Assembly: GCF_900111195.1 (NCBI RefSeq)
Contig: NZ_FOGL01000013.1
Location: 1-64,000 of the forward strand
Length of the DNA: 64,000 nt
From: Gracilibacillus ureilyticus
GTDB taxonomy: Bacteria > Bacillota > Bacilli > Bacillales > Amphibacillaceae
Direction: 5' to 3'
The translations under genes were made by a program, and so were the position numbers. The notes under the pieces were generated by a model that was not told the origin of the DNA, searched no databases, and saw only the letters and a list, made by a program, of their open reading frames with translations. This document shows positions 1-64,000 of the stretch, one piece after another (the stretch's first letter is position 1; the number at the start of each line of letters is the position of its first letter).

Positions 1-233
1 CCAATGTTATAGGAAGAAAAAATTGGCTTTTTAGTGTAAGTGAAGCTGGTGCAAAAGCGAATGCCATTTGTTTGAGTATCGCTGAAACTACCAAAAGTAA
101 CGGCGTTGATTTCTATGAATATATAAAGAAACTTTTTACGGATCTACCAAATTTCAGTCTCCAACAAAACCCTGAAATTTTAGATCAATATATGCCCTGG
201 TCAAAAATGATTCAGGAAGAATGTAGCAAATAA
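1..233 (+). CDS. IS66-family transposase, C-terminal fragment (window edge)
   Basis: The frame is open from base 3 to the TAA at 231-233 and encodes the end of an IS66 TnpC transposase. It shows the family's conserved tail: IGRKNWLF, then SEAGAKANA with an ISxETTKxNG-like segment, YEYIKKLF, LPN and a final PW pair. The protein would insert the element by DDE chemistry; the catalytic residues lie upstream of the window. Identification rests on recognition of the C-terminal IS66 domain only. Whether the whole gene is intact cannot be judged. Confidence 0.8.
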   Translation, partial: NVIGRKNWLFSVSEAGAKANAICLSIAETTKSNGVDFYEYIKKLFTDLPNFSLQQNPEILDQYMPWSKMIQEECSK

Positions 234-286
234 ATGAAATAGCCGTTATTCGATTAAAAAAATCAGAATATACGGCTATTTGTGAT

Positions 287-311
287 GCGTACTCGAAGGT
301 ACGCTTATTTT
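287..311 (+). terminator. Hairpin plus T-run after the IS66 transposase
   Basis: GCGTAC (287-292) pairs with GTACGC (299-304) across the loop TCGAAG and is followed by TTATTTTTTT. It is a plausible intrinsic terminator of the transposase transcript inside the element. Confidence 0.6.
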
Positions 312-361
312 TTTATAATTCGGGCTTACAGTAAACCGTTACAATCCCTTTTAAAACGCTT

Positions 362-859
362 ATGAAAGCATTGTGTGTTTGGAGAGTTATTTTAAAACAA
401 ATGCATAAGATTGCATTAAGTATGAAAGAGGCTAATAAAGATTCAAATGTAGATTATATACAATTAAAAGAAAAAATTGAAAAGAGATTCCCAAATTTAC
501 ATCCTGATAGTTTAGAATTCCTTACCACGGGAGAATATCTTTATCAAGTTCATCAAGATAATATAATTGATTTTGCTCCTATAGTAGTTGAATTTTCGAA
601 AGTTGTTGAAAATGAGTTAAACCATTCATTAAAAAATCATAATATTATTAATAAAAAGCAGAGTTTAACTTTAGGTCAAATTTATCATAAATTTAACAAC
701 GTTAGTATTAAAAACTGGCCTAACATACATGAATTCTTAGAACTAGTTATTAAACTCAGAAATGGTAGTGCGCATACAGGGAAATCTACTAAATCTAAAG
801 TTAACTCATTAAGAAATATGCTATTTAATGATAATTGGCTACAATTAATAACTAACTAA
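362..859 (+). CDS. Hypothetical protein with a HEPN-like C-terminus, possibly 5'-truncated
   Basis: No family is firmly recognised. The sequence contains RNGSAH near residue 134, which fits the R-N-x3-H motif of HEPN RNase or nucleotide-binding domains, inside a helical C-terminal region (KLRNGSAHTGK). The segment FLTTGEYLY followed by VVEFSKVVENEL is also typical of helical HEPN-type domains. There is no ribosome binding site before the ATG at 362 or before the internal Met codons near 401 and 421, and the frame opens just after the putative IS66 boundary at 329. I infer that this may be the 3' part of a longer gene cut by the insertion. Function is unknown. Confidence 0.5.
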   Translation: MKALCVWRVILKQMHKIALSMKEANKDSNVDYIQLKEKIEKRFPNLHPDSLEFLTTGEYLYQVHQDNIIDFAPIVVEFSKVVENELNHSLKNHNIINKKQSLTLGQIYHKFNNVSIKNWPNIHEFLELVIKLRNGSAHTGKSTKSKVNSLRNMLFNDNWLQLITN

Positions 860-1014
860 ATTAGAACTTTCCTGCTTCATATCAATTCCATTTTATTTGG
901 GAAAATATAAACTTTTGACTAGATAACCCTAAAGTTTTAAATCGTTTTCTTAAATAAATTTTATAATTGATCTGTTTAATTCTTTCAATGCCCTAATCCA
1001 ATTTTAAGAGTTAG

Positions 1015-1057
1015 ACCCCAACGAATTTACCTACATCTAATAGGTATTTGTTGGGGT
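1015..1057 (-). terminator. Long hairpin downstream of the recombinase gene
   Basis: ACCCCAACGAATTTACC (1015-1031) pairs imperfectly with GGTATTTGTTGGGGT (1043-1057). It lies just past the stop of the minus-strand recombinase at 1087. There is no good T-run, so it may be a terminator or another structural site. Confidence 0.45.
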
Positions 1058-1086
1058 ACTCTATGTTTGATATCTTTACAATATGG

Positions 1087-2010
1087 TCAAAACTTTGGCA
1101 TCGCTTCAACCGCATCTGCTAAATCACTATATGAATCTTTTAAATACCTGCTAGTGGTAGCAATATTACTATGTCCAGCCAACCTTCTTACTTTCTCGAT
1201 ATCATTATTAGTCGCTTTAAGCATCCATTTACAAAACGTGTGTCGAAACATATGAGGAGTGAGTTTCTTATTTGGTAAACTATATCCCTCTATCATTGTC
1301 TGGATTCCTCTCACACTAAATTTCGGTGAACGTTGACTGTAAAAAACAAACGTAGAAGCGGATACATTCTCCTTAACCTTTGACATTTCATTGCGGTATT
1401 CTAACCAATCTTTTATTTCTGCTAATAATATATTTGAAATAGGAATAGTTCTAACCTTTATTCCCTTTCCAACAATACGGATCCGCTTCATTTCTATGTC
1501 TATATCCGTTAATTTCAAATTAGATAATTCTTCTACACGCAAACCTGCATAAGTAAGTATAAAAATAATTGCACGGTCTCTCCGATATTTCTCTTCCGGA
1601 TCGACTGCACGACTTTTAATAGGCTTCTTTCTCATTATTTGAAGCAGATCCTCAAATTCATCTTCAGTTAGCCACATGATTTTTTCAGATTCCTCATCAG
1701 CCGATTTTAATTCCTTAATATTTTTCATTGGATCATGTTGAAGCTTTCCATTCAAAGTCGCCCAAGAATAGTAGCTTCTTAAAGAATTAATACGTCTATT
1801 AATAGTAGGAACCGACAATGGTTTAATATCAGTAGGATTTAACATGCTATCAACCCATTTTCTAACATCAGTGGAAGTAATATAGTCATCCAGACTAATA
1901 TTTAAATCCTGACAAAATGCATTTAAATCATTTGTATAAGCAACAATCGTATTATTAGAAACGCCCTTCTCTCGAAGATAAGATATAAAATCTTTAATCA
2001 GAACCACCAC
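1087..2010 (-). CDS. Tyrosine recombinase / phage-type integrase
   Basis: Site-specific recombinase of the XerC/XerD-like tyrosine recombinase family, acting on DNA by a covalent 3'-phosphotyrosine. The 307 residues have a SAM-like core-binding domain (about 1-100) and a catalytic domain with the expected residues: Arg158 in YAGLRVEEL, Lys182 in GKGIKVR, His253 and Arg256 in HMFRHTF, His280 in LAGHSN and Tyr289 in SRYL. Length and residues are complete, so it should be active. The start is GTG (2008-2010) after GAAAGG. It lies beside the Gabija locus and downstream of three direct repeats (2020-2142), so it may mobilise this region; that role is inferred. Confidence 0.88.
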   Translation of the reverse strand: MVVLIKDFISYLREKGVSNNTIVAYTNDLNAFCQDLNISLDDYITSTDVRKWVDSMLNPTDIKPLSVPTINRRINSLRSYYSWATLNGKLQHDPMKNIKELKSADEESEKIMWLTEDEFEDLLQIMRKKPIKSRAVDPEEKYRRDRAIIFILTYAGLRVEELSNLKLTDIDIEMKRIRIVGKGIKVRTIPISNILLAEIKDWLEYRNEMSKVKENVSASTFVFYSQRSPKFSVRGIQTMIEGYSLPNKKLTPHMFRHTFCKWMLKATNNDIEKVRRLAGHSNIATTSRYLKDSYSDLADAVEAMPKF

Positions 2011-2019
2011 CCTTTCACT

Positions 2020-2142
2020 TATATGACGAGTTTAACAAACTATTAATCAATGTATTTTTACGATAAATCATACATTATATGTCGAGTATAACACCTCTAG
2101 TAATCTATGCAACGTATATAATGTATATTATATGATGAGTTT
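2020..2142. repeat. Three direct repeats of TATATGNNGAGT upstream of the recombinase gene
   Basis: TATATGACGAGTTTA (2020-2034), TATATGTCGAGTATA (2076-2090) and TATATGATGAGTTT (2129-2142) have start-to-start spacings of 56 and 53 bp. They lie immediately upstream of the recombinase start. They could be arm-type recombinase binding sites or operators; this is inferred from position. Confidence 0.65.
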
Positions 2143-2247
2143 TTTCTACAAAATAATTATTACTTTTTATTTACTAAGACAACCCATTTACTAATTGGGG
2201 AAATGCCAAGAGAGTCTATGTGTAATAGGTTAAATATTTATAAAATA

Positions 2248-2293
2248 TAAAAAAGCCTAACTCTCCTCCGTACCTGTAGTGAGAAATTAGGCA
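2248..2293 (-). terminator. Intrinsic terminator of the gajA-gajB operon
   Basis: On the minus strand GCCTAA (2292-2287) pairs with TTAGGC (2260-2255), extended by partial CTC/GAG pairing, and is followed by TTTTTTATATT. It sits just after the gajB stop at 2331. Confidence 0.75.
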
Positions 2294-2330
2294 TAAATCT
2301 TCAACAAAAGCGATCATTTAGCTATACAAT

Positions 2331-4088
2331 TTAATTCACAGCCATTTCTATTTTAGTTCCTCTAATCTGCCAACTATTCTTAAATTTTTCTTGTACCTTA
2401 TCCGTCCAATCATCTATATGCATTGCAAAAACAAATAAATGCGTAACTCTACTCATAGCTACATATAATAAGTTATGATTTGTGTACAAATAGTTATCGT
2501 CATTATTAACACCATACCTATGGAATAAAATTTTAGTTAATGGCTTTTCAACAAAATCCACTACTAATACTGTTCTCAATGTCTCGCCTTTTACTGAGTG
2601 AATAGTATAGATGTCATTTTTATCTTTCTCATTTTCTGGTACTTCTGGATTTAATAAGATTAATTCTAGTTGGTCAAATATATTATTTCTTATATTAATA
2701 CTTGCCACACCTTTTTCTTGCAATAGTTCATTAATGAATTTTTTTAATTTGTTTTTTAAAGTATCAGTTAAACCATTTTTTATTATCTCAATTAATATGA
2801 TATTGAGTTGCGTAATTTGGTGATGGTTTTCAATCCACAATTTTGCCTTAGAAAGATTCTCTCTATCATCTATTATTCTTTTTACAATAAAATCTTTAAC
2901 TAACGTTTTTAAAACATGGTTTATTGATTTTAATTGGTTTTGTTTCTTTTCTATATATGGTATACCTTTTTTTACTATAGAAGACCAAGGTTTAGTCAAA
3001 ACCAGTACTTTATCCTCCTTTTGATTCTCCTTAAAATTTTGATTCTTATCTTCATACTCTTTTATGATTTTTTGATATTCTGGATAGATTTCCTCTTCTT
3101 TTGTATATAATAAAATTATTGGTTTAATCGACCTTTTTCCTGGAATTGTTTGGATATTTGCATTAGGCATTAATATATTTAAATGTTCTGCGATTTCCTT
3201 TCCAAAACGGTTGGTTATATTCAACCTAAAAACTTTATGTTCATCAATGTATGGCATTAGTTGATTATATGTAATAGTTTGATAAGGATCACCAACTTTT
3301 TGATAAATATTTTCTTCTGTTCCAAAAAGTTCTTCCAATAAACTAGCTCCAGCAGGGGTTGTGTCTTGAAATTCATCCAGAAAAACATATTTAAAACGAT
3401 TTATCAGTATCTCTTTAAATCTGCTTTCTTGTAAATAAATACTTGAAAACAAAAAAGTATCTTTATGGGTTAAAAACCCTTGTTTTTTTCTAGAATATTT
3501 GGCGATCAACATTTGTGATTTATATTTTTCGAACTTGTCCCAATCAGTAGAGTTATATAAATCTAAGTTATCATTTTCCTTGTCAAATAATAATTCACTA
3601 TTATGAACCCTTTTTGAAATAGCATCTATCACACCATTATTCATCCAAGAATTTTTACGACCAAGAAAAGTTTTATAATATTCTAAGTCACTTTTATGTT
3701 CTTTATCAAATATTAAACTGTTATGTTTGAATTTATATTTGAAGAAAGGAATTACACAAAATCGATTAAAAAATTCATGAATTGTACCAATAAAATGTGG
3801 GTGATTAACATGACCAACTCCAGCTTTACTTAAAACATTATTTATCTCATTAACCGCAACGTTTGTATGTGTAATAATACAAACTCCATCCTTACTATTA
3901 GTTGCACTCAAATTTTTAAGTAACAATGCTATTTTTGCAGCTAAGGCTGTTGTTTTTCCTGCACCCGGACCAGCCACAATTGTTTTTGATTCATTTAATT
4001 CAATAAACTCCCTTTGTTTACTATTAAAATAGCCATTACCTAATAATATTTTCTCAACTAATTTATAGTCTTCTTCCTTAAATTGCAC
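2331..4088 (-). CDS. gajB: GajB: UvrD/Rep-like helicase of a Gabija anti-phage system
   Basis: A superfamily 1 ATP-dependent helicase. The first 50 residues hold a Q-motif-like FNSKQREFI and Walker A AGPGAGKTTA. Walker B is FLDEFQDTTP, later motifs include the QVGDPYQTI-like region, and the C-terminal motif V/VI region is IHSVKGET...YVAMSRVTHLF. In Gabija, GajB is the partner of the OLD-type nuclease GajA and helps trigger host-protective DNA cleavage. The best start is GTG at 4086-4088 after GGAGGAGAGG, which overlaps the end of gajA by 11 nt and implies translational coupling; in-frame Met codons further upstream lack such a site. The gene looks intact although its partner gajA is broken. 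Confidence 0.85.
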   Translation of the reverse strand: MQFKEEDYKLVEKILLGNGYFNSKQREFIELNESKTIVAGPGAGKTTALAAKIALLLKNLSATNSKDGVCIITHTNVAVNEINNVLSKAGVGHVNHPHFIGTIHEFFNRFCVIPFFKYKFKHNSLIFDKEHKSDLEYYKTFLGRKNSWMNNGVIDAISKRVHNSELLFDKENDNLDLYNSTDWDKFEKYKSQMLIAKYSRKKQGFLTHKDTFLFSSIYLQESRFKEILINRFKYVFLDEFQDTTPAGASLLEELFGTEENIYQKVGDPYQTITYNQLMPYIDEHKVFRLNITNRFGKEIAEHLNILMPNANIQTIPGKRSIKPIILLYTKEEEIYPEYQKIIKEYEDKNQNFKENQKEDKVLVLTKPWSSIVKKGIPYIEKKQNQLKSINHVLKTLVKDFIVKRIIDDRENLSKAKLWIENHHQITQLNIILIEIIKNGLTDTLKNKLKKFINELLQEKGVASINIRNNIFDQLELILLNPEVPENEKDKNDIYTIHSVKGETLRTVLVVDFVEKPLTKILFHRYGVNNDDNYLYTNHNLLYVAMSRVTHLFVFAMHIDDWTDKVQEKFKNSWQIRGTKIEMAVN

Positions 4089-5862
4089 CGTCCTCTCCTC
4101 CTGTAACATGATAAATAGCATCAACAAGATGTTTTAGAAATTCATCTGAAAGCAATACTTCTTTTAAGTGAGATTTATTATCTAACATGAATTTAGCAAA
4201 CTTTTGAGCTACAACAGCCTTAGAAACTTCTTTTTCTAACAAAAACCTATAAACAGCTGTTGCTCTTTGATTTGGTTTTGAAAATCTTTCCCACTCTTTC
4301 TTTTTAGTATCTCTATTTACTTCTTGAGTATAGTGAGATTCTAATAAAATGTTTTCAAAGTCCTCTCCTAAACTACTCAAAGCAATGGAATGTTCGAGAG
4401 TCCAAGGCCTAGAAATAAAAACTTTTGTTTTTTCAATGTTATTAAAATATCTCTCATTTATTTCATACTCATTTTTTTCTTTAAACTCTTCGAATTGTGG
4501 TTCAGTCATCTGTAAAATCTCTGCAATTTGAGTATGAATTTCTTTAAATTTTTTGCTTTGTTCATCAAGTGATAAGCTTTCTTTTATTTTACTACCATAT
4601 AATGTCCTAGACTTACTAAACATATCTTTAGTAGTAACATATATTTTCTCTAATTCCCTATTTATACCTTCACAGCCATATAAATTGGCAATTTCCCTAT
4701 TAAGTTTTTCATTTATCATGATATAACAAGGTTCATCATAGTAATCAATTGGCTTTAAGTCTAAATCTGTTATTATAGATACTGGAAAATTCAGAAGTTT
4801 ACTTTCATCATATCTTAGAAAAATAGATGTATATCTCTTAAAAGCAAGATTACCAACGTTAATAATTGAAACACCATACCTATGCAAAGGTCGTCCAATA
4901 ACTTCTGATATTGCTGGTAATAATATGTTCTCTGCATCTCCCTCTACAAAAATAACCCCTTGAGCAAAAAACATATTAGCCTTAGTAGCATCTAAGAAAC
5001 GTTCTAAAAACTCATAATCTGCTTCATCTAGTTTTGTGTATCCTTTTCTCATTGGATAAGCCTGTTTATTGTAAACAAAGATTATACTTTCAAGAGATAT
5101 GGAAGAAGCTAAGACTGGACTATGTGATGTAAATATGTATTGAATTCCCGTATCAATTGAATCCTTCTCAAAATGCTTTATAATACGCAACTGTGCTTGT
5201 GGATGTATATGTGCCTCTACTTCTTCAATAAGGGCTATTTTAGGTCCAACCTCTGCTTCACTCAATAATAATAATTCGACAGCCATAAATAGTAAGTTAG
5301 AGCTTCCTAATCCTGTTCCAACTTCTCCTAAATTCAATTCAAGTTTTCTCAAAATCTCAACAAAACTCATTTCTTTGCTTCTGATTTCAGGTTCCTTCCT
5401 ATTATTATCCTCAAAAAAATGATCAACTGTTTCCCCAATTTTTTTTAACACAGGATCACTTAAAACTGTTTTTAATTCATCAAATGCATGGGCAAAGCTA
5501 TCAATTATTTGCTTTTGCTCTGGACTATCATCTGCAAAATCACTCAGATTTTTTACTACTTGGGCTATTCGAGAACGTTTACCCGGCCTTAATTCAGCTG
5601 CTGCATCTCTTAAAGGTTTTAAATATGTCACTGACAATAGATGTCTAACAGTATCTTCCATACCACTTTCTAGACTTTCAGGCCCAGCTTGTACAATCTT
5701 TTTAATTTTCATCTGTTTATTTATATCTTCGTAAATTTCTGCTTCCATTACAACTCGAAGTTCAGTTTTTTCAGGATTTATTGTTAACCATTCGTAAAAG
5801 AAAGCTTCTTCTCTTGGCGTTAAACTTCTAAATATGCACTCTATTTTCAAACTTGTGTATTT
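4078..5862 (-). pseudogene. gajA: gajA, C-terminal part (OLD-family ATPase/TOPRIM nuclease), separated by an IS21 insertion
   Basis: About 594 codons of an OLD-family endonuclease, matching the Gabija nuclease subunit because it directly overlaps the GajB helicase gene. Visible parts are the ABC-type region LGSSNLLFMAVELLLLSE, Walker B in IALIEEVEAHIHP, the H-loop TSHSPVLASS, and a TOPRIM domain with FVEGDAE and the acidic ITDLDLKP. It lacks the N-terminal P-loop, which lies at 8232-8486 beyond a 2.4-kb IS21 element. A TTG at 5869-5871, at the element's edge, could start a truncated protein. Without the Walker A part the protein should not bind ATP normally, so the system is probably inactive unless the element is removed. 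Confidence 0.85.
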
Positions 5863-5904
5863 TGCAAGCAAAAAGTTTAGAAAAATGCAAAGAAAAGTTT
5901 AGAA
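5863..5904 (+). repeat. IS21 left terminal repeats (two tandem copies)
   Basis: Two near-identical copies of TGCAARnAAAAGTTTAGAA lie at 5863-5882 and 5886-5904. A related inverted copy lies at 8213-8231. They are the presumed IstA binding sites. Confidence 0.75.
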
Positions 5905-5932
5905 CTATGCCAGCCCTCTTTTTTCGATATGA

Positions 5933-6655
5933 CTAATGATTTGATAGTGCGTGTTTTACACGGTAACTATCTCCTGTAAAACTCAAGATATGCGCGTGAT
6001 GAATCACGCGGTCCACTAAGGCGGCTGTTAGCCGCGCATCCACAAATATACGATTCCATTGACTAAATTCTAAATTAGATGTAATCACAAGGCTACACTG
6101 TTCATACCAATCAGAAATCAGCTGAAACAATAGTTCTGCGCCATCTTTACTGAAAGGGACATAACCCATTTCATCTAGAATAATCATATCTACCTTCTTA
6201 AACTTGTTGCGTAATGATTGAAAGCGTCCTTCTCTCCACGATTTTTCGAGTAAATCTACTAAATCAGCCACCCGGTAGAAACGGACTTCATATCCGTTTC
6301 TACAAGCCTTTCGGCCTAATCCTGTTACGAGGTGCGACTTCCCAGTCCCAGGAGCACCTGTTAAAATTACATTCTCTTTCTTATCTATAAAATAGAGGGA
6401 TTCAAGCGTTTGTCTATCCAGTTGTGGTGGAAATCGTATATGATCGCTCCATTGATAATTCGTAAGTTCTTTTTCATTCATAAATTTTGCTTTCTTGATT
6501 AACCGTTCTCCTTTTACAGCCTCTCTTAGCTCTAATTCTTGTTGTAATAGTGCTGTTACGTATTGCTCTGGGCTCTCAAATGGGATTTTTTCATAAATAT
6601 CGGAAACATATGCTAAACGCAGTGATTTACATTTTTCTTTGATTGGATTTGACAT
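5933..6655 (-). CDS. istB: IstB: AAA+ transposition helper ATPase
   Basis: DnaA/DnaC-like ATPase that helps the IstA transposase choose a target. The 240-residue length is normal for the family. Walker A GAPGTGKSHLV is at about residues 99-109, Walker B MIILDEMGYVPF at about 155-166, then a sensor-type VITSNLEF. The stop of istA (6657) and the istB start are adjacent, and GGAGG-like sequence at the end of istA provides the ribosome binding site. The gene appears intact, so the element may still be mobile. Confidence 0.92.
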   Translation of the reverse strand: MSNPIKEKCKSLRLAYVSDIYEKIPFESPEQYVTALLQQELELREAVKGERLIKKAKFMNEKELTNYQWSDHIRFPPQLDRQTLESLYFIDKKENVILTGAPGTGKSHLVTGLGRKACRNGYEVRFYRVADLVDLLEKSWREGRFQSLRNKFKKVDMIILDEMGYVPFSKDGAELLFQLISDWYEQCSLVITSNLEFSQWNRIFVDARLTAALVDRVIHHAHILSFTGDSYRVKHALSNH

Positions 6656-6656
6656 C

Positions 6657-8111
6657 TTACACCTCCTCCTTTATTAGGGAAGCATTCAAAGGTTGGAGGG
6701 AGTCATATATGTTCCAATTCACGTCATAAGGGTGTTCGATGGAATCATGAAATGATTCTCTTTCTTCGGTCTCCATCGGTAGTAATTCATAAAATCGTTC
6801 AGCTATTTCCTGCATATCATATTTTATAATTAGGCTTATTAGCCAATGAACCCGTTCTTTTCTTAGCTTCATCGATTCGATATCTAAGTAATGGGCGATT
6901 CTACCAGGAAGATAAGGAAAATATCGAGAATACACAACAGATCGCGGCTTCCTCATCCAATTTTTTAATATGGATTGCCATGGAATTTCTCTTGTTTGAT
7001 TCATATAAGGCCTAGGGCCTTTAGAAAGTACCTCTCCATGTTGAGAAATAACTTTATAGTGGTCCCAATAGACAATCAGATATAATTTGTTATAGTGATA
7101 ACTATTTGGTACGTGAATTGCCTTGCCATCAATCATTACCTCACCATATTTATTCGCCGTTACCATGGTTTCTTTAAATACAGGGTATTCGGTTTCGGGA
7201 AATGCCAAACCGTACTTCTTCTCTTCCTTCATCAAACCTGAAATAGTTATCCCTTTCTTGTAATGATTTCGTTCATGATCTATCTTACAGTGTTCTCGTA
7301 ATAAATCACGTAAGTGTGTTAAGTCTTTAATAACAGGTGTTGGGGTGAAAAAGTTGTATCGAACATACCCCACCTTATTTTCTACATGTCCTTTTTCATT
7401 TCCTTTTCTTGGATTACATGCTTGTGGTTCAAATCCATAATGACTCGCAAAACGTTGAAAAGCACCTGTAAAAACAGTTTCTTGTTGACGACCTCTTGCC
7501 GTTACAACCGCAGCTGAAAGATTATCAAGACGAAGCTTTCTTGGGACATATCCCGCCTCTGCGAAAAGCATCTTAATGCCTTCTAAAAAGCATTCTTGAT
7601 TTTCCGCAGGTAAAGGTACAACCAATCCCCCATTACTATATGGGAAACTCATTATCAAGCAATGGATATCCTTTACCTTTCCATCCTGTACCACTTCTGT
7701 AATACCGAAGTCTATTTGTGCTTCTGCAGGAGGATGTGTTAGCCTTTCTGATTCTTCTTTAATTCCATCGGCTTCATCCAGCGTTTTATCTTTCCACTCT
7801 GCAATATAGTTACACACGGTTCGATAAGAACCTGGAAACCCTAACTGCTGTAATTGTTCAAATATATTTTTATTGTTTCTTCTCAATTTCTTTTTTAGTG
7901 CATAATCCTCCATTAGCCAGTCTGATACAATTTCTCCCCAGTGTTCTTCATACATCATCCCTTTCTTTACAGTTATTTTTTCTTTAGGCAATTGATCTTC
8001 ATCCGCATACTTTTTTACGGTTTCCCAACAAAAACCAGTACGTTTTGAAATTTCATTGATTGATAGTGATTTTATATTCCTTAATTTTTTGATATGATTA
8101 ATTTCAGGCAT
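6657..8111 (-). CDS. istA: IstA: IS21-family DDE transposase
   Basis: DDE-type transposase of IS21. The N-terminal helix-turn-helix is visible in LSINEISKRTGFCWETVKKY, and the catalytic core has AQIDFGIT (Asp), KLRLDNLSAAV (Asp) and KGHVENKVGY (Glu). The C-terminal part matches the Mu-transposase-like end of the family. I chose ATG 8109-8111 because AAAGGATG lies a few bases before it; the frame is open up to 8159, so a start up to 16 codons earlier is possible. The total of about 485-500 residues is normal. It forms an operon with istB. Confidence 0.9.
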   Translation of the reverse strand: MPEINHIKKLRNIKSLSINEISKRTGFCWETVKKYADEDQLPKEKITVKKGMMYEEHWGEIVSDWLMEDYALKKKLRRNNKNIFEQLQQLGFPGSYRTVCNYIAEWKDKTLDEADGIKEESERLTHPPAEAQIDFGITEVVQDGKVKDIHCLIMSFPYSNGGLVVPLPAENQECFLEGIKMLFAEAGYVPRKLRLDNLSAAVVTARGRQQETVFTGAFQRFASHYGFEPQACNPRKGNEKGHVENKVGYVRYNFFTPTPVIKDLTHLRDLLREHCKIDHERNHYKKGITISGLMKEEKKYGLAFPETEYPVFKETMVTANKYGEVMIDGKAIHVPNSYHYNKLYLIVYWDHYKVISQHGEVLSKGPRPYMNQTREIPWQSILKNWMRKPRSVVYSRYFPYLPGRIAHYLDIESMKLRKERVHWLISLIIKYDMQEIAERFYELLPMETEERESFHDSIEHPYDVNWNIYDSLQPLNASLIKEEV

Positions 8112-8231
8112 TGCTAGCATCCTTTCACTTCCCCCCACCATTAATTGATTAGACACCATTAACGGTAGGTTATTTTGAGAGGACTGGCAAGCCTTATTTT
8201 ATGTCTGCAACCTTCTAACATTTTGGTTGCA

Positions 8232-8486
8232 ATACTCTATACTTTTATTTTGCATTAAACAACTTGTACTACCTTCGTAAAAATCTTCTTCCCTTACCCA
8301 GTTCACATCTTGATTATTTGTAGAAAGAACAGTTTTTATTGCATCAATAATTGCTGTCTTACCTGAATCATTTTCACCAACTATTACATTTAGACCATTA
8401 TTGAATTCTATTTCAAGTCCACATTCTCCATTTTGACTTTCACTAAATTTCCTCCAATTCCACAATCTCAAAGTATGTAAATACAT
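8232..8486 (-). pseudogene. gajA: gajA, N-terminal part with the P-loop
   Basis: Codes for MYLHTLRLWNWRKF, a strand-rich start typical of OLD/RecF-type ATPases, then Walker A GENDSGKTAIIDAI near residue 40 and WVREEDFYEG. In this family WxREEDFY is followed within a dozen residues by LKIECIFR, which here begins the other fragment at about 5850. The two parts therefore belong to one gene. ATG 8484-8486 has a strong GGGAGGAGGG ribosome binding site. The frame runs about ten codons into the element before stopping at 8199. The exact junction is unclear because the fragments do not rejoin in frame at the 8-bp repeat. Confidence 0.82.
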
Positions 8487-9343
8487 TTAATAACCCTCCT
8501 CCCATTAAGCATATCATGTTTGACCGCCACTCATTATATTTATAGTTTTCTCTTTAAGCTGATATCATAGGTGTGTTTCAATATTTGGACAACTTTCAGA
8601 GAGTATTTTATTGAATGGCAACTTAACATTAACCACATTAACCTAATTATGCAAAAACCGTAATCTGTAAATCTACAACCATGTTATTTAATATTTGACT
8701 ATCTAGATGGTGCGAATTGGTAATCAATAACTAAATTGAATTATTATTATGAAACCAGTAGTTCTCACTATGTTTTAATAATACCAATAATATAATTCGT
8801 AATATATCCAGTAATAAAATACATAATATAAATAATTGGCTCTTCATTAAAAGATAGAAATGCCAGTAAAAGCCCTTATATATCAAGGGTTATGGGGTAC
8901 TTATTAAAAACACGCCTGCAATACTTTTCCCGCATAATTTAAAATGTATCTTAGATAAAATAAAATTTATTGGTTTGAGTAAAAAAATCCCCATATAAAA
9001 TAACTTTTTTGAGGATACTATAAAAAATTCCCAAAAGGTGAAAGCGTATCTTTACCATCCGCTAGTATAGAGAGTTTAGTTAAATGATTTAATATGATGA
9101 TTATAAAGGGGAATAAATAGAGGGACGACAAATAGCCCTTCTCCAATTAGGCAGAATGGCAGAATTATTAATATTTATTTTTAAAATTTTTAAAATAGAT
9201 TGTCAACCAATGTAAATAGAACTTCATTATCCTAGTCTATCAATTATTTTCCGTAATATTATTGCTGGCCAGCTAACCACGATCCATCTCAGTTCCAGAT
9301 ACTATATAGATTTAATAACAATTTATTATTTTCTTAACCACCA
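8487..9343. other. AT-rich intergenic region of about 860 bp
   Basis: No gene is supported on either strand. It must contain the promoter of the gajA-gajB operon near 8490-8600. I see no iterons, tRNA or clear transposon ends. Confidence 0.5.
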
Positions 9344-10768
9344 TTATTCCTTTAACCAATTATAAAAAAGAATATTATCTTCAGGTTTTTGATAAACTTT
9401 TTTCTGCTTGTTAATGCTAATATCTTGCATTTGTCGACTCTTATTTGTGAGTAGACCTTGTTTTGCTAAATACAGCACTTGATCTGAATTGTTATCATAA
9501 GCCCTTTTCTCGTACTTATAAATTTCATCGACTTTGTTCCTGAACAAGTACCATTCCCGACTTAATTTGGAAATATCATCGTACAGCCTATATTCATTTT
9601 TCTTCATGTCGTAATCTAATACGATTTTTCTATCATCATATGCATAATCGATAAAATATGATAAATAAGATTTACTCTTTTGTAGAATTTTAATTGCATA
9701 ATCCGAATCAAATTCAACATATGGAAGTCCAATTTTATTTTCAGCACATTCATTTTTAACTTCATTAACAATACCTTTTAGTTCTTTTTCAATTAAAGGA
9801 ATTACATAATAATTTTTTAGGACATTTGAACACTCACCATTTCTCATTAAATTCTCAAATGAATGTGTTTGTTTTTCAAAGAAATCAACCATTGCCTCTC
9901 TATATAATTGGATACCAGTGATTCCAAATTCTTTATACAAAGCTTCCTTAGTGGCATGAATTTTTTTAAATATATCTTCTTCATATACATCTATACTGCA
10001 GCCATATTCCATTGCAATTGATTTCAAATCTAATAGAGTTGATAATCGCGATGAGTCGTAAATATCCACGATTTGGTCTTTAGAAACCAAGTTTCTTGAT
10101 ATACGGATATGAATGATCTTATTATTCTCTTTCTTCAAACTCATCCGTTGCTTTTTATTATCCTTGGTTTTTCCAGCGTAAATACGAATCTTCTCTTTAA
10201 TCTTTTCTGTTCCTTTATTAAGAAATAATTTACTTTTTCCAAGTCGTACTTCAAAAAAGCCAGCTTCGATGAGTTTAATAAGATTTGTTAGCATATCTTC
10301 AAAACTAATAAAAAATGGCAATTTTACATTTTCCCGATTTGTTCGATTATTATATAAATGTTCAATTGCAATTGAATGTTCAGTTCCCGGCATTTTTACA
10401 CCCAGAATATAATAGAGAAAAATTAATTGACGTTTGTATAGGCTGAAAAACTTTTTATCTGTAAAGAAATTATATAAATTAATATAATGATAATCTTTTC
10501 TAGATTTTTGGGAATTAATGTTAAATTTACTATAATAAGAATAATCATCAGCAAGATATATCCAGTTTTCTTTTTCTAAATATTGTAGAGCTTCTTTTAC
10601 TACCTTTTTAGACATGATTCCTGTATTTTCTATTTCACATATCGAGAAATTGATTCGCCCATCCAAATCTGTTTTGGAAGCTAGATATGGAATTAGTCTC
10701 AATGAAATTGCAGGTAATTTTCTGAGATTATCTGTTTTCATTATCATTTTTCTGTCTATTTTTGTCAT
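9344..10768 (-). CDS. Unidentified 474-residue protein with a possible N-terminal winged helix
   Basis: I do not recognise this family with certainty. Residues about 1-75 (KTDNLRKLPAISLRLIPYLA, then KKVVKEALQYLEKENWIYLA) read like a winged-helix domain as found in plasmid or phage replication initiators and accessory regulators. The rest is lysine-rich, largely helical and soluble, with no membrane segment. ATG 10766-10768 follows GGAGG. A strong terminator hairpin lies directly upstream in the leader (10798-10856), an arrangement also used for attenuation of plasmid rep genes. A replication-initiator or mobile-element role is only a hypothesis. Confidence 0.5.
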   Translation of the reverse strand: MTKIDRKMIMKTDNLRKLPAISLRLIPYLASKTDLDGRINFSICEIENTGIMSKKVVKEALQYLEKENWIYLADDYSYYSKFNINSQKSRKDYHYINLYNFFTDKKFFSLYKRQLIFLYYILGVKMPGTEHSIAIEHLYNNRTNRENVKLPFFISFEDMLTNLIKLIEAGFFEVRLGKSKLFLNKGTEKIKEKIRIYAGKTKDNKKQRMSLKKENNKIIHIRISRNLVSKDQIVDIYDSSRLSTLLDLKSIAMEYGCSIDVYEEDIFKKIHATKEALYKEFGITGIQLYREAMVDFFEKQTHSFENLMRNGECSNVLKNYYVIPLIEKELKGIVNEVKNECAENKIGLPYVEFDSDYAIKILQKSKSYLSYFIDYAYDDRKIVLDYDMKKNEYRLYDDISKLSREWYLFRNKVDEIYKYEKRAYDNNSDQVLYLAKQGLLTNKSRQMQDISINKQKKVYQKPEDNILFYNWLKE

Positions 10769-10797
10769 TTTTCAACCTCCGTTTGAATCCAAAAACA

Positions 10798-10856
10798 CAA
10801 AAAAACCCAAAACTATAATGGCCATTTTTTAAAAGACCTAGTAGTTTTGGGGTTTT
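10798..10856 (-). terminator. Strong terminator or attenuator in the leader of the 9344-10768 gene
   Basis: On the minus strand AAAACCCCAAAACTA (10856-10842) pairs with TAGTTTTGGGTTTT (10815-10802) and is followed by TTTTTTTGTG. It ends only about 20 nt before the ribosome binding site of the downstream gene. It could terminate the upstream gene at 11211-11447 or act as an attenuator. Confidence 0.7.
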
Positions 10857-11210
10857 CCCTTTTTGTATATTTAATTTTCATACATGATTAATTTAGGATT
10901 ATATATCTTATAAATAAGTTGGACAAATAAAATTTTAATCTTCTATCTCATCTTATCAAGACTATATTACTCAGGTCGCCATTGTAAGCAATACATGAAT
11001 TAGGACACTAATCTTTAACGACTTCTTTTCACTTATATTTTTATTATATCACAATTATCCATCGTAGGAAATAGTTTTCTTCGTTTCTATCTTTGCTTCA
11101 TCTACAGCAAAAAAATACATGTACAATGTATATCTCAATTAAACAATTTACTGCTCTGTTTATTATTACCTTTATTTTTTTCATTACATAAATATATCCA
11201 TTATTGATCC
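10857..11210. other. Intergenic region without a recognised gene
   Basis: AT-rich, about 350 bp. No coding sequence is supported. A promoter for the minus-strand 474-residue protein is expected here, but I cannot place it securely. Confidence 0.4.
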
Positions 11211-11447
11211 TTACCTTACGCTTGTATACATATTGCCTTTAGTATCACAATCTTTTGTTACTTTAATGCCCATGCTTTGCAATTTTTCAATATTCATTTG
11301 TCTCTGATTATCTAAATCAATCAATAGCTTCTTAAATAAAAAATGAATCATAACTTTAATCAATTGGGTCCAAAAAATCTTTAAAATACAAAATGTTGCT
11401 ACAAAGATAATTAATAAGATTGCAAAGTTAGTAAGCGTATTAATCAT
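11211..11447 (-). CDS. Small single-pass membrane protein, function unknown
   Basis: 78 residues when started at ATG 11445-11447, which has AGGAG seven bases upstream; the frame is open ten codons further but those starts lack this site. A hydrophobic helix (about residues 6-28, NFAILLIIFVATFCILKIFW) is followed by an amphipathic, charged tail with EKLQSMGIKVTKD. I do not recognise a family. Small membrane peptides are common in plasmid and phage-derived regions, consistent with the neighbourhood. Confidence 0.55.
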   Translation of the reverse strand: MINTLTNFAILLIIFVATFCILKIFWTQLIKVMIHFLFKKLLIDLDNQRQMNIEKLQSMGIKVTKDCDTKGNMYTSVR

Positions 11448-11834
11448 AGTAACTGCTCCTTTTGTCATATTCAACAAACATATTTAAATAATTTCAATCA
11501 AATATGCTTAGCCCTCTTACAAAAATTTTTAAACTTTTTAATTTCTTCTACGAACGAGTGATAGTTGTTCTCCAAAGCAATTTAAGGCATGAAAAAAATT
11601 TTAATATCTATTCCTTTCATTTATTATAATTTTTACAACATCCCTTGACAACGGTTTTCATAATAACATATGATCTTAATATAGAATTAAAAGTATCCAC
11701 TTTATCACTTCCTACAGAGAAAATGGGTGAGTTTATTGAGTGAACAGATGTTTATGTTGTTTACTCAATAAATCACCCACTAGTTTTTTTCGGAACATAC
11801 TAAATAAAACTTTTATCATCAGTCAAGATCCAAA
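11448..11834. other. Intergenic region holding a large inverted repeat
   Basis: About 390 bp with no gene. Its notable content is the inverted repeat at 11724-11779, listed separately. Confidence 0.5.
11724..11787. terminator. 22-23-bp imperfect inverted repeat, bidirectional terminator candidate
   Basis: TGGGTGAGTTTATTGAGTGA... (11724-11746) pairs with the right arm TGTTTACTCAATAAATCACC... (11758-11779), with an 11-base loop. T-runs flank it on both strands (TTTTTTT at 11784-11790; TTTTC on the minus strand). It lies downstream of the decayed recombinase and could terminate it or be a transposon-end relic. Confidence 0.6.
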
Positions 11835-12490
11835 CTACAGATAATAAAGTTCGGATGTTTCTATCCTTTCATGTCTTGCCAGCCGTTGTAGTTCTTCCAC
11901 ACAAAATCCTTCATCCACTAAATTCCGACAGAAGCTATGTCGCAACTTTAATGCGGTGACCTTTTCCATTTTTGCTTTCTGTGCATATTTTCCAAGCAGT
12001 TTTTGTATTGCAGTTTCCGTTAGTAGAGAGGTTGCCTCTGATACAAATACATTGGCAGATTGCTGGTGTATTGGCCTTGGCATTTCTTCACGTATTTTTA
12101 ACCATTCACGAAAATTCTCAGCATATACATCCTTTAAAACAAACGAATTCAAATAGCTTTTCTCATCTTCCTTTAAATGGATTACTATTTCCTCGTTTTC
12201 AATCAATATATTAGATCACGATCTACTAAATAATCAAAAAAGATTTTAAGCAGAAGAATATACTTTTTTACCATGGCCTTTGATAATTTTCGATTACTTT
12301 CTAAATCATCAATATAATTTACAATATGTCTTGGCATGATAGCTTCCGGATAATTGGTTATACACTTCTTTTCCAGCCATTGCTCAAATTGGCAGAACAT
12401 TGATTTATACGTTTTCACTGTGTATGATACTTTCCCCACTTTCACAGAATGTTCTAGGAAACATTCATGAATCCTTTCCATTTCTAACAC
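11835..12490 (-). pseudogene. Decayed tyrosine recombinase with an internal deletion
   Basis: The N-terminal piece (12203-12490) encodes a SAM-like core-binding domain (YTVKTYKSMFCQFEQWLEKK, then MVKKYILLLKIFFDYLVDR). The C-terminal piece (11835-12206) encodes the end of the catalytic domain with LKLRHSFCRNLV and LARHERIETSELYYL. The two are in different frames. The segment that normally carries the first catalytic Arg is missing, and the first His of the HxxR box seems replaced by Leu (ALKLRHS). It cannot be an active recombinase. Confidence 0.75.
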
Positions 12491-12551
12491 TCCTCTTCCT
12501 TTTCCTTATTTAGTTGGACATAGTCGTTCTAGGACTATGTCCAATGTTCTA

Positions 12552-12848
12552 CTACCAACCAAATCGAATTTCGAAAGCTTTACGAACGATCATTTTATTT
12601 TTATGATCTAGAATATCAATCTCATTAATGTCTATATTTTTATTGTTAGTGTATACATGTAAAGCTAGTTCCAACAAAAACTTTTCACTTCGCGACCATG
12701 TTTTGGAGTCCCGCTGTAATCTCTCCACATCAATAAACGAATCATGTAGATCCACATATTCTTCTGTTAAATAGTTTTTCAATTTGCTATGATTAGTAAA
12801 GATGTGTAGAAATGCCTTCATATATTTATCATAGGTACCATTTGACAT
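12552..12848 (-). CDS. Small conserved-looking hypothetical protein
   Basis: 98 residues, charged and helical, ending WSRSEKFLLELALHVYTNN...ILDHKNKMIVRKAFEIRFGW. The C-terminal pattern (SxxEKxLLxLA, then LDxxN and AxEIRF) resembles small DUF6075-type proteins found beside integrases and XRE regulators in Firmicutes; this is a tentative likeness. It is transcribed divergently from the XRE gene at 12908, with about 60 bp between the starts. No function can be assigned. Confidence 0.5.
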   Translation of the reverse strand: MSNGTYDKYMKAFLHIFTNHSKLKNYLTEEYVDLHDSFIDVERLQRDSKTWSRSEKFLLELALHVYTNNKNIDINEIDILDHKNKMIVRKAFEIRFGW

Positions 12849-12907
12849 GTCTGACTCCTCCTTTCAATCTTATAAAGAGCCAATTTCACTTAAAAGAGGG
12901 ATACAAT

Positions 12908-13273
12908 ATGGATTCAGCAAATTTCGGCAATTACCTACGAACATTACGGAAAAGAAATGATTTAACTATCAACCAATTAGAAGAACTGACAGGTATCAGT
13001 AATGCTTACATTTCACAAATCGAAACAGGTAAACGAGGGGTGCCTTCATCTGAGATTTTAAAAAAACTCTGCTTACCCTTAAAAGTTTCCCATCAACCTT
13101 TAATGATTGAAGCGGGTTACTTGAAGGAACCAACTACTTTTCCTGAGCATGTGGATTTAGGAAAATTGCTATTACAACAAAACAACATTTTCTTTCGTGG
13201 AATACAAATAAATGCGAAACAAAGAAAGATATTGCTCGATATTTTGGAGCAATTTACTGATAATGAAATGTAA
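12908..13273 (+). CDS. XRE-family transcriptional regulator
   Basis: 121 residues with a canonical Cro/C1 helix-turn-helix in the first 60: FGNYLRTLRKRNDLTINQLE, then EELTGISNAYISQIETGKRG. The C-terminal half (HQPLMIEAGYLKEP, then KQRKILLDILEQF) is typical of Firmicute regulators whose genes sit beside XRE-controlled mobile elements. ATG 12908 follows AAAAGAGGG; the frame is open to 12812, but those codons have no ribosome binding site. It probably regulates itself and the divergent gene at 12552-12848. Confidence 0.85.
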   Translation: MDSANFGNYLRTLRKRNDLTINQLEELTGISNAYISQIETGKRGVPSSEILKKLCLPLKVSHQPLMIEAGYLKEPTTFPEHVDLGKLLLQQNNIFFRGIQINAKQRKILLDILEQFTDNEM

Positions 13274-13315
13274 AACAAGAGATAGCAACATTATTGATTA
13301 ACTCTCTTGTTTTCC
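13274..13315 (+). terminator. Intrinsic terminator of the XRE gene
   Basis: AACAAGAGA (13274-13282) pairs with TCTCTTGTT (13303-13311), followed by TTTT. It lies immediately after the XRE stop codon. Confidence 0.7.
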
Positions 13316-13571
13316 TCCTCTTCTAAGCGCAAATACTATAACAGCAATTCCATGTAATTCTAAGTACCTCTTGCAATTTTTTTCTATACTTCTCTTTCTA
13401 CATCTATTAAAATCCCTTTACCTATAACCCTAGATGTAAGGTCGTTTCAACATTTTACACTTATGTTAAAATAAAATAACTTTTGTTATATAAAGCGGCC
13501 ATTAGGTCAATAAAGTATTGACAAACCTCAACTTATAAGGGTGATTTCTTTTATATCATTTGATTGATCAC

Positions 13572-14701
13572 TCATGTTGATTTTCTCTTGTAAAAAAACA
13601 AGTCTAATAAATGAGGAATTTCTTTCTGCTTATAATAGGGTATTCGCAAAAATGGAAGATCGTTAATTTTACAATAAACATCTTTCATTTGATCTTTTTT
13701 AACTCTATCTTTATACGCATCTTCTCCTCCATAAAATTCTATCGGGTGATAATGCATTTGCCCATCAAATTCAATTAAAAATTTTACTTCTCCGTTATCC
13801 ATTACTGCAAAATCAAAGGGCAGTGTATATCTATCTCGACAATCTTCAAATCGGTATTGTTGTTGATACGGCCAATTACGCATTTCCATTTCATTTCTAA
13901 TCATTTTTTCTCCAGTGGACTCTTTCCTGTCGCAAACTCTACATTGAGGGTAGTACAACAGATCCCGGGCAGCTGATAATGTAAATATTCTGTTACATTC
14001 CACATGTCGCAAGGTAATAGATTCATATGCCCCCCGGTATTTATCTACCACTACGAAATTATCTATAGTTAACTTATTTAACTCATCTTGAAATTGCAAT
14101 GTAGTCTTACGCTACCTTTCACTAAACCTACTCTTTATACAGTGATGACAGCGGTTCCCCGATAAGAATCTAGATCTCACAATCTGAATAGTTCGTCCAC
14201 ATGTATGATGAATCATCGCTATCGGTGAATTAGTATTCTCATATTCACCGATAATAGTATATTCATCGCCTACTAAATTTTCACTTCATCTTGGAATTGT
14301 TGTTGCGAAACTCGTAAGTTGCCACAACAGTAAGGACAACGTGATCCATTTAAAAAATGCTTAGGCTTCGAGTACCATTTCGTTCCACATTTATGAGGTT
14401 GCATTAATATTGGATTATCAGTTAACGTATATTCATCCAAAACTTCATACTCATCCTGTAGTAATTTATACACTAGATCTTTATATTCTTTTGTGGACTA
14501 TTTATATCACCTATTGCACTTTGGACAACGTCGCCCTTGTAAAAACTTATTTGGTGTTACCCAATATTTATATCCACATGCGTTATGCTTCATTATAAGT
14601 TTTTGATGGGCAATTATATATTTAGTTAGCGGCTGGTAATCCTCTCCTCCTAAATCGAACACCTCTTTTTTAAATTGATCATCTGTTTTTCTTTTACCCA
14701 T
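13572..14701 (-). pseudogene. Decayed zinc-knuckle-repeat protein with a C-terminal PD-(D/E)XK/VSR-like nuclease
   Basis: Read across all frames, this is one gene of about 370 codons. Four repeats of about 60-70 residues follow the pattern FxxEV...G-EY-P-L..Y...H..CG..W...P..FL.G.RCP.C: repeat 1 at 14507-14701, repeat 2 at 14273-14473, repeat 3 at about 14110-14275 and repeat 4 at about 13900-14100. The C-terminus (13572-13900) has GEKMIRNEME, then PFDFAV and FLIEFDGQMHYHP, a likely endonuclease core with D and ExD/Q residues. Breaks: frame changes between repeats 1-2 and 2-3 (one A missing near 14274) and an in-frame TAG just before repeat 4. Such proteins resemble phage and Bacillus homing-type nucleases. 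It is inactive as it stands. Confidence 0.72.
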
Positions 14702-16081
14702 TTGCTCACCCCTTTGTTAACTTTTCATAACTATTGTTATAAAAATAGTACACCAGGTCACGTTAATGCACAAACAAGAGTTTGAATACCAAATTTAGAA
14801 AAGAACCGTATCATTTAATCACTTGCTATATCACCAAAATTAGGATGACAAAATTCGCCATCCTCTTGTTATAAATATTTCTTGTTCACTTATATTTCAT
14901 TATTACTCATATAAACCTAATCACCTATTTGTGATATAGATACCCTTATTAGTATCGATTAACTATCGAACACCCTTATTCAATATTATTTATGCTAAAA
15001 AATCCTTCTGTAATGTGTATTAGATACGTATATTGGATACTCTTGAAATGCCCTTATAACAACCATTTCATACCTATTAAACAATGATTTAAGATAAGTT
15101 ACCTTTATTAGTATCTAATTGTAGTAACAACATTACATCAAAACATTGTTAGTATGATAAAAGAACATAAATTAGTTTTCATTGTGAAAGATTTAATTAC
15201 AAAATATAATTAAAATTTTCGAATAGCTCTTGGACCGACATGAAGCCTCTACGGGCATGGAATTTTGCGAAAAAGTGCTTTATATAAAGATTAAGCACTG
15301 TCTATCAGACAGGGTACCTGCATTCCTCTCCATATCAAGCCTTCTTAATGGATAATAATCTTATATTCACAAACTCTTAGTGGCTCAATATTCGATTACC
15401 ATATACACTTACACAACTAAATTAATTATTTCACATATATACCCTGTACATATGCTATACATATTTAGCACTATTTGTAAATTCGATATCGCCTTAGAAA
15501 AAAATCTCTAAAAGAAAATTTTAGCTTTATGCAGATATAATTCGAGTCCATAGCTAACGTATAAAAGGCTTTCTATTTGCATATGTTTATTTGTTTTTCT
15601 TCCCCAGAATATATATATATTATATTGTTTTATGAAATCCGACTTAGAAATCAGGATGGTTCATACACTTAATTGGGTACCTTTTTCCCTACCCAATTAA
15701 CCCTATGTACGGATTCATAACTCCAATAACTTTTAAACCCCATTAATTATGTAAGTTAATCGTAAAAATATACAGCTTTTCTCGAGACTATATAATCTTA
15801 TTTACCCTAAAATTACTTGCTTTTTTATTCCTTTGATTAAGAGTATTCAGTGGTGTTACCGTCAAGTTAAATGACACAGTTATTGCTCAATTAAATGATG
15901 CAATTAATAGGAAATTTAGTTAAAGCAAATAACAAGTGATGTATAAAAAATTGTATAATTTAGTGTCTTTAAGCAACTTCTTTGTTTAAGAAAAGCCATT
16001 CGCTACTTTAAGTGAAGCTATTCAAAAATTCTCATTACTTACTACATTTCAAATCGCTTATAAAAGTAATAATTAATCTGA
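14702..16081. other. Gene-poor AT-rich region of about 1.4 kb
   Basis: No convincing gene on either strand. It contains a nested inverted repeat (15631-15719) and several short ACCCTTATT-like repeats (near 14940, 14970 and 15100) of unclear meaning. The end of the region supplies the promoter of the toxin-antitoxin pair. Confidence 0.5.
15631..15719. repeat. Nested inverted repeats
   Basis: The inner perfect 11-bp arms are TTAATTGGGTA (15669-15679) and TACCCAATTAA (15690-15700). The outer arms are TATGAAATCCG (15631-15641) and CGGATTCATA (15710-15719), with one bulge. There is no neighbouring gene to terminate. Confidence 0.6.
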
Positions 16082-16103
16082 TATAATTTAAAGAAAGGTG
16101 GTG
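16082..16103 (+). promoter_or_regulatory. Promoter -10 box and ribosome binding site of the toxin-antitoxin operon
   Basis: TATAAT at 16082-16087 is followed by AAAGAAAGGTGG (16090-16102) shortly before the ATG at 16110. No good -35 box is visible at 17 bp. The spacing implies a very short leader. Confidence 0.45.
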
Positions 16104-16109
16104 TTCCTT

Positions 16110-16301
16110 ATGTTAGAACAAAACAATGAACCTAAGAGAAAATATGAATGGTTAAGTAAATGGGTTAAAATGACTGGTGAGCGAGCGAGAATTGATGCTA
16201 AAGTAAATAACACATTTATCGTATATGAAAAAGACGGAAAGCTTGTAAAGGAATTCCCTAATGGTGATATTGTGCCATTGAACAAAAATGGTGACTTGTA
16301 A
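16110..16301 (+). CDS. Small putative antitoxin partner of the zeta toxin
   Basis: 63 residues, beginning MLEQNNEPKRKYEWLSKWVK and ending with FIVYEKDGKLVKEFPNGDIV. ATG 16110 has AAAGGTGG seven or so bases upstream; GTG codons at 16098 and 16101 overlap that site and are less likely. The stop TAA overlaps the ATG of the zeta-type gene by one base (TAATG), so the pair is translationally coupled. In zeta-family modules the short upstream gene encodes the antitoxin, which is the basis for this call. The protein does not look like the classical helical epsilon antitoxin, so the fold is unknown. Confidence 0.65.
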   Translation: MLEQNNEPKRKYEWLSKWVKMTGERARIDAKVNNTFIVYEKDGKLVKEFPNGDIVPLNKNGDL

Positions 16302-16891
16302 TGCATAGCCACAAACCTATATTCTTTGTATTTGCGGGTAATAACGGAAGTGGTAAAAGCACAATACGTAACTTAATTATTGATAAAATTGGTATGGATA
16401 TTAATATTGATCCAGATGCTATCTCTCGAAGAATCGATCCAAAAAACCCTGAAAAAAATAGGGTTTCAGCAGGTAAGGAAGTCATTAAATCTGTCAATAA
16501 GTACATTAAGGAAGGTAAGGACTTTTCAATTGAGACAACCCTTGGTGGTAAAAATGCTATTAAACAAGTGCAGAAAGCTAAAGAGATAGGCTATGAAATA
16601 ACTATGTTTTATGTTGCACTAAATAATGTTCTCCAAAACATAGAAAGGGTTGCCATTAGAGTTAAGAATGGCGGACATCATATCCCTACTGAAGATATCA
16701 TGAGGAGGAATAAAACTTCTTTTGAGCATCTTTATGACTATGCTTATATGATTGACAACCTAGTATTAATTGATAACAGTGAGGAAGATGGAGAAATTGT
16801 GCTTGAAGTAAATAATGGTTTCATGACTTTCGAAGCTACCTACCTTCCCGAATGGGCATATCCTGTTCTCCAACAGTTTGAAAAGGATTAA
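16301..16891 (+). CDS. Zeta-toxin-family kinase
   Basis: 196-residue P-loop kinase of the zeta toxin family. Family members phosphorylate UDP-N-acetylglucosamine or related sugars and block cell wall synthesis. Walker A is AGNNGSGKST (about residues 12-21), then INIDPDAISRRI with the conserved Asp that acts as a base, and FSIETTLGGKNAI for substrate binding. The later RVAIRVKNGGHHIP, then RRNKTSFEHL, matches the short zeta-like proteins annotated as zeta toxin or predicted ABC-type ATPases. It shares an operon with the 63-residue gene directly upstream. It appears complete. Confidence 0.85.
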   Translation: MHSHKPIFFVFAGNNGSGKSTIRNLIIDKIGMDINIDPDAISRRIDPKNPEKNRVSAGKEVIKSVNKYIKEGKDFSIETTLGGKNAIKQVQKAKEIGYEITMFYVALNNVLQNIERVAIRVKNGGHHIPTEDIMRRNKTSFEHLYDYAYMIDNLVLIDNSEEDGEIVLEVNNGFMTFEATYLPEWAYPVLQQFEKD

Positions 16892-16898
16892 TTGATCA

Positions 16899-16935
16899 AG
16901 CGAATTTCTTCTTGCTTTAAGAAAATTGGCTTTTT
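16899..16935 (+). terminator. Terminator of the toxin-antitoxin operon
   Basis: AGCGAATTTCTT (16899-16910) pairs with AAGAAAATTGGCT (16919-16931), with one bulge, and is followed by TTTT. It lies just after the zeta stop. Confidence 0.6.
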
Positions 16936-17444
16936 AATATCATGCACCACCGATAAAATAAAAAATTTTATTGAAGATACGTCTCTGTTAATGGAATAAC
17001 TTATTTCAATCGACCCATTAATATACTGTCAGAAGATTCTCCGTGTACAATTATTGTTATTCCGTATTACTGCCTCATTAGGGCAACATCCACAGCTTCG
17101 TTAATGTGTCCATAAAAAGGGATTGCTAACTAAAAATAGGATTGTATTATATCAAGTAACTCTATCAAGCGGTCACAGAGGAGCATATCAGAATGTAATT
17201 ACTCTCAAATATAAGAGTTTTATATACAGTGGATTTGCTGTTTTCCACAAATCATATTATACAATTCAATATATTCTTCATCTTGTCCCTTTATTTAGTA
17301 TTGTTTGGACGATGTAAAATGCTATCCCCCTCCATTGCATCTTTAGAAACACTTATAACAAATTTCAAGATTGCAACTGCTTTTACTGGCAATATTGCAA
17401 TATTAACCCCGCGGAATCTTCATCTTTCTCCTTCGTTTCTATCT
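16936..17444. other. Intergenic region without a recognised gene
   Basis: About 500 bp. Open frames here have no ribosome binding site or family likeness. Confidence 0.45.
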
Positions 17445-17660
17445 TCATTCTCCCTCATAATCCGAATAACTAAAATCAATAAAATCTTCTATCTTTGCAT
17501 CTTTAGGCTGATTTCCTCCCCAGCCAAATCGCTGGTAATCCTTCCCTCCATCTATAAATATAGATCCACATTTACATCTCTTAAAATCATGGCGATGTAT
17601 CGATTCAATGATATCATTGCACTGTTTACATCGGATCTTGTTTACTAATACTCTTTTCAT
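17445..17660 (-). CDS. Small zinc-ribbon protein (DUF7695-like)
   Basis: 71 residues. CKQC near the N-terminus and CKC after HRHDFKR form a probable zinc ribbon: IRCKQCNDIIESIHRHDFKR, then CKCGSIFIDGGKDYQRFG. The combination RCxxCxDIIESxHRHDFxxCxC plus DGGxxYxR is a recurring small-protein family in Bacillaceae phages and islands, which I recall as DUF7695. ATG 17658-17660 has AAAGGAATG upstream. Function unknown; it probably binds a metal or nucleic acid. Confidence 0.7.
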   Translation of the reverse strand: MKRVLVNKIRCKQCNDIIESIHRHDFKRCKCGSIFIDGGKDYQRFGWGGNQPKDAKIEDFIDFSYSDYEGE

Positions 17661-18032
17661 AGATTATCATTCCTTTTCTACTGAATTGGACTGCTATTTT
17701 TTTACCGGATAATTATATCATTATTTTCGAATTTGCTATATTGTTAGTGTTTTCGACAATCAAAGACATTATGTAATTAACAACAGGATAAAGATTGTAG
17801 TAATGAATAATGATGGTGAAGGTCAAAGCGATGAAGGATTAAGAAATGGAGACTATGGAAAATTAAAAATTAAAATCTAAATCCTGCAAAATTCCAAAAA
17901 TCATTAATGTTAAAGATTGAATAACAACCGCTCATCGCTTTCCGTTACAACATTAAACACCACATTATAACCCTCACATGCATAAATATTATTCAACTTA
18001 TTCTAACAATTTGACCAAATCTACATACTCTT
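17661..18032. other. Intergenic region without a recognised gene
   Basis: About 370 bp. A short open stretch at 17802-17880 (plus strand, MNNDGEGQSDEGLRNG) has no ribosome binding site and no likeness I can support. Confidence 0.4.
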
Positions 18033-18555
18033 CATACCTTATGGGGCTTATTTCGGTTACATTTTATATAAAAATAAACACAATTATTCGGTGTGCTTAA
18101 TCCACCTTTTGATTTGGGCATCTTATGATCAATCGTACCATGTAAACTGTAATAAAGGCATGTATGGACATCCCGTAGGAGTACGAATTTTGTTGAAAAT
18201 TTCTTATTGAAAAACCATTAATTAATCTTCTAGTGTACAATACCTGCTGTTCCCTCTTTCACTAACTTTTTTGCTTTGTCATAGCTAACTATAGTTTCAT
18301 ATCTATAATTATTTGTATCACGACCTCGAATGGCAATTTTTTTAGATACATCTATCAGTCGTATCAAACTTAAATTCATGTCTTGAGTCAAGTATTATTT
18401 CTTCCTTACGATCTTTGCAGTCCCCACAGTAGGATTTCCTACTAGATAGACCGCTCTTATTCCCGTCGGAAGTTGGAAATCTTTTTAGATATTTTAATTC
18501 GCCACATATTTTACACTTCTTATAAAGCCTACAAGTATCACCTAATACTTACACC
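18033..18555 (-). pseudogene. Decayed HNH endonuclease
   Basis: Minus-strand frames together give CKICGELKYLKRFPTSDG, then SYCGDCKDRKE (a four-cysteine zinc finger), then IAIRGRDTNNYRYETIV, then LHGTIDHKMPKSKGG followed by LSTPNNC, which is an HNH motif. The parts are in different frames, with shifts near 18350 and a stop near 18225, and no start is preserved. Zinc finger plus HNH suggests a homing or phage-type nuclease. It is a remnant only. Confidence 0.65.
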
Positions 18556-18649
18556 CACTTTAATCGCCTCCCACTATGACACTACTCTTATTCTCTGGTG
18601 TCAATCAAACTGCTGGTCTTTTTTTCACATTGAAGATGACACTAGTAAC

Positions 18650-19645
18650 CTGAAATTATACCAAAAAAACCTTCTCCTTGGCATTTCCATCACATCTACC
18701 GCATTTTTAATATTGGCTAATTCAAATTTAGAATCTATCTTCTTTAAGCGTAATTTTTTATCACCGATCAACCTAACTAACTCGCTAATAACGGCTTGCC
18801 ATTCTGCTGAGGAAACATGCCGAATTCACTGACGCAAATGAAATATATTCGCACTCACTTTTACTTTGTTTGCTGCCAATCAATCACTAATCTAATGGAA
18901 TACCTGATAATAGACCAATTGTTAAAAATTTGCCTTCATACTGCAGACAAAAAGCCAATTCATTTCTATCCGTTCCTCCAATCGAATCAACGGCAGCACT
19001 GACATTACGCCCTCCTGTTATTTCCATTACCAATTGATAAAGTGAGTCCTTTGATCTGTCAATCACATAAGAAGCACCATTTTGAAGCAATTCTTTTTTA
19101 TATTTTCCATTCCTAGTTACTGCGATTAACGTATTGCCAAAAACATTTGATAATTGAGCAAGCAGGTGAACAATTGCAGATCCACAAGCATTTACTAATA
19201 AAATATCGGTATATTTCAGATCGAGAATTTCTGTACAAATGATCCATGTTGTAACTGGATTAATATACAGTTGTGCAGCAGTATAATCATCAATTTGTTT
19301 CGGTATAACGACAGTTGAATCTGCAGAACTTATGGCAAACTCCTTCCAAGTCCCCTCCTCTCTTAGTGGCAACGCTCTTTTTCCTATAAAGTCCGAGGAA
19401 ACACTTGTACCTACATCTCTTACAATGCAAACTCCCTCATATCACGGAACATGAGGTAATGAGATCCTATGAGAAATAACCCTGTAAATGGTATTAAATC
19501 GAATGGATTGATAGGGCGTGCTAACATTTGAACAAGAACTTCCTTAGCCTAAGGTGGTTCTATCGTTTTACATTCTTCTTTTAAAACTTTTCTTGTGTTT
19601 CCAAATTCGGCATATGTAATATATTTGCCTCCAAATAGTTGTTTC
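18650..19645 (-). pseudogene. Decayed zinc-independent MDR oxidoreductase (quinone-oxidoreductase type)
   Basis: Most of the catalytic and Rossmann domain is in the frame at 18887-19372 (GTWKEFAISSAD, then YINPVTTWIICTE and LLVNACGSAIVHLLAQL, where the nucleotide-binding glycines are partly lost). Upstream remnants include KYITYAEFGNTRKVLKEE and ARPINPFDLIPFTG, then SLPHVP-stop-YEGVCIV, where Gly is replaced by TGA. Downstream remnants are AEWQAVISELVRLIGDKKL and IKNAVDVMEMP. At least three stops or frameshifts are visible. It is the remains of an MDR-family NAD(P)H dehydrogenase and is not functional. Confidence 0.75.
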
Positions 19646-19679
19646 TCCTTACTCTCTACTTTCTGCTAGTTATCTTCCT

Positions 19680-19825
19680 CTAATAAAATAACTTTCTCAA
19701 CTGTAAATTCTCGGCTGCTTTTATCTTTTCGTATAAGCTTCCATTTTGGTATGGTTACCGAAACTGAGTTACCTTCCGAACAAATTAACAGGAACTTTTA
19801 TAGGGCCAACTAAATAAATAGCTCA
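19680..19825 (-). pseudogene. Fragment of GTP cyclohydrolase II N-terminus
   Basis: The minus strand at 19774-19822 encodes AIYLVGPIKVPVNLFG, which matches AIYLVGPIRLPVNLYG of the intact RibA at 37226-37981 in 13 of 16 positions. The frame is then lost, and weaker resemblance (YEKIKAAENLQ) continues in another frame. The zinc and catalytic regions are absent. With the neighbouring cupin fragment it suggests a decayed relative of the intact ribA/cupin locus. Confidence 0.65.
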
Positions 19826-20022
19826 TTTGTCAGTTTTTATTAGGTTGATATTATTTTTAAATATGGAAAGTACCTTGGATTCGAACTTTGTTTATGTCAT
19901 TAGTATCCACCTTATTCTAATTTTTTTGTTATGATTATATTTTAAATAAGTTACAAGATTTATACATTTAATTAATCCTTACACAAAGAAAGCACACCCC
20001 CTGTAATAGAGGTAATGCTACT

Positions 20023-20322
20023 TTGAAAACTAACTTAATTTATTTGTATCTGCATTCAAAAGGAGGACTAAGAATGATGATGGTAGAATTCCCTCCCGGC
20101 GCAACGATAGGAGAATCCCATTCTCATGAGGGTGAGGAATGCCATGTAATCTTGGAAGGGAAGATCCTCGCTGAACAGGATGAAGTCTCAGTTATTGTTG
20201 AAGCAGGCGATTCATTTAGTTGGAATGCAAGTGTTCTCCACTATGTAAAAAATGTTGGAGATGAAAAAGCAGTGGTATTGATCTCCATTTATTCAGATAC
20301 TGAATTAATCGATGTTTTGTAG
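20023..20322 (+). pseudogene. Cupin domain remnant of an XRE-cupin regulator
   Basis: Encodes a single cupin domain (SKGGLRMMMVEFPPGATIGE, then SHSHEGEECHVILEGKILAE and GDSFSWNASVLHYVKNVGD). It is closely similar to the C-terminal half of the intact regulator at 39633-40181, including the ending SIYSDTELxDVL. The helix-turn-helix half is absent. The cupin metal-type His residues (HSHEGEE) are kept. The codons for SKGGLR create a perfect AAAGGAGG before an ATG at 20074, so a free cupin of 82 residues might still be made; this is speculative. Confidence 0.72.
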
Positions 20323-20333
20323 AAGACGATTTA

Positions 20334-20378
20334 AATAGGAAATCCTATACATAAATTAGTGGTACTGGATTTCCTATT
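20334..20378 (+). terminator. Terminator after the cupin fragment
   Basis: AATAGGAAATCC (20334-20345) pairs perfectly with GGATTTCCTATT (20367-20378). The T-run is weak. Confidence 0.6.
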
Positions 20379-20688
20379 AAAATAAACACTTGTGTAGTAG
20401 TTATGGAACCGGTACATATAATTACTCTAATGAGAAACAGTTTTTAATTTTCACATCTCCTGTGTGTTATTAATACTTCTTTCCCTCCAACCTTCTGACA
20501 GTTTAAGCTGGGTATAGCCTCTTTTAGAAAAACAGAGAAAATAATGATTCTCTTTGTTTTTCTATTGTTTCAAGATACTATCAGATCATACTTGTAGCCA
20601 TCCATACCATTATAATATTACCTTCGAAGAGATTTCTATATGAGCTTTGGTTACTAGGATACTGGCTATAAGTGGATGGTATGCCGCT
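20379..20688. other. Intergenic region without a recognised gene
   Basis: About 310 bp of AT-rich sequence with no gene seen. It would hold the 3' region of the minus-strand DUF2798-like gene. Confidence 0.4.
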
Positions 20689-21051
20689 TTATAAATTAAC
20701 TTTTTTCGTCGCCGTAGTATTCATGTTTGATTTATCACTATCATGTTTAATTATTTGTGGTTTTTCTGTAAAATTTATTTTCCCCATGATTAGATGTATT
20801 ACTTTCGGAAAAAAATAAGCTCCAAAGAAAGCACAAACAAAAGCCTGAGACCATGTTCTTAACCATGTAACTACAAACCTATGGTCATAACCTTGATTTA
20901 TTGAGACTAATATAAAGGAAATAAAAAAGGACATACTAAATGCCATAAAAAATGCAAAAATAATATTTCTGTATTTAGAGTTAATATTTATTCGTATTCG
21001 CCTCCTTACTTCTGAGTTGCAACATTTCTTAAAGGTGAATTTTGTTCTCAT
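20689..21051 (-). CDS. DUF2798-like small membrane protein
   Basis: Two hydrophobic helices (NIIFAFFMAFSMSFFISFIL, and TWSQAFVCAFFGAYFFPKVI) and the spacing between them match the DUF2798 family of small inner-membrane proteins. The start is uncertain. An ideal ribosome binding site AAGGAGG (21003-21009, minus) precedes the in-frame codon ATA at 20995-20997, not an ATG. The nearest in-frame Met codons are at 21049-21051 and 20944-20946. I list the upstream Met. It is divergent from the LysR gene at 21163, so LysR may control it. A mutated start codon is possible. Confidence 0.55.
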   Translation of the reverse strand: MRTKFTFKKCCNSEVRRRIRININSKYRNIIFAFFMAFSMSFFISFILVSINQGYDHRFVVTWLRTWSQAFVCAFFGAYFFPKVIHLIMGKINFTEKPQIIKHDSDKSNMNTTATKKVNL

Positions 21052-21162
21052 TAATACCACACTCAAAAACTTCACGGTTAAGAAAATCATATCATCTGAG
21101 TTTACATTAGTAAAACGAATATTTATAATAGATATATAAGAAATTCTAATATAAGGAGGATA

Positions 21163-22032
21163 ATGAAAGTGAATATCTACTACGCTTTTATAAAATCCAT
21201 AGAAACAGGAAGTTTTACAAAAGCTGCTAAAGAACTTGGCTATTCTCAATCTGCCATTAGTCAAATGGTGAATTCATTGGAGAAAGAACTTTCTACCACT
21301 CTTATTTTACGTTCTCGAAAGGGTATTAGACTGACACCAGATGGCGAGGATTTTTTACCCTATATTAAAAATATTTGTAATTCACATAGGGAACTGATAC
21401 AAAAACTCAAAGAAATGGAAGGACTTCAAAGTGGACTTATCCGAATTGGGACATTTTCTAGTGTTACCTGTCATTGGCTACCAGGGTTAATAAAAGATTT
21501 TAAAAAATACTATCCAACTGTTCGTTTTGAATTACACCAAGGTAATTATACAAATATCTCTAATTGGATTAAAGAAGGAAGTGTAGACTTCGGCTTCATC
21601 AATTCTACTATTGTGTCGGACCTTGCCATTACTCCGTTGCAAAAAGATCAAATGCTTGCCACCATACCAAAAAACCACCCTTTAGCAGCATCCAGTAAAA
21701 TGTCATTAAAAGATTTAACTACTGAACCATTTATATTATTAGATGAAGGAGTAATAAATGAATCCCTTTCTATTTTTAAGCAAAACAATTTAGAACTCAA
21801 TATACAGTATGAGGTTCAAGATCCTTATGCAATCATGTCCATGATTGATCTAGAACTTGGTATTTCTATTTTACCGAAGCTTCTTTTGAATAGATGTCCG
21901 TATAATGTAGAAACAAAACCCATTGAACCATCAATTAATCGAACAATAAGTCTTGCATACAAAGATAAAAAGGTGCTACCAATAGCCAGTAGAAATTTTA
22001 TTGACTTTATCATAGAAAGGTTGACAAAGTAG
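21163..22032 (+). CDS. LysR-family transcriptional regulator
   Basis: 289 residues. The N-terminal winged helix-turn-helix is canonical: AFIKSIETGSFTKAAKELGY, SQSAISQMVNSLEKELS, then RKGIRLTPDGE. A periplasmic-binding-protein-like effector domain follows from about residue 90 (GLIRIGTFSSVTCHWLPGLI, later DFGFINSTIV and LGISILPKLLL). It resembles the YwbI/CidR-type branch, but the ligand cannot be named. AAGGAGG lies just before the ATG. It is transcribed divergently from the DUF2798-like gene, the usual arrangement for a LysR regulator and its target. Confidence 0.88.
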   Translation: MKVNIYYAFIKSIETGSFTKAAKELGYSQSAISQMVNSLEKELSTTLILRSRKGIRLTPDGEDFLPYIKNICNSHRELIQKLKEMEGLQSGLIRIGTFSSVTCHWLPGLIKDFKKYYPTVRFELHQGNYTNISNWIKEGSVDFGFINSTIVSDLAITPLQKDQMLATIPKNHPLAASSKMSLKDLTTEPFILLDEGVINESLSIFKQNNLELNIQYEVQDPYAIMSMIDLELGISILPKLLLNRCPYNVETKPIEPSINRTISLAYKDKKVLPIASRNFIDFIIERLTK

Positions 22033-22119
22033 GCCTTATTGAAACAGTTTGTTACCGAATAAAGTTTATGTGATATTCATAAACTTCATCGATCGTTAGA
22101 GTTTACAATTATTTCGGTC

Positions 22120-22151
22120 AAAGTTAAGTGCCGCAACTGGCACCTAACTTT
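22120..22151 (+). terminator. Terminator of the LysR gene
   Basis: AAAGTTAAGTGCC (22120-22132) pairs with GGCACCTAACTTT (22139-22151), with one mismatch and a six-base loop. Confidence 0.65.
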
Positions 22152-22247
22152 ATGTTACCTTACTTCTTTTCTAAGCCAACTAATTTCAACTTTTTTCCTC
22201 CCCTTCATAAGTAGGGTGATAATCTACTCTTGGATTTAATACTATTA

Positions 22248-23177
22248 TTACCCTTTTATATTCAAAACAATTTTCCCTCTTGCATGTCCTTCTTCACTAC
22301 GCTCATGCGCCTTACGCACTTCAGATAGTGGAAAGATAGTATCAAAGTAGGCTTTTACACTATCATTTTCATATAATTTCGCGACCTCCATCAGATCCTC
22401 TCGGTTAACGTCCATATCTCAATAATAAGCTTTAATATTTTTCTCCTTCGCTTTCTCTTCATTGACTCGGCTTCGAATGGAAACTAGATGTCCTCCTACT
22501 TTTAAAACATCATAACTCCGCTTTAACGTGTCCCCACCTCGTGTATCTAACACAATGTCATAGACTGAAATAACATTCGCAAAATCTTCCTTGCGGTAAT
22601 CAATGATTTCGTCTGCAACCAACATTCTTAAAAAATCATGATTATGTTCACTCGCAGTGGTAGCGACATAAGCTCTATTTGCTTCGGCCAGCTGAATAGC
22701 AAAAACTCCAATACCACCTGCGCCGCCATGGATGAGTATTCGATCACCTTGTGAAATATTTGCATTTTTAACCAAAGCTTGATAGATCGTTAAACCATTA
22801 ATAGGAATTGTTGCCGCTTCTTCTAAAGAAAGAGAATCTGGTTTTTTAATAACTGTTTCTTCATTCACCACCGTGTATTCAGCATATCTTCCATTCCATT
22901 GTAAATCTTGTATCACCACAACCGCATCGCCTGCTTTTAATATTTTCACGTTTCTTCCAACATTACGAACAACTCCTGAGATGTCCCATCCTAAAACAAA
23001 AGGTTTCGGATGAAGTCGTTTCCCCTCTTGTTCACCGAGACGAACATGAAAATCATAAGGGCTAATTCCTGTGTTTTCTACCTCAATTAATACTTCGTCG
23101 TTTTCTCCTATTTCTGTTACTTCTAAATTATACTCTTGCAAAACCTCGGGACCGCCGAATTTTTCTAATGCAAATGC
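22248..23177 (-). pseudogene. MDR-family NADP-dependent oxidoreductase disrupted by a TGA codon
   Basis: A 310-codon frame of a quinone-oxidoreductase-like enzyme: FGGPEVLQEYNLEVTE, ISPYDFHVRLG, VLGWDISGVV, then the Rossmann motif IHGGAGGIGVFAIQLAEA and LDTRGGDTLKRS. At 22419-22421 an in-frame TGA interrupts AYY-stop-DMDVNRED, and the same frame then continues to the true end HARGKIVLNIKG (stop at 22248). The position normally has an aromatic residue, so TGG to TGA is likely. The N-terminus lacks its start: ATGA precedes GCATTTGCA with two bases apparently missing. Both lesions make it a recent pseudogene. Confidence 0.78.
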
Positions 23178-23210
23178 TCATGAACGCTCGTTAAGGAATG
23201 ATTTATGTGG

Positions 23211-24294
23211 TTACGAAAATAATTCCTTTTCCAGCCAGTTGTCCCACTGATAATAAGCCATAGAAAATAGAAAGCTTATCAAGAAGCTAGTACCCATACC
23301 TAATGCAATCCCTACTTCCCCAAATAGAGAAGAAGCCATATGTGTTAATGGGACACGAAATATCCACAATGAAATGATATTTAAAACTAATACCTGAAAC
23401 ATCGCTCCTGCTCCTCGCACAATACCATTTAAAATAAAATTCAAGCCCAAGAAAGGATAAAAGAAAACAATCAGCTCTATGTACAATTTACCAAATGCAA
23501 CACTCTCCGGATCTTGAATAAATAACTTAACTAGTGGTTCTGCCCAAACAAATAAGACAACAGCAACCGCGAACATAAAACCAATATTGTAAATGACACC
23601 AGCTCTTGAAGTTTGCGATACGCAATCCCACTTTTTTGCCCCTATGTTTTGTGCTTCGATCGCATTCACAACTGTGCCAATCGCCATTATTGGCAGTAAA
23701 ATTAGGTTATCTAAGCGTTTGTGCAGCACCAAATCCGACTACGGCATCGACCCCAAATGCATTCACTGCGGATAAAATAACATTCATTCCCGCATAAATG
23801 ACAATCATTTGTATAATCGATGGAATGCCTAATTCTAAAATTGTTTTTACTTCTGTCCATTTCGGGATTTGAAGTTTGAAAGAATGCTTTGAATACTTCC
23901 TTGCTACATAAAACAAGCTATACAAAAATGACACCATGTATGCCAACACCGTAGCATAGACAGCGCCTGCCACCCCTATGTCAAAACCTGTAATGAGTAG
24001 CGGTGTCAACACAGCATTCACAACCGTTCCCGCTAAGATAAAATATAACAGAGTTCTACTATCTCCAAATGTCCGTAATACTGTACTAACAAAATAATAA
24101 CCTACTATAAATGGGACACCGATAAAATTAATTTGTAAATACTCTTTTGCAATAGGTATAAGCGATTCCGGTATATTAAGTAGAGCAAGCAACGGTTCAA
24201 CAAAAATGTCTCCTATACCCTTAACAGCAAACGATAATATTACTAATAAAATGACAGACCTTTCAAACAGTATTCTGATTTTTTTTGAAAATTA
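23211..24294 (-). pseudogene. MATE-family multidrug exporter, frameshifted and N-terminally truncated
   Basis: The frames at 23211-23732 and 23707-24192 together give about 330 residues of a MATE (NorM/DinF-like) Na+- or H+-coupled exporter, with many hydrophobic helices (for example VVNAVLTPLLITGFDIGVAG, LGIPSIIQMIVIYAGMN, and FLGLNFILNGIVRGAG). The frame changes near 23710-23730. The N-terminal helices that should start the protein are missing; the sequence begins only at ILSFAVKGIGDIFVEPLLA near 24280, against the divergent TetR gene. TetR plus MATE suggests a former regulated export pair. Confidence 0.75.
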
Positions 24295-24298
24295 ATGA

Positions 24299-24892
24299 AT
24301 GTTTATTTATATTGATGACATGCGATTAAAAGACAATGCTAAATATAACCGTATTTTTAACTCCGCTATTGAATCGATTAATGAATTAGGATTATCAGGT
24401 ACATCTATTTCAAAGATTGCTAAAAAGGCAGATGTATCTGTAGCAACCATTTATATTTATTTTGAAAACAAGGAGGATTTAATTAACAAGGTATATTTAG
24501 GGGTAAAAGAGGATATTAGCGAAGCAACATTTAGAGATTTTCGCGATAGTTTAGAATTATTTGAAGCTTTCAGCCATGCATTGACAAACTTTGTTAAGTT
24601 TTTACCTGAAAACACAGCACATTTATTGTTTTTAACACAGTTTGCTAACTCACCTTTAATCAATAATTTTGCACAACAAGAAGGACAATCTCTATTTCAT
24701 CATATTTATAGCGTGTTTGAAAAAGGAATACAGCAAAACCTATTTAAAGATGTGGATACGAAACTTCTCGTCACCTATATATTCGATCCTATCATGAATT
24801 ATTTGAAAGGGCGCATTGATAATCATTCCATCGATCAACGCATGATTAAAATATTTATTGATATGAGCTGGCAAGCAGTGATTCGCCACTAA
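24299..24892 (+). CDS. TetR/AcrR-family regulator
   Basis: About 190-197 residues. The helix-turn-helix is clear: NRIFNSAIESINELGLSGTS, then ISKIAKKADVSVATIYIYFE, NKEDLINKVY. The C-terminal helical domain (VKFLPENTAHLLFLTQFANS) would bind a ligand. Met8 at 24320 (MRLKDNAKYNR) is an alternative start; neither has a good ribosome binding site. It is divergent from the MATE pseudogene and probably repressed it. The regulator remains intact while the target has decayed. Confidence 0.82.
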   Translation: MFIYIDDMRLKDNAKYNRIFNSAIESINELGLSGTSISKIAKKADVSVATIYIYFENKEDLINKVYLGVKEDISEATFRDFRDSLELFEAFSHALTNFVKFLPENTAHLLFLTQFANSPLINNFAQQEGQSLFHHIYSVFEKGIQQNLFKDVDTKLLVTYIFDPIMNYLKGRIDNHSIDQRMIKIFIDMSWQAVIRH

Positions 24893-25055
24893 CACTAAGG
24901 TAGAGCATTCGTTAAAAATCAACAATGCAAATGAAATGGCATACTAATTAACATTGCAATTAGCAAATTGACAGCTATTGGAAACTATGTTATTTCGGTT
25001 GTGATTTTGTATGCTATTTCAAGTGTTTATATCCTGGAGTCGTTAATATATAAAA

Positions 25056-25108
25056 AAATAAGAGACTAAATCATATGCGATTTGGTCTCTTATTTAGTAT
25101 ACTTTTTC
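25056..25108 (+). terminator. Strong terminator downstream of the TetR gene
   Basis: AAATAAGAGACTAAATC (25056-25072) pairs with GATTTGGTCTCTTATTT (25079-25095), with one G-T pair. A T-run follows at 25103-25107. Confidence 0.65.
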
Positions 25109-25603
25109 TTATGTTCCTCCACCGAAACGGAACTACTTATTGTTCGAAGACGTTCTTAAAAGTCTTATTAGATTTTATAAATTTTCCTACTTGATATCCT
25201 AGCTATAACTCTCGCATCAAACAACCAAATTAACTTAGTGTGAAGTGTTTTGAAGCTATTATTTTGATACTTTTCTTACAAATATCTCCACTTCTTCTGC
25301 GGTATTCATAGAAAGAAACTTGTCTTTATATGAAGCCATCTCTTCTCTAGACAAACCTCTTAGCTTTGATTATTATTTTTTTCATTTATTCTCCTTCCAT
25401 ATCTATACTATTTTCGAATTCGCATATTTTTTTCCGTTTTCCACCATCGCCTGTTACAATTCCTGATTTTCAGTAATTTTTTTAATCATTCGATCAATAT
25501 GTACCATAACGATATAAAGAAAAATAAAATACATGAATTCTCTAGATTCATTACTTAATACCTTCTCATCAGCTAATTTTACATGTTATTCTCAATTAAA
25601 AAT
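25109..25603. other. Intergenic region with small gene remnants
   Basis: No intact gene. The minus strand at 25259-25375 reads LRGLSREEMASYKDKFLSMN followed by TAEEVEIFVRKVSK and a stop, an open piece I cannot assign. The stretch at 25454-25558 holds an antiterminator remnant, listed separately. Confidence 0.45.
25454..25558 (-). pseudogene. Remnant of a BglG/LicT antiterminator C-terminus (end of PRD2)
   Basis: The minus strand encodes LSNESREFMYFIFLYIVMVH followed by IDRMIKKITENQEL and a stop. The pattern S-x-E-x-x-YxxxHIxRMI matches the last helix of PRD2 in the intact antiterminators of this window, for example EIVYLMIHINRMI at 47004-47846. It has no upstream coding partner and is a fragment. 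Confidence 0.5.
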
Positions 25604-27094
<1,491 letters not shown>

Positions 27095-27188
27095 TCATAT
27101 AATTATAGATTCAAAATATAAAAGTCCTTGATAAAATGTCTTTTCATCTACTTTTATTTTCTAATTTCATCAGCTGAGCTATTTACTT

Positions 27189-29048
27189 TTAGACTGAAAG
27201 TTCAAGTAAAGCTTCTGTTTCATCTATTTTTTCAAGATTTTTTTTGTGCGTAACATCGGTAAACTCCTTACTATTTGTAACAATGATTGGCGTTATTATA
27301 TCATAACCCTCGGTTTTAATTGTTTCGAGATCAAATTCAATAAGAAGATCTCCTACTGATACTTCATCCCCTTGTTTAACATGGGATTCAAAAAATTCAC
27401 CTCCTAGTTTCACTGTATCTAATCCTACATGGACCAAAAGCTCAACTCCAGTATCACTAGTTAACCCAATTGCATGATTTGTATTAAAAAGAGAAGTCAC
27501 GGTTCCATTAACTGGAGAAACTACACGACCTTGTGTAGGCTCAATAGCTATCCCCTCACCCATAATTTTACTTGAAAATGTAATATCATCCACTTCTTCG
27601 ACGGGTTTGACAATCCCTTTCATTGGACTAAATACTGTAGTAGGACGAACCTCTACCTCTGTTTTCTCTTTCCCCTTCTCTTCTGTGCCTTGTTCAATAA
27701 TTGTTTGATCGAATCTGAGGAGTAAAGTTATTCCTATCGCAACCACGATTGAAATAATAGATCCAAGAATGGCATAAATAAACGTCTCACCAATAAACAT
27801 TGGAATTCCTTGAATACCAGTTTTTCCGTAAAAATAAGCTTTTGCATCAAAAATCATCATGAAAGCAGAACCAGCAGCACTCCCAATCATCGCTGCTATA
27901 AATGGTTTCTTTAGTCGAAGATTAACCCCATACATTGCAGGTTCAGTCACACCAAACATACCTGTTATACCTGTTGAAAATGCAAGTGATTTGAATTTTT
28001 TGTTTTTTGCTATAAAAAAGACAGCAAAGGCTGCAGCACCCTGAGCAATATTGTTTGCGGTCAAAATTGGTAAGATATAATCATAACCATTCGTTGCAAT
28101 AGACTCTATAATAATTGGAACAAGAGCATAATGCATTCCTATCATTACTAGTAAAGGCATCACAGCACCGAGGACTAAACCTGCAAGCGGACCAGCAAAT
28201 TGAAAGAGAAAAGTTACTCCTGTAGCAAGTCCTTTGCCAAGAATAGCTCCTATTGGACCAATTACAATCAGAAACACAGGGACTGCGATTAGCAAAGTAA
28301 CTGTTGGAACAATGATTATTTTAAGAGCATTAGGTGTATAGCGATCAGTAATTTTTTCTATATAAGATGCGAACCAGATAGTTAAGAACATCGGAATAAC
28401 AGAAGCCGAGTATGTTGCAGGTGTAACCGGCAAACCAAGAAATGATAGGTTCTCTCCAGTATCCTTAGCCATTGTCATCAATGTTGTCAAACTCGGATAA
28501 AGTACAGCTCCAGCTATAGCAACACCAACAAAAGGGTTCATTCCGAACTTCTTCGAAGCACTAAATGCAATCAAAACTGGCAAGAAGTAAAAAGCCCCAT
28601 CTGCTAAAGCATTAAATATTTGATATGTTTGACTCTCTTCTGATACGTAACCTGCTATTAGAAGCACTGACAGTAAACCTTTAATCATCCCTGCCCCTAC
28701 GATAGCAGGTAGAATTGGAGTAAATACCCCAGCTAGTGTATCAAGAAAATTATCTAGAGCTCCTTGCTTTTTATCGTTCGTTGAGTTTTTTTGTTCTCCT
28801 GTTATTCCGGCAATTTTCACAAACTCTTTATAAAGATTTTTGACATCATTTCCGATAATAACTTGGAACTGCCCACCCTTCTCCATAACGCCCATTACTC
28901 CAGGAGTGTTTTCAATCTCTGTTTTGTTTGCAAGCTTGTCATCCTTCAGATTGAAGCGTAGTCTTGTCATGCAATGTTCAAGATTATTAATGTTTTGACT
29001 ACCACCTACATTTGTTAAGATTTTTTTTGATATATGTTCATAATTCAT
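27189..29048 (-). CDS. Beta-glucoside PTS permease, EIIBCA
   Basis: A 619-residue sugar-specific membrane permease of the phosphotransferase system. The EIIB domain is N-terminal, with the phosphocysteine in LEHCMTRLRFNL, followed by a ten-helix EIIC domain from about residue 105 (FTPILPAIVGAGMIKGLLSV, GVAIAGAVLYPSL, GMFGVTEPAMYGVNLRLKKP). The C-terminal EIIA domain has VVSPVNGTVTSLFNTNHAIG and LLVHVGLDTVKLGG with the phospho-His in HVGLDT. I chose ATG 29046-29048 because AAAGGAGC lies eight bases upstream. A RAT/terminator leader (29084-29167) precedes it. It probably imports aryl- or beta-glucosides for the GH1 enzyme. Confidence 0.9.
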   Translation of the reverse strand: MNYEHISKKILTNVGGSQNINNLEHCMTRLRFNLKDDKLANKTEIENTPGVMGVMEKGGQFQVIIGNDVKNLYKEFVKIAGITGEQKNSTNDKKQGALDNFLDTLAGVFTPILPAIVGAGMIKGLLSVLLIAGYVSEESQTYQIFNALADGAFYFLPVLIAFSASKKFGMNPFVGVAIAGAVLYPSLTTLMTMAKDTGENLSFLGLPVTPATYSASVIPMFLTIWFASYIEKITDRYTPNALKIIIVPTVTLLIAVPVFLIVIGPIGAILGKGLATGVTFLFQFAGPLAGLVLGAVMPLLVMIGMHYALVPIIIESIATNGYDYILPILTANNIAQGAAAFAVFFIAKNKKFKSLAFSTGITGMFGVTEPAMYGVNLRLKKPFIAAMIGSAAGSAFMMIFDAKAYFYGKTGIQGIPMFIGETFIYAILGSIISIVVAIGITLLLRFDQTIIEQGTEEKGKEKTEVEVRPTTVFSPMKGIVKPVEEVDDITFSSKIMGEGIAIEPTQGRVVSPVNGTVTSLFNTNHAIGLTSDTGVELLVHVGLDTVKLGGEFFESHVKQGDEVSVGDLLIEFDLETIKTEGYDIITPIIVTNSKEFTDVTHKKNLEKIDETEALLELSV

Positions 29049-29083
29049 ATTCACAGCTCCTTTTGACAAAAAATAAAATCCTA

Positions 29084-29167
29084 TAAAAAAACCTAAGTTA
29101 TATACAGAAGGATGATTATCCTTTTATTGCATACAACTCAGGTTTTGCCTTTAACAGTTACAATCCC
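29084..29167 (-). promoter_or_regulatory. RAT antiterminator site and overlapping terminator before the PTS gene
   Basis: On the minus strand GGATTGTAACTG...GGCAAAACC (29165-29141) matches the ribonucleic antiterminator consensus. It overlaps the left arm of a terminator, AAAACCTGAG pairing with CTTAGGTTTT, followed by TTTTTT. Binding of the upstream antiterminator protein would allow read-through. Confidence 0.88.
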
Positions 29168-29179
29168 AAGATTGTGTAT

Positions 29180-30013
29180 TTATTTTTTTGACCTATCTGT
29201 CACTCGTTGAATATGGAGCATCAGATAGACCATTTCTGATTTAGAAAGATGCGTATTCCTTGCATTCTTTAGATATCCATTAATTACCTCAACACAGTCA
29301 TAGACATTTGGATATTTCTCTCTTACAATTTCAAAAAGGTCATTACTCTCATGAGGATTTGTTTGCTTTTCCAGTAGCCTTTGACCAAAGAAACGAAGAT
29401 GTACTACAAATCTGCTATAATTTATTGAATCCTCGTTAAAGTCAATTCCAAACTGATATTTAACTATTTGTAAAATGTCTTGCACTATCTCGGCTATCTC
29501 AATTGTTTGATCCATTTCATGGACACCGTTCTGAGCATTCACTAGATGTAGTGCAATTGATCCCGCCTCATCTTCTGGGAGAACAATGCCCAATCTGTCT
29601 TTTACAGTTTCTAAGGCACTCTGACCAATTTTATATTCTGTAGGATAAGTTTTTTTTATTTCCCATAGCAATGGATTACTAAGGATTTGTCCATTCTTCG
29701 TCCTTGTTATAGCAAAATCCAAGTGGTCGGTTAAGGTTAAATAAATATACTCACTTAATTTTTGGGATAACTTAGATTTTGCATTTTGAATGATTTCAAT
29801 TGCCAGATCTAAATGAGATTGCGGAATATCCACTAACAACTCTGAAAGTTGATTTGACAAGCCTTGTACAAACTTTTTATCCACTTTGGATTTGTCTATT
29901 AAATCGCCGACTTTTTTTTGAAAGGCTATTCCACGTCCCATTAAAATAAGTTCATTATCCCCTTCTGCTTCAGCAAGGACAACGTTATTGTTAAATATTT
30001 TTCTGATTAACAT
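29180..30013 (-). CDS. BglG/LicT-family transcriptional antiterminator
   Basis: 277-residue RNA-binding antiterminator. The co-antiterminator domain begins MLIRKIFNNNVVLAEAEGDN, followed by LILMGRGIAFQKKVGD. Two PTS regulation domains follow: PRD1 with LTDHLDFAITRTKN and GSIALHLVNAQNG; PRD2 with SRFVVHLRFFGQRL and YLMLHIQRVTDRS. The conserved phosphorylatable histidines are present. ATG 30011-30013 has GGGGGTG upstream; the six earlier in-frame codons overlap that site. It has a RAT leader of its own, so it should control itself and the PTS gene downstream. Confidence 0.9.
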   Translation of the reverse strand: MLIRKIFNNNVVLAEAEGDNELILMGRGIAFQKKVGDLIDKSKVDKKFVQGLSNQLSELLVDIPQSHLDLAIEIIQNAKSKLSQKLSEYIYLTLTDHLDFAITRTKNGQILSNPLLWEIKKTYPTEYKIGQSALETVKDRLGIVLPEDEAGSIALHLVNAQNGVHEMDQTIEIAEIVQDILQIVKYQFGIDFNEDSINYSRFVVHLRFFGQRLLEKQTNPHESNDLFEIVREKYPNVYDCVEVINGYLKNARNTHLSKSEMVYLMLHIQRVTDRSKK

Positions 30014-30044
30014 TTTGTTTTTCACCCCCATAGCAACTTAGCAA

Positions 30045-30126
30045 TAAAAAAACCTAAATCGATAACAGTATTACAAACTTGTAATACTTTCATCAACTTA
30101 GGTTTTGCCCAATTAGGTCACAATCC
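30045..30126 (-). promoter_or_regulatory. RAT site and overlapping terminator before the antiterminator gene
   Basis: On the minus strand GGATTGTGACC...GGCAAAACCTAAG (30124-30097) overlaps a long terminator stem (AAAACCTAAGTTGATG with CATCGATTTAGGTTTT-type pairing and an inner AGTATTACAA/TTGTAATACT stem), followed by TTTTTT. It points to autoregulated antitermination. Confidence 0.85.
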
Positions 30127-30457
30127 AACATTAAGATTTTATATTTAATTATGTTAACTATCCTAACCTATTTTGTAATCGGTGTCAATTATAAATTTAA
30201 AAAAATTGACTCCATATCATAAAAATATACCTTCACAGTAATTTTTGAACTAATAAATGTAAAATTATCAAATATGAATACCTTCACATTTAAAATGCAA
30301 AAAAGGGTGGGAATTAAACTATGTTAATTAATAGAAAGTCATCATTTCTCACTTGCACATTCTATTACTCATTACGTCTTGTTATCTTTGTCTCTAATTA
30401 GTTTAAAAAGAAGATGAAATTAGTGATTTCTTTAATCAGTAATCTAAATGATATCAT
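30127..30457. other. Promoter region of the antiterminator/PTS operon
   Basis: About 330 bp without a gene. The promoter for the antiterminated operon must lie upstream of the RAT. I see no cre-like palindrome that I can support. Confidence 0.4.
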
Positions 30458-30489
30458 ATAAAAAAGACCCTACCAATATTGAAAGGGTC
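30458..30489 (-). terminator. Terminator of the HxlR gene
   Basis: On the minus strand GACCCT (30489-30484) pairs with AGGGTC (30471-30466), followed by TTTTTTATATG. Confidence 0.75.
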
Positions 30490-30513
30490 AACAATGATTC
30501 ATTCATATCATTA

Positions 30514-30864
30514 TTATTCTCCTGATTCGCTAAGAACTGTGTTTTGATATTCCTTTCCCCAATCTTCCATAACATTAATAATAGGTTTTAGTGTATTTCC
30601 TAATTCACTTAATTTATATTCTACTCTTGGCGGTACTTCAGCATATACTTCTCGTATGATAATTTCATCTTCCTCCATAGATCGTAAATTCTGGGTTAAA
30701 ACTTTCTGACTTATAGCAGGAATACTTTTCTTTAATTCTCCAAAGCGTTGGGTACCTTTTAAAAGTTGTTGAAGAATCAATAATTTCCATTTATTGCCTA
30801 TCAATCCTACTGTAGTTGCTACTGGACATGGTGGTAACTCTTCTTTTGTAAGCATCCATTTCAA
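30514..30864 (-). CDS. HxlR-family (DUF24) winged-helix regulator
   Basis: 116 residues with the family signature: Cys near the N-terminus (ELPPCPVATTVGLIGNKWKL), LLILQQLLKGTQRFGELKKS, then IPAISQKVLTQNLRSMEEDE, and the wing VEYKLSELGNTLKPIINVM. In Bacillus this family (YodB, CatR, HypR) senses quinones, aldehydes or disulfide stress through that cysteine. ATG with AAAAGGAG upstream. It is monocistronic, with its own terminator. It is a candidate regulator of the repeated GTAGGCAC element in this window, but no copy lies at its own promoter. Confidence 0.88.
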   Translation of the reverse strand: MKWMLTKEELPPCPVATTVGLIGNKWKLLILQQLLKGTQRFGELKKSIPAISQKVLTQNLRSMEEDEIIIREVYAEVPPRVEYKLSELGNTLKPIINVMEDWGKEYQNTVLSESGE

Positions 30865-31226
30865 CTCCTTTTACCCTTTTGATACTAAACATCTAAAATA
30901 TTGTAACCTTCAAAATTGATATTACTATATTTATTTTAAATCTGAACAACTAATAATACAAGTAATAAGCCTATATAGCGATAATATATTTTGATTCAAA
31001 CCTTATCATTATCATATGATTAAAGCTATCAACACAAATATTGCTATCATAAAGGAAGTTGCAAGAAAATTTGAATATTCGTTACACCACTCTCTTTCTT
31101 GATACTAGAAAAAATAACTTGTTCATTAATTTTAATGATTGACATCCTTTCATAAACCCCTTAATATAATCACATGACCAATAAGTCATTAAATTAAACC
31201 AGACAGTCATACGGAGGGATGGAATA
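30865..31226. other. Intergenic region between the divergent HxlR and TetR genes
   Basis: About 360 bp, no gene. It contains the promoter and operator of the TetR-MFS operon (31139-31189). Confidence 0.45.
31139..31189 (+). promoter_or_regulatory. Promoter and TetR-type operator of the TetR-MFS operon
   Basis: TTGACA (31139-31144) and TAATAT (31162-31167) are 17 bp apart; an alternative TATAAT lies at 31165. An inverted repeat ATGAC-CAATAA-GTCAT (31174-31189) follows at the expected transcription start, with a further half site GTCAT just downstream. This fits autorepression by the TetR protein. Confidence 0.6.
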
Positions 31227-32063
31227 TTGAATAAGAAAACTGAAATTACCCAAGTCGCCTTACAATTATTCGCAGAAAAAGGGTTTAATGAAACATCTGT
31301 TCAGGAAATTGCCAATGGCGCAAAAATTTCAAAAGGCGGTTTTTACAACTACTTTAAATCTAAACAAGAGTTAATGTTAGATTTAATTGATGAATACCAA
31401 CATAAAATTACTCAACGTACAAATAAATTTGATTGGAAAGAATCAACTTCCATAAATTCGCTAACTAACTATATTGAGTTAGAAGTCGAAGCATGGATGG
31501 AAAACCAACCTTTTTTCTATGTTCTTTTCAGAGAATTTACACCTAATTCTAATGGTGAAATTACCGATCGTATGGAAAAATTACATGAAGCAACGCTAAA
31601 CAATCACTACGATATCTTTTTCCACATATATGGAAAAAGATTGGAAAAGTATATATCAGATTTAGTTCTACTATTAGAAGGGATGATGCGTGAGTATATC
31701 ATCCAGATTGTTATCCATCGTCAACTGCATATTTCTCCATCATCAATTGCTAGTTGGATTAGTCACCATATGCATTCTGTCATCCAGCATATTGAAGAAA
31801 AAGAACCTTTACTAGCGTACAGCAATCCAAGAAATATGACACAACTTATCCAGGATTTGAAGCAAATGATTCACAATATTAATGATAAATCTGAGCAGTC
31901 AAAGTATAATGAAATACTTCTGTTAATAGAAACAGAATGGAATAAAGAGAATATCAATATTCCTTTATTAGAAGCATTGTTGCATTTTCTAAAACAAAAA
32001 AAAGAATTAAAAATAAAAATATGGCAATTAGAACAATTGCTACAACAGGGGGAAGATTTATGA
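31227..32063 (+). CDS. TetR-family regulator of an exporter operon
   Basis: 278 residues, longer than usual for the family. The N-terminal helix-turn-helix is clear: LQLFAEKGFNETSVQEIANG, then AKISKGGFYNYFKSKQELML. The C-terminal extension ends in a charged helix (LLHFLKQKKELKIKIWQLEQ), likely a coiled coil. The start is TTG 31227 with GGAGGGA eight bases upstream. The stop overlaps the start of the MFS gene (ATGA), so both are translated together. It should sense a substrate of the exporter. Confidence 0.88.
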   Translation: MNKKTEITQVALQLFAEKGFNETSVQEIANGAKISKGGFYNYFKSKQELMLDLIDEYQHKITQRTNKFDWKESTSINSLTNYIELEVEAWMENQPFFYVLFREFTPNSNGEITDRMEKLHEATLNNHYDIFFHIYGKRLEKYISDLVLLLEGMMREYIIQIVIHRQLHISPSSIASWISHHMHSVIQHIEEKEPLLAYSNPRNMTQLIQDLKQMIHNINDKSEQSKYNEILLLIETEWNKENINIPLLEALLHFLKQKKELKIKIWQLEQLLQQGEDL

Positions 32064-33541
32064 ATCAACAAACGAATTTAGCAAATGTTAAGCGAATACC
32101 TATGGTTGCAGTCATGTTAATTGGGGCTTTTGTAGGCCTTTTAAATGAGACATTACTGGCAACAGCATTACCCAGTATCATGGAAGATTTTGGTATACTC
32201 GAAACACAGGTACAATGGCTAACTACCGCATTTTTACTTACAAATGGGATTATGATCCCTATCTCTGCCTTTCTCATTGAACGTTTTACGACAAGACAAT
32301 TATTTATTACTGCAATAACTATATTCGCAGTAGGTACATTCATTGCTTCCATATCACACAGTTTTGAATTATTACTTGCAGCACGTATCATCCAAGCGTC
32401 AGGGTCCGGAATCATGCTTCCACTAATGATGACCGTTATGTTAGCTGTCTTCCCAATCGAAAAACGTGGTGCAGCAATGGGTATGGCAGGGATTGTTATC
32501 TCCTTTGCACCTGCAATTGGTCCAACATTATCTGGATGGTTGCTTGAATTCTTCTCATGGAGAGGACTATTTTACGTAGTATTGCCAATTGTAATCATCG
32601 CAATTATTTTTGCATCTATATATGTTAAAAATGTTACAAAGCAAACCTTTCCGAAAATTGATATACTATCCATCTTGTTGTCATCATTTGGTTTCGGTGG
32701 CTTACTATACGGATTTAGCAGTATTGGCGGACACGGTCCAGGTGAGGCATCAGGCGGTTTAAATAGTACTGCATTAACAATTATTATTAGTGGTGCGGTT
32801 ATTTTAACACTATTTATCATTCGTCAACTTAAAATTAAAAAACCAATGCTCGAATTTCGTGTTTTTAAATTTCCTGTCTATTCATTATCATTAGTCATCA
32901 CGATGATTGTACTAATGGCATTAATTGGTGCTGAGACGATATTACCACTCTATATGCAAAACACAAGAGATTTCTCTCCTTTAGACTCTGGTCTAATGCT
33001 ACTTCCAGGTGCAATTGTGATGGGGATTATGTCACCAATTACCGGTATGTTGTTCGATAAGTTTGGTGCGAAATGGTTAGCTGCAAGCGGACTTACGATA
33101 GTTACGATTACCACATTCTTGTTTACGAACCTTGCACTTGATACAGCATTTAGCTACCTTGTCATCATCTATGCAATTCGTATGTTTGGGTTATCACTTG
33201 TTATGATGCCAGTAATGACTGCTGGATTAAATCAATTGCCAGATGAATGGCATTCACACGGTACAGCAATGGCTAATACTATGCAACAAGTATCTGCATC
33301 TATCGGGACAGCGATCTTAATTACCTTAATGACAACAACAGCAAGTAATTATCAACCAGATCAAGCGGATTTAACAGGCTTGTCCGAACAGGAAGAGATG
33401 GCACAAGTAGCAGGAGATGCTGCGATTAGTGGTTATAACACCGTGTTTTGGGTCGCAACCATATTATCCATTGTCGGACTGTTGCTATCTTTTTTCTTAA
33501 AAACGAAAAAAACAGCTATAGCTAATGAAAAAGCAGCATAG
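32060..33541 (+). CDS. MFS multidrug exporter (DHA2 / EmrB-LmrB-like, 14 helices)
   Basis: 493 residues of drug:H+ antiporter family 2. Motifs: LNETLLATALPSIMEDFG near the N-terminus, WLTTAFLLTNGIMIPISAFL, RIIQASGSGIMLPL, and motif C-like GIVISFAPAIGPTLSGWL in helix 5. About 14 hydrophobic segments are visible. The ATG at 32060 overlaps the TetR stop by four bases, and GGGGGAAG gives a ribosome binding site; the frame is open 13 codons further upstream but without one. It likely exports drugs or a lincomycin-type compound. Confidence 0.9.
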   Translation: MNQQTNLANVKRIPMVAVMLIGAFVGLLNETLLATALPSIMEDFGILETQVQWLTTAFLLTNGIMIPISAFLIERFTTRQLFITAITIFAVGTFIASISHSFELLLAARIIQASGSGIMLPLMMTVMLAVFPIEKRGAAMGMAGIVISFAPAIGPTLSGWLLEFFSWRGLFYVVLPIVIIAIIFASIYVKNVTKQTFPKIDILSILLSSFGFGGLLYGFSSIGGHGPGEASGGLNSTALTIIISGAVILTLFIIRQLKIKKPMLEFRVFKFPVYSLSLVITMIVLMALIGAETILPLYMQNTRDFSPLDSGLMLLPGAIVMGIMSPITGMLFDKFGAKWLAASGLTIVTITTFLFTNLALDTAFSYLVIIYAIRMFGLSLVMMPVMTAGLNQLPDEWHSHGTAMANTMQQVSASIGTAILITLMTTTASNYQPDQADLTGLSEQEEMAQVAGDAAISGYNTVFWVATILSIVGLLLSFFLKTKKTAIANEKAA

Positions 33542-33572
33542 ACGATATCTTTAAAGTGACAAACATAGTTAA

Positions 33573-33606
33573 TGAGAGAATGGCTTTTAAAGCCACTCTC
33601 TTTTTA
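33573..33606 (+). terminator. Terminator of the TetR-MFS operon
   Basis: GAGAGAATGGC pairs with GCCACTCTC across TTTTAAA, followed by TTTTTATA. Confidence 0.85.
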
Positions 33607-33694
33607 TACTTTTCAATGAGTTTAATTATAGTATTTGCATCAATTTCCTTATTATAAATAGTATGTTTACGTTTATATATTTTGATCAGTTTCT

Positions 33695-33720
33695 ATATTA
33701 GCGAAATACCTCGCTAATAT
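33695..33720. terminator. Perfect 10-bp hairpin between convergent genes
   Basis: ATATTAGCGA (33695-33704) and TCGCTAATAT (33711-33720) flank a six-base loop. It lies just after the stop of the minus-strand VOC gene; the T-run is weak. Confidence 0.55.
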
Positions 33721-33746
33721 AGTTTTATCTAATATAACATCACAAA

Positions 33747-34598
33747 TTAGATTATTAAACGAATGCGGTTTCCGGAAGGATCTGCAGTAATAATTGAACC
33801 ATGTTCTTCCTTTACAAATGCGCCAATATTTTTCAATTGAGTAACAATTTTATTTCTCTTTTCTTCACTAGCAATCATCAAAGAAAAAGACTCTAGACCC
33901 ACACTGTTAATCGGAGGTTGCGGAGCACCTATCCCATTCCATATATTTAAAGCGACATGATGATGATACTTACCTTCTGACATAAATATTGCATGATTAT
34001 CATATCGACTCACAACTTCAAAACCAAGTCCCTTTATATAAAATTCCTGATTTTTCTTTAATTCTGATACATGTAAGTGTATGTGACCTACTATAGTACC
34101 GACAGGGAGACCACTCCACTCCTTTCCTTCTATGTTCTCTAAGAGGTCATTAACATCCAATTCTTCTGATGGCATTACTACTTCATTTCTTTTCCATACC
34201 CATTCAGACGGATTACGGTCACAATAAATCTCTATGCCATTTCCATCAGGGTCAGATAAATACAGTGCCTCACTCACAAGATGATCGGCACCTCCTTGCA
34301 AAGGATACTCTACTTGAAGTATATGTTTTAAAAATTCGCCTAAATCAGAGCGATTAGGTAATAGTAATGCGAAGTGAAATAAACCAACAGTACGATTTTG
34401 TTTTGTTATTACGTCACTAGGTTGTTCAATAGATAATAGTACTTTCTTTCCGTCAGCACTTAATTGTGCTTTACGTTCGGTTTCTTCCAATACTTTAAGA
34501 CCGATAATTTCTTTATAGAATTTTACTGATCGTTTTATATTTTTTACCTTTAAATTAACTTGACTTACAAACGTAATGGGTTTCCGATGAAAATTCAT
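33747..34598 (-). CDS. Two-domain VOC metalloenzyme (catechol-2,3-dioxygenase CatE-like)
   Basis: 283 residues made of two vicinal-oxygen-chelate domains. Domain 1 begins VNLKVKNIKRSVKFYKEIIG and ends LYLSDPDGNGIEIYCDR; domain 2 has GHIHLHVSELKKNQEFYIKG and YHHHVALNIWNGIGAPQPP. Metal ligands are visible as His in GHIHLHV, His in YHHHVALN and Glu in IEIY. The length and the GIGAPQPP/YHHHVALNIW block match Bacillus CatE (YfiE), an Fe-dependent extradiol dioxygenase. It may act on a quinol or another substrate of the adjacent cluster. The start has GGAGGAAAAAATG. Confidence 0.82.
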   Translation of the reverse strand: MNFHRKPITFVSQVNLKVKNIKRSVKFYKEIIGLKVLEETERKAQLSADGKKVLLSIEQPSDVITKQNRTVGLFHFALLLPNRSDLGEFLKHILQVEYPLQGGADHLVSEALYLSDPDGNGIEIYCDRNPSEWVWKRNEVVMPSEELDVNDLLENIEGKEWSGLPVGTIVGHIHLHVSELKKNQEFYIKGLGFEVVSRYDNHAIFMSEGKYHHHVALNIWNGIGAPQPPINSVGLESFSLMIASEEKRNKIVTQLKNIGAFVKEEHGSIITADPSGNRIRLII

Positions 34599-34723
34599 TT
34601 TTTCCTCCTCGTATCATCAATATTTATACACAATGAAAGTTATTAAAAATCATACATACAAATATTTAAAATCGTTATTTAAGAAAAACATCCTTTTACT
34701 TTTATTTTTTTCTAGCGAAATAC

Positions 34724-34774
34724 AAAAGCACCCTATAAATAGTCTAGTTCTTGGCTATTATATAGGATGCTTTT
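34724..34774 (-). terminator. Terminator of the alcohol dehydrogenase gene
   Basis: On the minus strand AAAAGCATCCTATA (34774-34761) pairs with TATAGGGTGCTTTT (34737-34724), followed by GTATTT. The stem has one G-T or mismatch pair. Confidence 0.7.
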
Positions 34775-34790
34775 GTTATAAGAAGCTTAG

Positions 34791-35882
34791 TTATTTAGCA
34801 ATTTTCACAATTGGTTTAAGTGTTACACCGGTCTTCGATTCTTCAAAGGCTTTATTAATATCTTCAAAATCATAAAATTTTACTAATTTATCAAATGGAA
34901 ATTTTCCTTCTTTATAGTATTGAATTAATTTTGGAATATGTAATTGAGGAATAGAATCACCTTGCACGGTCCCTATAATTTTTTTACCTTCCATTAATAT
35001 ATCATCTGTAAAATTTAAAGTAACATCTCCACCCATTCCTACAATGGCTACTGTACCTGATACACGTAGTGCATGAATCGATTGTTTTATTACAGGAGAA
35101 GCACCAGTTGTTTCAACTGCAAAGTGAACGCCACCATTTGTAATATTTTTAATTTCTTGTACTACATCTACATCCTTACCATTTAATACATGGGTAGCAC
35201 CTAGTTCTTTTGCAAGATCTAACCGATTTTGATGAAGGTCTACTACAATAATATGCTTTAATCCTATAATCTTAGCCGCCATTACCGCACTAAGACCTAC
35301 TGAACCACCACCATAAATAGCAATTGAAGTACCAGGTTCGGGACGTAAACTATTCATTACGGTACCACTACCTGTTTGAATACCGCATCCTAATGGACCT
35401 AATAAAGCTAAATCTACTTCTTTATCTACTTTTACTACGTTGTTCTTATTTGCTACAGAATAGGTAGCAAAGGATGATTGACCAAAAAATGTTGAGAGTT
35501 CTTGATCATTCTGATGAATATTATATGTACCACCTATTGATTTACCACCAAAGTTAAGTTCTACAGTTCTTTCGCATAAATTTTGATTTCCTAATAAACA
35601 TTGTGAGCATTCTCCGCAATAACTGTAAGATAATACAACATGATCTCCTGTATGTAGATTTGTCACATTAGAACCAACCTTTTCAATAACTCCTGCCCCT
35701 TCATGGCCAAGTACTGCAGGAAATGGTGCCCCTCTTCCTTTAATTGACTCTGCATCCGTGTGACAAACGCCTGTGGCTACAATCTTAATTAAAACTTCAT
35801 CACTGCCAGGTTCTTTTAATTGTACCTCTTCAATTACTAAATCTTCGTCAACATTATGCGCTACTGCTGCTTCAATTTTCAT
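34791..35882 (-). CDS. Zinc-dependent alcohol dehydrogenase (aryl/benzyl-alcohol dehydrogenase type)
   Basis: 363-residue medium-chain dehydrogenase. Catalytic zinc ligands are in GVCHTDAES and GHEGAGVIEKVG, with a later Cys in LGPLGCGIQTG. The structural zinc ligands are in SYCGECSQCLLGNQNLCER, where four Cys residues are spaced as expected. The NAD(H) motif is IYGGGSVGLSAVMAAKIIG. It resembles aryl-alcohol dehydrogenases that interconvert aromatic alcohols and aldehydes with NAD. ATG 35880-35882 has GGAGG upstream; a TTG one codon earlier is less likely. It follows ribD on the same strand but after a gap of about 250 bp. Confidence 0.88.
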   Translation of the reverse strand: MKIEAAVAHNVDEDLVIEEVQLKEPGSDEVLIKIVATGVCHTDAESIKGRGAPFPAVLGHEGAGVIEKVGSNVTNLHTGDHVVLSYSYCGECSQCLLGNQNLCERTVELNFGGKSIGGTYNIHQNDQELSTFFGQSSFATYSVANKNNVVKVDKEVDLALLGPLGCGIQTGSGTVMNSLRPEPGTSIAIYGGGSVGLSAVMAAKIIGLKHIIVVDLHQNRLDLAKELGATHVLNGKDVDVVQEIKNITNGGVHFAVETTGASPVIKQSIHALRVSGTVAIVGMGGDVTLNFTDDILMEGKKIIGTVQGDSIPQLHIPKLIQYYKEGKFPFDKLVKFYDFEDINKAFEESKTGVTLKPIVKIAK

Positions 35883-36138
35883 CAATATCTTCCTCCTAAG
35901 ATTCGAAACTATTGATTTATTTTTAAATTATCTTATCCTATCTCTTTAGATAATATTTATGACTAAAATTATCATCAATAAAACTACCATTATTCAGGTA
36001 GAACAGTAATCCCATTTTTCAATTACATAATCAGATGCATCACAGTATACTGCTCTGCAGTTTTTATCTTGGAATAATCATTCTTAATTTTCAATTAATG
36101 AATATTTCAAGAATTTATACCCTTCTATAGAACTAAAT

Positions 36139-37233
36139 TTACCTATTGTATACTGGGTATCCAATTAATTTAAAATCATTTCCTATTTTAAACAGTTCTA
36201 TATTGGACAGTTCAACAGCATCCTTCATCTTGCTTATTCCAACACCTTCTAAAAATGTCGGTGCATCTTTGCCTCCAATTAATTTTGGTGCTAAATACAG
36301 AATTAATTTATCAATCAATCCATTTTCTAGAAAAGATCCACTAATATTTCCTCCACCTTCAATTAACAAAGAAGAAATATGGTTTTCCCCTAAAATTTCT
36401 ACTACATCGTTTAAATCCACATTCTCTAATCCGCTTGTACGAATTACTTTTATTCCATTTGATGTAAATGATTTTTCTTTATCAATGTCCGCATTTTGAC
36501 TTGTGAAAATCCAAGTACTCGCTTTCTGATCAGTTACTACTTTAGCGCTTAGAGGAGTCTTCAATTTAGAATCTACTACTATTCGAACAGGGTTTCGACC
36601 GTTCGGGATTCTTGCAGTAAGTGCAGGATCATCTTGAATAACCGTATTCACACCGACGAGAATAGCCATATTTTCATTTCTTATTTGGTGTACATCCAAC
36701 CTAGAATCTTCCGAAGTAATCCATTTACTATCTGATGTATGTGTAGCAATTTTACCATCTAATGTAATACCTGCTTTTAATGTAATAAATGGTTTATTTT
36801 GAACAATAAATTTGTTAAATACCTCATTCATTTGTAATGCTTCTTCTTGACGAACACCAATTTCCACTTCTATTCCTGCATCCTCGAGTATTTGGACACC
36901 TTTCCCTGATACTATAGGATTTGGATCGAGTGTTGCAATAACCACCTTTTTAATTCCTGCTTCTTTTATTGCAACGGCACATGGGCCAGTTTTTCCATGA
37001 TGTGAACAAGGTTCTAAAGTAACATAAATTGTTCCTCCACTTGCTTTATCACCTGCCATATTAAGTGCATGTATTTCAGCGTGTGGTTCTCCTGCTTTCA
37101 AATGGGTACCTATACCAACAATACGATCCTCATTTACTATAACAGAACCTACTAATGGGTTTGGATCTGTCTGACCTTTCATCGCTCTTGCATTTTGCAT
37201 GGCAAGATCCATGTAGAATTCATTGCTAGTCAT
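36139..37233 (-). CDS. ribD: RibD: bifunctional pyrimidine deaminase/reductase
   Basis: 364-residue two-domain riboflavin-pathway enzyme. The N-terminal zinc deaminase has HAEIHALNMAG and PCSHHGKTGPC (zinc His/Cys residues plus catalytic Glu). The C-terminal NADPH reductase has LDGKIATHTSDSKWITSEDS, then ILVGVNTVIQDDP and LLIEGGGNISGSFLE. ATG 37231-37233 overlaps the ribA stop (ATGACTAG), with AAGGAACC upstream; the frame is open 27 codons further into ribA, but that is overlap only. RibA makes its substrate, so the two enzymes act in sequence. No ribE or ribH is nearby. Confidence 0.9.
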   Translation of the reverse strand: MTSNEFYMDLAMQNARAMKGQTDPNPLVGSVIVNEDRIVGIGTHLKAGEPHAEIHALNMAGDKASGGTIYVTLEPCSHHGKTGPCAVAIKEAGIKKVVIATLDPNPIVSGKGVQILEDAGIEVEIGVRQEEALQMNEVFNKFIVQNKPFITLKAGITLDGKIATHTSDSKWITSEDSRLDVHQIRNENMAILVGVNTVIQDDPALTARIPNGRNPVRIVVDSKLKTPLSAKVVTDQKASTWIFTSQNADIDKEKSFTSNGIKVIRTSGLENVDLNDVVEILGENHISSLLIEGGGNISGSFLENGLIDKLILYLAPKLIGGKDAPTFLEGVGISKMKDAVELSNIELFKIGNDFKLIGYPVYNR

Positions 37234-37981
37234 TGTCGCAAGGTTCCTTATCTCTAATGTGACCGGATCGATTAATTTTTGTCTCAAGATATTTCTCGTT
37301 GTACTCTGAGACATCCCCCCACAAAGCTTCTCTTCCTGATAGAGTCAATCCATCATTGCTAAGAGCATCTAATTTTCTAGGGTTGTTAGTTAAGAGAGAA
37401 ACTGGTTTACTTCTTAATGCTTTTAACACTTTTATAGCATCACTATAATCTCTAGAATCGTCTTCAAAACCAAGTGCATGGTTAGCTTCAACAGTATCAA
37501 ATCCATTTTCCTGCAGGATATAGGCCATTGCCTTACTAAATAACCCAATACCTCTACCTTCATGATTGGCTAAATAAAATAATGCACCTGTTCCATGTTC
37601 GACAATTTTTTTCATCGACTGTTTTAATTGAAAACCACAATCACAACGTTTACTTCCAAATATATCTCCCGTATGACAAATAGAGTGCATTCTAATAAGC
37701 GCATCATCATCATTTTCAAAATCACCATATGTCAGAATACTCGATTGCTGTAATTCTGCAAGGTTAGAAGCAGACAATTTGGCAATAATTCTTTCATAAT
37801 TTTCTGTAACTTCTTCACAGTTTAGCCAACAATACCATTTAAACTCAATTGTTTCTCCATAAAGATTAACAGGAAGTCGAATAGGACCCACTAAATATAT
37901 AGCCCCTTCTTTATTATTAAGCAATTGAATTTTATCTTTTAAAACTGACTGGACTTTGGATGTATATTGAATCATAGCCAT
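37226..37981 (-). CDS. ribA: RibA: GTP cyclohydrolase II (stand-alone, no RibB domain)
   Basis: 251 residues. It opens the imidazole ring of GTP to give a diaminopyrimidine ribosyl phosphate, formate and pyrophosphate. Zinc Cys residues are in HSICHTGDIFGS and KRCDCGFQL; the catalytic Arg is in YLANHEGRGIGLFSKAMAY; NHALGFEDDSRDY and SLLTNNPRKLDAL are further signature blocks. The first 60 residues, AIYLVGPIRLPVNLYGETIE, form the family's N-terminal strand region. It lacks the DHBP synthase domain usually fused in Bacillus RibBA. AAGGAGAAG precedes ATG 37979-37981. It is co-transcribed with ribD, and no FMN riboswitch is seen upstream. Confidence 0.9.
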   Translation of the reverse strand: MAMIQYTSKVQSVLKDKIQLLNNKEGAIYLVGPIRLPVNLYGETIEFKWYCWLNCEEVTENYERIIAKLSASNLAELQQSSILTYGDFENDDDALIRMHSICHTGDIFGSKRCDCGFQLKQSMKKIVEHGTGALFYLANHEGRGIGLFSKAMAYILQENGFDTVEANHALGFEDDSRDYSDAIKVLKALRSKPVSLLTNNPRKLDALSNDGLTLSGREALWGDVSEYNEKYLETKINRSGHIRDKEPCDND

Positions 37982-38132
37982 TAAACTTCTCCTTCTCTTT
38001 CTTCATAATCATGATTAAATAATTTTTTAATTAAATACAAATCGTTCATTGTAAGTAGCAGCTATTCATTATCCAATATGATATGAAATTTCTTTTTCCT
38101 ATTCAAAATAATTTTTCCTAATATTTTTTATA

Positions 38133-38732
38133 TTACATATTTCCTATTATCTCTGCTGTGCTCATCTTTGTAGCTATGTTGTTCATTGCATAATTGAGTG
38201 CTGCTTCTTGCCATTCTTCACTAACTGTTGAAGTTCCATCTGTTGCGATAACAACATTATATCCATAATCCGCTCCATCTCTACATGTATGCTCTACAGC
38301 CATATTCGTCCATACACCTGTAACAATAATTGTTTCAATGCCTAGCCCTCTTAATAATGTGTCTAATGATGTTCCATTAAAAGCACTCATACGTGATTTT
38401 TCGATTACAAAATCACCTTCCTGTGGTTTAACATCTTCAACTGGAGCAGCTCCCCAAGTTCCTCTAACAATACTTTTTGTTTCAGCTATGGCTCTAAATA
38501 TTGGAGCTCGGTTGCCGATTCCTTTAGCATCCTTTTCTACGACAAAATGATTATGAAAAACTGGGATTCCAATCTTTCTTGCGTTCTCCGCTATTACTTT
38601 TATATTTTCGACAACATTTTGCTTCTTTGCATGTTCTACAGCCCCTGAATCTTCAAATTTTCCACCTTTTGTCAAATTATCATTCTGTAGATCTACAATT
38701 AGTAAAGCCGTTTTAGTTGGATCAAAATTCAT
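38133..38732 (-). CDS. Isochorismatase-family cysteine hydrolase
   Basis: 199 residues of the isochorismatase-like/nicotinamidase superfamily. Family marks: ALLIVDLQNDNLTKGG with the catalytic Asp, the Lys in VIEKSRMSAFNGT and the nucleophilic-site region TIIVTGVWTNMAVEHTCRDG. The cysteine lies in EHTCRDGA rather than at the exact classical spot (TNMAVEHT), so it is the isochorismatase-type of the family, whose substrate can be a vinyl ether, amide or ureide. ATG 38730-38732 has GGAAAGGATG upstream; an extra eight codons are open. It lies 150 bp upstream of ribA on the same strand and downstream of a copy of the GTAGGCAC element. Its substrate is unknown. Confidence 0.8.
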   Translation of the reverse strand: MNFDPTKTALLIVDLQNDNLTKGGKFEDSGAVEHAKKQNVVENIKVIAENARKIGIPVFHNHFVVEKDAKGIGNRAPIFRAIAETKSIVRGTWGAAPVEDVKPQEGDFVIEKSRMSAFNGTSLDTLLRGLGIETIIVTGVWTNMAVEHTCRDGADYGYNVVIATDGTSTVSEEWQEAALNYAMNNIATKMSTAEIIGNM

Positions 38733-39070
38733 TATTAATACATCCTTTCCGTACAATCAAATTAATTTATTTTATAAAATTTTAGATCGGAATATATGTT
38801 AACAACTTATATCAATTTTGAATAGTAGGCACCTTTTAGTTATAGAATAACCTTTTAGTAACTATTAGATACTGCATTTATAAAAATAATTGTGTTCATA
38901 TTATTCCAGAAAAGTTACTTACTCAAAAAAACTTAAATAACGAGAGCATTTGCATTTTAATTTAAATAGTGTTTTGATTTTTAACAAGCAAGAATCATTT
39001 TTTCTATAAATGACAGGAAAGAAATAGTAAAATATAAATTTTACCATTCTTTCCCCTATCAATTTATGTT
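38733..39070. other. Intergenic region with the GTAGGCAC element
   Basis: About 340 bp with no gene. It contains the 41-bp element at 38825-38865 and the 3' end of the DoxX transcript. Confidence 0.5.
38825..38865 (-). promoter_or_regulatory. Repeated promoter element, copy 1 (isochorismatase/rib cluster)
   Basis: Plus strand GTAGGCACCTTTTAG... ends CCTTTTAGTAACTAT. It lies about 95 bp upstream of the hydrolase start and is oriented like the other copies (44386, 51828, 60270, 61756). It may recruit a shared regulator. Confidence 0.65.
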
Positions 39071-39463
39071 CTAATTACTTTTCATCTTTTTAAGCATATG
39101 ATCTATAGAATATAAATTCGAACCGGTAATAGCTATTACTAATGCCATTGTTAGGAAAGCAATATCTAGCTCATATCCACCCAAGAAACCCATTGTTAAA
39201 TTCACTTTAAAAATAGCACCAATCATTAATAAGACAATTAAGGTTGAAACAATTCTTGTTAATAGTCCCACAATTAATGCAATTCCACCTAGAACTTCAA
39301 TTAAAGCTACTACATAAGCGAAAAAACCAGGTAAACCAATACTATCAAACCAGCCAACCGTGTTTTCAATCCCACCTTGAAATTTAGCTATGCCGTGGAT
39401 GAAAAAAGAGATACCCAATACAACTCGTAAAATTAATATACTAACTTCATATTTATTAATCAT
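39071..39463 (-). CDS. DoxX-family membrane protein
   Basis: 130 residues with four hydrophobic helices: ILRVVLGISFFIHGIAKFQG, FFAYVVALIEVLGGIALIVG, IVSTLIVLLMIGAIFKVNL and IAFLTMALVIAITGSNLYSI. FxHGxAKF and EVLGGIALIVGLLTR are DoxX-family marks. In Bacillus, CatD-type DoxX proteins are co-regulated with extradiol dioxygenases under quinone or thiol stress. AGGAGGTTTAAC precedes the ATG. It is transcribed divergently from the XRE-cupin regulator at 39633, which probably controls it. Confidence 0.85.
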   Translation of the reverse strand: MINKYEVSILILRVVLGISFFIHGIAKFQGGIENTVGWFDSIGLPGFFAYVVALIEVLGGIALIVGLLTRIVSTLIVLLMIGAIFKVNLTMGFLGGYELDIAFLTMALVIAITGSNLYSIDHMLKKMKSN

Positions 39464-39539
39464 GATGTTAAACCTCCTTGTTATCGTAATCTTATTTCAA
39501 ACAAATACTTTATCTATTAAATGTTTTCTAATAGAAATA

Positions 39540-39562
39540 TTTGTTACATATAAGATAACAAA
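39540..39562. promoter_or_regulatory. Inverted repeat in the divergent DoxX/XRE-cupin promoter region
   Basis: TTTGTTA (39540-39546) and TAACAAA (39556-39562) form perfect 7-bp arms with 9 bp between. A candidate operator for the XRE-cupin regulator. Confidence 0.5.
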
Positions 39563-39632
39563 ATAAAAGTAGCATGTCAACGTTTTTTTTGTTACCATTA
39601 ATCTAGTTTTAAAATTTTGATTGGAGAGGTGG

Positions 39633-40181
39633 ATGGTTAAACTGGATATTGGGACCAAAATCAGAGCAATTAGAAATAGAAAAAAAATTACTATCGCAAA
39701 AATGTGTGAAGGAACAGGTTTATCAAAGGGGTTTATTAGCAATATTGAAAACAATAATACATCACCCTCTATAAATACATTGAATACTATTGCAGAATAT
39801 CTTGATGTACCACTCCCATATTTATTGCTAAATAAAAACCAACATATGAAAACAGTAAGAAAAAGTGAAAGAAGAACTTCAACTTTTAATCATTTAAAAA
39901 TTGAACATTTGGCATCAAAAGGCGGTTTGAGAAATATGATCGTGGAGTTTCCACCTAATACATCAATCGGAGAACCGCATTCTCATGAAGGTGAAGAATC
40001 TCATTTAGTTATAAAAGGAAGAGTTTTAGCTGAACAAGGCGAAGATTCGGTAATATTAGAGGAGGGGGATTCATTTAGTTGGAACGCAAGTGTTCCACAT
40101 TTCGTAAAAAACATTGGAGAAAGTAAAGCGATATTGTTAATATCTATTTATTCTGATACAGAATTAAAAGATGTACTTTAA
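39633..40181 (+). CDS. XRE-cupin transcriptional regulator
   Basis: 182 residues with an N-terminal XRE helix-turn-helix (KIRAIRNRKKITIAKMCEGT, then GLSKGFISNIENNNTSPSIN) and a C-terminal cupin (LRNMIVEFPPNTSIGEPHSH, EGEESHLVIKGRVLAEQGED, GDSFSWNASVPHFVKNI). The fusion is a common regulator type that senses a small ligand in the cupin barrel. GGAGAGGTGG lies just before ATG 39633; a TTG at 39621 is also open. It is divergent from the DoxX gene and sits at the head of the rib/isochorismatase cluster. A decayed relative of its cupin half is at 20023-20322. Confidence 0.9.
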   Translation: MVKLDIGTKIRAIRNRKKITIAKMCEGTGLSKGFISNIENNNTSPSINTLNTIAEYLDVPLPYLLLNKNQHMKTVRKSERRTSTFNHLKIEHLASKGGLRNMIVEFPPNTSIGEPHSHEGEESHLVIKGRVLAEQGEDSVILEEGDSFSWNASVPHFVKNIGESKAILLISIYSDTELKDVL

Positions 40182-40215
40182 AAGGAAAGGGTTAAAAATA
40201 CCTTTCCTTTTATAC
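40181..40215 (+). terminator. Terminator of the XRE-cupin gene
   Basis: AAAGGAAAGG (40181-40190) pairs with CCTTTCCTTT (40201-40210) across a ten-base loop, followed by TATAC. Confidence 0.75.
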
Positions 40216-40348
40216 ATTTAAATATAAGAAAACAACATCCATAAACACACCCGCTATACGAATATGTGTGACTTTTAATCCTCATAGTTTCTTTCTTTGT
40301 GCAAATTTGCTATTAATGTATGTGAAATTTCGCTACTCTCAACTACTA

Positions 40349-41251
40349 TTATTTTTCAAAAACGTTAGCGTATTCATTATAATCAATATCTGTATATACA
40401 TTAAAGATGACTCTTTTAAAATGATGGGGGTGTTGGTCTAACCAATTATTAACAGTTTCAATAGCTATTTCAGCAGCGTCTTTTTTGGGAAACCCAAATA
40501 CACCAGTTGATATAGCGCAAAATGCAATGGTATGAATTTCATTAAATTTGTTTGCAAGTTCTAGACAAGATTTATAACAGTTTGCCAATTCTTGTTTGTG
40601 TGTTACTGATAGAAAGGCTTCTTTAGGTACAATTGGTCCAACCGTATGAAGGATGAATCTAGAAGGCAAATTGTATGCGCTGGTGATTTTTGCACCTCCA
40701 GTCATTTCGTCCTCCTGCTGTTTTTGCATGATTTTATTACAATCTTCTCTAAGCTGAGGTCCTGCAGCTGCATGAATTGCATTATCAATACACCGATGTC
40801 CTGGTTGAAAGCACCCCAGCATATACTTATTTGCTGCATTGACAATCACATCTGCATTTAGTCTTGTAATATCACCTTTCCACAAAATAAATTTATCACT
40901 ATTCGAGTATTTTTTGGTGTGCATGATCTCAGATCCAGTCGATAGTGACTGAATGTCTACAATACCTTTCTCCTTTGCTTCCATTAGTAAAAGCTGATTT
41001 AATTCTGTTAAAACAACTTTAGGCAAAGGATTAGGTTTCCGTATTGTTAATATATCTTTCAATAATTCACGTTTATTGTGATAATCACTAGGAATTTCAA
41101 CATTTTTAAGACTATTATTTTCTTTAATAAATATATCCAGTAGATGATTAACTAGTTCTTGCTTATTGAAAAGCTGATTCTTTTCATCTTTATCTTTTCT
41201 ATCTAATGAAATAAGTGAGGAATATTCTTCTAAAACTAATTGTGCCACCAT
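40349..41251 (-). CDS. Zinc-macrodomain protein-ADP-ribose hydrolase
   Basis: 300 residues. An N-terminal helical extension of about 110 residues is followed by a macrodomain: ILWKGDITRLNADVIVNAAN, KYMLGCFQPGHRCIDNAIHA, GGAKITSAYNLPSRFILHTV and FCAISTGVFGFPKKDAAEIA. The C-x3-H-x-C arrangement in GCFQPGHRC marks the zinc-containing macrodomain class that removes ADP-ribose in SirTM operons of pathogens such as Staphylococcus and Streptococcus. It lies 20 bp downstream of the SirTM gene on the same strand, so the pair writes and erases ADP-ribose on one target. The target is not seen nearby. Confidence 0.88.
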   Translation of the reverse strand: MVAQLVLEEYSSLISLDRKDKDEKNQLFNKQELVNHLLDIFIKENNSLKNVEIPSDYHNKRELLKDILTIRKPNPLPKVVLTELNQLLLMEAKEKGIVDIQSLSTGSEIMHTKKYSNSDKFILWKGDITRLNADVIVNAANKYMLGCFQPGHRCIDNAIHAAAGPQLREDCNKIMQKQQEDEMTGGAKITSAYNLPSRFILHTVGPIVPKEAFLSVTHKQELANCYKSCLELANKFNEIHTIAFCAISTGVFGFPKKDAAEIAIETVNNWLDQHPHHFKRVIFNVYTDIDYNEYANVFEK

Positions 41252-41272
41252 CTTCCCTCCTTAAAAATCACT

Positions 41273-42121
41273 TTAATATTTTCCAATAGCCATAATTGTA
41301 TCCTGTATATCTTCTGTAAACGTTATCGTCTTTTTCTTATTCTCTTGGAACCCTTGGTGATCATTTTTATTAAAACGTATTAATGTAGCCTTTTTATTAT
41401 GATAAGTCAGCTTTTCGAATGGATACCGAATAATTCCCGGTGTATTGAATCCAACGCCCAACTCCAGATAGACAATTTTTTTATCAACAGCCTCCTGAAG
41501 AAATTCTCGGTATAATTCATCTGACTGATTCCATTTATCATCTTGAACAAAAAATTCGTTATGTCTTAAATTTACATCCATTTCTCCGTTGCATTTAGGA
41601 CACTTTGGAACTAATGAAGATGGAATTCTACAATCCTTTGTTTTTTCCAGCATTTCTTTAATGACTAATTCGTTGTAATAAAGTTTCTGGTGACATCCTC
41701 TTTCACACTGCAAGTAACCATAATTTCCTTGGATTTCAAACACCTTATCAGAAGGAATACCCGCTTTTGTGAATTGGCTTTCAACATTTGTTGTAATAAC
41801 AAAATATTTCTTATCTTTTACTAATTGGTAAAGATCCTCATATAATTTTGTTGCATCTATTTCATAAAGATTTACACTGATATGTTTTGCCCAATAGGCC
41901 CACCTTTCTTCTTGCGTCTCGAATGGATAAAAACTTGAAGAATATAAATCAGTAAAACCATACTTGTCAATAAAAGATGAAAAGTTATTTGTAAATCTTT
42001 CACCAGTATAGTCTAGCCCCGCAGCAGCTGACAATCCTGCACCACCACCGACTAAAATATATTCCGCTTCTTCTAATCTTTTCATCATTTGATTCAATCG
42101 TACTTGGTAGTCATTTCTCAT
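41273..42121 (-). CDS. SirTM-class sirtuin (macrodomain-linked ADP-ribosyltransferase)
   Basis: 282 residues of the class M sirtuins, which ADP-ribosylate a lipoylated carrier (GcvH-L) rather than deacetylating in the known cases. NAD-binding GGGAGLSAAAGLDYTGE is near residue 25. FVITTNVESQFTKAGIP replaces the usual QNxD motif, and two CxxC-like zinc pairs are in LQCERGCHQ and PKCPKCNGE. It has the typical LELGVGFNTPGIIRYPFE. ATG with GGGGGAATT upstream. It forms an operon with the macrodomain gene; no lipoate ligase LplA2 or GcvH-L gene is within the window. Confidence 0.88.
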   Translation of the reverse strand: MRNDYQVRLNQMMKRLEEAEYILVGGGAGLSAAAGLDYTGERFTNNFSSFIDKYGFTDLYSSSFYPFETQEERWAYWAKHISVNLYEIDATKLYEDLYQLVKDKKYFVITTNVESQFTKAGIPSDKVFEIQGNYGYLQCERGCHQKLYYNELVIKEMLEKTKDCRIPSSLVPKCPKCNGEMDVNLRHNEFFVQDDKWNQSDELYREFLQEAVDKKIVYLELGVGFNTPGIIRYPFEKLTYHNKKATLIRFNKNDHQGFQENKKKTITFTEDIQDTIMAIGKY

Positions 42122-42223
42122 GTCGTGAATTCCCCCTTATAATGAAAGAGTTAATTGCTTCTATGAATCAGGTTGAAAAATCTGTTGATGGTTTGACTAA
42201 TGAATATATGAGAGGTTTATTTA

Positions 42224-43189
42224 TCATTCATTAGTTACTACTATTTTCCCATTTGCCTGGTTACTTTCCATAAGTCGGTGTGCTTCTCCTATCTCATCCA
42301 ATTTAAAAACCTTTGCAATTGGAACATGAATATCATGTTTCAGGATATGGTCAAAAAGGTCATTCAATAAATCTTTTTTTATAAATGTGCTCGTAAATTG
42401 TGTCAAATACGTATTTGTTGGTATATCAATCATAGGTTCAAAATGATCCATAACCCATTCTCCAGAAAGTATACCAGTCATACATACTTTTCCGTGTTCT
42501 GCGACAAGTTGTAATGAATTTTTCAATGTAGCGGTACCAACTAACTCTAATACGTTGTTTACTCCATTTGGCATAATAGATAATACTTGTTCCCGTAAAG
42601 TCCCATCTTCCAGCAGTACGTGATCAGCTCCGTAATGTTGTAATAAAGAAATTTTCTTTTCATCCCGGGTAGTTGAAAATACAGTTAATCCAACACTTTT
42701 AGCAAGTTGTAATGCAGCTAAGCCTACTGAACTAGTCCCACCTCTAATTAATAATGTCTCATCCGCTGTAACTTTTAATGTCTCAAATAAGGAAGCATAG
42801 GCCGTATAATACATTTCTGGAATGGCAGCTAATGTGATCCAATCGATATCATGTTCAATAGAATAGACTTGATTAGCAGGAATTAAGGTATATTCTGCAT
42901 AACTCCCGTCAAAGTCCCTGCCTAGACCTCCCATTAAGGAAACAATGTGTTGTCCGGTTTGAAAGTCACTGTCAGAAGGATCTAGAATTTCACCAACACA
43001 TTCGATTCCTATAATTCGTGGTAATTTAACAGATGGAGAATCTCCTTGTCGTGTGAAAATTTCTGATCGATTAATACCGAACGCTTTTATTTTAACCAAA
43101 ACCCATCCAGGCTTAACACATGGCAAAGGGACATTCCTTACAACTAATTCTTCTGCAGAACACGCTTTTTCTAATACAACGGCTTTCAT
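42224..43189 (-). CDS. Zinc-independent MDR oxidoreductase (quinone oxidoreductase type)
   Basis: 321 residues of medium-chain dehydrogenases. GroES-like half: VLVKIKAFGINRSEIFTRQG, LPRIIGIECVGEI. Rossmann half: LLIRGGTSSVGLAALQLAKS followed by TTRDEKKISLLQHYGADHVL. No zinc ligands are seen, so it is probably an NADPH:quinone or enone reductase. AAAGGACTGAAGGT lies upstream of ATG 43187-43189. It is 100 bp upstream of SirTM on the same strand and could be in its operon; redox genes are frequent neighbours of SirTM operons. Substrate unknown. Confidence 0.85.
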   Translation of the reverse strand: MKAVVLEKACSAEELVVRNVPLPCVKPGWVLVKIKAFGINRSEIFTRQGDSPSVKLPRIIGIECVGEILDPSDSDFQTGQHIVSLMGGLGRDFDGSYAEYTLIPANQVYSIEHDIDWITLAAIPEMYYTAYASLFETLKVTADETLLIRGGTSSVGLAALQLAKSVGLTVFSTTRDEKKISLLQHYGADHVLLEDGTLREQVLSIMPNGVNNVLELVGTATLKNSLQLVAEHGKVCMTGILSGEWVMDHFEPMIDIPTNTYLTQFTSTFIKKDLLNDLFDHILKHDIHVPIAKVFKLDEIGEAHRLMESNQANGKIVVTNE

Positions 43190-43305
43190 TACCTTCAGTC
43201 CTTTCTAGGTGTTCTTTGTTTCATTAAAATCACTTCTCAAATTTCCACTAAAGATCTTACTCCAAAAATTGACCAACCAGTAGAAAGAATATACTTCATT
43301 TATAA

Positions 43306-44205
43306 TTATTTGATTGACTCATAATATTCCTTAGCCACAGTAGTATACTCTTCTTTATCTAAATCTACCTTAGCATTTAATTCTGTAACGGTTTTGGTAT
43401 CTAATGTTGCACTTACTTTATTAATTACTTCTTCTATTTCAGGATTATTATCTAACACTTCATTGCGAATAACTGGAGCTAAGTTATATGGTGGCCAAAC
43501 TTGTTTATCATCTTCCAGTAATGTAAATTCCTCAGTATTTGTTAATTGCCCCTCTGTTGTATATGCTGGCGCCACATCTGCTTCGTCATTTTTTAACACT
43601 TCATACTTTATGCCATTATCATATACTTTTGATGATTTCCAATTAAATTCCCCATATACTTTTTCCAACAATGGAATACCATCTTCTCGCTGATCAACCT
43701 CACCTTGAGAAGCAAATCTAATTTCACTTGCATGTTCTTGCAGATCTGAAATAGTAGTAATCCCTAATTCCTCAGATACTTCTGTACGAATAACAAGACC
43801 AGCACCATCATTAGCTTCTGAGTAATCCAGCCATGTTAAATCAAACTGCTCATCGTATTCTTGTTTTACCGTTTGATAAACCTCTTCAGGATCTGTAATT
43901 AAATCCATATTCAGTATTGTTAAAAGACCGGTTCCCGTATACTCAGGATATATATCAATTTCATCATTAAGGATAGAGGTGTGGATGACAGATCCGGTGA
44001 TATTTGGCATACGTTCCACATCATACCCCGCATCTTCTAGCGCTAATGCATAAAGTTCTCCAACTATCAAATTTTCAGTAAAATCTTTTGTACCAACACG
44101 AATCGTTGTATCACTCTCTGCCTGATTATTTCCACATGCGACTAAAGCTATTAGCAAAATTAGACCAGTAACTCCTACCAGTATTTTTTTGATTCTATTG
44201 TTCAT
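43306..44205 (-). CDS. Glycine betaine/choline-type osmoprotectant ABC transporter, substrate-binding lipoprotein
   Basis: 299 residues. A lipoprotein signal peptide has the lipobox LVACG (Cys24). The mature protein is an OpuAC/OpuCC-type binding protein: IRVGTKDFTENLIVGELYAL, EIDIYPEYTGTGLLTIL, KNDEADVAPAYTTEGQL and LAPVIRNEVLDNNPEIEEVI. These motifs bind quaternary ammonium compounds. The permease and ATPase genes of the same importer are at 48246-50436, separated from this gene by a PTS/ChbG module. AGGGGGAAAAATA precedes the ATG. A copy of the GTAGGCAC element lies 180 bp upstream (44386). Confidence 0.88.
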   Translation of the reverse strand: MNNRIKKILVGVTGLILLIALVACGNNQAESDTTIRVGTKDFTENLIVGELYALALEDAGYDVERMPNITGSVIHTSILNDEIDIYPEYTGTGLLTILNMDLITDPEEVYQTVKQEYDEQFDLTWLDYSEANDGAGLVIRTEVSEELGITTISDLQEHASEIRFASQGEVDQREDGIPLLEKVYGEFNWKSSKVYDNGIKYEVLKNDEADVAPAYTTEGQLTNTEEFTLLEDDKQVWPPYNLAPVIRNEVLDNNPEIEEVINKVSATLDTKTVTELNAKVDLDKEEYTTVAKEYYESIK

Positions 44206-44385
44206 TATTTTTCCCCCTATAATTTCTCTTATTTGTTAGCATGCATGGATCACTCTTCTATAGAATATCCCAGAACCACTAGAAATAATTGTCGAATATA
44301 TCTTAAATAAAGCTCCTTTCTGATTTCTCACAACAATAAAAAGATGTACTAGTATTATTTTAAAAAAAAAGTTAAATATGGTGAA
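44206..44385. other. Leader of the osmoprotectant binding-protein gene
   Basis: No gene. TAAAAT-like -10 sequence follows the element at 44386 on the minus strand, so this should be the promoter and 5' leader. Confidence 0.45.
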
Positions 44386-44426
44386 GTAGGCACTTTTTTA
44401 TTAGATAGTAACCTTGAGGTAACTGA
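44386..44426 (-). promoter_or_regulatory. Repeated promoter element, copy 2 (osmoprotectant binding protein)
   Basis: Plus strand GTAGGCACTTTTTTA... ends CCTTGAGGTAACTGA. On the minus strand its end abuts TTCACC, with TAAAAT 17 bp further on, so the element overlaps the putative -35 box. Confidence 0.65.
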
Positions 44427-44454
44427 TATATCGTAGAATTACCAGAGGAAGTTA

Positions 44455-44483
44455 GGTTAACCCCTAAAATTCAGGAGTTAACC
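44455..44483 (-). terminator. Hairpin after the ChbG gene
   Basis: GGTTAACCCCT (44455-44465) pairs with AGGAGTTAACC (44473-44483). The T-run is lacking. Confidence 0.45.
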
Positions 44484-44558
44484 CAATAACTGAATTGGTG
44501 AATAATTTCTCCGAGTGTAACACAAATCAAGTATAACGAGCATCTATAATCACTGACA

Positions 44559-45308
44559 TTATAGATCATCGTACGTAATTAATTCGACACCTAGCTGATT
44601 TAGCCACTCCTTTGTTTTTGGTTCACAAAGCATATCAACCTCCAACGTTCTAGGTATAGTAAGTGAGGAATTTTTCAGGATATAATTATCTAAGTAACCT
44701 GGATGCGTAATAAACATATGGTACTCATCTTTTTGTGCATTTTCTACAATTTTTTCCAAAGTATTAATTGGCACATAACTAGGATCCAAACTCTCCATAG
44801 TAATAAAAACATCTTTGTTACCTATTCTTACTGGCTCTTTCCCAATTGAAAATGGAGAGTATTTTAAACCATACTTTTCTGCAACAATTTTTAACCCTTT
44901 GAAGAAATTATTACTTGCGACTGCATGCCCTTCAAAATAACGGGGTGGCTCTCCAATGAGCTCTATGAATCGTTTGTATTGGGCCTCAATTTCCAAAATA
45001 ACTTCGTCTAACACAACAAAATCCTCTTTTGTTCGGCGAAATTCGCTCGATCGTATAAATTCACCATTTTTATCAGTGATACTTGGAATTAGAGATGGAT
45101 CTGTAAGCGGTTTTCCAATACAAATATTTGTATGTTGACCATAGCAGACATCTGTTCCTTCGAGCAAATCTATGCCATGTACGACAGTTGGCATATTAGT
45201 CATGATTCCAACACTTTTAACGATGCCGTCTTTCACACTTTTAGCAATACCGTAGTTTATACCTTCCGAATAGCCAAGATCATCGGCTCTAACTAATAAA
45301 TTTATCAT
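44559..45308 (-). CDS. ChbG/YdjC-family carbohydrate deacetylase
   Basis: 249 residues of the YdjC/ChbG/HpnK family, metal-dependent deacetylases of chitooligosaccharides. Metal-binding marks: LLVRADDLGYSEGINYGI with the Asp pair, GQHTNICIGKPL, PRYFEGHAVAS and HMFITHPGYLDN. In E. coli ChbG removes an acetyl group from diacetylchitobiose-6-phosphate before hydrolysis. It sits 190 bp below a sugar PTS gene and shares its strand, so it likely processes the phosphorylated sugar imported by that PTS. GAGGAG precedes the ATG. Confidence 0.88.
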   Translation of the reverse strand: MINLLVRADDLGYSEGINYGIAKSVKDGIVKSVGIMTNMPTVVHGIDLLEGTDVCYGQHTNICIGKPLTDPSLIPSITDKNGEFIRSSEFRRTKEDFVVLDEVILEIEAQYKRFIELIGEPPRYFEGHAVASNNFFKGLKIVAEKYGLKYSPFSIGKEPVRIGNKDVFITMESLDPSYVPINTLEKIVENAQKDEYHMFITHPGYLDNYILKNSSLTIPRTLEVDMLCEPKTKEWLNQLGVELITYDDL

Positions 45309-45497
45309 TTTAATATCTCCTCTATATAAAAGTTTCGCTTGGGTCCTCTAATTTTATTCTAGTATCTCTATTTATAGCCTACTAACTTTGGACCACTTAT
45401 TACCTCTAACCATGCCTCTTTTGATACAGTTTGGAGCTTTGCATTTTCTATTTTTAAAAAATCCACTTTCCCAAACTCTTCACATCATTCGTATTCT

Positions 45498-46916
45498 TTA
45501 TGCTTGCTTTTTTGTAATTGGATCATTTCTCTTAAATCCAGTGAAATACGTTGCAATTGTTGCAACAATAAAAGCTATAGCACATGAAATAACCCCTTGA
45601 ACGAAATTGGGAATAGGACCCCCGGCAAAGGATAACACTGCAAGAATACTTGCTACAGGAACCATCGTGTAAGCAGTGACTTGCGTGATGCCTGCATAAA
45701 GCCCACCCGCAAACGCTCCAATCATCATACCAATTAATGGTCGCTTATATCGAATTCCTACACCATATAGACCTGGTTCAGTTACACCCCCAACAAAGCC
45801 TGCAATAAGATAACCAATGCTAAGTCCTCGTTGCTCCTTATGTTTAATACGAAGCGCTACCCCTAAACACATTCCAGAAACCGCCAGACTTGCAACTCCA
45901 GCAGCTGGCATTATAAAGGATTCATTACCACCCGAAGAAAATACTAAAATCACCGTTGAAATCATCACAATATGCATACCACTCATGACTAGGAATTGCC
46001 ATAAAGCAGCAACTATTGCAATTCCTATAAATCCTGCAACTCCGTTAAAACTTAATAGTACATCAGCAATGTATATTCCTAGAAACGAACCTAGCGGACC
46101 TAAAACAGTTAGTGCTATCGGTAGTATGACCAAAATAGTTAGCGATGGTGCAAGTACTGTTTTGAGGGTGCTCGGTAAGTACTGTTTGAAAAACCTTTCA
46201 ATATAGGACATGACCCAAACAGACATAATCATTGGCAAAATTGTACTGGAATAATTAACTGCATTAGTTGGAATGCCATATACAGAAAATTGACTACCCT
46301 CTGCTGCAATTCCCATTAAAGTTGGATGTAGCATAATACCACCTAAAAACATGGCAACAACTGGTGTTGCACCAAATTTTTTTGCTGCAGTATAACCAAC
46401 TATGATCGGTAAAAAGTAAAATCCTGCATCCCCCACGAAATTTAGCAATATATACAAATCACTAGTTTCTTCTATTAAATTGAGCATAGTAGGTCCAAGA
46501 AGTGAAACTAATAATTTAAACATTGCAGCACCTATTAGTAGTGGAATTAATGGTGTAAGACAACCTGCAAGACCGTCTAATATGTTACTTCCAATTGATT
46601 TTAGAGTTGTTTTTCTTTTAGGCTGATTTTGATCATCATCCGTTTTCGAATTATGATCAAATCCTCCTATATCACTTAGGTTAGCGAATACCTTATCTAC
46701 TGTCTGTCCAATAATAACTTGGAATTGCCCACCTGCTTTTGTAACACCCAATACTCCTGATATTTTTTCCAGCTCTTCCTTGTTTGGAATACTTTCATCT
46801 TTTAAATTAAATCGTAATCTTGTCATACAATGTGTCACATTTGTGACGTTATCCTTTCCTCCTACTGCATTCAATACATCTTCGGCAAGTTTATGGTACT
46901 TCTTTTTTTTCTCCAT
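45498..46916 (-). CDS. PTS EIIBC permease for a beta-glucoside/chitobiose-type sugar (no EIIA domain)
   Basis: 472 residues: EIIB at the N-terminus with the phosphocysteine in VTHCMTRLRFNL, then an EIIC domain with about ten membrane helices (TPLIPLLIGAAMFKLLVSLL, KFGATPVVAMFLGGIMLHPT, GFVGGVTEPGLYGVGIRYKR). Unlike the other two PTS genes here it has no fused EIIA, so it needs one from elsewhere. GAGGAGAAAAA precedes the ATG. It is preceded by a RAT/terminator leader (46940-47014) and followed by ChbG. The adjacent ChbG suggests an acetylated sugar, possibly chitobiose; this is inferred. Confidence 0.88.
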   Translation of the reverse strand: MEKKKKYHKLAEDVLNAVGGKDNVTNVTHCMTRLRFNLKDESIPNKEELEKISGVLGVTKAGGQFQVIIGQTVDKVFANLSDIGGFDHNSKTDDDQNQPKRKTTLKSIGSNILDGLAGCLTPLIPLLIGAAMFKLLVSLLGPTMLNLIEETSDLYILLNFVGDAGFYFLPIIVGYTAAKKFGATPVVAMFLGGIMLHPTLMGIAAEGSQFSVYGIPTNAVNYSSTILPMIMSVWVMSYIERFFKQYLPSTLKTVLAPSLTILVILPIALTVLGPLGSFLGIYIADVLLSFNGVAGFIGIAIVAALWQFLVMSGMHIVMISTVILVFSSGGNESFIMPAAGVASLAVSGMCLGVALRIKHKEQRGLSIGYLIAGFVGGVTEPGLYGVGIRYKRPLIGMMIGAFAGGLYAGITQVTAYTMVPVASILAVLSFAGGPIPNFVQGVISCAIAFIVATIATYFTGFKRNDPITKKQA

Positions 46917-46939
46917 TTTTTCTCCTCCTTTTTATATAT

Positions 46940-47014
46940 AAAAAAACCCAAAACCACTAAGAGTAAAACTCCTAGTAATTTTGGGTTATGCCTCCACAAC
47001 GAGTTACAATCCCT
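46940..47014 (-). promoter_or_regulatory. RAT site and overlapping terminator before the EIIBC gene
   Basis: On the minus strand GGGATTGTAACTCG...GGCATAACCC (47014-46983) is a RAT variant. It overlaps a terminator arm AACCCAAAAT that pairs with GGTTTTGGGTT, followed by TTTTTTT. Confidence 0.8.
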
Positions 47015-47846
47015 CATTCTCAGATTTTGTTTTTCCAATCATTCGATTAATGTGTATCATCAAATAGACAATCTCTTCATCGTTACTTTTTGACTCTAGA
47101 CTTTCATCTATTAAATTTCCTATTCTATATGCACATTCATAAACCTTAGGAATATTTTCTTTCATCGCATCCACAAGTACAGTTGTATTATCAATAAATT
47201 GCTTTCTCTCTCTTATCCTTTTTATATAATATCTCATATGCATCGCAAATCGATTATAATTAAAGTCATTTCTATTGATTTTAATAGAAAAAAATTGTTC
47301 AATTTCATTTGTAGCTTTCGCAATTAGCACCTCTACATCATGACCTTCATCTGGCAGCTTTTCTTCTTGTGCATTAACAAAGTGCATCGCAATATTGGTA
47401 ATTTCACTATCTGGCAGTGTTACATACAGCTTTCTCTGAATCAGGTTTACCGCATATCTTCCAAGCTTTGTCTCATTTGGATATAATTGCTCCACATCAT
47501 AAGAAAACAACATTTTCATTTTTTTATATTTTTTCATTCGGACAATCGCAAAATTAATGTGATCAGATAAACCAATAACTAGGTTTGGATTCAGTGGCCC
47601 CTTTAATGTTACACGCGCTTTATCTGCTATTAGTGCAGCAACTTCTAAAATGTCCTCAGGAATCTCTTCGATAAGTGTGTAGAATCGACTATCAATTCGA
47701 TAAAATGTCATTGATATTTTGCTTAAGTCCGTAATGTTGTATGGAATAACAGGAAAACCAATACCTTTTCCAAAGGCTATTAACTCCTTATTATTACTAT
47801 CCCTACATATTGCTACATTATTGTTAATCTTTTTAATTACTCTCAT
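47004..47846 (-). CDS. BglG/LicT-family antiterminator (controls the EIIBC-ChbG operon)
   Basis: 280 residues. The RNA-binding domain starts MRVIKKINNNVAICRDSNNK, followed by ELIAFGKGIGFPVIPYNITD. PRD1 contains LSDHINFAIVRMKK and NIAMHFVNAQEE, and PRD2 contains NRFAMHMRYYIKRI and YLMIHINRMIGKT. Its stop lies inside the downstream RAT region of the PTS gene. It is similar in length to the antiterminators at 29180 and 56932 but divergent in sequence, and its RATs differ, so each module may have its own specificity. GGGGAG precedes the ATG. Confidence 0.88.
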   Translation of the reverse strand: MRVIKKINNNVAICRDSNNKELIAFGKGIGFPVIPYNITDLSKISMTFYRIDSRFYTLIEEIPEDILEVAALIADKARVTLKGPLNPNLVIGLSDHINFAIVRMKKYKKMKMLFSYDVEQLYPNETKLGRYAVNLIQRKLYVTLPDSEITNIAMHFVNAQEEKLPDEGHDVEVLIAKATNEIEQFFSIKINRNDFNYNRFAMHMRYYIKRIRERKQFIDNTTVLVDAMKENIPKVYECAYRIGNLIDESLESKSNDEEIVYLMIHINRMIGKTKSENEGL

Positions 47847-47872
47847 AACAACGACTCCCCAAAAAATTCGAA

Positions 47873-47947
47873 TAAAAAAACTCTTTAAAGCATGCCAAAT
47901 AAATTAAGGTCATGCCTCAAAGAGTTTAACTCAAAGAGTAACAATCC
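47873..47947 (-). promoter_or_regulatory. RAT site and overlapping terminator before the antiterminator gene
   Basis: On the minus strand GGATTGTTACTCTTTGAG (47947-47930), then AACTCTTTGAGGCATG, which pairs with CATGCTTTAAAGAGTT, followed by TTTTTTA. Confidence 0.75.
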
Positions 47948-48245
47948 TATAACATAACAAACACTCAATGTATGAATGCGTTTTCTTTATTTTAGCATTA
48001 CATTTGAATTTTTTCAATATATATTTTTATTAATTCAAAAATCTAATAAAACCTTGAGAATTCTGGTTTAAAATCTTCTCATGATTTTGAAAAGTAGATT
48101 CATTATCTATCCTGACATACAAAGTTGCATCTTCAGTAGTGAAATATTTCTCAACAGATTAGGAAGAGGTTATAAAAAGCTTAAACTAGTTTTCTCCTCT
48201 TCCATCTTTCTGTTTAAAAACTAAATTGATTTAACCACTTTCCGA
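47948..48245. other. Intergenic region between the permease and antiterminator genes
   Basis: About 300 bp. It holds the terminator hairpin of the opu permease operon (48162-48203) and the antiterminator promoter. No gene. Confidence 0.5.
48162..48203 (-). terminator. Terminator of the opu permease/ATPase operon
   Basis: On the minus strand GGAAGAGG (48203-48196) pairs with CCTCTTCC (48169-48162). A T-rich stretch lies in the loop rather than after the stem, so efficiency is uncertain. Confidence 0.5.
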
Positions 48246-48854
48246 TTACAATTTTCGTTCAAATTTACTTAATATAGTATTAGTTACAATTGCAAGACCT
48301 GCTGCTAAAATACTACCCCAGAGAATTTTCACAGTATTAACTGTCCTTAGTCCATCATTTAGAATACTTCCCAATCCGCCAGCATTAATAAAAGCGGCGA
48401 TGGTTGCTATCCCAATTGTTGTAACAACCGAAATTCGGATTCCTGTAAATAATGCTCTTTTTGATAATGGGATTTTTATCTTAATAAGCAATTGCATTTT
48501 AGTCATTCCAATACCAGTTGCTGCTTCAGTTACAGCAGGATCCACTTCATCGAGGCCTTCTAGAAAATTCCGTAATAATACATATTGATTATATAAAACA
48601 AGAACGATAATAGCAGTAGTTTTTCCTAACCCAGTTAATGGTATTAATAAAGCAAAAAGAGCTATACTTGGTACCGCATAAATCACCGAAAAAAAGTAAA
48701 CTAATGTCTTTGACAATAATCTAGAGTAAATCGATATAATTGTTAGAAAAGCTGCTAGTATAAGGGATATCATTAAAGTGATAACCAACATTTGTATATG
48801 CTCTAGTAATGGATACAATAACTTGTCTGGGTATTCTAAAGCATACTCTATCAC
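48246..48854 (-). CDS. Osmoprotectant ABC transporter permease (OpuCB/OpuBB-like)
   Basis: 202 residues with five or six hydrophobic helices (LVITLMISLILAAFLTIISI, LVYFFSVIYAVPSIALFALL and others). The ABC permease EAA-type loop is EAATGIGMTKMQLLIKIKIP. LNDGLRTVNTVKILWGSILA is typical of the OpuCB branch. The ATG overlaps the end of the ATPase gene (ATGA), so both are coupled. Together with the ATPase and the permease at 49783 it makes the core of a betaine/choline importer. Confidence 0.88.
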   Translation of the reverse strand: MIEYALEYPDKLLYPLLEHIQMLVITLMISLILAAFLTIISIYSRLLSKTLVYFFSVIYAVPSIALFALLIPLTGLGKTTAIIVLVLYNQYVLLRNFLEGLDEVDPAVTEAATGIGMTKMQLLIKIKIPLSKRALFTGIRISVVTTIGIATIAAFINAGGLGSILNDGLRTVNTVKILWGSILAAGLAIVTNTILSKFERKL

Positions 48855-49621
48855 CTTAACCCCTCCCAGAACTGCTCTTGACTCCGTGATGATTCAATCA
48901 GTGAATATACAAATTCATCAGCTGGGTTTGCTACAATATTTCTAGGTGTGTCGAATTGAGAGACTTTACCACTATTCATAATAACTACTCTAGATCCTAG
49001 TTTAAACGCTTCATTAATATCATGAGTCACTAGTAAAAATGTCTTATTCAATCCTCCGTGAATGCGTAACAATTCTTCTTGAAGACTAAGTCGTGTGATG
49101 GCATCCACCGCCCCTAGAGGCTCGTCCAATAACATAATTTTCGGATCAACTGCTAATGCTCTGGCTAGCCCAATTCTTTGTTGTTGTCCACCAGATAACT
49201 GGGATGGATATCGATTCATAAAATCATTGGCATCTAAACCTACTAAGTTTAGGAGATATGCAACTCTATCGTTAATCTTTTTTTTATTCCATTGTAACAA
49301 TTTAGGTATAGTTGCAACATTCTGAGCAATAGTCATGTGTGGGAAAAGACCAATTTGTTGAATAACATACCCAATCTTTCTACGTAAACGAATAGAGTCA
49401 ATGTTTGCAATATCTTCACCGAACAAACTAATAGAACCTTGACTTGGTTCGTATAACTTATTAACCATTTTAAGCAATGTTGTCTTTCCAGATCCAGATG
49501 AACCTAATATAGTAATAAATTCACCTTCTTCAATACTGAGGTTCACTTTATCGACTGCATAATATTGTGCATGCTTAAATTTTTTACTTATATTATGGAA
49601 TTCAATTGCTTTTTGGGTCAT
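48851..49621 (-). CDS. Osmoprotectant ABC transporter ATPase (OpuCA/OpuBA-like, no CBS domains)
   Basis: 256 residues. Walker A GSSGSGKTTLL, Q-loop YVIQQIGLFPHMTI, ABC signature LSGGQQQRIGLARAL, Walker B MLLDEPLGAVD and His switch LLVTHDINEAF. It stops shortly after the ATPase domain, so it lacks the tandem CBS domains of full OpuCA, which sense ionic strength; regulation is therefore different. ATG 49619-49621 follows GGGAGG. The stop overlaps the start of the downstream permease. Confidence 0.9.
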   Translation of the reverse strand: MTQKAIEFHNISKKFKHAQYYAVDKVNLSIEEGEFITILGSSGSGKTTLLKMVNKLYEPSQGSISLFGEDIANIDSIRLRRKIGYVIQQIGLFPHMTIAQNVATIPKLLQWNKKKINDRVAYLLNLVGLDANDFMNRYPSQLSGGQQQRIGLARALAVDPKIMLLDEPLGAVDAITRLSLQEELLRIHGGLNKTFLLVTHDINEAFKLGSRVVIMNSGKVSQFDTPRNIVANPADEFVYSLIESSRSQEQFWEGLR

Positions 49622-49782
49622 AAAAACCTCCCACATCCATTATTTATTGGATTTCCACTACTCTATATTACTTTTTTGAACTCTATTTTCCTTCATCTAC
49701 TTTAGTATCCATTTAATTTCGCATTATCCAATATCGCACTCTTTTTATGAATAATTTCTGCAATATCTGGATTTGCTTCTTA

Positions 49783-50436
49783 CTACTTTAAGTATTTATA
49801 TCTCATCAGCATTCTATTTATTAATTCTATAATAAACGATGCTAGTATGGTCATTAACCCAACAGTAATACCACCTATTACAAGTAAGTCTGTCCTGTTA
49901 AGGCCTAGACCAGTAAAAATAATCTCTCCGATTCCACCACTTCCTATTTTGGCTGCTAATGTGGCGCTGGCAATTATTTCTATTGTTGCGATTTTAATTC
50001 CTGTAAATATCAAGGGCAAGGCTAATGGCAATTGAACCTTCCAAAATACTTGTCTCTCCGTCATTCCCATCCCATATGCTGATTCAATCAAAAATCCAGG
50101 GACTTCTTTAATGCCTACAACAGTATTCATGAGAACAGGTGGTACTGATAATAGGACAAGCGCAATAATCGCTGACTTTATACCAGTACCCATAATCGGT
50201 ATTAACAAAAGTAAAATCGCAAGACTTGGAATAACTCTCAACACCTGAAAAAAAGGTATAATTTTACTTTCCATTTTTTTATACTTAAAGCAAACATATC
50301 CACACGAGATACCAATGATAATTGCAATGAGTAAAGCAATCAAACTGACTTCTAAATGCTCTTTCACTGCAATTAAAAAATCACCCATGTTTTCAGCAAA
50401 ATAGTCTTTCATTTGAAGCCATATATTATTATCCAA
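49783..50436 (-). CDS. Osmoprotectant ABC transporter permease (OpuCD/OpuBD-like)
   Basis: 217 residues with five or six membrane helices (VSLIALLIAIIIGISCGYVC, FQVLRVIPSLAILLLLIPIM, KIATIEIIASATLAAKIGSG). The EAA-type loop is ESAYGMGMTERQVFWKVQLP. GGIGEIIFTGLGLNRTDLLV is typical of OpuCD-type permeases. The start is TTG 50436 with GAGGAGATTTG upstream. It lies 160 bp above the ATPase gene on the same strand and heads this half of the importer operon. Confidence 0.87.
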   Translation of the reverse strand: MDNNIWLQMKDYFAENMGDFLIAVKEHLEVSLIALLIAIIIGISCGYVCFKYKKMESKIIPFFQVLRVIPSLAILLLLIPIMGTGIKSAIIALVLLSVPPVLMNTVVGIKEVPGFLIESAYGMGMTERQVFWKVQLPLALPLIFTGIKIATIEIIASATLAAKIGSGGIGEIIFTGLGLNRTDLLVIGGITVGLMTILASFIIELINRMLMRYKYLK

Positions 50437-50562
50437 ACAAATCTCCTCTCATCTTTAAATGATTATAAATATAAAGCTAAGCAACACGGCGTTTATCGTC
50501 TGTAAGTTTACACTTATTGCTACATCACAAAACATATCAGTCATTTATCCCTATCATCATTT

Positions 50563-51411
50563 CTAGGATGAAAAGTAGCTACATTTACTACATTCATCTT
50601 TAATCGTTTTGACTTCATCGAACTCTTCCTCTAATATTGGTATGATTTTTTTATAAGCATCTTTTTCATACCATTGAGGGAGTTTTATATCATCATAAAT
50701 TTTTTTAATTCCCATCTGATCGGTTCGATTACCTTTTCCTCCATTACAAAATGAGTACGTATCTAATACAACAGTATCTGTTGCCTCTTTAAATAACTTC
50801 ATCACTTTTTTTGTCATTGGTAGGATGGGGAAATGGATATTCTTGTAGGGATCCCCGCTTGAATGATTTCCTTTAAAGCTCTTAATCTTGCTGGAATTGG
50901 TGGCGCAAAAGGTGTGAAAATTTTCCTTTATTTTCGCTATCTGTTTCTATAGTCATACTAACAAATATTTTAACCCTGAATTCCATAAACAATTCAATAT
51001 CCCGCATAACTAATGGCGAACGTGTGTGATTCATTAGAAAATCAATATCGTCAATAAATGTAAGCATACTTTCTAATATTGCTTCTGTTAATCTTTCTTT
51101 TGCTTCTATCCATTGATACGGATCAGTTGCTGTACTCATAAAGATGGAGATACGCTGATCTTTCTTTTTTGCTTTTTTATGTCATTTTTCAATAAGGTGC
51201 TTGCATTTGACTTTATGTCAACATAACTTCCCCATTCTTCTCCTCTATATCTAGCCTTTGGCATTTCTCTAACATAACAATACTTACAAGCAAACATTCA
51301 GCCAACATAAGGATTTAATGAAAACGTAAAATCATTGTTTGCAACACATCCATTTGCTGGAGTCAAAATTGTTTTAGATACAATATTTTTAAAATTTAGC
51401 AAGTTAGTCAT
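50563..51411 (-). pseudogene. SPL-family radical SAM protein (spore photoproduct lyase-like), multiply disrupted
   Basis: Combined minus-strand frames give NIVSKTILTPANGCVANNDF, FSLNPYVG-stop-MFACKYCYVREMP, KARYRGEEWGSYVDIK, then MSTATDPYQWIEAKERLTEA (51139-50882), then RLRALKEIIQAGIP and finally VMKLFKEATDTVVLDTYSF (50817-50563). This matches the SplB-like radical SAM proteins. The first Cys of the CxxxCxxC iron-sulfur motif is a TGA stop (51298-51300). There are also frame changes in an A-run near 51150, near 50895 and near 50820. It cannot make a working enzyme. Confidence 0.75.
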
Positions 51412-51827
51412 CTCCTTTTTCAAGTGATTGAACTTGTTCAACAGGAGAGGATCTTTTGAGGTCAACATTATGATTAAATTAATATTCCTTTAAATACACT
51501 TAATATTTATAAAACAATATTTAATGATTTTCTTCCGCCCAATTACTTTCCATTTACTTGTTTCTGTACCTAACAAAATTCCTTGATTGAAAACTTCCAT
51601 AAATTGAATCCAAGTCTCACCGTCAATTACTCACCACCTAAAAACATAGATGGGTCAATAGTACTGTAAATGTCTAACGTTATTATATTTGCACAATTAA
51701 AGCATCCTACATTGGCCGGTAGCTAGTACTATGCGAAACTCATAAAATGATGCATGACTCACAAATTTAGTAAATTAGTGAAACCTCTCCATACAGTCAT
51801 AATAAAAGCTTTAGTATCAACTGAAAA
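51412..51827. other. Intergenic region without a recognised gene
   Basis: About 415 bp downstream of element copy 3; likely leader DNA of the radical SAM pseudogene. Confidence 0.4.
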
Positions 51828-51868
51828 GTAGGCACCTTTAGGTTTTATAGGAACCTTTTAGTAACGAT
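51828..51868 (-). promoter_or_regulatory. Repeated promoter element, copy 3
   Basis: Plus strand GTAGGCACCTTTAGG... ends CCTTTTAGTAACGAT. It lies between the GH1 stop and the radical SAM pseudogene, in the same orientation as the other copies. The next gene downstream on that strand is the pseudogene, about 415 bp away. Confidence 0.6.
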
Positions 51869-51938
51869 GCTAGTTAATTAATACCACAAGGGAATTCCCT
51901 TTCTTCCTTTTGACGTATCATTATTCATTCTGCTATAT

Positions 51939-53399
<1,461 letters not shown>

Positions 53400-53429
53400 T
53401 TACTCATTTTCTTGAAAATTTTGATTTTT

Positions 53430-54665
53430 TTATTTTGATTGAATATTTTGCAACTCGTCACTTATTAAGTGTCCGTACTTGTCAGCAAGTCCCATTGGAA
53501 GGGGGGAAATTATACTTTCAAAATACTTTCCATATTCCTCTTCCGGAACAAAATAATACCAAAAATCATTAGCATAACAAATTAACATTGTAATCTCCAT
53601 ATTAGAAGCCGATTTTATTTTCTCAGCAAGGCTTGTAACACATTCTCCAGGAAATGTAATAAAAGATACTGGTCCAATTAGATAAATATAACTCTCTAAT
53701 TCAAATAAAATATTATTTACACTTTGTTTCCTTTTTACTTCTTTTTTAAAAATTTCTGGTACATCTGGGTTATCAAGTATATTAATACCTGCAAGATTCT
53801 TATCTTTTTTGGGGGAATATTCTTGCTTGAGGCTAACTTTCTTCACTTTAATATCGTCCAGATCTATTCTTGACTCATTAAAGTTATTCAGAACCTGATT
53901 TGAAATTCCTGTTCCAAACTCGATTACAGTGTCATACGTATTATCATTTGTAAAATGTCTACTACTCACATCACCTGCAGCACCATTCGTCAGTAAAACT
54001 GGTGAATCCCATTTCTCTGATATATTTTTTCGAATATTCCCTAGTAAATCCGCACTAAACTTTAAAGAATTTTCTTTTAAAATGGTTGGATGACAGCTAA
54101 TATTAGCAAAACTGCCAATAACCTTATCTTCAGAGTTTTTGAATCGGATGACATGAAAGCTGTCATCATATGAGCCGCTTCGCACATTTCTATTCCCATA
54201 ATAACCATTTATATGTGTATTTGAGTAATAGGCTTCTACTGACTCTAGATTATGTAGAACTTCCTCAACGGATAAAAATATTTTTTCTTTCACTATATTT
54301 AAATAGTCTTTTTCTAATATCTTTTCCTGGTCTTCATTTGATACATATTGTGGCAGAAAAACATGCGGACCTGAGTGCGTGTGTGTGCCACTGACGATAA
54401 TATTCATTACAGGAATTGAAAAACGATTAGAAATTGCTTCTCTTATCTCTTCCGTGAAGGATTTGATTACTACTATGAAATCTAAAGATACAAATAGGAC
54501 CCTCTCACCATTAATCTCTAATAACATCGTGACACATAGTAAAGGATCTAACGCTCCATTACTTATACCTCGTCTTAATGGATAGTTAAAATCAATAGTA
54601 TAACCGCTGAGGTCCATTGGTTTTATAGGTGTAATATCTTGTTCCGAAATCGCACATTTTAACAT
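53430..54665 (-). CDS. Neutral/alkaline ceramidase-like hydrolase in a PTS operon
   Basis: 411 residues resembling the N-terminal domain of neutral/alkaline non-lysosomal ceramidases (zinc amidases). Family marks: AISEQDITPIKPMDLSGYT, GALDPLLCVTMLLEINGERV, and SGTHTHSGPHVF with zinc-binding His residues; NGAAGDVSSRHF is a further block. It is shorter than ceramidases (about 650 residues) and has no signal peptide, so it is probably cytoplasmic. ATG 54663-54665 has GGGGAGG upstream; the frame is open 27 codons further without such a site. It lies between the PTS and GH1 genes, so I infer a role in modifying the imported phosphorylated sugar. Its substrate is unknown. Confidence 0.78.
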   Translation of the reverse strand: MLKCAISEQDITPIKPMDLSGYTIDFNYPLRRGISNGALDPLLCVTMLLEINGERVLFVSLDFIVVIKSFTEEIREAISNRFSIPVMNIIVSGTHTHSGPHVFLPQYVSNEDQEKILEKDYLNIVKEKIFLSVEEVLHNLESVEAYYSNTHINGYYGNRNVRSGSYDDSFHVIRFKNSEDKVIGSFANISCHPTILKENSLKFSADLLGNIRKNISEKWDSPVLLTNGAAGDVSSRHFTNDNTYDTVIEFGTGISNQVLNNFNESRIDLDDIKVKKVSLKQEYSPKKDKNLAGINILDNPDVPEIFKKEVKRKQSVNNILFELESYIYLIGPVSFITFPGECVTSLAEKIKSASNMEITMLICYANDFWYYFVPEEEYGKYFESIISPLPMGLADKYGHLISDELQNIQSK

Positions 54666-54838
54666 GTAAGTCCTCCCCTCATTTCTTATGAATTTATTCT
54701 TGTTTTTCAATGTTATAAAGTTGTCAGAGCCATATATCAGCCCCAATATCTTTTTTTCTATAATGGAAATAATAGTAAAAATTGTGATGATAAAGAATAT
54801 CTATAAAAAGTGAGGAGTTTATCCTCACCTTTTAAGGC

Positions 54839-56695
<1,857 letters not shown>

Positions 56696-56853
56696 TTATT
56701 TTATTTTACATTTTTTGTTATATTATTTTTTCCAGGTCACACACTAAATAAAACTTGCTATGTCTATAAATGTAAAGTCAGCCTAACACCACGTAATTAA
56801 ATTCCTAAACTTTAAAATTTTTCTGAATATCTTCAGATCTGCAATTTTACATA

Positions 56854-56922
56854 TAAAAAACCTAAATCGACCCTTTTTACTTTAGAAGGTCAATTTAGGT
56901 TTTGCCTAATAAGTCACAATCC
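56854..56922 (-). promoter_or_regulatory. RAT site and overlapping terminator before the PTS gene
   Basis: On the minus strand GGATTGTGACTTATTAGGC followed by AAAACCTAAATTGACC, which pairs with GGTCGATTTAGGTTTT and ends TTTTTATATG. Classic LicT-type arrangement. Confidence 0.85.
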
Positions 56923-56931
56923 TAAATAGAA

Positions 56932-57765
56932 TTATTTATTTTTAACTATTCTTTGTATATGAATTGTTAAGTAAAGCATTTCTTCTTCAGTCAACTGATA
57001 TCGATGTTGACTCTCGACGAATTTCTTGATTTTTTCGGTGCATTTATACGCTTCCGGATATTTCTTTTTAATAACATTTAAGAGATCATCCTCAGATTCA
57101 CCCTTGTAATGATTGCCCTTCACCAATCTGTGGGCAAGGAATTTTAGATGAGTGATAAACCGATAGTAATTTAACGAGTTATCATCAAATTCAATCTTAA
57201 AGTGATATTTGATGATCGTTATAATATCTTGCGTCACCTTTGTCATATCGACAACATTACTCATATCTTCACTAAACTGAGCATTTACCAAATGTAATGC
57301 GATAAAACCCGCCTCATCTTCAGGTAATATTATATGAAACTGCTCAAAGATCATATTTAATGCTTCAATTGCAATTTCAAACTCTTCTTTGTAAAGTTGC
57401 TTTGTCTCCCAAAGCAACCCATTTTTTATCGGTATATTGTTTCTATGTCGCTCTATAGCAAAATGAATGTGATCTGTTAAAGAAATGTAAATACTATTAT
57501 CTAGCTTTTTACCTAATTCCATCTTTGCGTAGTTAATGATTTTCTCAGATAATTCCATATACTCTATAGGGATGTCAGCTATTAGCGTTTTGAATTTTGC
57601 CGTTATATTTTCATCTTCCAAAGTAAAGATTTTATCAATCTTGTTCTCATTTATTTCATCACCAGCTTTTTTATTAAAAGCTATCCCACGCCCCATGACA
57701 ATGACTTCTTCTTCTTTCTTTACTGAGATAATGACATTGTTATTAAGTATTTTTAAAATCTTCAC
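56932..57765 (-). CDS. BglG/LicT-family antiterminator (controls the PTS-ceramidase-GH1 operon)
   Basis: 277 residues. The RNA-binding domain reads MKILKILNNNVIISVKKEEE, then VIVMGRGIAFNKKAGDEINE. PRD1 contains LTDHIHFAIERHRN and GFIALHLVNAQFSE; PRD2 contains YRFITHLKFLAHRL and YLTIHIQRIVKNK. The start is GTG 57763-57765 with GGGGGTG upstream. It has a RAT upstream, but the terminator that should overlap it is not evident. It is closely related to the antiterminator at 29180 and less so to that at 47004. Confidence 0.88.
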   Translation of the reverse strand: MKILKILNNNVIISVKKEEEVIVMGRGIAFNKKAGDEINENKIDKIFTLEDENITAKFKTLIADIPIEYMELSEKIINYAKMELGKKLDNSIYISLTDHIHFAIERHRNNIPIKNGLLWETKQLYKEEFEIAIEALNMIFEQFHIILPEDEAGFIALHLVNAQFSEDMSNVVDMTKVTQDIITIIKYHFKIEFDDNSLNYYRFITHLKFLAHRLVKGNHYKGESEDDLLNVIKKKYPEAYKCTEKIKKFVESQHRYQLTEEEMLYLTIHIQRIVKNK

Positions 57766-57787
57766 TTAGACACCCCCACAAAAAAAG

Positions 57788-57843
57788 AGCACACCACTAC
57801 TTACAAATATCATCGGTTTTGCCTGATTAAACAGTCACAATCC
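57788..57843 (-). promoter_or_regulatory. RAT site before the antiterminator gene, with a degenerate terminator
   Basis: On the minus strand GGATTGTGACTG...GGCAAAACCGAT (57843-57811) is a good RAT. The downstream partner arm expected to pair with AAAACCGAT is missing; only a T-run after GTGTGCTC is seen. The RAT may no longer control termination, or the hairpin is unconventional. Confidence 0.65.
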
Positions 57844-57923
57844 TAATTTAGAATACGTTTTCTAAATTGAGTTATAATTTAAATTACAAACCAATATTAC
57901 ATAGAGTAAGTATATTTGTAAAG

Positions 57924-57945
57924 TAGTTACTTAAAGGTAACTATT
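57924..57945 (-). promoter_or_regulatory. Short palindromic relative of the repeated element
   Basis: GTAGTTACTTAAAGGTAACTAT has 7-bp inverted arms TAGTTAC and GTAACTA. On the minus strand it is followed by TTTACA and, 17 bp later, TAATAT, making a promoter for the antiterminator operon. The GTAACTA half is shared with the five longer elements. Confidence 0.6.
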
Positions 57946-57981
57946 GAGAAAAGCTTTCTATAGCTGTGAAGTTAAAAGAAA

Positions 57982-58950
57982 TTAACTATAATTTTTTTCT
58001 AAATAAATTACACTAAACAGCGAATCCGGATCAGTCCATACGCTATGGTTTTTGAATCCACTATTCTTTGCCATTAATTCAAATGTTTCAAGGTCAAATT
58101 TGTATGAATTTTCAGTATGAATTGTTTCATTTTTTCTAAATTCTATTAAATCTTCTCCAATTGTCACGAATTGATCCTGCAGGCTTTTTAAGTGCATTTC
58201 CACTCTTTCTTGTTTCTCATTAAAGAAAGCAAAATGCTCAAACCGCGTAATATCAAAATTACCATCAAGTTCGCGATTAATTCGCTTCAATAAATTTAAG
58301 TTAAAGGCAGCAGTAACCCCGGAATCATCATTATAAGCCCTATTAAGAATTTGATGAGATTTTTTCAAATCTAACCCAATTAGTAATCCATCGCCAACCT
58401 TCAACATATTAGATATCCTTTTTAAAAATTCCTTGCCTTTTTTCACTTCAAAATTTCCAAAGGTTGAACCAGGGAAGAAGATAACTTTTTTCCCTGGAAC
58501 GAATGGTAAATCAGGTAATTTTGTGTAATCCGCACAAATTGCTGTAACATTTAGCTTAGGATTTTCATTCGCAATTTGTTTTGCTGATTCCAATAAAAAC
58601 TCTTTTGATATATCTACCGGCATATATGAAATAGACTGTTTCATTTCATTTAGCAAGATTTTCACCTTTTCGCTGCTCCCGCTACCAAAATCCACCAACG
58701 TTACTTGCTCACCAACACATGAGGTGATTTCTTTGGCGTTTTTTAACAATATTGATAATTCTGTTCTGGTTGGATAATATTCTGGTAGTGCAGTAATATT
58801 TTCAAACAAAGCAGAACCTGCTTCATCATATAACCATTTAGAATCTATATATTTCTTTTCACTTTTCAAACCCATTAGCACCTCAGTTCGAAATGATCCT
58901 AACGAAGGTTGAAAATCTAATATCTGAATATTTTTACTGGTAATACTCAT
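57982..58950 (-). CDS. egtD: EgtD: L-histidine N-alpha-methyltransferase
   Basis: 322 residues. It makes hercynine (trimethylhistidine) from histidine with three S-adenosylmethionine, the first step of ergothioneine synthesis. SAM-binding region VTLVDFGSGSSEKVKILLNE and family blocks YDEAGSALFENITALPEYYP, TRTELSILL and FFPGSTFGNFEVKKG are visible, as are RVEMHLKSLQDQ and ENSYKFDLETF. The length is typical. The ATG overlaps the egtB stop (ATGA), so both are translated together. GGATAAGAA provides a weak ribosome binding site inside egtB. Confidence 0.92.
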   Translation of the reverse strand: MSITSKNIQILDFQPSLGSFRTEVLMGLKSEKKYIDSKWLYDEAGSALFENITALPEYYPTRTELSILLKNAKEITSCVGEQVTLVDFGSGSSEKVKILLNEMKQSISYMPVDISKEFLLESAKQIANENPKLNVTAICADYTKLPDLPFVPGKKVIFFPGSTFGNFEVKKGKEFLKRISNMLKVGDGLLIGLDLKKSHQILNRAYNDDSGVTAAFNLNLLKRINRELDGNFDITRFEHFAFFNEKQERVEMHLKSLQDQFVTIGEDLIEFRKNETIHTENSYKFDLETFELMAKNSGFKNHSVWTDPDSLFSVIYLEKNYS

Positions 58951-60182
58951 TTCTTATCCTCCGCTAAACGAAATCCGCTAAACTGCCATTGCTTTTCAGG
59001 TTGGAAAAAGTTTCTGTATGTAAGCCTTATATGAGAAGCAGGTGTCACACATGAACCACCTTTCAATACCATTTGATTTGCCATAAACTTAGCATTATAC
59101 TCCCCCAGTGCACCTTCTAATGGTTTATTTCCCGGATAAGGGCTGTATGGGCTCATTGTCCACTCCCACACATTTCCAAACGCATTATAGTTCGAATCTG
59201 TCTTTACAACAGGGTGATAGTTACCCGATTCGGCGAAATTCCCCTCAATTTCTTCATTAGAAAATGCATGTTCCCATTCTGCTTCTGTTGGAAGCCTTTT
59301 TCCTGCCCATCTAGCGTAGGCATCAGCCTCATAATAGCTAATATGTGTGACAGGTTCATTTACGTTTACTTCTTTCATTCCAGATAAAGTGAAATAAAAC
59401 CATGCTCCATCTTTCTTTTCCCAATAAAGAGGTGCCTCCCATCCTTCTTTTTTTAACGTAGACCATCCGTCAGATAACCAATATTGTACTTTTTCATATC
59501 CTCCATCTTCTATAAATGCAATGAATTCTTTATTAGTCACTGTTCTGGACGCAATAGAATAAGCATTTAACCATACTTTATGCCGGGGAGATTCGTTATC
59601 AAAGGCAAATCCTTTTCCATCATGTCCGATCTCTACTAAACCTTCTTCTAAATGGATCCATTCCATATCAGAAGTGTATGAATCATCATGGGAAGAGTCA
59701 TTGAAATAAGCAGGTTTTAAAGGATTTATGGAAAAGTTATATTTGATATCTGTTAAAAGTAATTCCTGGTGTTGTTGTTCATGATTCATACCAATTTCAA
59801 TGATTGGTTCAATCTTTTTTATTAGTTCTTGATCTGCTTGATTGAGCATATTTAAGATATTTTCTTCTACATATTTACGATATTTCACAACTTCCTTTAT
59901 TGTTGGTCTAGAAAGCAGACCACGATTTGGTCTTGCAAAAGGTTTCCCAATCGTCTCATAGTAAGAATTAAATAAATGGTCAAATTGCGGATTGAATTCT
60001 TGGTAATTACTAGCATGAGGTATGAGTACAAACCTTTCAAAGAACCATGTTGTGTGGGCAAGATGCCATTTTGCAGGACTAACATCTGAAGTAGACTGAA
60101 TGATAAAGTCTTCCGCTTCTAAGGGTGCTACAATTTGATCAGTGAAACCTCTTATTTTTGCAAATCGAGATTGGATGTTCAT
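58947..60182 (-). CDS. egtB: EgtB: hercynine oxygenase/sulfoxide synthase
   Basis: 411 residues: a DinB-like metal-binding N-terminal half with PAKWHLAHTTWFFERF and NHEQQHQELLLTDIKYNF (His residues for the iron), and a C-terminal sulfatase-modifying/FGE-like half with VTHISYYEADAYARWAGKRL, PTEAEWEHAFSNEE, FGNVWEWTMSPYSPYPG and LKGGSCVTPASHIRLTYRNF. EgtB joins hercynine to a thiol donor by an oxygen- and iron-dependent reaction. It is followed by egtD. Elements EgtA, EgtC and EgtE are not in the window. ATG with AAAGGAGGAT upstream. A copy of the GTAGGCAC element lies 90 bp upstream. Confidence 0.92.
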   Translation of the reverse strand: MNIQSRFAKIRGFTDQIVAPLEAEDFIIQSTSDVSPAKWHLAHTTWFFERFVLIPHASNYQEFNPQFDHLFNSYYETIGKPFARPNRGLLSRPTIKEVVKYRKYVEENILNMLNQADQELIKKIEPIIEIGMNHEQQHQELLLTDIKYNFSINPLKPAYFNDSSHDDSYTSDMEWIHLEEGLVEIGHDGKGFAFDNESPRHKVWLNAYSIASRTVTNKEFIAFIEDGGYEKVQYWLSDGWSTLKKEGWEAPLYWEKKDGAWFYFTLSGMKEVNVNEPVTHISYYEADAYARWAGKRLPTEAEWEHAFSNEEIEGNFAESGNYHPVVKTDSNYNAFGNVWEWTMSPYSPYPGNKPLEGALGEYNAKFMANQMVLKGGSCVTPASHIRLTYRNFFQPEKQWQFSGFRLAEDKK

Positions 60183-60269
60183 TTTATATCCTCCTTTTTT
60201 TCTTTACTTCGACATCTTCTGTATCAGTGAACCTATAATTATCGTAAAACCATTATAAATAACTGTAAA

Positions 60270-60310
60270 GTAGGCACTTAAAAGTTATATGGAAACCTAA
60301 AAGTAACTAT
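60270..60310 (-). promoter_or_regulatory. Repeated promoter element, copy 4 (egtB-egtD)
   Basis: Plus strand GTAGGCACTTAAAAG... ends CCTAAAAGTAACTAT. On the minus strand the element abuts TTTACA, with TACGAT 17 bp further, so it overlaps a -35 box. The egtB ATG is about 90 bp downstream. Confidence 0.7.
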
Positions 60311-60356
60311 TATATACAAAATACAGGTGAATCATTTTCTATATTGAATTCCATTT

Positions 60357-61394
60357 TTATTTATTACGTTCTAAGAACTCCTGAAGATCACTAGTGAATT
60401 TCACTGGATTCTTTTCCATTAGACTATGATCTCCATGTTCTTCTTCTGAATAAATATACAGAGTAGAATTAGGGATAGCTGAGTGCAACCATTGCTGACT
60501 TTGTAAATTGGGACTAAGCTTACCTGAGAAGATTGCGGTGGTTACATCTATCTTATTTTGAATGACATCACGCCAGTCATTGGTACCATGATCATACATA
60601 ACACGGATTAAGTATTCCATATCATTGTTAGCAATTTGATTAGATAGGCTTGTTGAATTTTCGGAGTATAGTGTGCTAGAACTATCCATTTTCGAAAGAT
60701 CTATAGATGCCATTGCATTCTCTAACTGTTCAGAAGAATCAAACGGTACCCCTAATTCCATACGTTCTTCGTCTGTCATGTTAGGTAGTGGGACGATTAC
60801 AGGTGGCTGATCGACAAAAGCAACTTTGTTTATTTTTTTTGTTCCGTAAAGATCAATATAACTCCATAGCATCGCAGCACCCATTGAATGGCCTACATAA
60901 TTTGCGGATTTTATATCCAAATAATCAGTAAATTCCTTAAGGTCAGTAGCATAACGGGATATGCGATTTCCAAACAGTACATCTTCCGATAACCCTTGAT
61001 TGCGAGGATCTAGGGTATAAACCCGGTAGTTCTCACTTAGAAGGTACATTACATTCAAAAAGTGTGCACCATTAACTGACCATCCCGGAAGAAGAATCAG
61101 GGGTTCGCCAGTACCTGCAGTCCAATAAGACAGTCTCACACCATCGCTGGTTAGGAATGAGCCGATATTCAGATCTTCAAAGTCTGATAATTTATTAGGC
61201 ATTCCTTCAATCCTATTTGGAAAAGCAAAGTCTTTTCCAAGTACAGATATGGCTGAATAAGCCGAATTTTCAGTTAATATTACCTTAGAAGATTCATTGT
61301 TAGACATATTAGTTTCTTGAACATTCGAACAACCAATTAATATAACGCTTAAAAGTAATAATATCTTGACTAATCCAACTGCTTTCTTTTTCAT
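60357..61394 (-). CDS. Lipoprotein alpha/beta hydrolase
   Basis: 345 residues. A lipoprotein signal (MKKKAVGLVKILLLLSVILI, Cys22 in LIGCSN) anchors it outside the membrane. The alpha/beta hydrolase fold follows: GVRLSYWTAGTGEPLILLPG, RVYTLDPRNQGLSEDVLFG, nucleophile Ser in YVGHSMGAAMLW, Asp near VAFVDQPPV, and His in EEHGDHSLMEKN. ATG 61392-61394 has GGGGAGA upstream; another 24 codons are open without a good site. It is monocistronic, with a long leader that holds an orphan RAT-like site and an upstream copy of the GTAGGCAC element. Substrate unknown. Confidence 0.82.
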   Translation of the reverse strand: MKKKAVGLVKILLLLSVILIGCSNVQETNMSNNESSKVILTENSAYSAISVLGKDFAFPNRIEGMPNKLSDFEDLNIGSFLTSDGVRLSYWTAGTGEPLILLPGWSVNGAHFLNVMYLLSENYRVYTLDPRNQGLSEDVLFGNRISRYATDLKEFTDYLDIKSANYVGHSMGAAMLWSYIDLYGTKKINKVAFVDQPPVIVPLPNMTDEERMELGVPFDSSEQLENAMASIDLSKMDSSSTLYSENSTSLSNQIANNDMEYLIRVMYDHGTNDWRDVIQNKIDVTTAIFSGKLSPNLQSQQWLHSAIPNSTLYIYSEEEHGDHSLMEKNPVKFTSDLQEFLERNK

Positions 61395-61668
61395 ATCCAA
61401 TCTCCCCTTGTCATTAATTTTGATGATTTGGGATCCTATCAGTTCCAATGGGTTTACCGATCTCATCTTTCAATTATTAGCTGGCACTAAAATAGCGCTT
61501 TATCAATTACAGGTAATACACTCGATAAAACATAGTAACAATTATTTGAAATAGCCAATCACTGCAATGGAATTTTGGTTTAAACAAACTCATCTATTGA
61601 TATCTTTTTATAATATTTAGTGTATCGCCTCATAGAAATAATTTGGACTATTCACCAAATAAATCAAA

Positions 61669-61700
61669 CTAGGTTTTGCATGATGTAACCCTCACAATCT
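61669..61700 (-). promoter_or_regulatory. Orphan RAT-like sequence in the leader of the lipoprotein hydrolase
   Basis: On the minus strand AGATTGTGAGGGTTACATCA followed by TGCAAAACCTAG keeps the main RAT features GATTGTGA and GCAAAACC. No overlapping terminator is visible. It lies about 275 bp upstream of the ATG and could be a relic of a lost PTS operon. Confidence 0.55.
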
Positions 61701-61755
61701 ATTGTATTAGCTCACTATTATCATAGATGGTATATTACTAACAGATAATTGTGAA

Positions 61756-61796
61756 GTAGGCACTTTAAGGTTATATGGTAACTTTATTGTAACTAT
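61756..61796 (-). promoter_or_regulatory. Repeated promoter element, copy 5 (lipoprotein hydrolase)
   Basis: Plus strand GTAGGCACTTTAAGG... ends CTTTATTGTAACTAT. On the minus strand it abuts TTCACA with a TACCAT-like -10 box 17 bp further. Confidence 0.65.
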
Positions 61797-61878
61797 GGAT
61801 AATTATGGTTACCGTACAACTAAAGTCATAATGAGAGAAATACCAGCAAGGATGATTGATTCTCTTGGTAAAGAAAAA

Positions 61879-61908
61879 GTCATAATCCTATACAACCAGG
61901 ATTATGAC
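61879..61908 (-). terminator. Terminator downstream of wrbA
   Basis: On the minus strand GTCATAATCCT (61908-61898) pairs perfectly with AGGATTATGAC (61889-61879), followed by TTTTTCTTT. Confidence 0.75.
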
Positions 61909-62041
61909 TAAACCTTTTATAAATTCAACTATAGTTAAATTGTATTTAGTTAATAGTTATTCTAGGTGAAAGCCCATTTTCATCACATATCGAGTAACAC
62001 TTTTCGAATAGGGCTATTGACTTTTAACTAATTAGAATAAT

Positions 62042-62653
62042 TTATTGATTTCCTTTTTTAACCCACTTTGCGACCTCAACTGTACGTCTAGCCTGATGTT
62101 TCACTGCAGCTTCCACATCTTCAAGCATTTTACCATCTTGGTCAACTGTAACACTTGTCCCATAAGGATTCCCTCCTGCACCAAACAATACCGGATCGGT
62201 GTATCCAGGAGAAGCAATAATCGCACCCCAGTGCATCATAGAAGTATATAAAGATAGTAAAGTAGCTTCTTGACCACCATGTGGATTTTGTGCCGAAGTC
62301 ATTCCACTCACTACTTTATTTACTGTCTTACCACCTGCCCATAGTCCACCTTGTGTATCAAGGAATTGCTTCATTTGTGAGGGCATATTACCAAAACGTG
62401 TTGGAACACTAAAAATAATGGCATCTGCCCATTCAATATCATCCGATGTTGCTACTGGTACGTCTTTTGTTGATTCAACTGTTGATCTCCATACTTCATT
62501 CCCCTCAATGACTGATTGTGGGGCTAATTCTTGTACCTTTAATACTTTAACATCAGCACCAGCTTCTCGCGACCCTTCTTCTGCCCATTTTGCTAGTTGA
62601 TAGTTTGTTCCACTCATGCTATAAAAAACCACAGCTAATTTTACTTTTGACAT
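62042..62653 (-). CDS. wrbA: WrbA-type NAD(P)H:quinone oxidoreductase
   Basis: 203-residue flavodoxin-fold enzyme. It reduces quinones by two electrons using FMN and NAD(P)H, avoiding semiquinones. FMN-binding marks: VVFYSMSGTNYQLAKWAEEG near the N-terminus, SVPTRFGNMPSQMKQFLDTQ, GGLWAGGKTVNKVVSGMTSA and QNPHGGQEATLLSLY. ATG 62651-62653 has AAAGGAGATG upstream; the 16 additional open codons lack it. It lies 400 bp below the MarR gene on the same strand and is likely part of the same stress response. Confidence 0.9.
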   Translation of the reverse strand: MSKVKLAVVFYSMSGTNYQLAKWAEEGSREAGADVKVLKVQELAPQSVIEGNEVWRSTVESTKDVPVATSDDIEWADAIIFSVPTRFGNMPSQMKQFLDTQGGLWAGGKTVNKVVSGMTSAQNPHGGQEATLLSLYTSMMHWGAIIASPGYTDPVLFGAGGNPYGTSVTVDQDGKMLEDVEAAVKHQARRTVEVAKWVKKGNQ

Positions 62654-63056
62654 ATTTTCCATCTCCTTTGAGTTTCTAAATAGTTTGTCCAAAAACCCCA
62701 TTTTTACACATTCCTTCTTATAAGTATTGTAATTCTCATAAGGACCATCACTGTTGGAAACAACATTATCAATTCTTTTCGTCTTTCTTATGCTCCATTT
62801 TCATTTCAAATTCACAAATCTCAACTTCGAGATAATAGTCACGTATGAAATCTCACTATTCTTACCTATCTTTTACAGCACAATCCATAATAAGTAGTAG
62901 TGACCCAACTTTAAGCCGATCATGATGATCCGCAGTATCAGTAAATTGTTGTTTCAGAACCTACACCTGTTAATTATTTACCATTTTCCTAAATGACCAA
63001 CAATCGAATATATGCCAACTATCAATCAGAAATGAATTGTATTTTTCCACTTTCCT
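62654..63056. other. Intergenic region between the MarR and wrbA genes
   Basis: About 400 bp without a recognised gene. It should contain the promoter of wrbA. No copy of the ATTATCCTAA palindrome was found here by eye. Confidence 0.4.
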
Positions 63057-63506
63057 TTATGAAAGCTCCTTTGCAGCAAGACCAACCGTTTTTAATAATG
63101 TTGTTAATTGCTCCTTTTGCTCGTTATCTAAGACCTCTAAATTTTTCACGATCATTCCAACATGTTTCGGGAAAATTTCATTAAATAATGCTTCCCCTTT
63201 TTCTGTTAAAACAACTTTGCAATACCGTTTGTTTTCATTATTGATTTCGCGCATTGCTAGTTCTTTTTTTTCTAGTTTGTTCACTACATACGTAATACTT
63301 CCGCTTGGTATCATTAACTTTTCACTAATTACTTGAATATATTGTGGACCTTTATTATAAAGTAGTTCCAGGGTCATAAAGTTTTCAATTGTTAAACCGT
63401 GACTTGTTATATCTTTCGTCACATTATCATAAAGTGTTTTCGTCGCTTTTAACCATATACGAAATAGCTTCAAATCTTTTTCTGCATATTGTAATTTTTG
63501 GTCCAT
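63057..63506 (-). CDS. MarR-family transcriptional regulator
   Basis: 149 residues with the MarR winged helix: TLELLYNKGPQYIQVISEKL, MIPSGSITYVVNKLEKKELA, REINNENKRYCKVVLTEKGE. Helices at both ends form the dimer interface. It resembles the YkvE/MhqR group that senses quinones and phenols in Bacillus; the sensing residue cannot be identified. ATG 63504-63506 has GGAGG upstream, and a TTG one codon earlier is also open. It directly follows the DoxX gene with a gap of about 50 bp, so both are probably co-transcribed. Confidence 0.88.
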   Translation of the reverse strand: MDQKLQYAEKDLKLFRIWLKATKTLYDNVTKDITSHGLTIENFMTLELLYNKGPQYIQVISEKLMIPSGSITYVVNKLEKKELAMREINNENKRYCKVVLTEKGEALFNEIFPKHVGMIVKNLEVLDNEQKEQLTTLLKTVGLAAKELS

Positions 63507-63559
63507 CAATTAATCGCCTCCGACTTTACTTTATCTTAAGCATAAAATATTTAATTAAC

Positions 63560-63910
63560 TTAGCCAAGTAAAGATGAGTAGTTTAGTATTAATACAAGGG
63601 CTCCGAGTACAAATAAAATGATAGGCATCATCATATCTTTCAATTTATCTTGAATTTTTAAATGTGTAAATATTGCACCAATCATTGTTGCAACAACAAG
63701 AAAACTACCAATTGCAGCCAATGTTCCATTCCAAATACCTGTGATTAATAGAACTGCAGCAACAATCTCTACCGTGCCTGTAAAAATTCGAAATCCTGCT
63801 GAATACCCATAATGTTTAAATCCTTCAACCATTTGCTTTGACCTAAACTTCATTAGCCCAAACATAATAAACCCTAACCCTAAAATTATTTGCAGTATTG
63901 TTGATACCAT
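63560..63910 (-). CDS. DoxX-family membrane protein (second)
   Basis: 116 residues with four hydrophobic helices (STILQIILGLGFIMFGLMKF, TGTVEIVAAVLLITGIWNG, FLVVATMIGAIFTHLKI, MMPIILFVLGALVLILNYSS). It has the DoxX_2-type pattern GLxKFR...EIVAAxLLITG. In Bacillus such genes are near or under MarR-type quinone sensors. AAAAGGAGAATGTAAA precedes the ATG. A perfect palindrome (63929-63950) lies just upstream and is the likely operator. Confidence 0.85.
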   Translation of the reverse strand: MVSTILQIILGLGFIMFGLMKFRSKQMVEGFKHYGYSAGFRIFTGTVEIVAAVLLITGIWNGTLAAIGSFLVVATMIGAIFTHLKIQDKLKDMMMPIILFVLGALVLILNYSSLLG

Positions 63911-64000
63911 TTTACATTCTCCTTTTCTATTATCCTAACATTAGGATAATATCCGAATTATTATAATTTCCGTTTAACCCCACTGATGCTTGTTCGCATT
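63911..64000 (-). promoter_or_regulatory. MarR-type operator and promoter region of the DoxX-MarR operon
   Basis: The perfect inverted repeat ATTATCCTAA-CA-TTAGGATAAT lies at 63929-63950, 20 bp upstream of the DoxX start. This is a typical MarR operator. The sequence to the window edge is otherwise unremarkable. Confidence 0.75.

Follow-up and report, generated by a model that had tools for sequence, protein, structure and literature searches.

A tandem 38-bp promoter element in Gracilibacillus ureilyticus and the HxlR-family regulator that may act on it

Why does the same sequence stand ahead of five minus-strand genes within one part of the Gracilibacillus ureilyticus genome, and which protein might read it? 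The window analysed here is a stretch of 64,000 nucleotides (contig NZ_FOGL01000013.1, positions 1 to 64,000). An initial annotation had described a repeated 41-bp promoter element on the same side of several minus-strand genes and had suggested that one stress regulator, perhaps of HxlR or MarR type, may control all of them.

Five intergenic copies in front of promoters

The repeat is real: five intergenic copies lie within a 23-kb stretch, exactly where they had been placed, and every copy is oriented into the minus-strand gene downstream and stands just before a promoter. The conserved core is 38 bp plus the promoter, rather than 41 bp.

38825..38862, minus strand: site 1, 38-bp element; −35 TATTCA at 38819-38824, −10 TAACAT at 38796-38801
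44386..44423, minus strand: site 2, 38-bp element; −35 TTCACC at 44380-44385, −10 TAAAAT at 44357-44362
51828..51865, minus strand: site 3, 38-bp element; −35 TTTTCA at 51822-51827, −10 TATTAT at 51799-51804
60270..60307, minus strand: site 4, 38-bp element; −35 TTTACA at 60264-60269, −10 TACGAT at 60241-60246
61756..61793, minus strand: site 5, 38-bp element; −35 TTCACA at 61750-61755, −10 TACCAT at 61727-61732

The end of the element directly meets the start of the −35 box. This contact, first ascribed to several copies, is found in all five, each of which stands directly against a −35-like hexamer. The next start downstream lies at 69 bp (site 1), 181 bp (site 2), 88 bp (site 4) and 290 bp (site 5); below site 3 is a degraded gene, whose first recognisable codons were placed near 51400.

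A degenerate 38-mer derived from the five copies gave five matches in the window and none in 100 dinucleotide shuffles. The genome-wide search that had been proposed as a check (4.07 Mb, up to three mismatches) returned the five copies and one match with three mismatches, compared with four matches for the reversed control pattern; beyond the five, the genome holds no convincing further copy. What sets the repeat apart is the long pattern and not the octamer GTAGGCAC, which on its own occurs at 25 places in the genome versus 43 for its reversed control and is therefore not enriched. All five copies lie wholly between genes, as judged by a hand-made gene list, while the chance of this for a random 38-mer within 30514-64000 is about 0.14 each. 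Two further ideas were considered and rejected: a leader RNA, as no Rfam match reached the gathering cut-off across 28000-64000, and a plasmid origin, as 38000-62800 has no megablast match in PLSDB (a method that finds near matches only).

The element in other genomes and its promoter geometry

An exact scan of 84,980 genomes found the element in 24 stretches from 21 genomes (Saliterribacillus persicus appearing twice, as L036/L037 and L061). It recurs in Paenibacillus, Niallia, Neobacillus, Cohnella, Sporomusa and Saliterribacillus, although many of the sites belong to closely related Paenibacillus and are hence not independent. An HxlR-type gene beside the motif had been named beforehand as supporting evidence. 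Such a neighbour is indeed the rule: in 19 of the 21 genomes an HxlR-family ORF lies no more than 88 bp from a site, and in a 20th (Bacillota MAG L054) the gap is 1.66 kb. These distances were measured to the limits of mechanically called ORFs, which in some cases begin too early. The remaining match, in a Bacteroidetes MAG (L059), lies in a 6.5-kb contig with no HxlR gene and is probably due to chance; it was left out of the consensus, the position-weight scoring and the promoter-spacing statistics. Two Pseudomonas species carry the full element between an MDR gene and an HxlR gene whose product is 38-40% identical to that of the window, and the operator type is thus not confined to Bacillota.

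We also searched 150 genomes, that of G. ureilyticus included, allowing two mismatches. The 28 places found in 19 genomes compare with 26 for the reversed control, so that single matches with two mismatches mean little; beyond the five copies of the window and four clustered copies in S. persicus (G051), they are at chance level. Single matches were kept only beside an HxlR gene (G073, G009, G102 and G095, picked by eye). Among the 16 congeners a match was found in only one, at a different HxlR–MDR pair.

The consensus of 36 distinct sites (those of the window, of S. persicus and of the scan) reads GTTACTAAAAGGTTCCTATATAACAAAAAGGTGCCTAC, after which comes a hexamer such as TTTTCA; since the search pattern fixed nineteen columns and limited one, only the remaining columns are independent evidence. 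Self-similarity of the element peaks at an offset of 19 bp (column similarity 0.81). The period of about 11 bp that had first been noticed is present but weaker (0.61). The element can therefore be read as two tandem 19-bp units, GTTAC-N6-GTTCC-TAT and then ATAAC-N6-GTGCC-TAC. The palindrome near 57924, initially taken for a relative of the element, does not survive as a sixth operator: it is a single unit (GTTAC-N6-GTAAC at 57926-57941), its pattern occurs at four places in the genome against seven per strand for the control, which is not above chance, and its best full-element score, −12.7, is below the top score of every one of 12 windows sampled from a Markov model (range −8.6 to 3.7).

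The promoter itself was examined in 34 sites that are distinct over 70 bases, its columns lying outside the search pattern. In 29 of them a TAnnnT −10 box lies behind a 17-bp spacer; no other spacing between 13 and 20 bp accounts for more than six. G is the third −35 base in a single site. A −35 that almost never has the G of TTGACA, combined with a good −10 at a 17-bp spacer, is the layout of an activator-dependent promoter.

These data bear on the idea of a dispersed repeat or a chance resemblance with no regulatory role. The element copies of the source genome are restricted to one region, as such a repeat might be, but every one lies between genes and points into a gene, none being inside a gene or in the other orientation, the −35 and −10 boxes are conserved together with them, and homologous targets adjoin the element in other genera. 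The conserved geometry of the promoters already contradicts this idea, which we consider most improbable.

The candidate regulator and its possible mode of action

The window has a single HxlR gene:

30514..30864, minus strand: HxlR-family regulator gene, proposed owner of the sites (PF01638, 121.4 bits, cut-off 20.8)

The ORF has a TTG start and encodes 116 amino acids, the likely start being an ATG three codons in. Its product is 63-79% identical to the site-linked HxlR proteins of Bacillota. A FastTree tree of HxlR domains, which carries no support values, places it with those from Paenibacillus, Niallia, Neobacillus, Cohnella, Sporomusa and Saliterribacillus. The genome has four further HxlR genes, one with two HxlR domains, and all fall outside this group. 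The N-terminal cysteine of its CPV motif, also present in the site-linked Bacillota proteins, aligns with that of HypR/YybR and HxlR, which are its closest solved relatives by sequence.

A position-weight scan found no site upstream of this gene, the nearest being 8 kb away. In S. persicus the HxlR gene is at a site, between ydjC and the sirtuin operon; the matching place in the window holds the site at 44386, but the HxlR gene lies 13.5 kb off, which suggests that it has been relocated. GTGCCTAC with TTAC behind it also occurs in the divergent intergenic regions of two of the other HxlR genes of this genome, the divergent partner being hxlA-like in one case. These sites are partial, with scores of 20.7 and 11.5 compared with at least 42 for the five copies, which are themselves included in the position weights, and they leave room for cross-talk or for another owner.

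Could the sites then belong to a second HxlR paralogue, to the MarR protein encoded at 63057-63509 or to a two-component regulator of OmpR type, a class that binds similar-looking direct repeats beside −35 boxes? The missing site at the window HxlR gene and the partial sites at its paralogues would fit such an owner, as would the MarR gene, 1.3 kb from site 5. Yet the site-linked regulators elsewhere fall in the group of the window gene, and an HxlR relative was found in 20 of the 24 stretches but a relative of the window MarR gene in none, so that the MarR half of the original proposal, and with it MarR ownership, is not supported whereas the HxlR half stands. We give another owner only a small chance.

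The sites, their promoter geometry, their linkage to HxlR genes elsewhere and the place of the window gene in the tree are observations. The reading of them that we favour, with a probability of roughly three in four, is that an HxlR-family (MarR/DUF24) regulator, most likely the protein encoded at 30514-30864, has the element as its operator and acts as an activator. Two HxlR dimers would sit side by side on the two 19-bp units, and the protein would activate from the downstream unit, which abuts the −35 hexamer, once an oxidant or electrophile is sensed through the conserved N-terminal CPV cysteine. A single regulator would in this way probably turn on the transporter, the ADP-ribosylation genes and the ergothioneine genes together. 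Counted against this reading were the absence of a site adjoining the window HxlR gene, half-site letters unlike those of the crystallised HxlR site, the partial sites at the two paralogues, and two cases with no HxlR gene nearby: the contig of L059 and the 16 kb of G049, one of six relatives with two-mismatch matches picked by eye.

The same regulator and sites could also work in the opposite sense, with the protein blocking RNA polymerase at the −35 box and leaving on oxidation. YodB and CatR are repressors that leave DNA in this way, whereas HypR/YybR is an activator. The contact between sites and −35, and the location of sites within 88 bp of the HxlR ORF in most other genomes, as for an autorepressor, would suit repression. 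On the other hand, the −35 hexamers are uniformly poor, and both closest solved relatives, HypR/YybR and HxlR (PMC7835342, in the passages on its function), count as activators. We regard repression as unlikely, but as the most serious competitor of activation.

Target genes and comparison with known systems

The genes below sites 1, 2 and 3 probably form one operon in each case (33747..38756, 40349..44205 and 48246..51400, respectively), judging from gene order. All are on the minus strand.

38133-38756, minus strand: isochorismatase, site 1 probable operon (Pfam/NCBIfam matches)
37226-37981, minus strand: RibA-like protein, site 1 probable operon (Pfam/NCBIfam matches)
36139-37314, minus strand: RibD, site 1 probable operon (Pfam/NCBIfam matches)
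34791-35885, minus strand: zinc alcohol dehydrogenase, site 1 probable operon (Pfam/NCBIfam matches)
33747-34598, minus strand: VOC/dioxygenase-like protein, site 1 probable operon (Pfam/NCBIfam matches)
43306-44205, minus strand: OpuAC-type binding protein, site 2 probable operon (Pfam/NCBIfam matches)
42224-43189, minus strand: MDR reductase, site 2 probable operon (Pfam/NCBIfam matches)
41273-42121, minus strand: divergent sirtuin, site 2 probable operon (NCBIfam matches only below cut-off, none in Pfam)
40349-41251, minus strand: macrodomain protein, site 2 probable operon (PRK04143 above cut-off, PF01661)
about 50540-51400, minus strand: degraded radical SAM gene, site 3 probable operon (ORF pieces 77-78% identical to a Saliterribacillus radical SAM protein)
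49783-50436, minus strand: permease, site 3 probable operon (PF00528/PF00005 support for transporter genes)
48851-49636, minus strand: ABC ATPase, site 3 probable operon (same support)
48246-48854, minus strand: permease, site 3 probable operon (same support)
58947-60182, minus strand: egtB, below site 4 (PF03781 and PF12867)
57982-58950, minus strand: egtD, below site 4 (PF10017 at 368 bits)
60357..61466, minus strand: lipoprotein-like alpha/beta hydrolase, below site 5 (PF00561)

The family matches indicate that egtB and egtD are probably ergothioneine-type genes, and the site map agrees with the suggestion of one regulator common to osmolyte-type, redox and ergothioneine genes. Elsewhere, an OpuC-type transporter, an MDR reductase, a radical SAM protein, a sirtuin and a macrodomain protein are encoded below sites or in the same runs, as are SnoaL, lipoprotein hydrolase and others. 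A relative of the lipoprotein-like hydrolase in MAG L054 also sits 52 bp below a site. At the isochorismatase/rib locus of S. persicus the site precedes the binding-protein gene, so that isochorismatase is to date a target in the window alone.

EgtD was found in 11 of the 150 genomes, that of G. ureilyticus included. The element is absent from 12 EgtD loci in the ten others (nine of which match above the Pfam cut-off), read over 1.5 kb on either side, so that a site farther away would be missed; we accordingly rejected egtB–egtD as an old member of the regulon. With regard to the sirtuin and macrodomain pair, class M sirtuins have a Gln in place of the catalytic His of deacylases, and the window sirtuin, which matches sirtuin models below cut-off, reads FEIQGN at the position of this His. 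The macrodomain scores 323 bits (cut-off 272) with NCBIfam PRK04143, a protein-ADP-ribose hydrolase, and would by this match be of the Zn-dependent ADP-ribose hydrolase type. Such a pair has been tied to oxidative stress, and the targets and physiological role of Zn-Macro systems were called elusive in 2024, in the passages of PMC11490716 that treat them.

In Neobacillus cucumis, the operon below an HxlR-linked site encodes a fused EgtU-like protein, whose best matches are Lmo1422 and pneumococcal EgtUC and which has equivalents of K242, G244, F293, Y341 and R379, with D for N339. In the binding protein of the window and in four relatives, G244 is replaced by F, F293 by Y and Y341 by A. As the determinants of EgtU given in the relevant part of PMC9732360 are G244 and a Y-to-F switch at 293, the window transporter was rejected as an EgtU.

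The common theme of these genes may be thiol or electrophile stress with a supply of ergothioneine or a related betaine, a proposal made with modest confidence. A broader and more tentative idea, which we think rather less likely to be right than wrong, is that of a portable stress regulon: an HxlR-type activator and its tandem operator would jointly control the SirTM/Zn-macrodomain genes for ADP-ribosylation, an MDR reductase, a radical SAM enzyme and an importer of betaine type whose pocket is altered, whereas the ergothioneine supply would be genome-specific, through EgtU-type uptake in N. cucumis and egtB–egtD synthesis in G. ureilyticus. Such a regulon, if true, would tie the ADP-ribosylation of proteins to the supply of small-molecule thiones within a single electrophile response. 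The analysis gives an unlabelled repeat five target promoters, a defined operator and a proposed regulator. It also places a sirtuin/macrodomain pair from outside the lipoylation operon in a regulatory and metabolic setting, and it makes a link between electrophile sensing and ergothioneine testable.

A literature search over titles and abstract starts found no report on this operator or gene cluster. Term searches found no mention of HxlR, OpuC or radical SAM in the main text of PMC11490716, nor of HxlR, OpuC or 'transporter' in PMC4518038.

Among known systems, HxlR of the Bacillus subtilis hxlAB operon belongs to the same regulator family as the window protein. It controls other target genes in one operon, compared with several operons here, and the window protein, unlike HxlR, lacks a lysine two residues after the cysteine. 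The 2005 work of Yurimoto is said to describe two binding regions upstream of hxlA. The DNA crystallised with HxlR has a 5-N6-5 half-site layout (PMC7835342, in the part on the complex), which the element shares with different letters (GTATC/GATAC for HxlR). HypR (YybR), a redox-sensing DUF24 protein and with HxlR the closest in sequence among solved structures, has the CPV cysteine in common with the window protein but a different target set. In SirTM/Zn-macrodomain operons the sirtuin and macrodomain genes adjoin, as in the window, where the pair, unlike the known ones, lies among transporter and MDR genes under an HxlR-type site. Finally, the ergothioneine importer EgtU belongs to the same binding-protein superfamily as the window binding protein, and a SnoaL2-type gene is found both in the pneumococcal egtU operon (PMC9732360, in its account of the operon) and at some of the Paenibacillus sites.

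Genes below two copies of the site

Two window copies of the 38-bp element that lies directly against a -35 box are considered here:
51828..51865 (-), site 3, before a probable operon of a degraded radical SAM gene, a permease, an ABC ATPase and a permease
61756..61793 (-), site 5, before a lipoprotein-like alpha/beta hydrolase gene (60357..61466, -)

The radical SAM gene below site 3 (50540-51400) is degraded. At about 49700-49780, between the permease and ATPase genes, there is an apparent remnant of another, second gene for a binding protein. Site 5 is separated from its gene by a long gap of 290 bp (61467-61755), within which an Rfam search gave no match.

Other features of the window

Two similar sugar clusters (25604-30031 and 51939-57765), both with glycosidase, PTS and antiterminator-like genes (named by eye), are connected by direct repeats of 76% and 70%. 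There is also an IS21-type pair at 5933-8159, in which IstB matches its Pfam family above the cut-off and its neighbour matches rve only below it.

Related loci outside the window

Elsewhere in the same genome (C26), a 222-aa protein carries two tandem HxlR domains (L031:1477-2145); its gene diverges from an hxlA-like gene (named from sequence), with GTGCCTAC-TTACA between the two. A Bacillota MAG from soil has the site ahead of a gene for a repeat peptide rich in Cys, with ACGAGDDGKP-like repeats, and of a radical SAM/SPASM gene (L056:5592-6984); MDR, sirtuin and macrodomain genes come next. The peptide may be a modified one.
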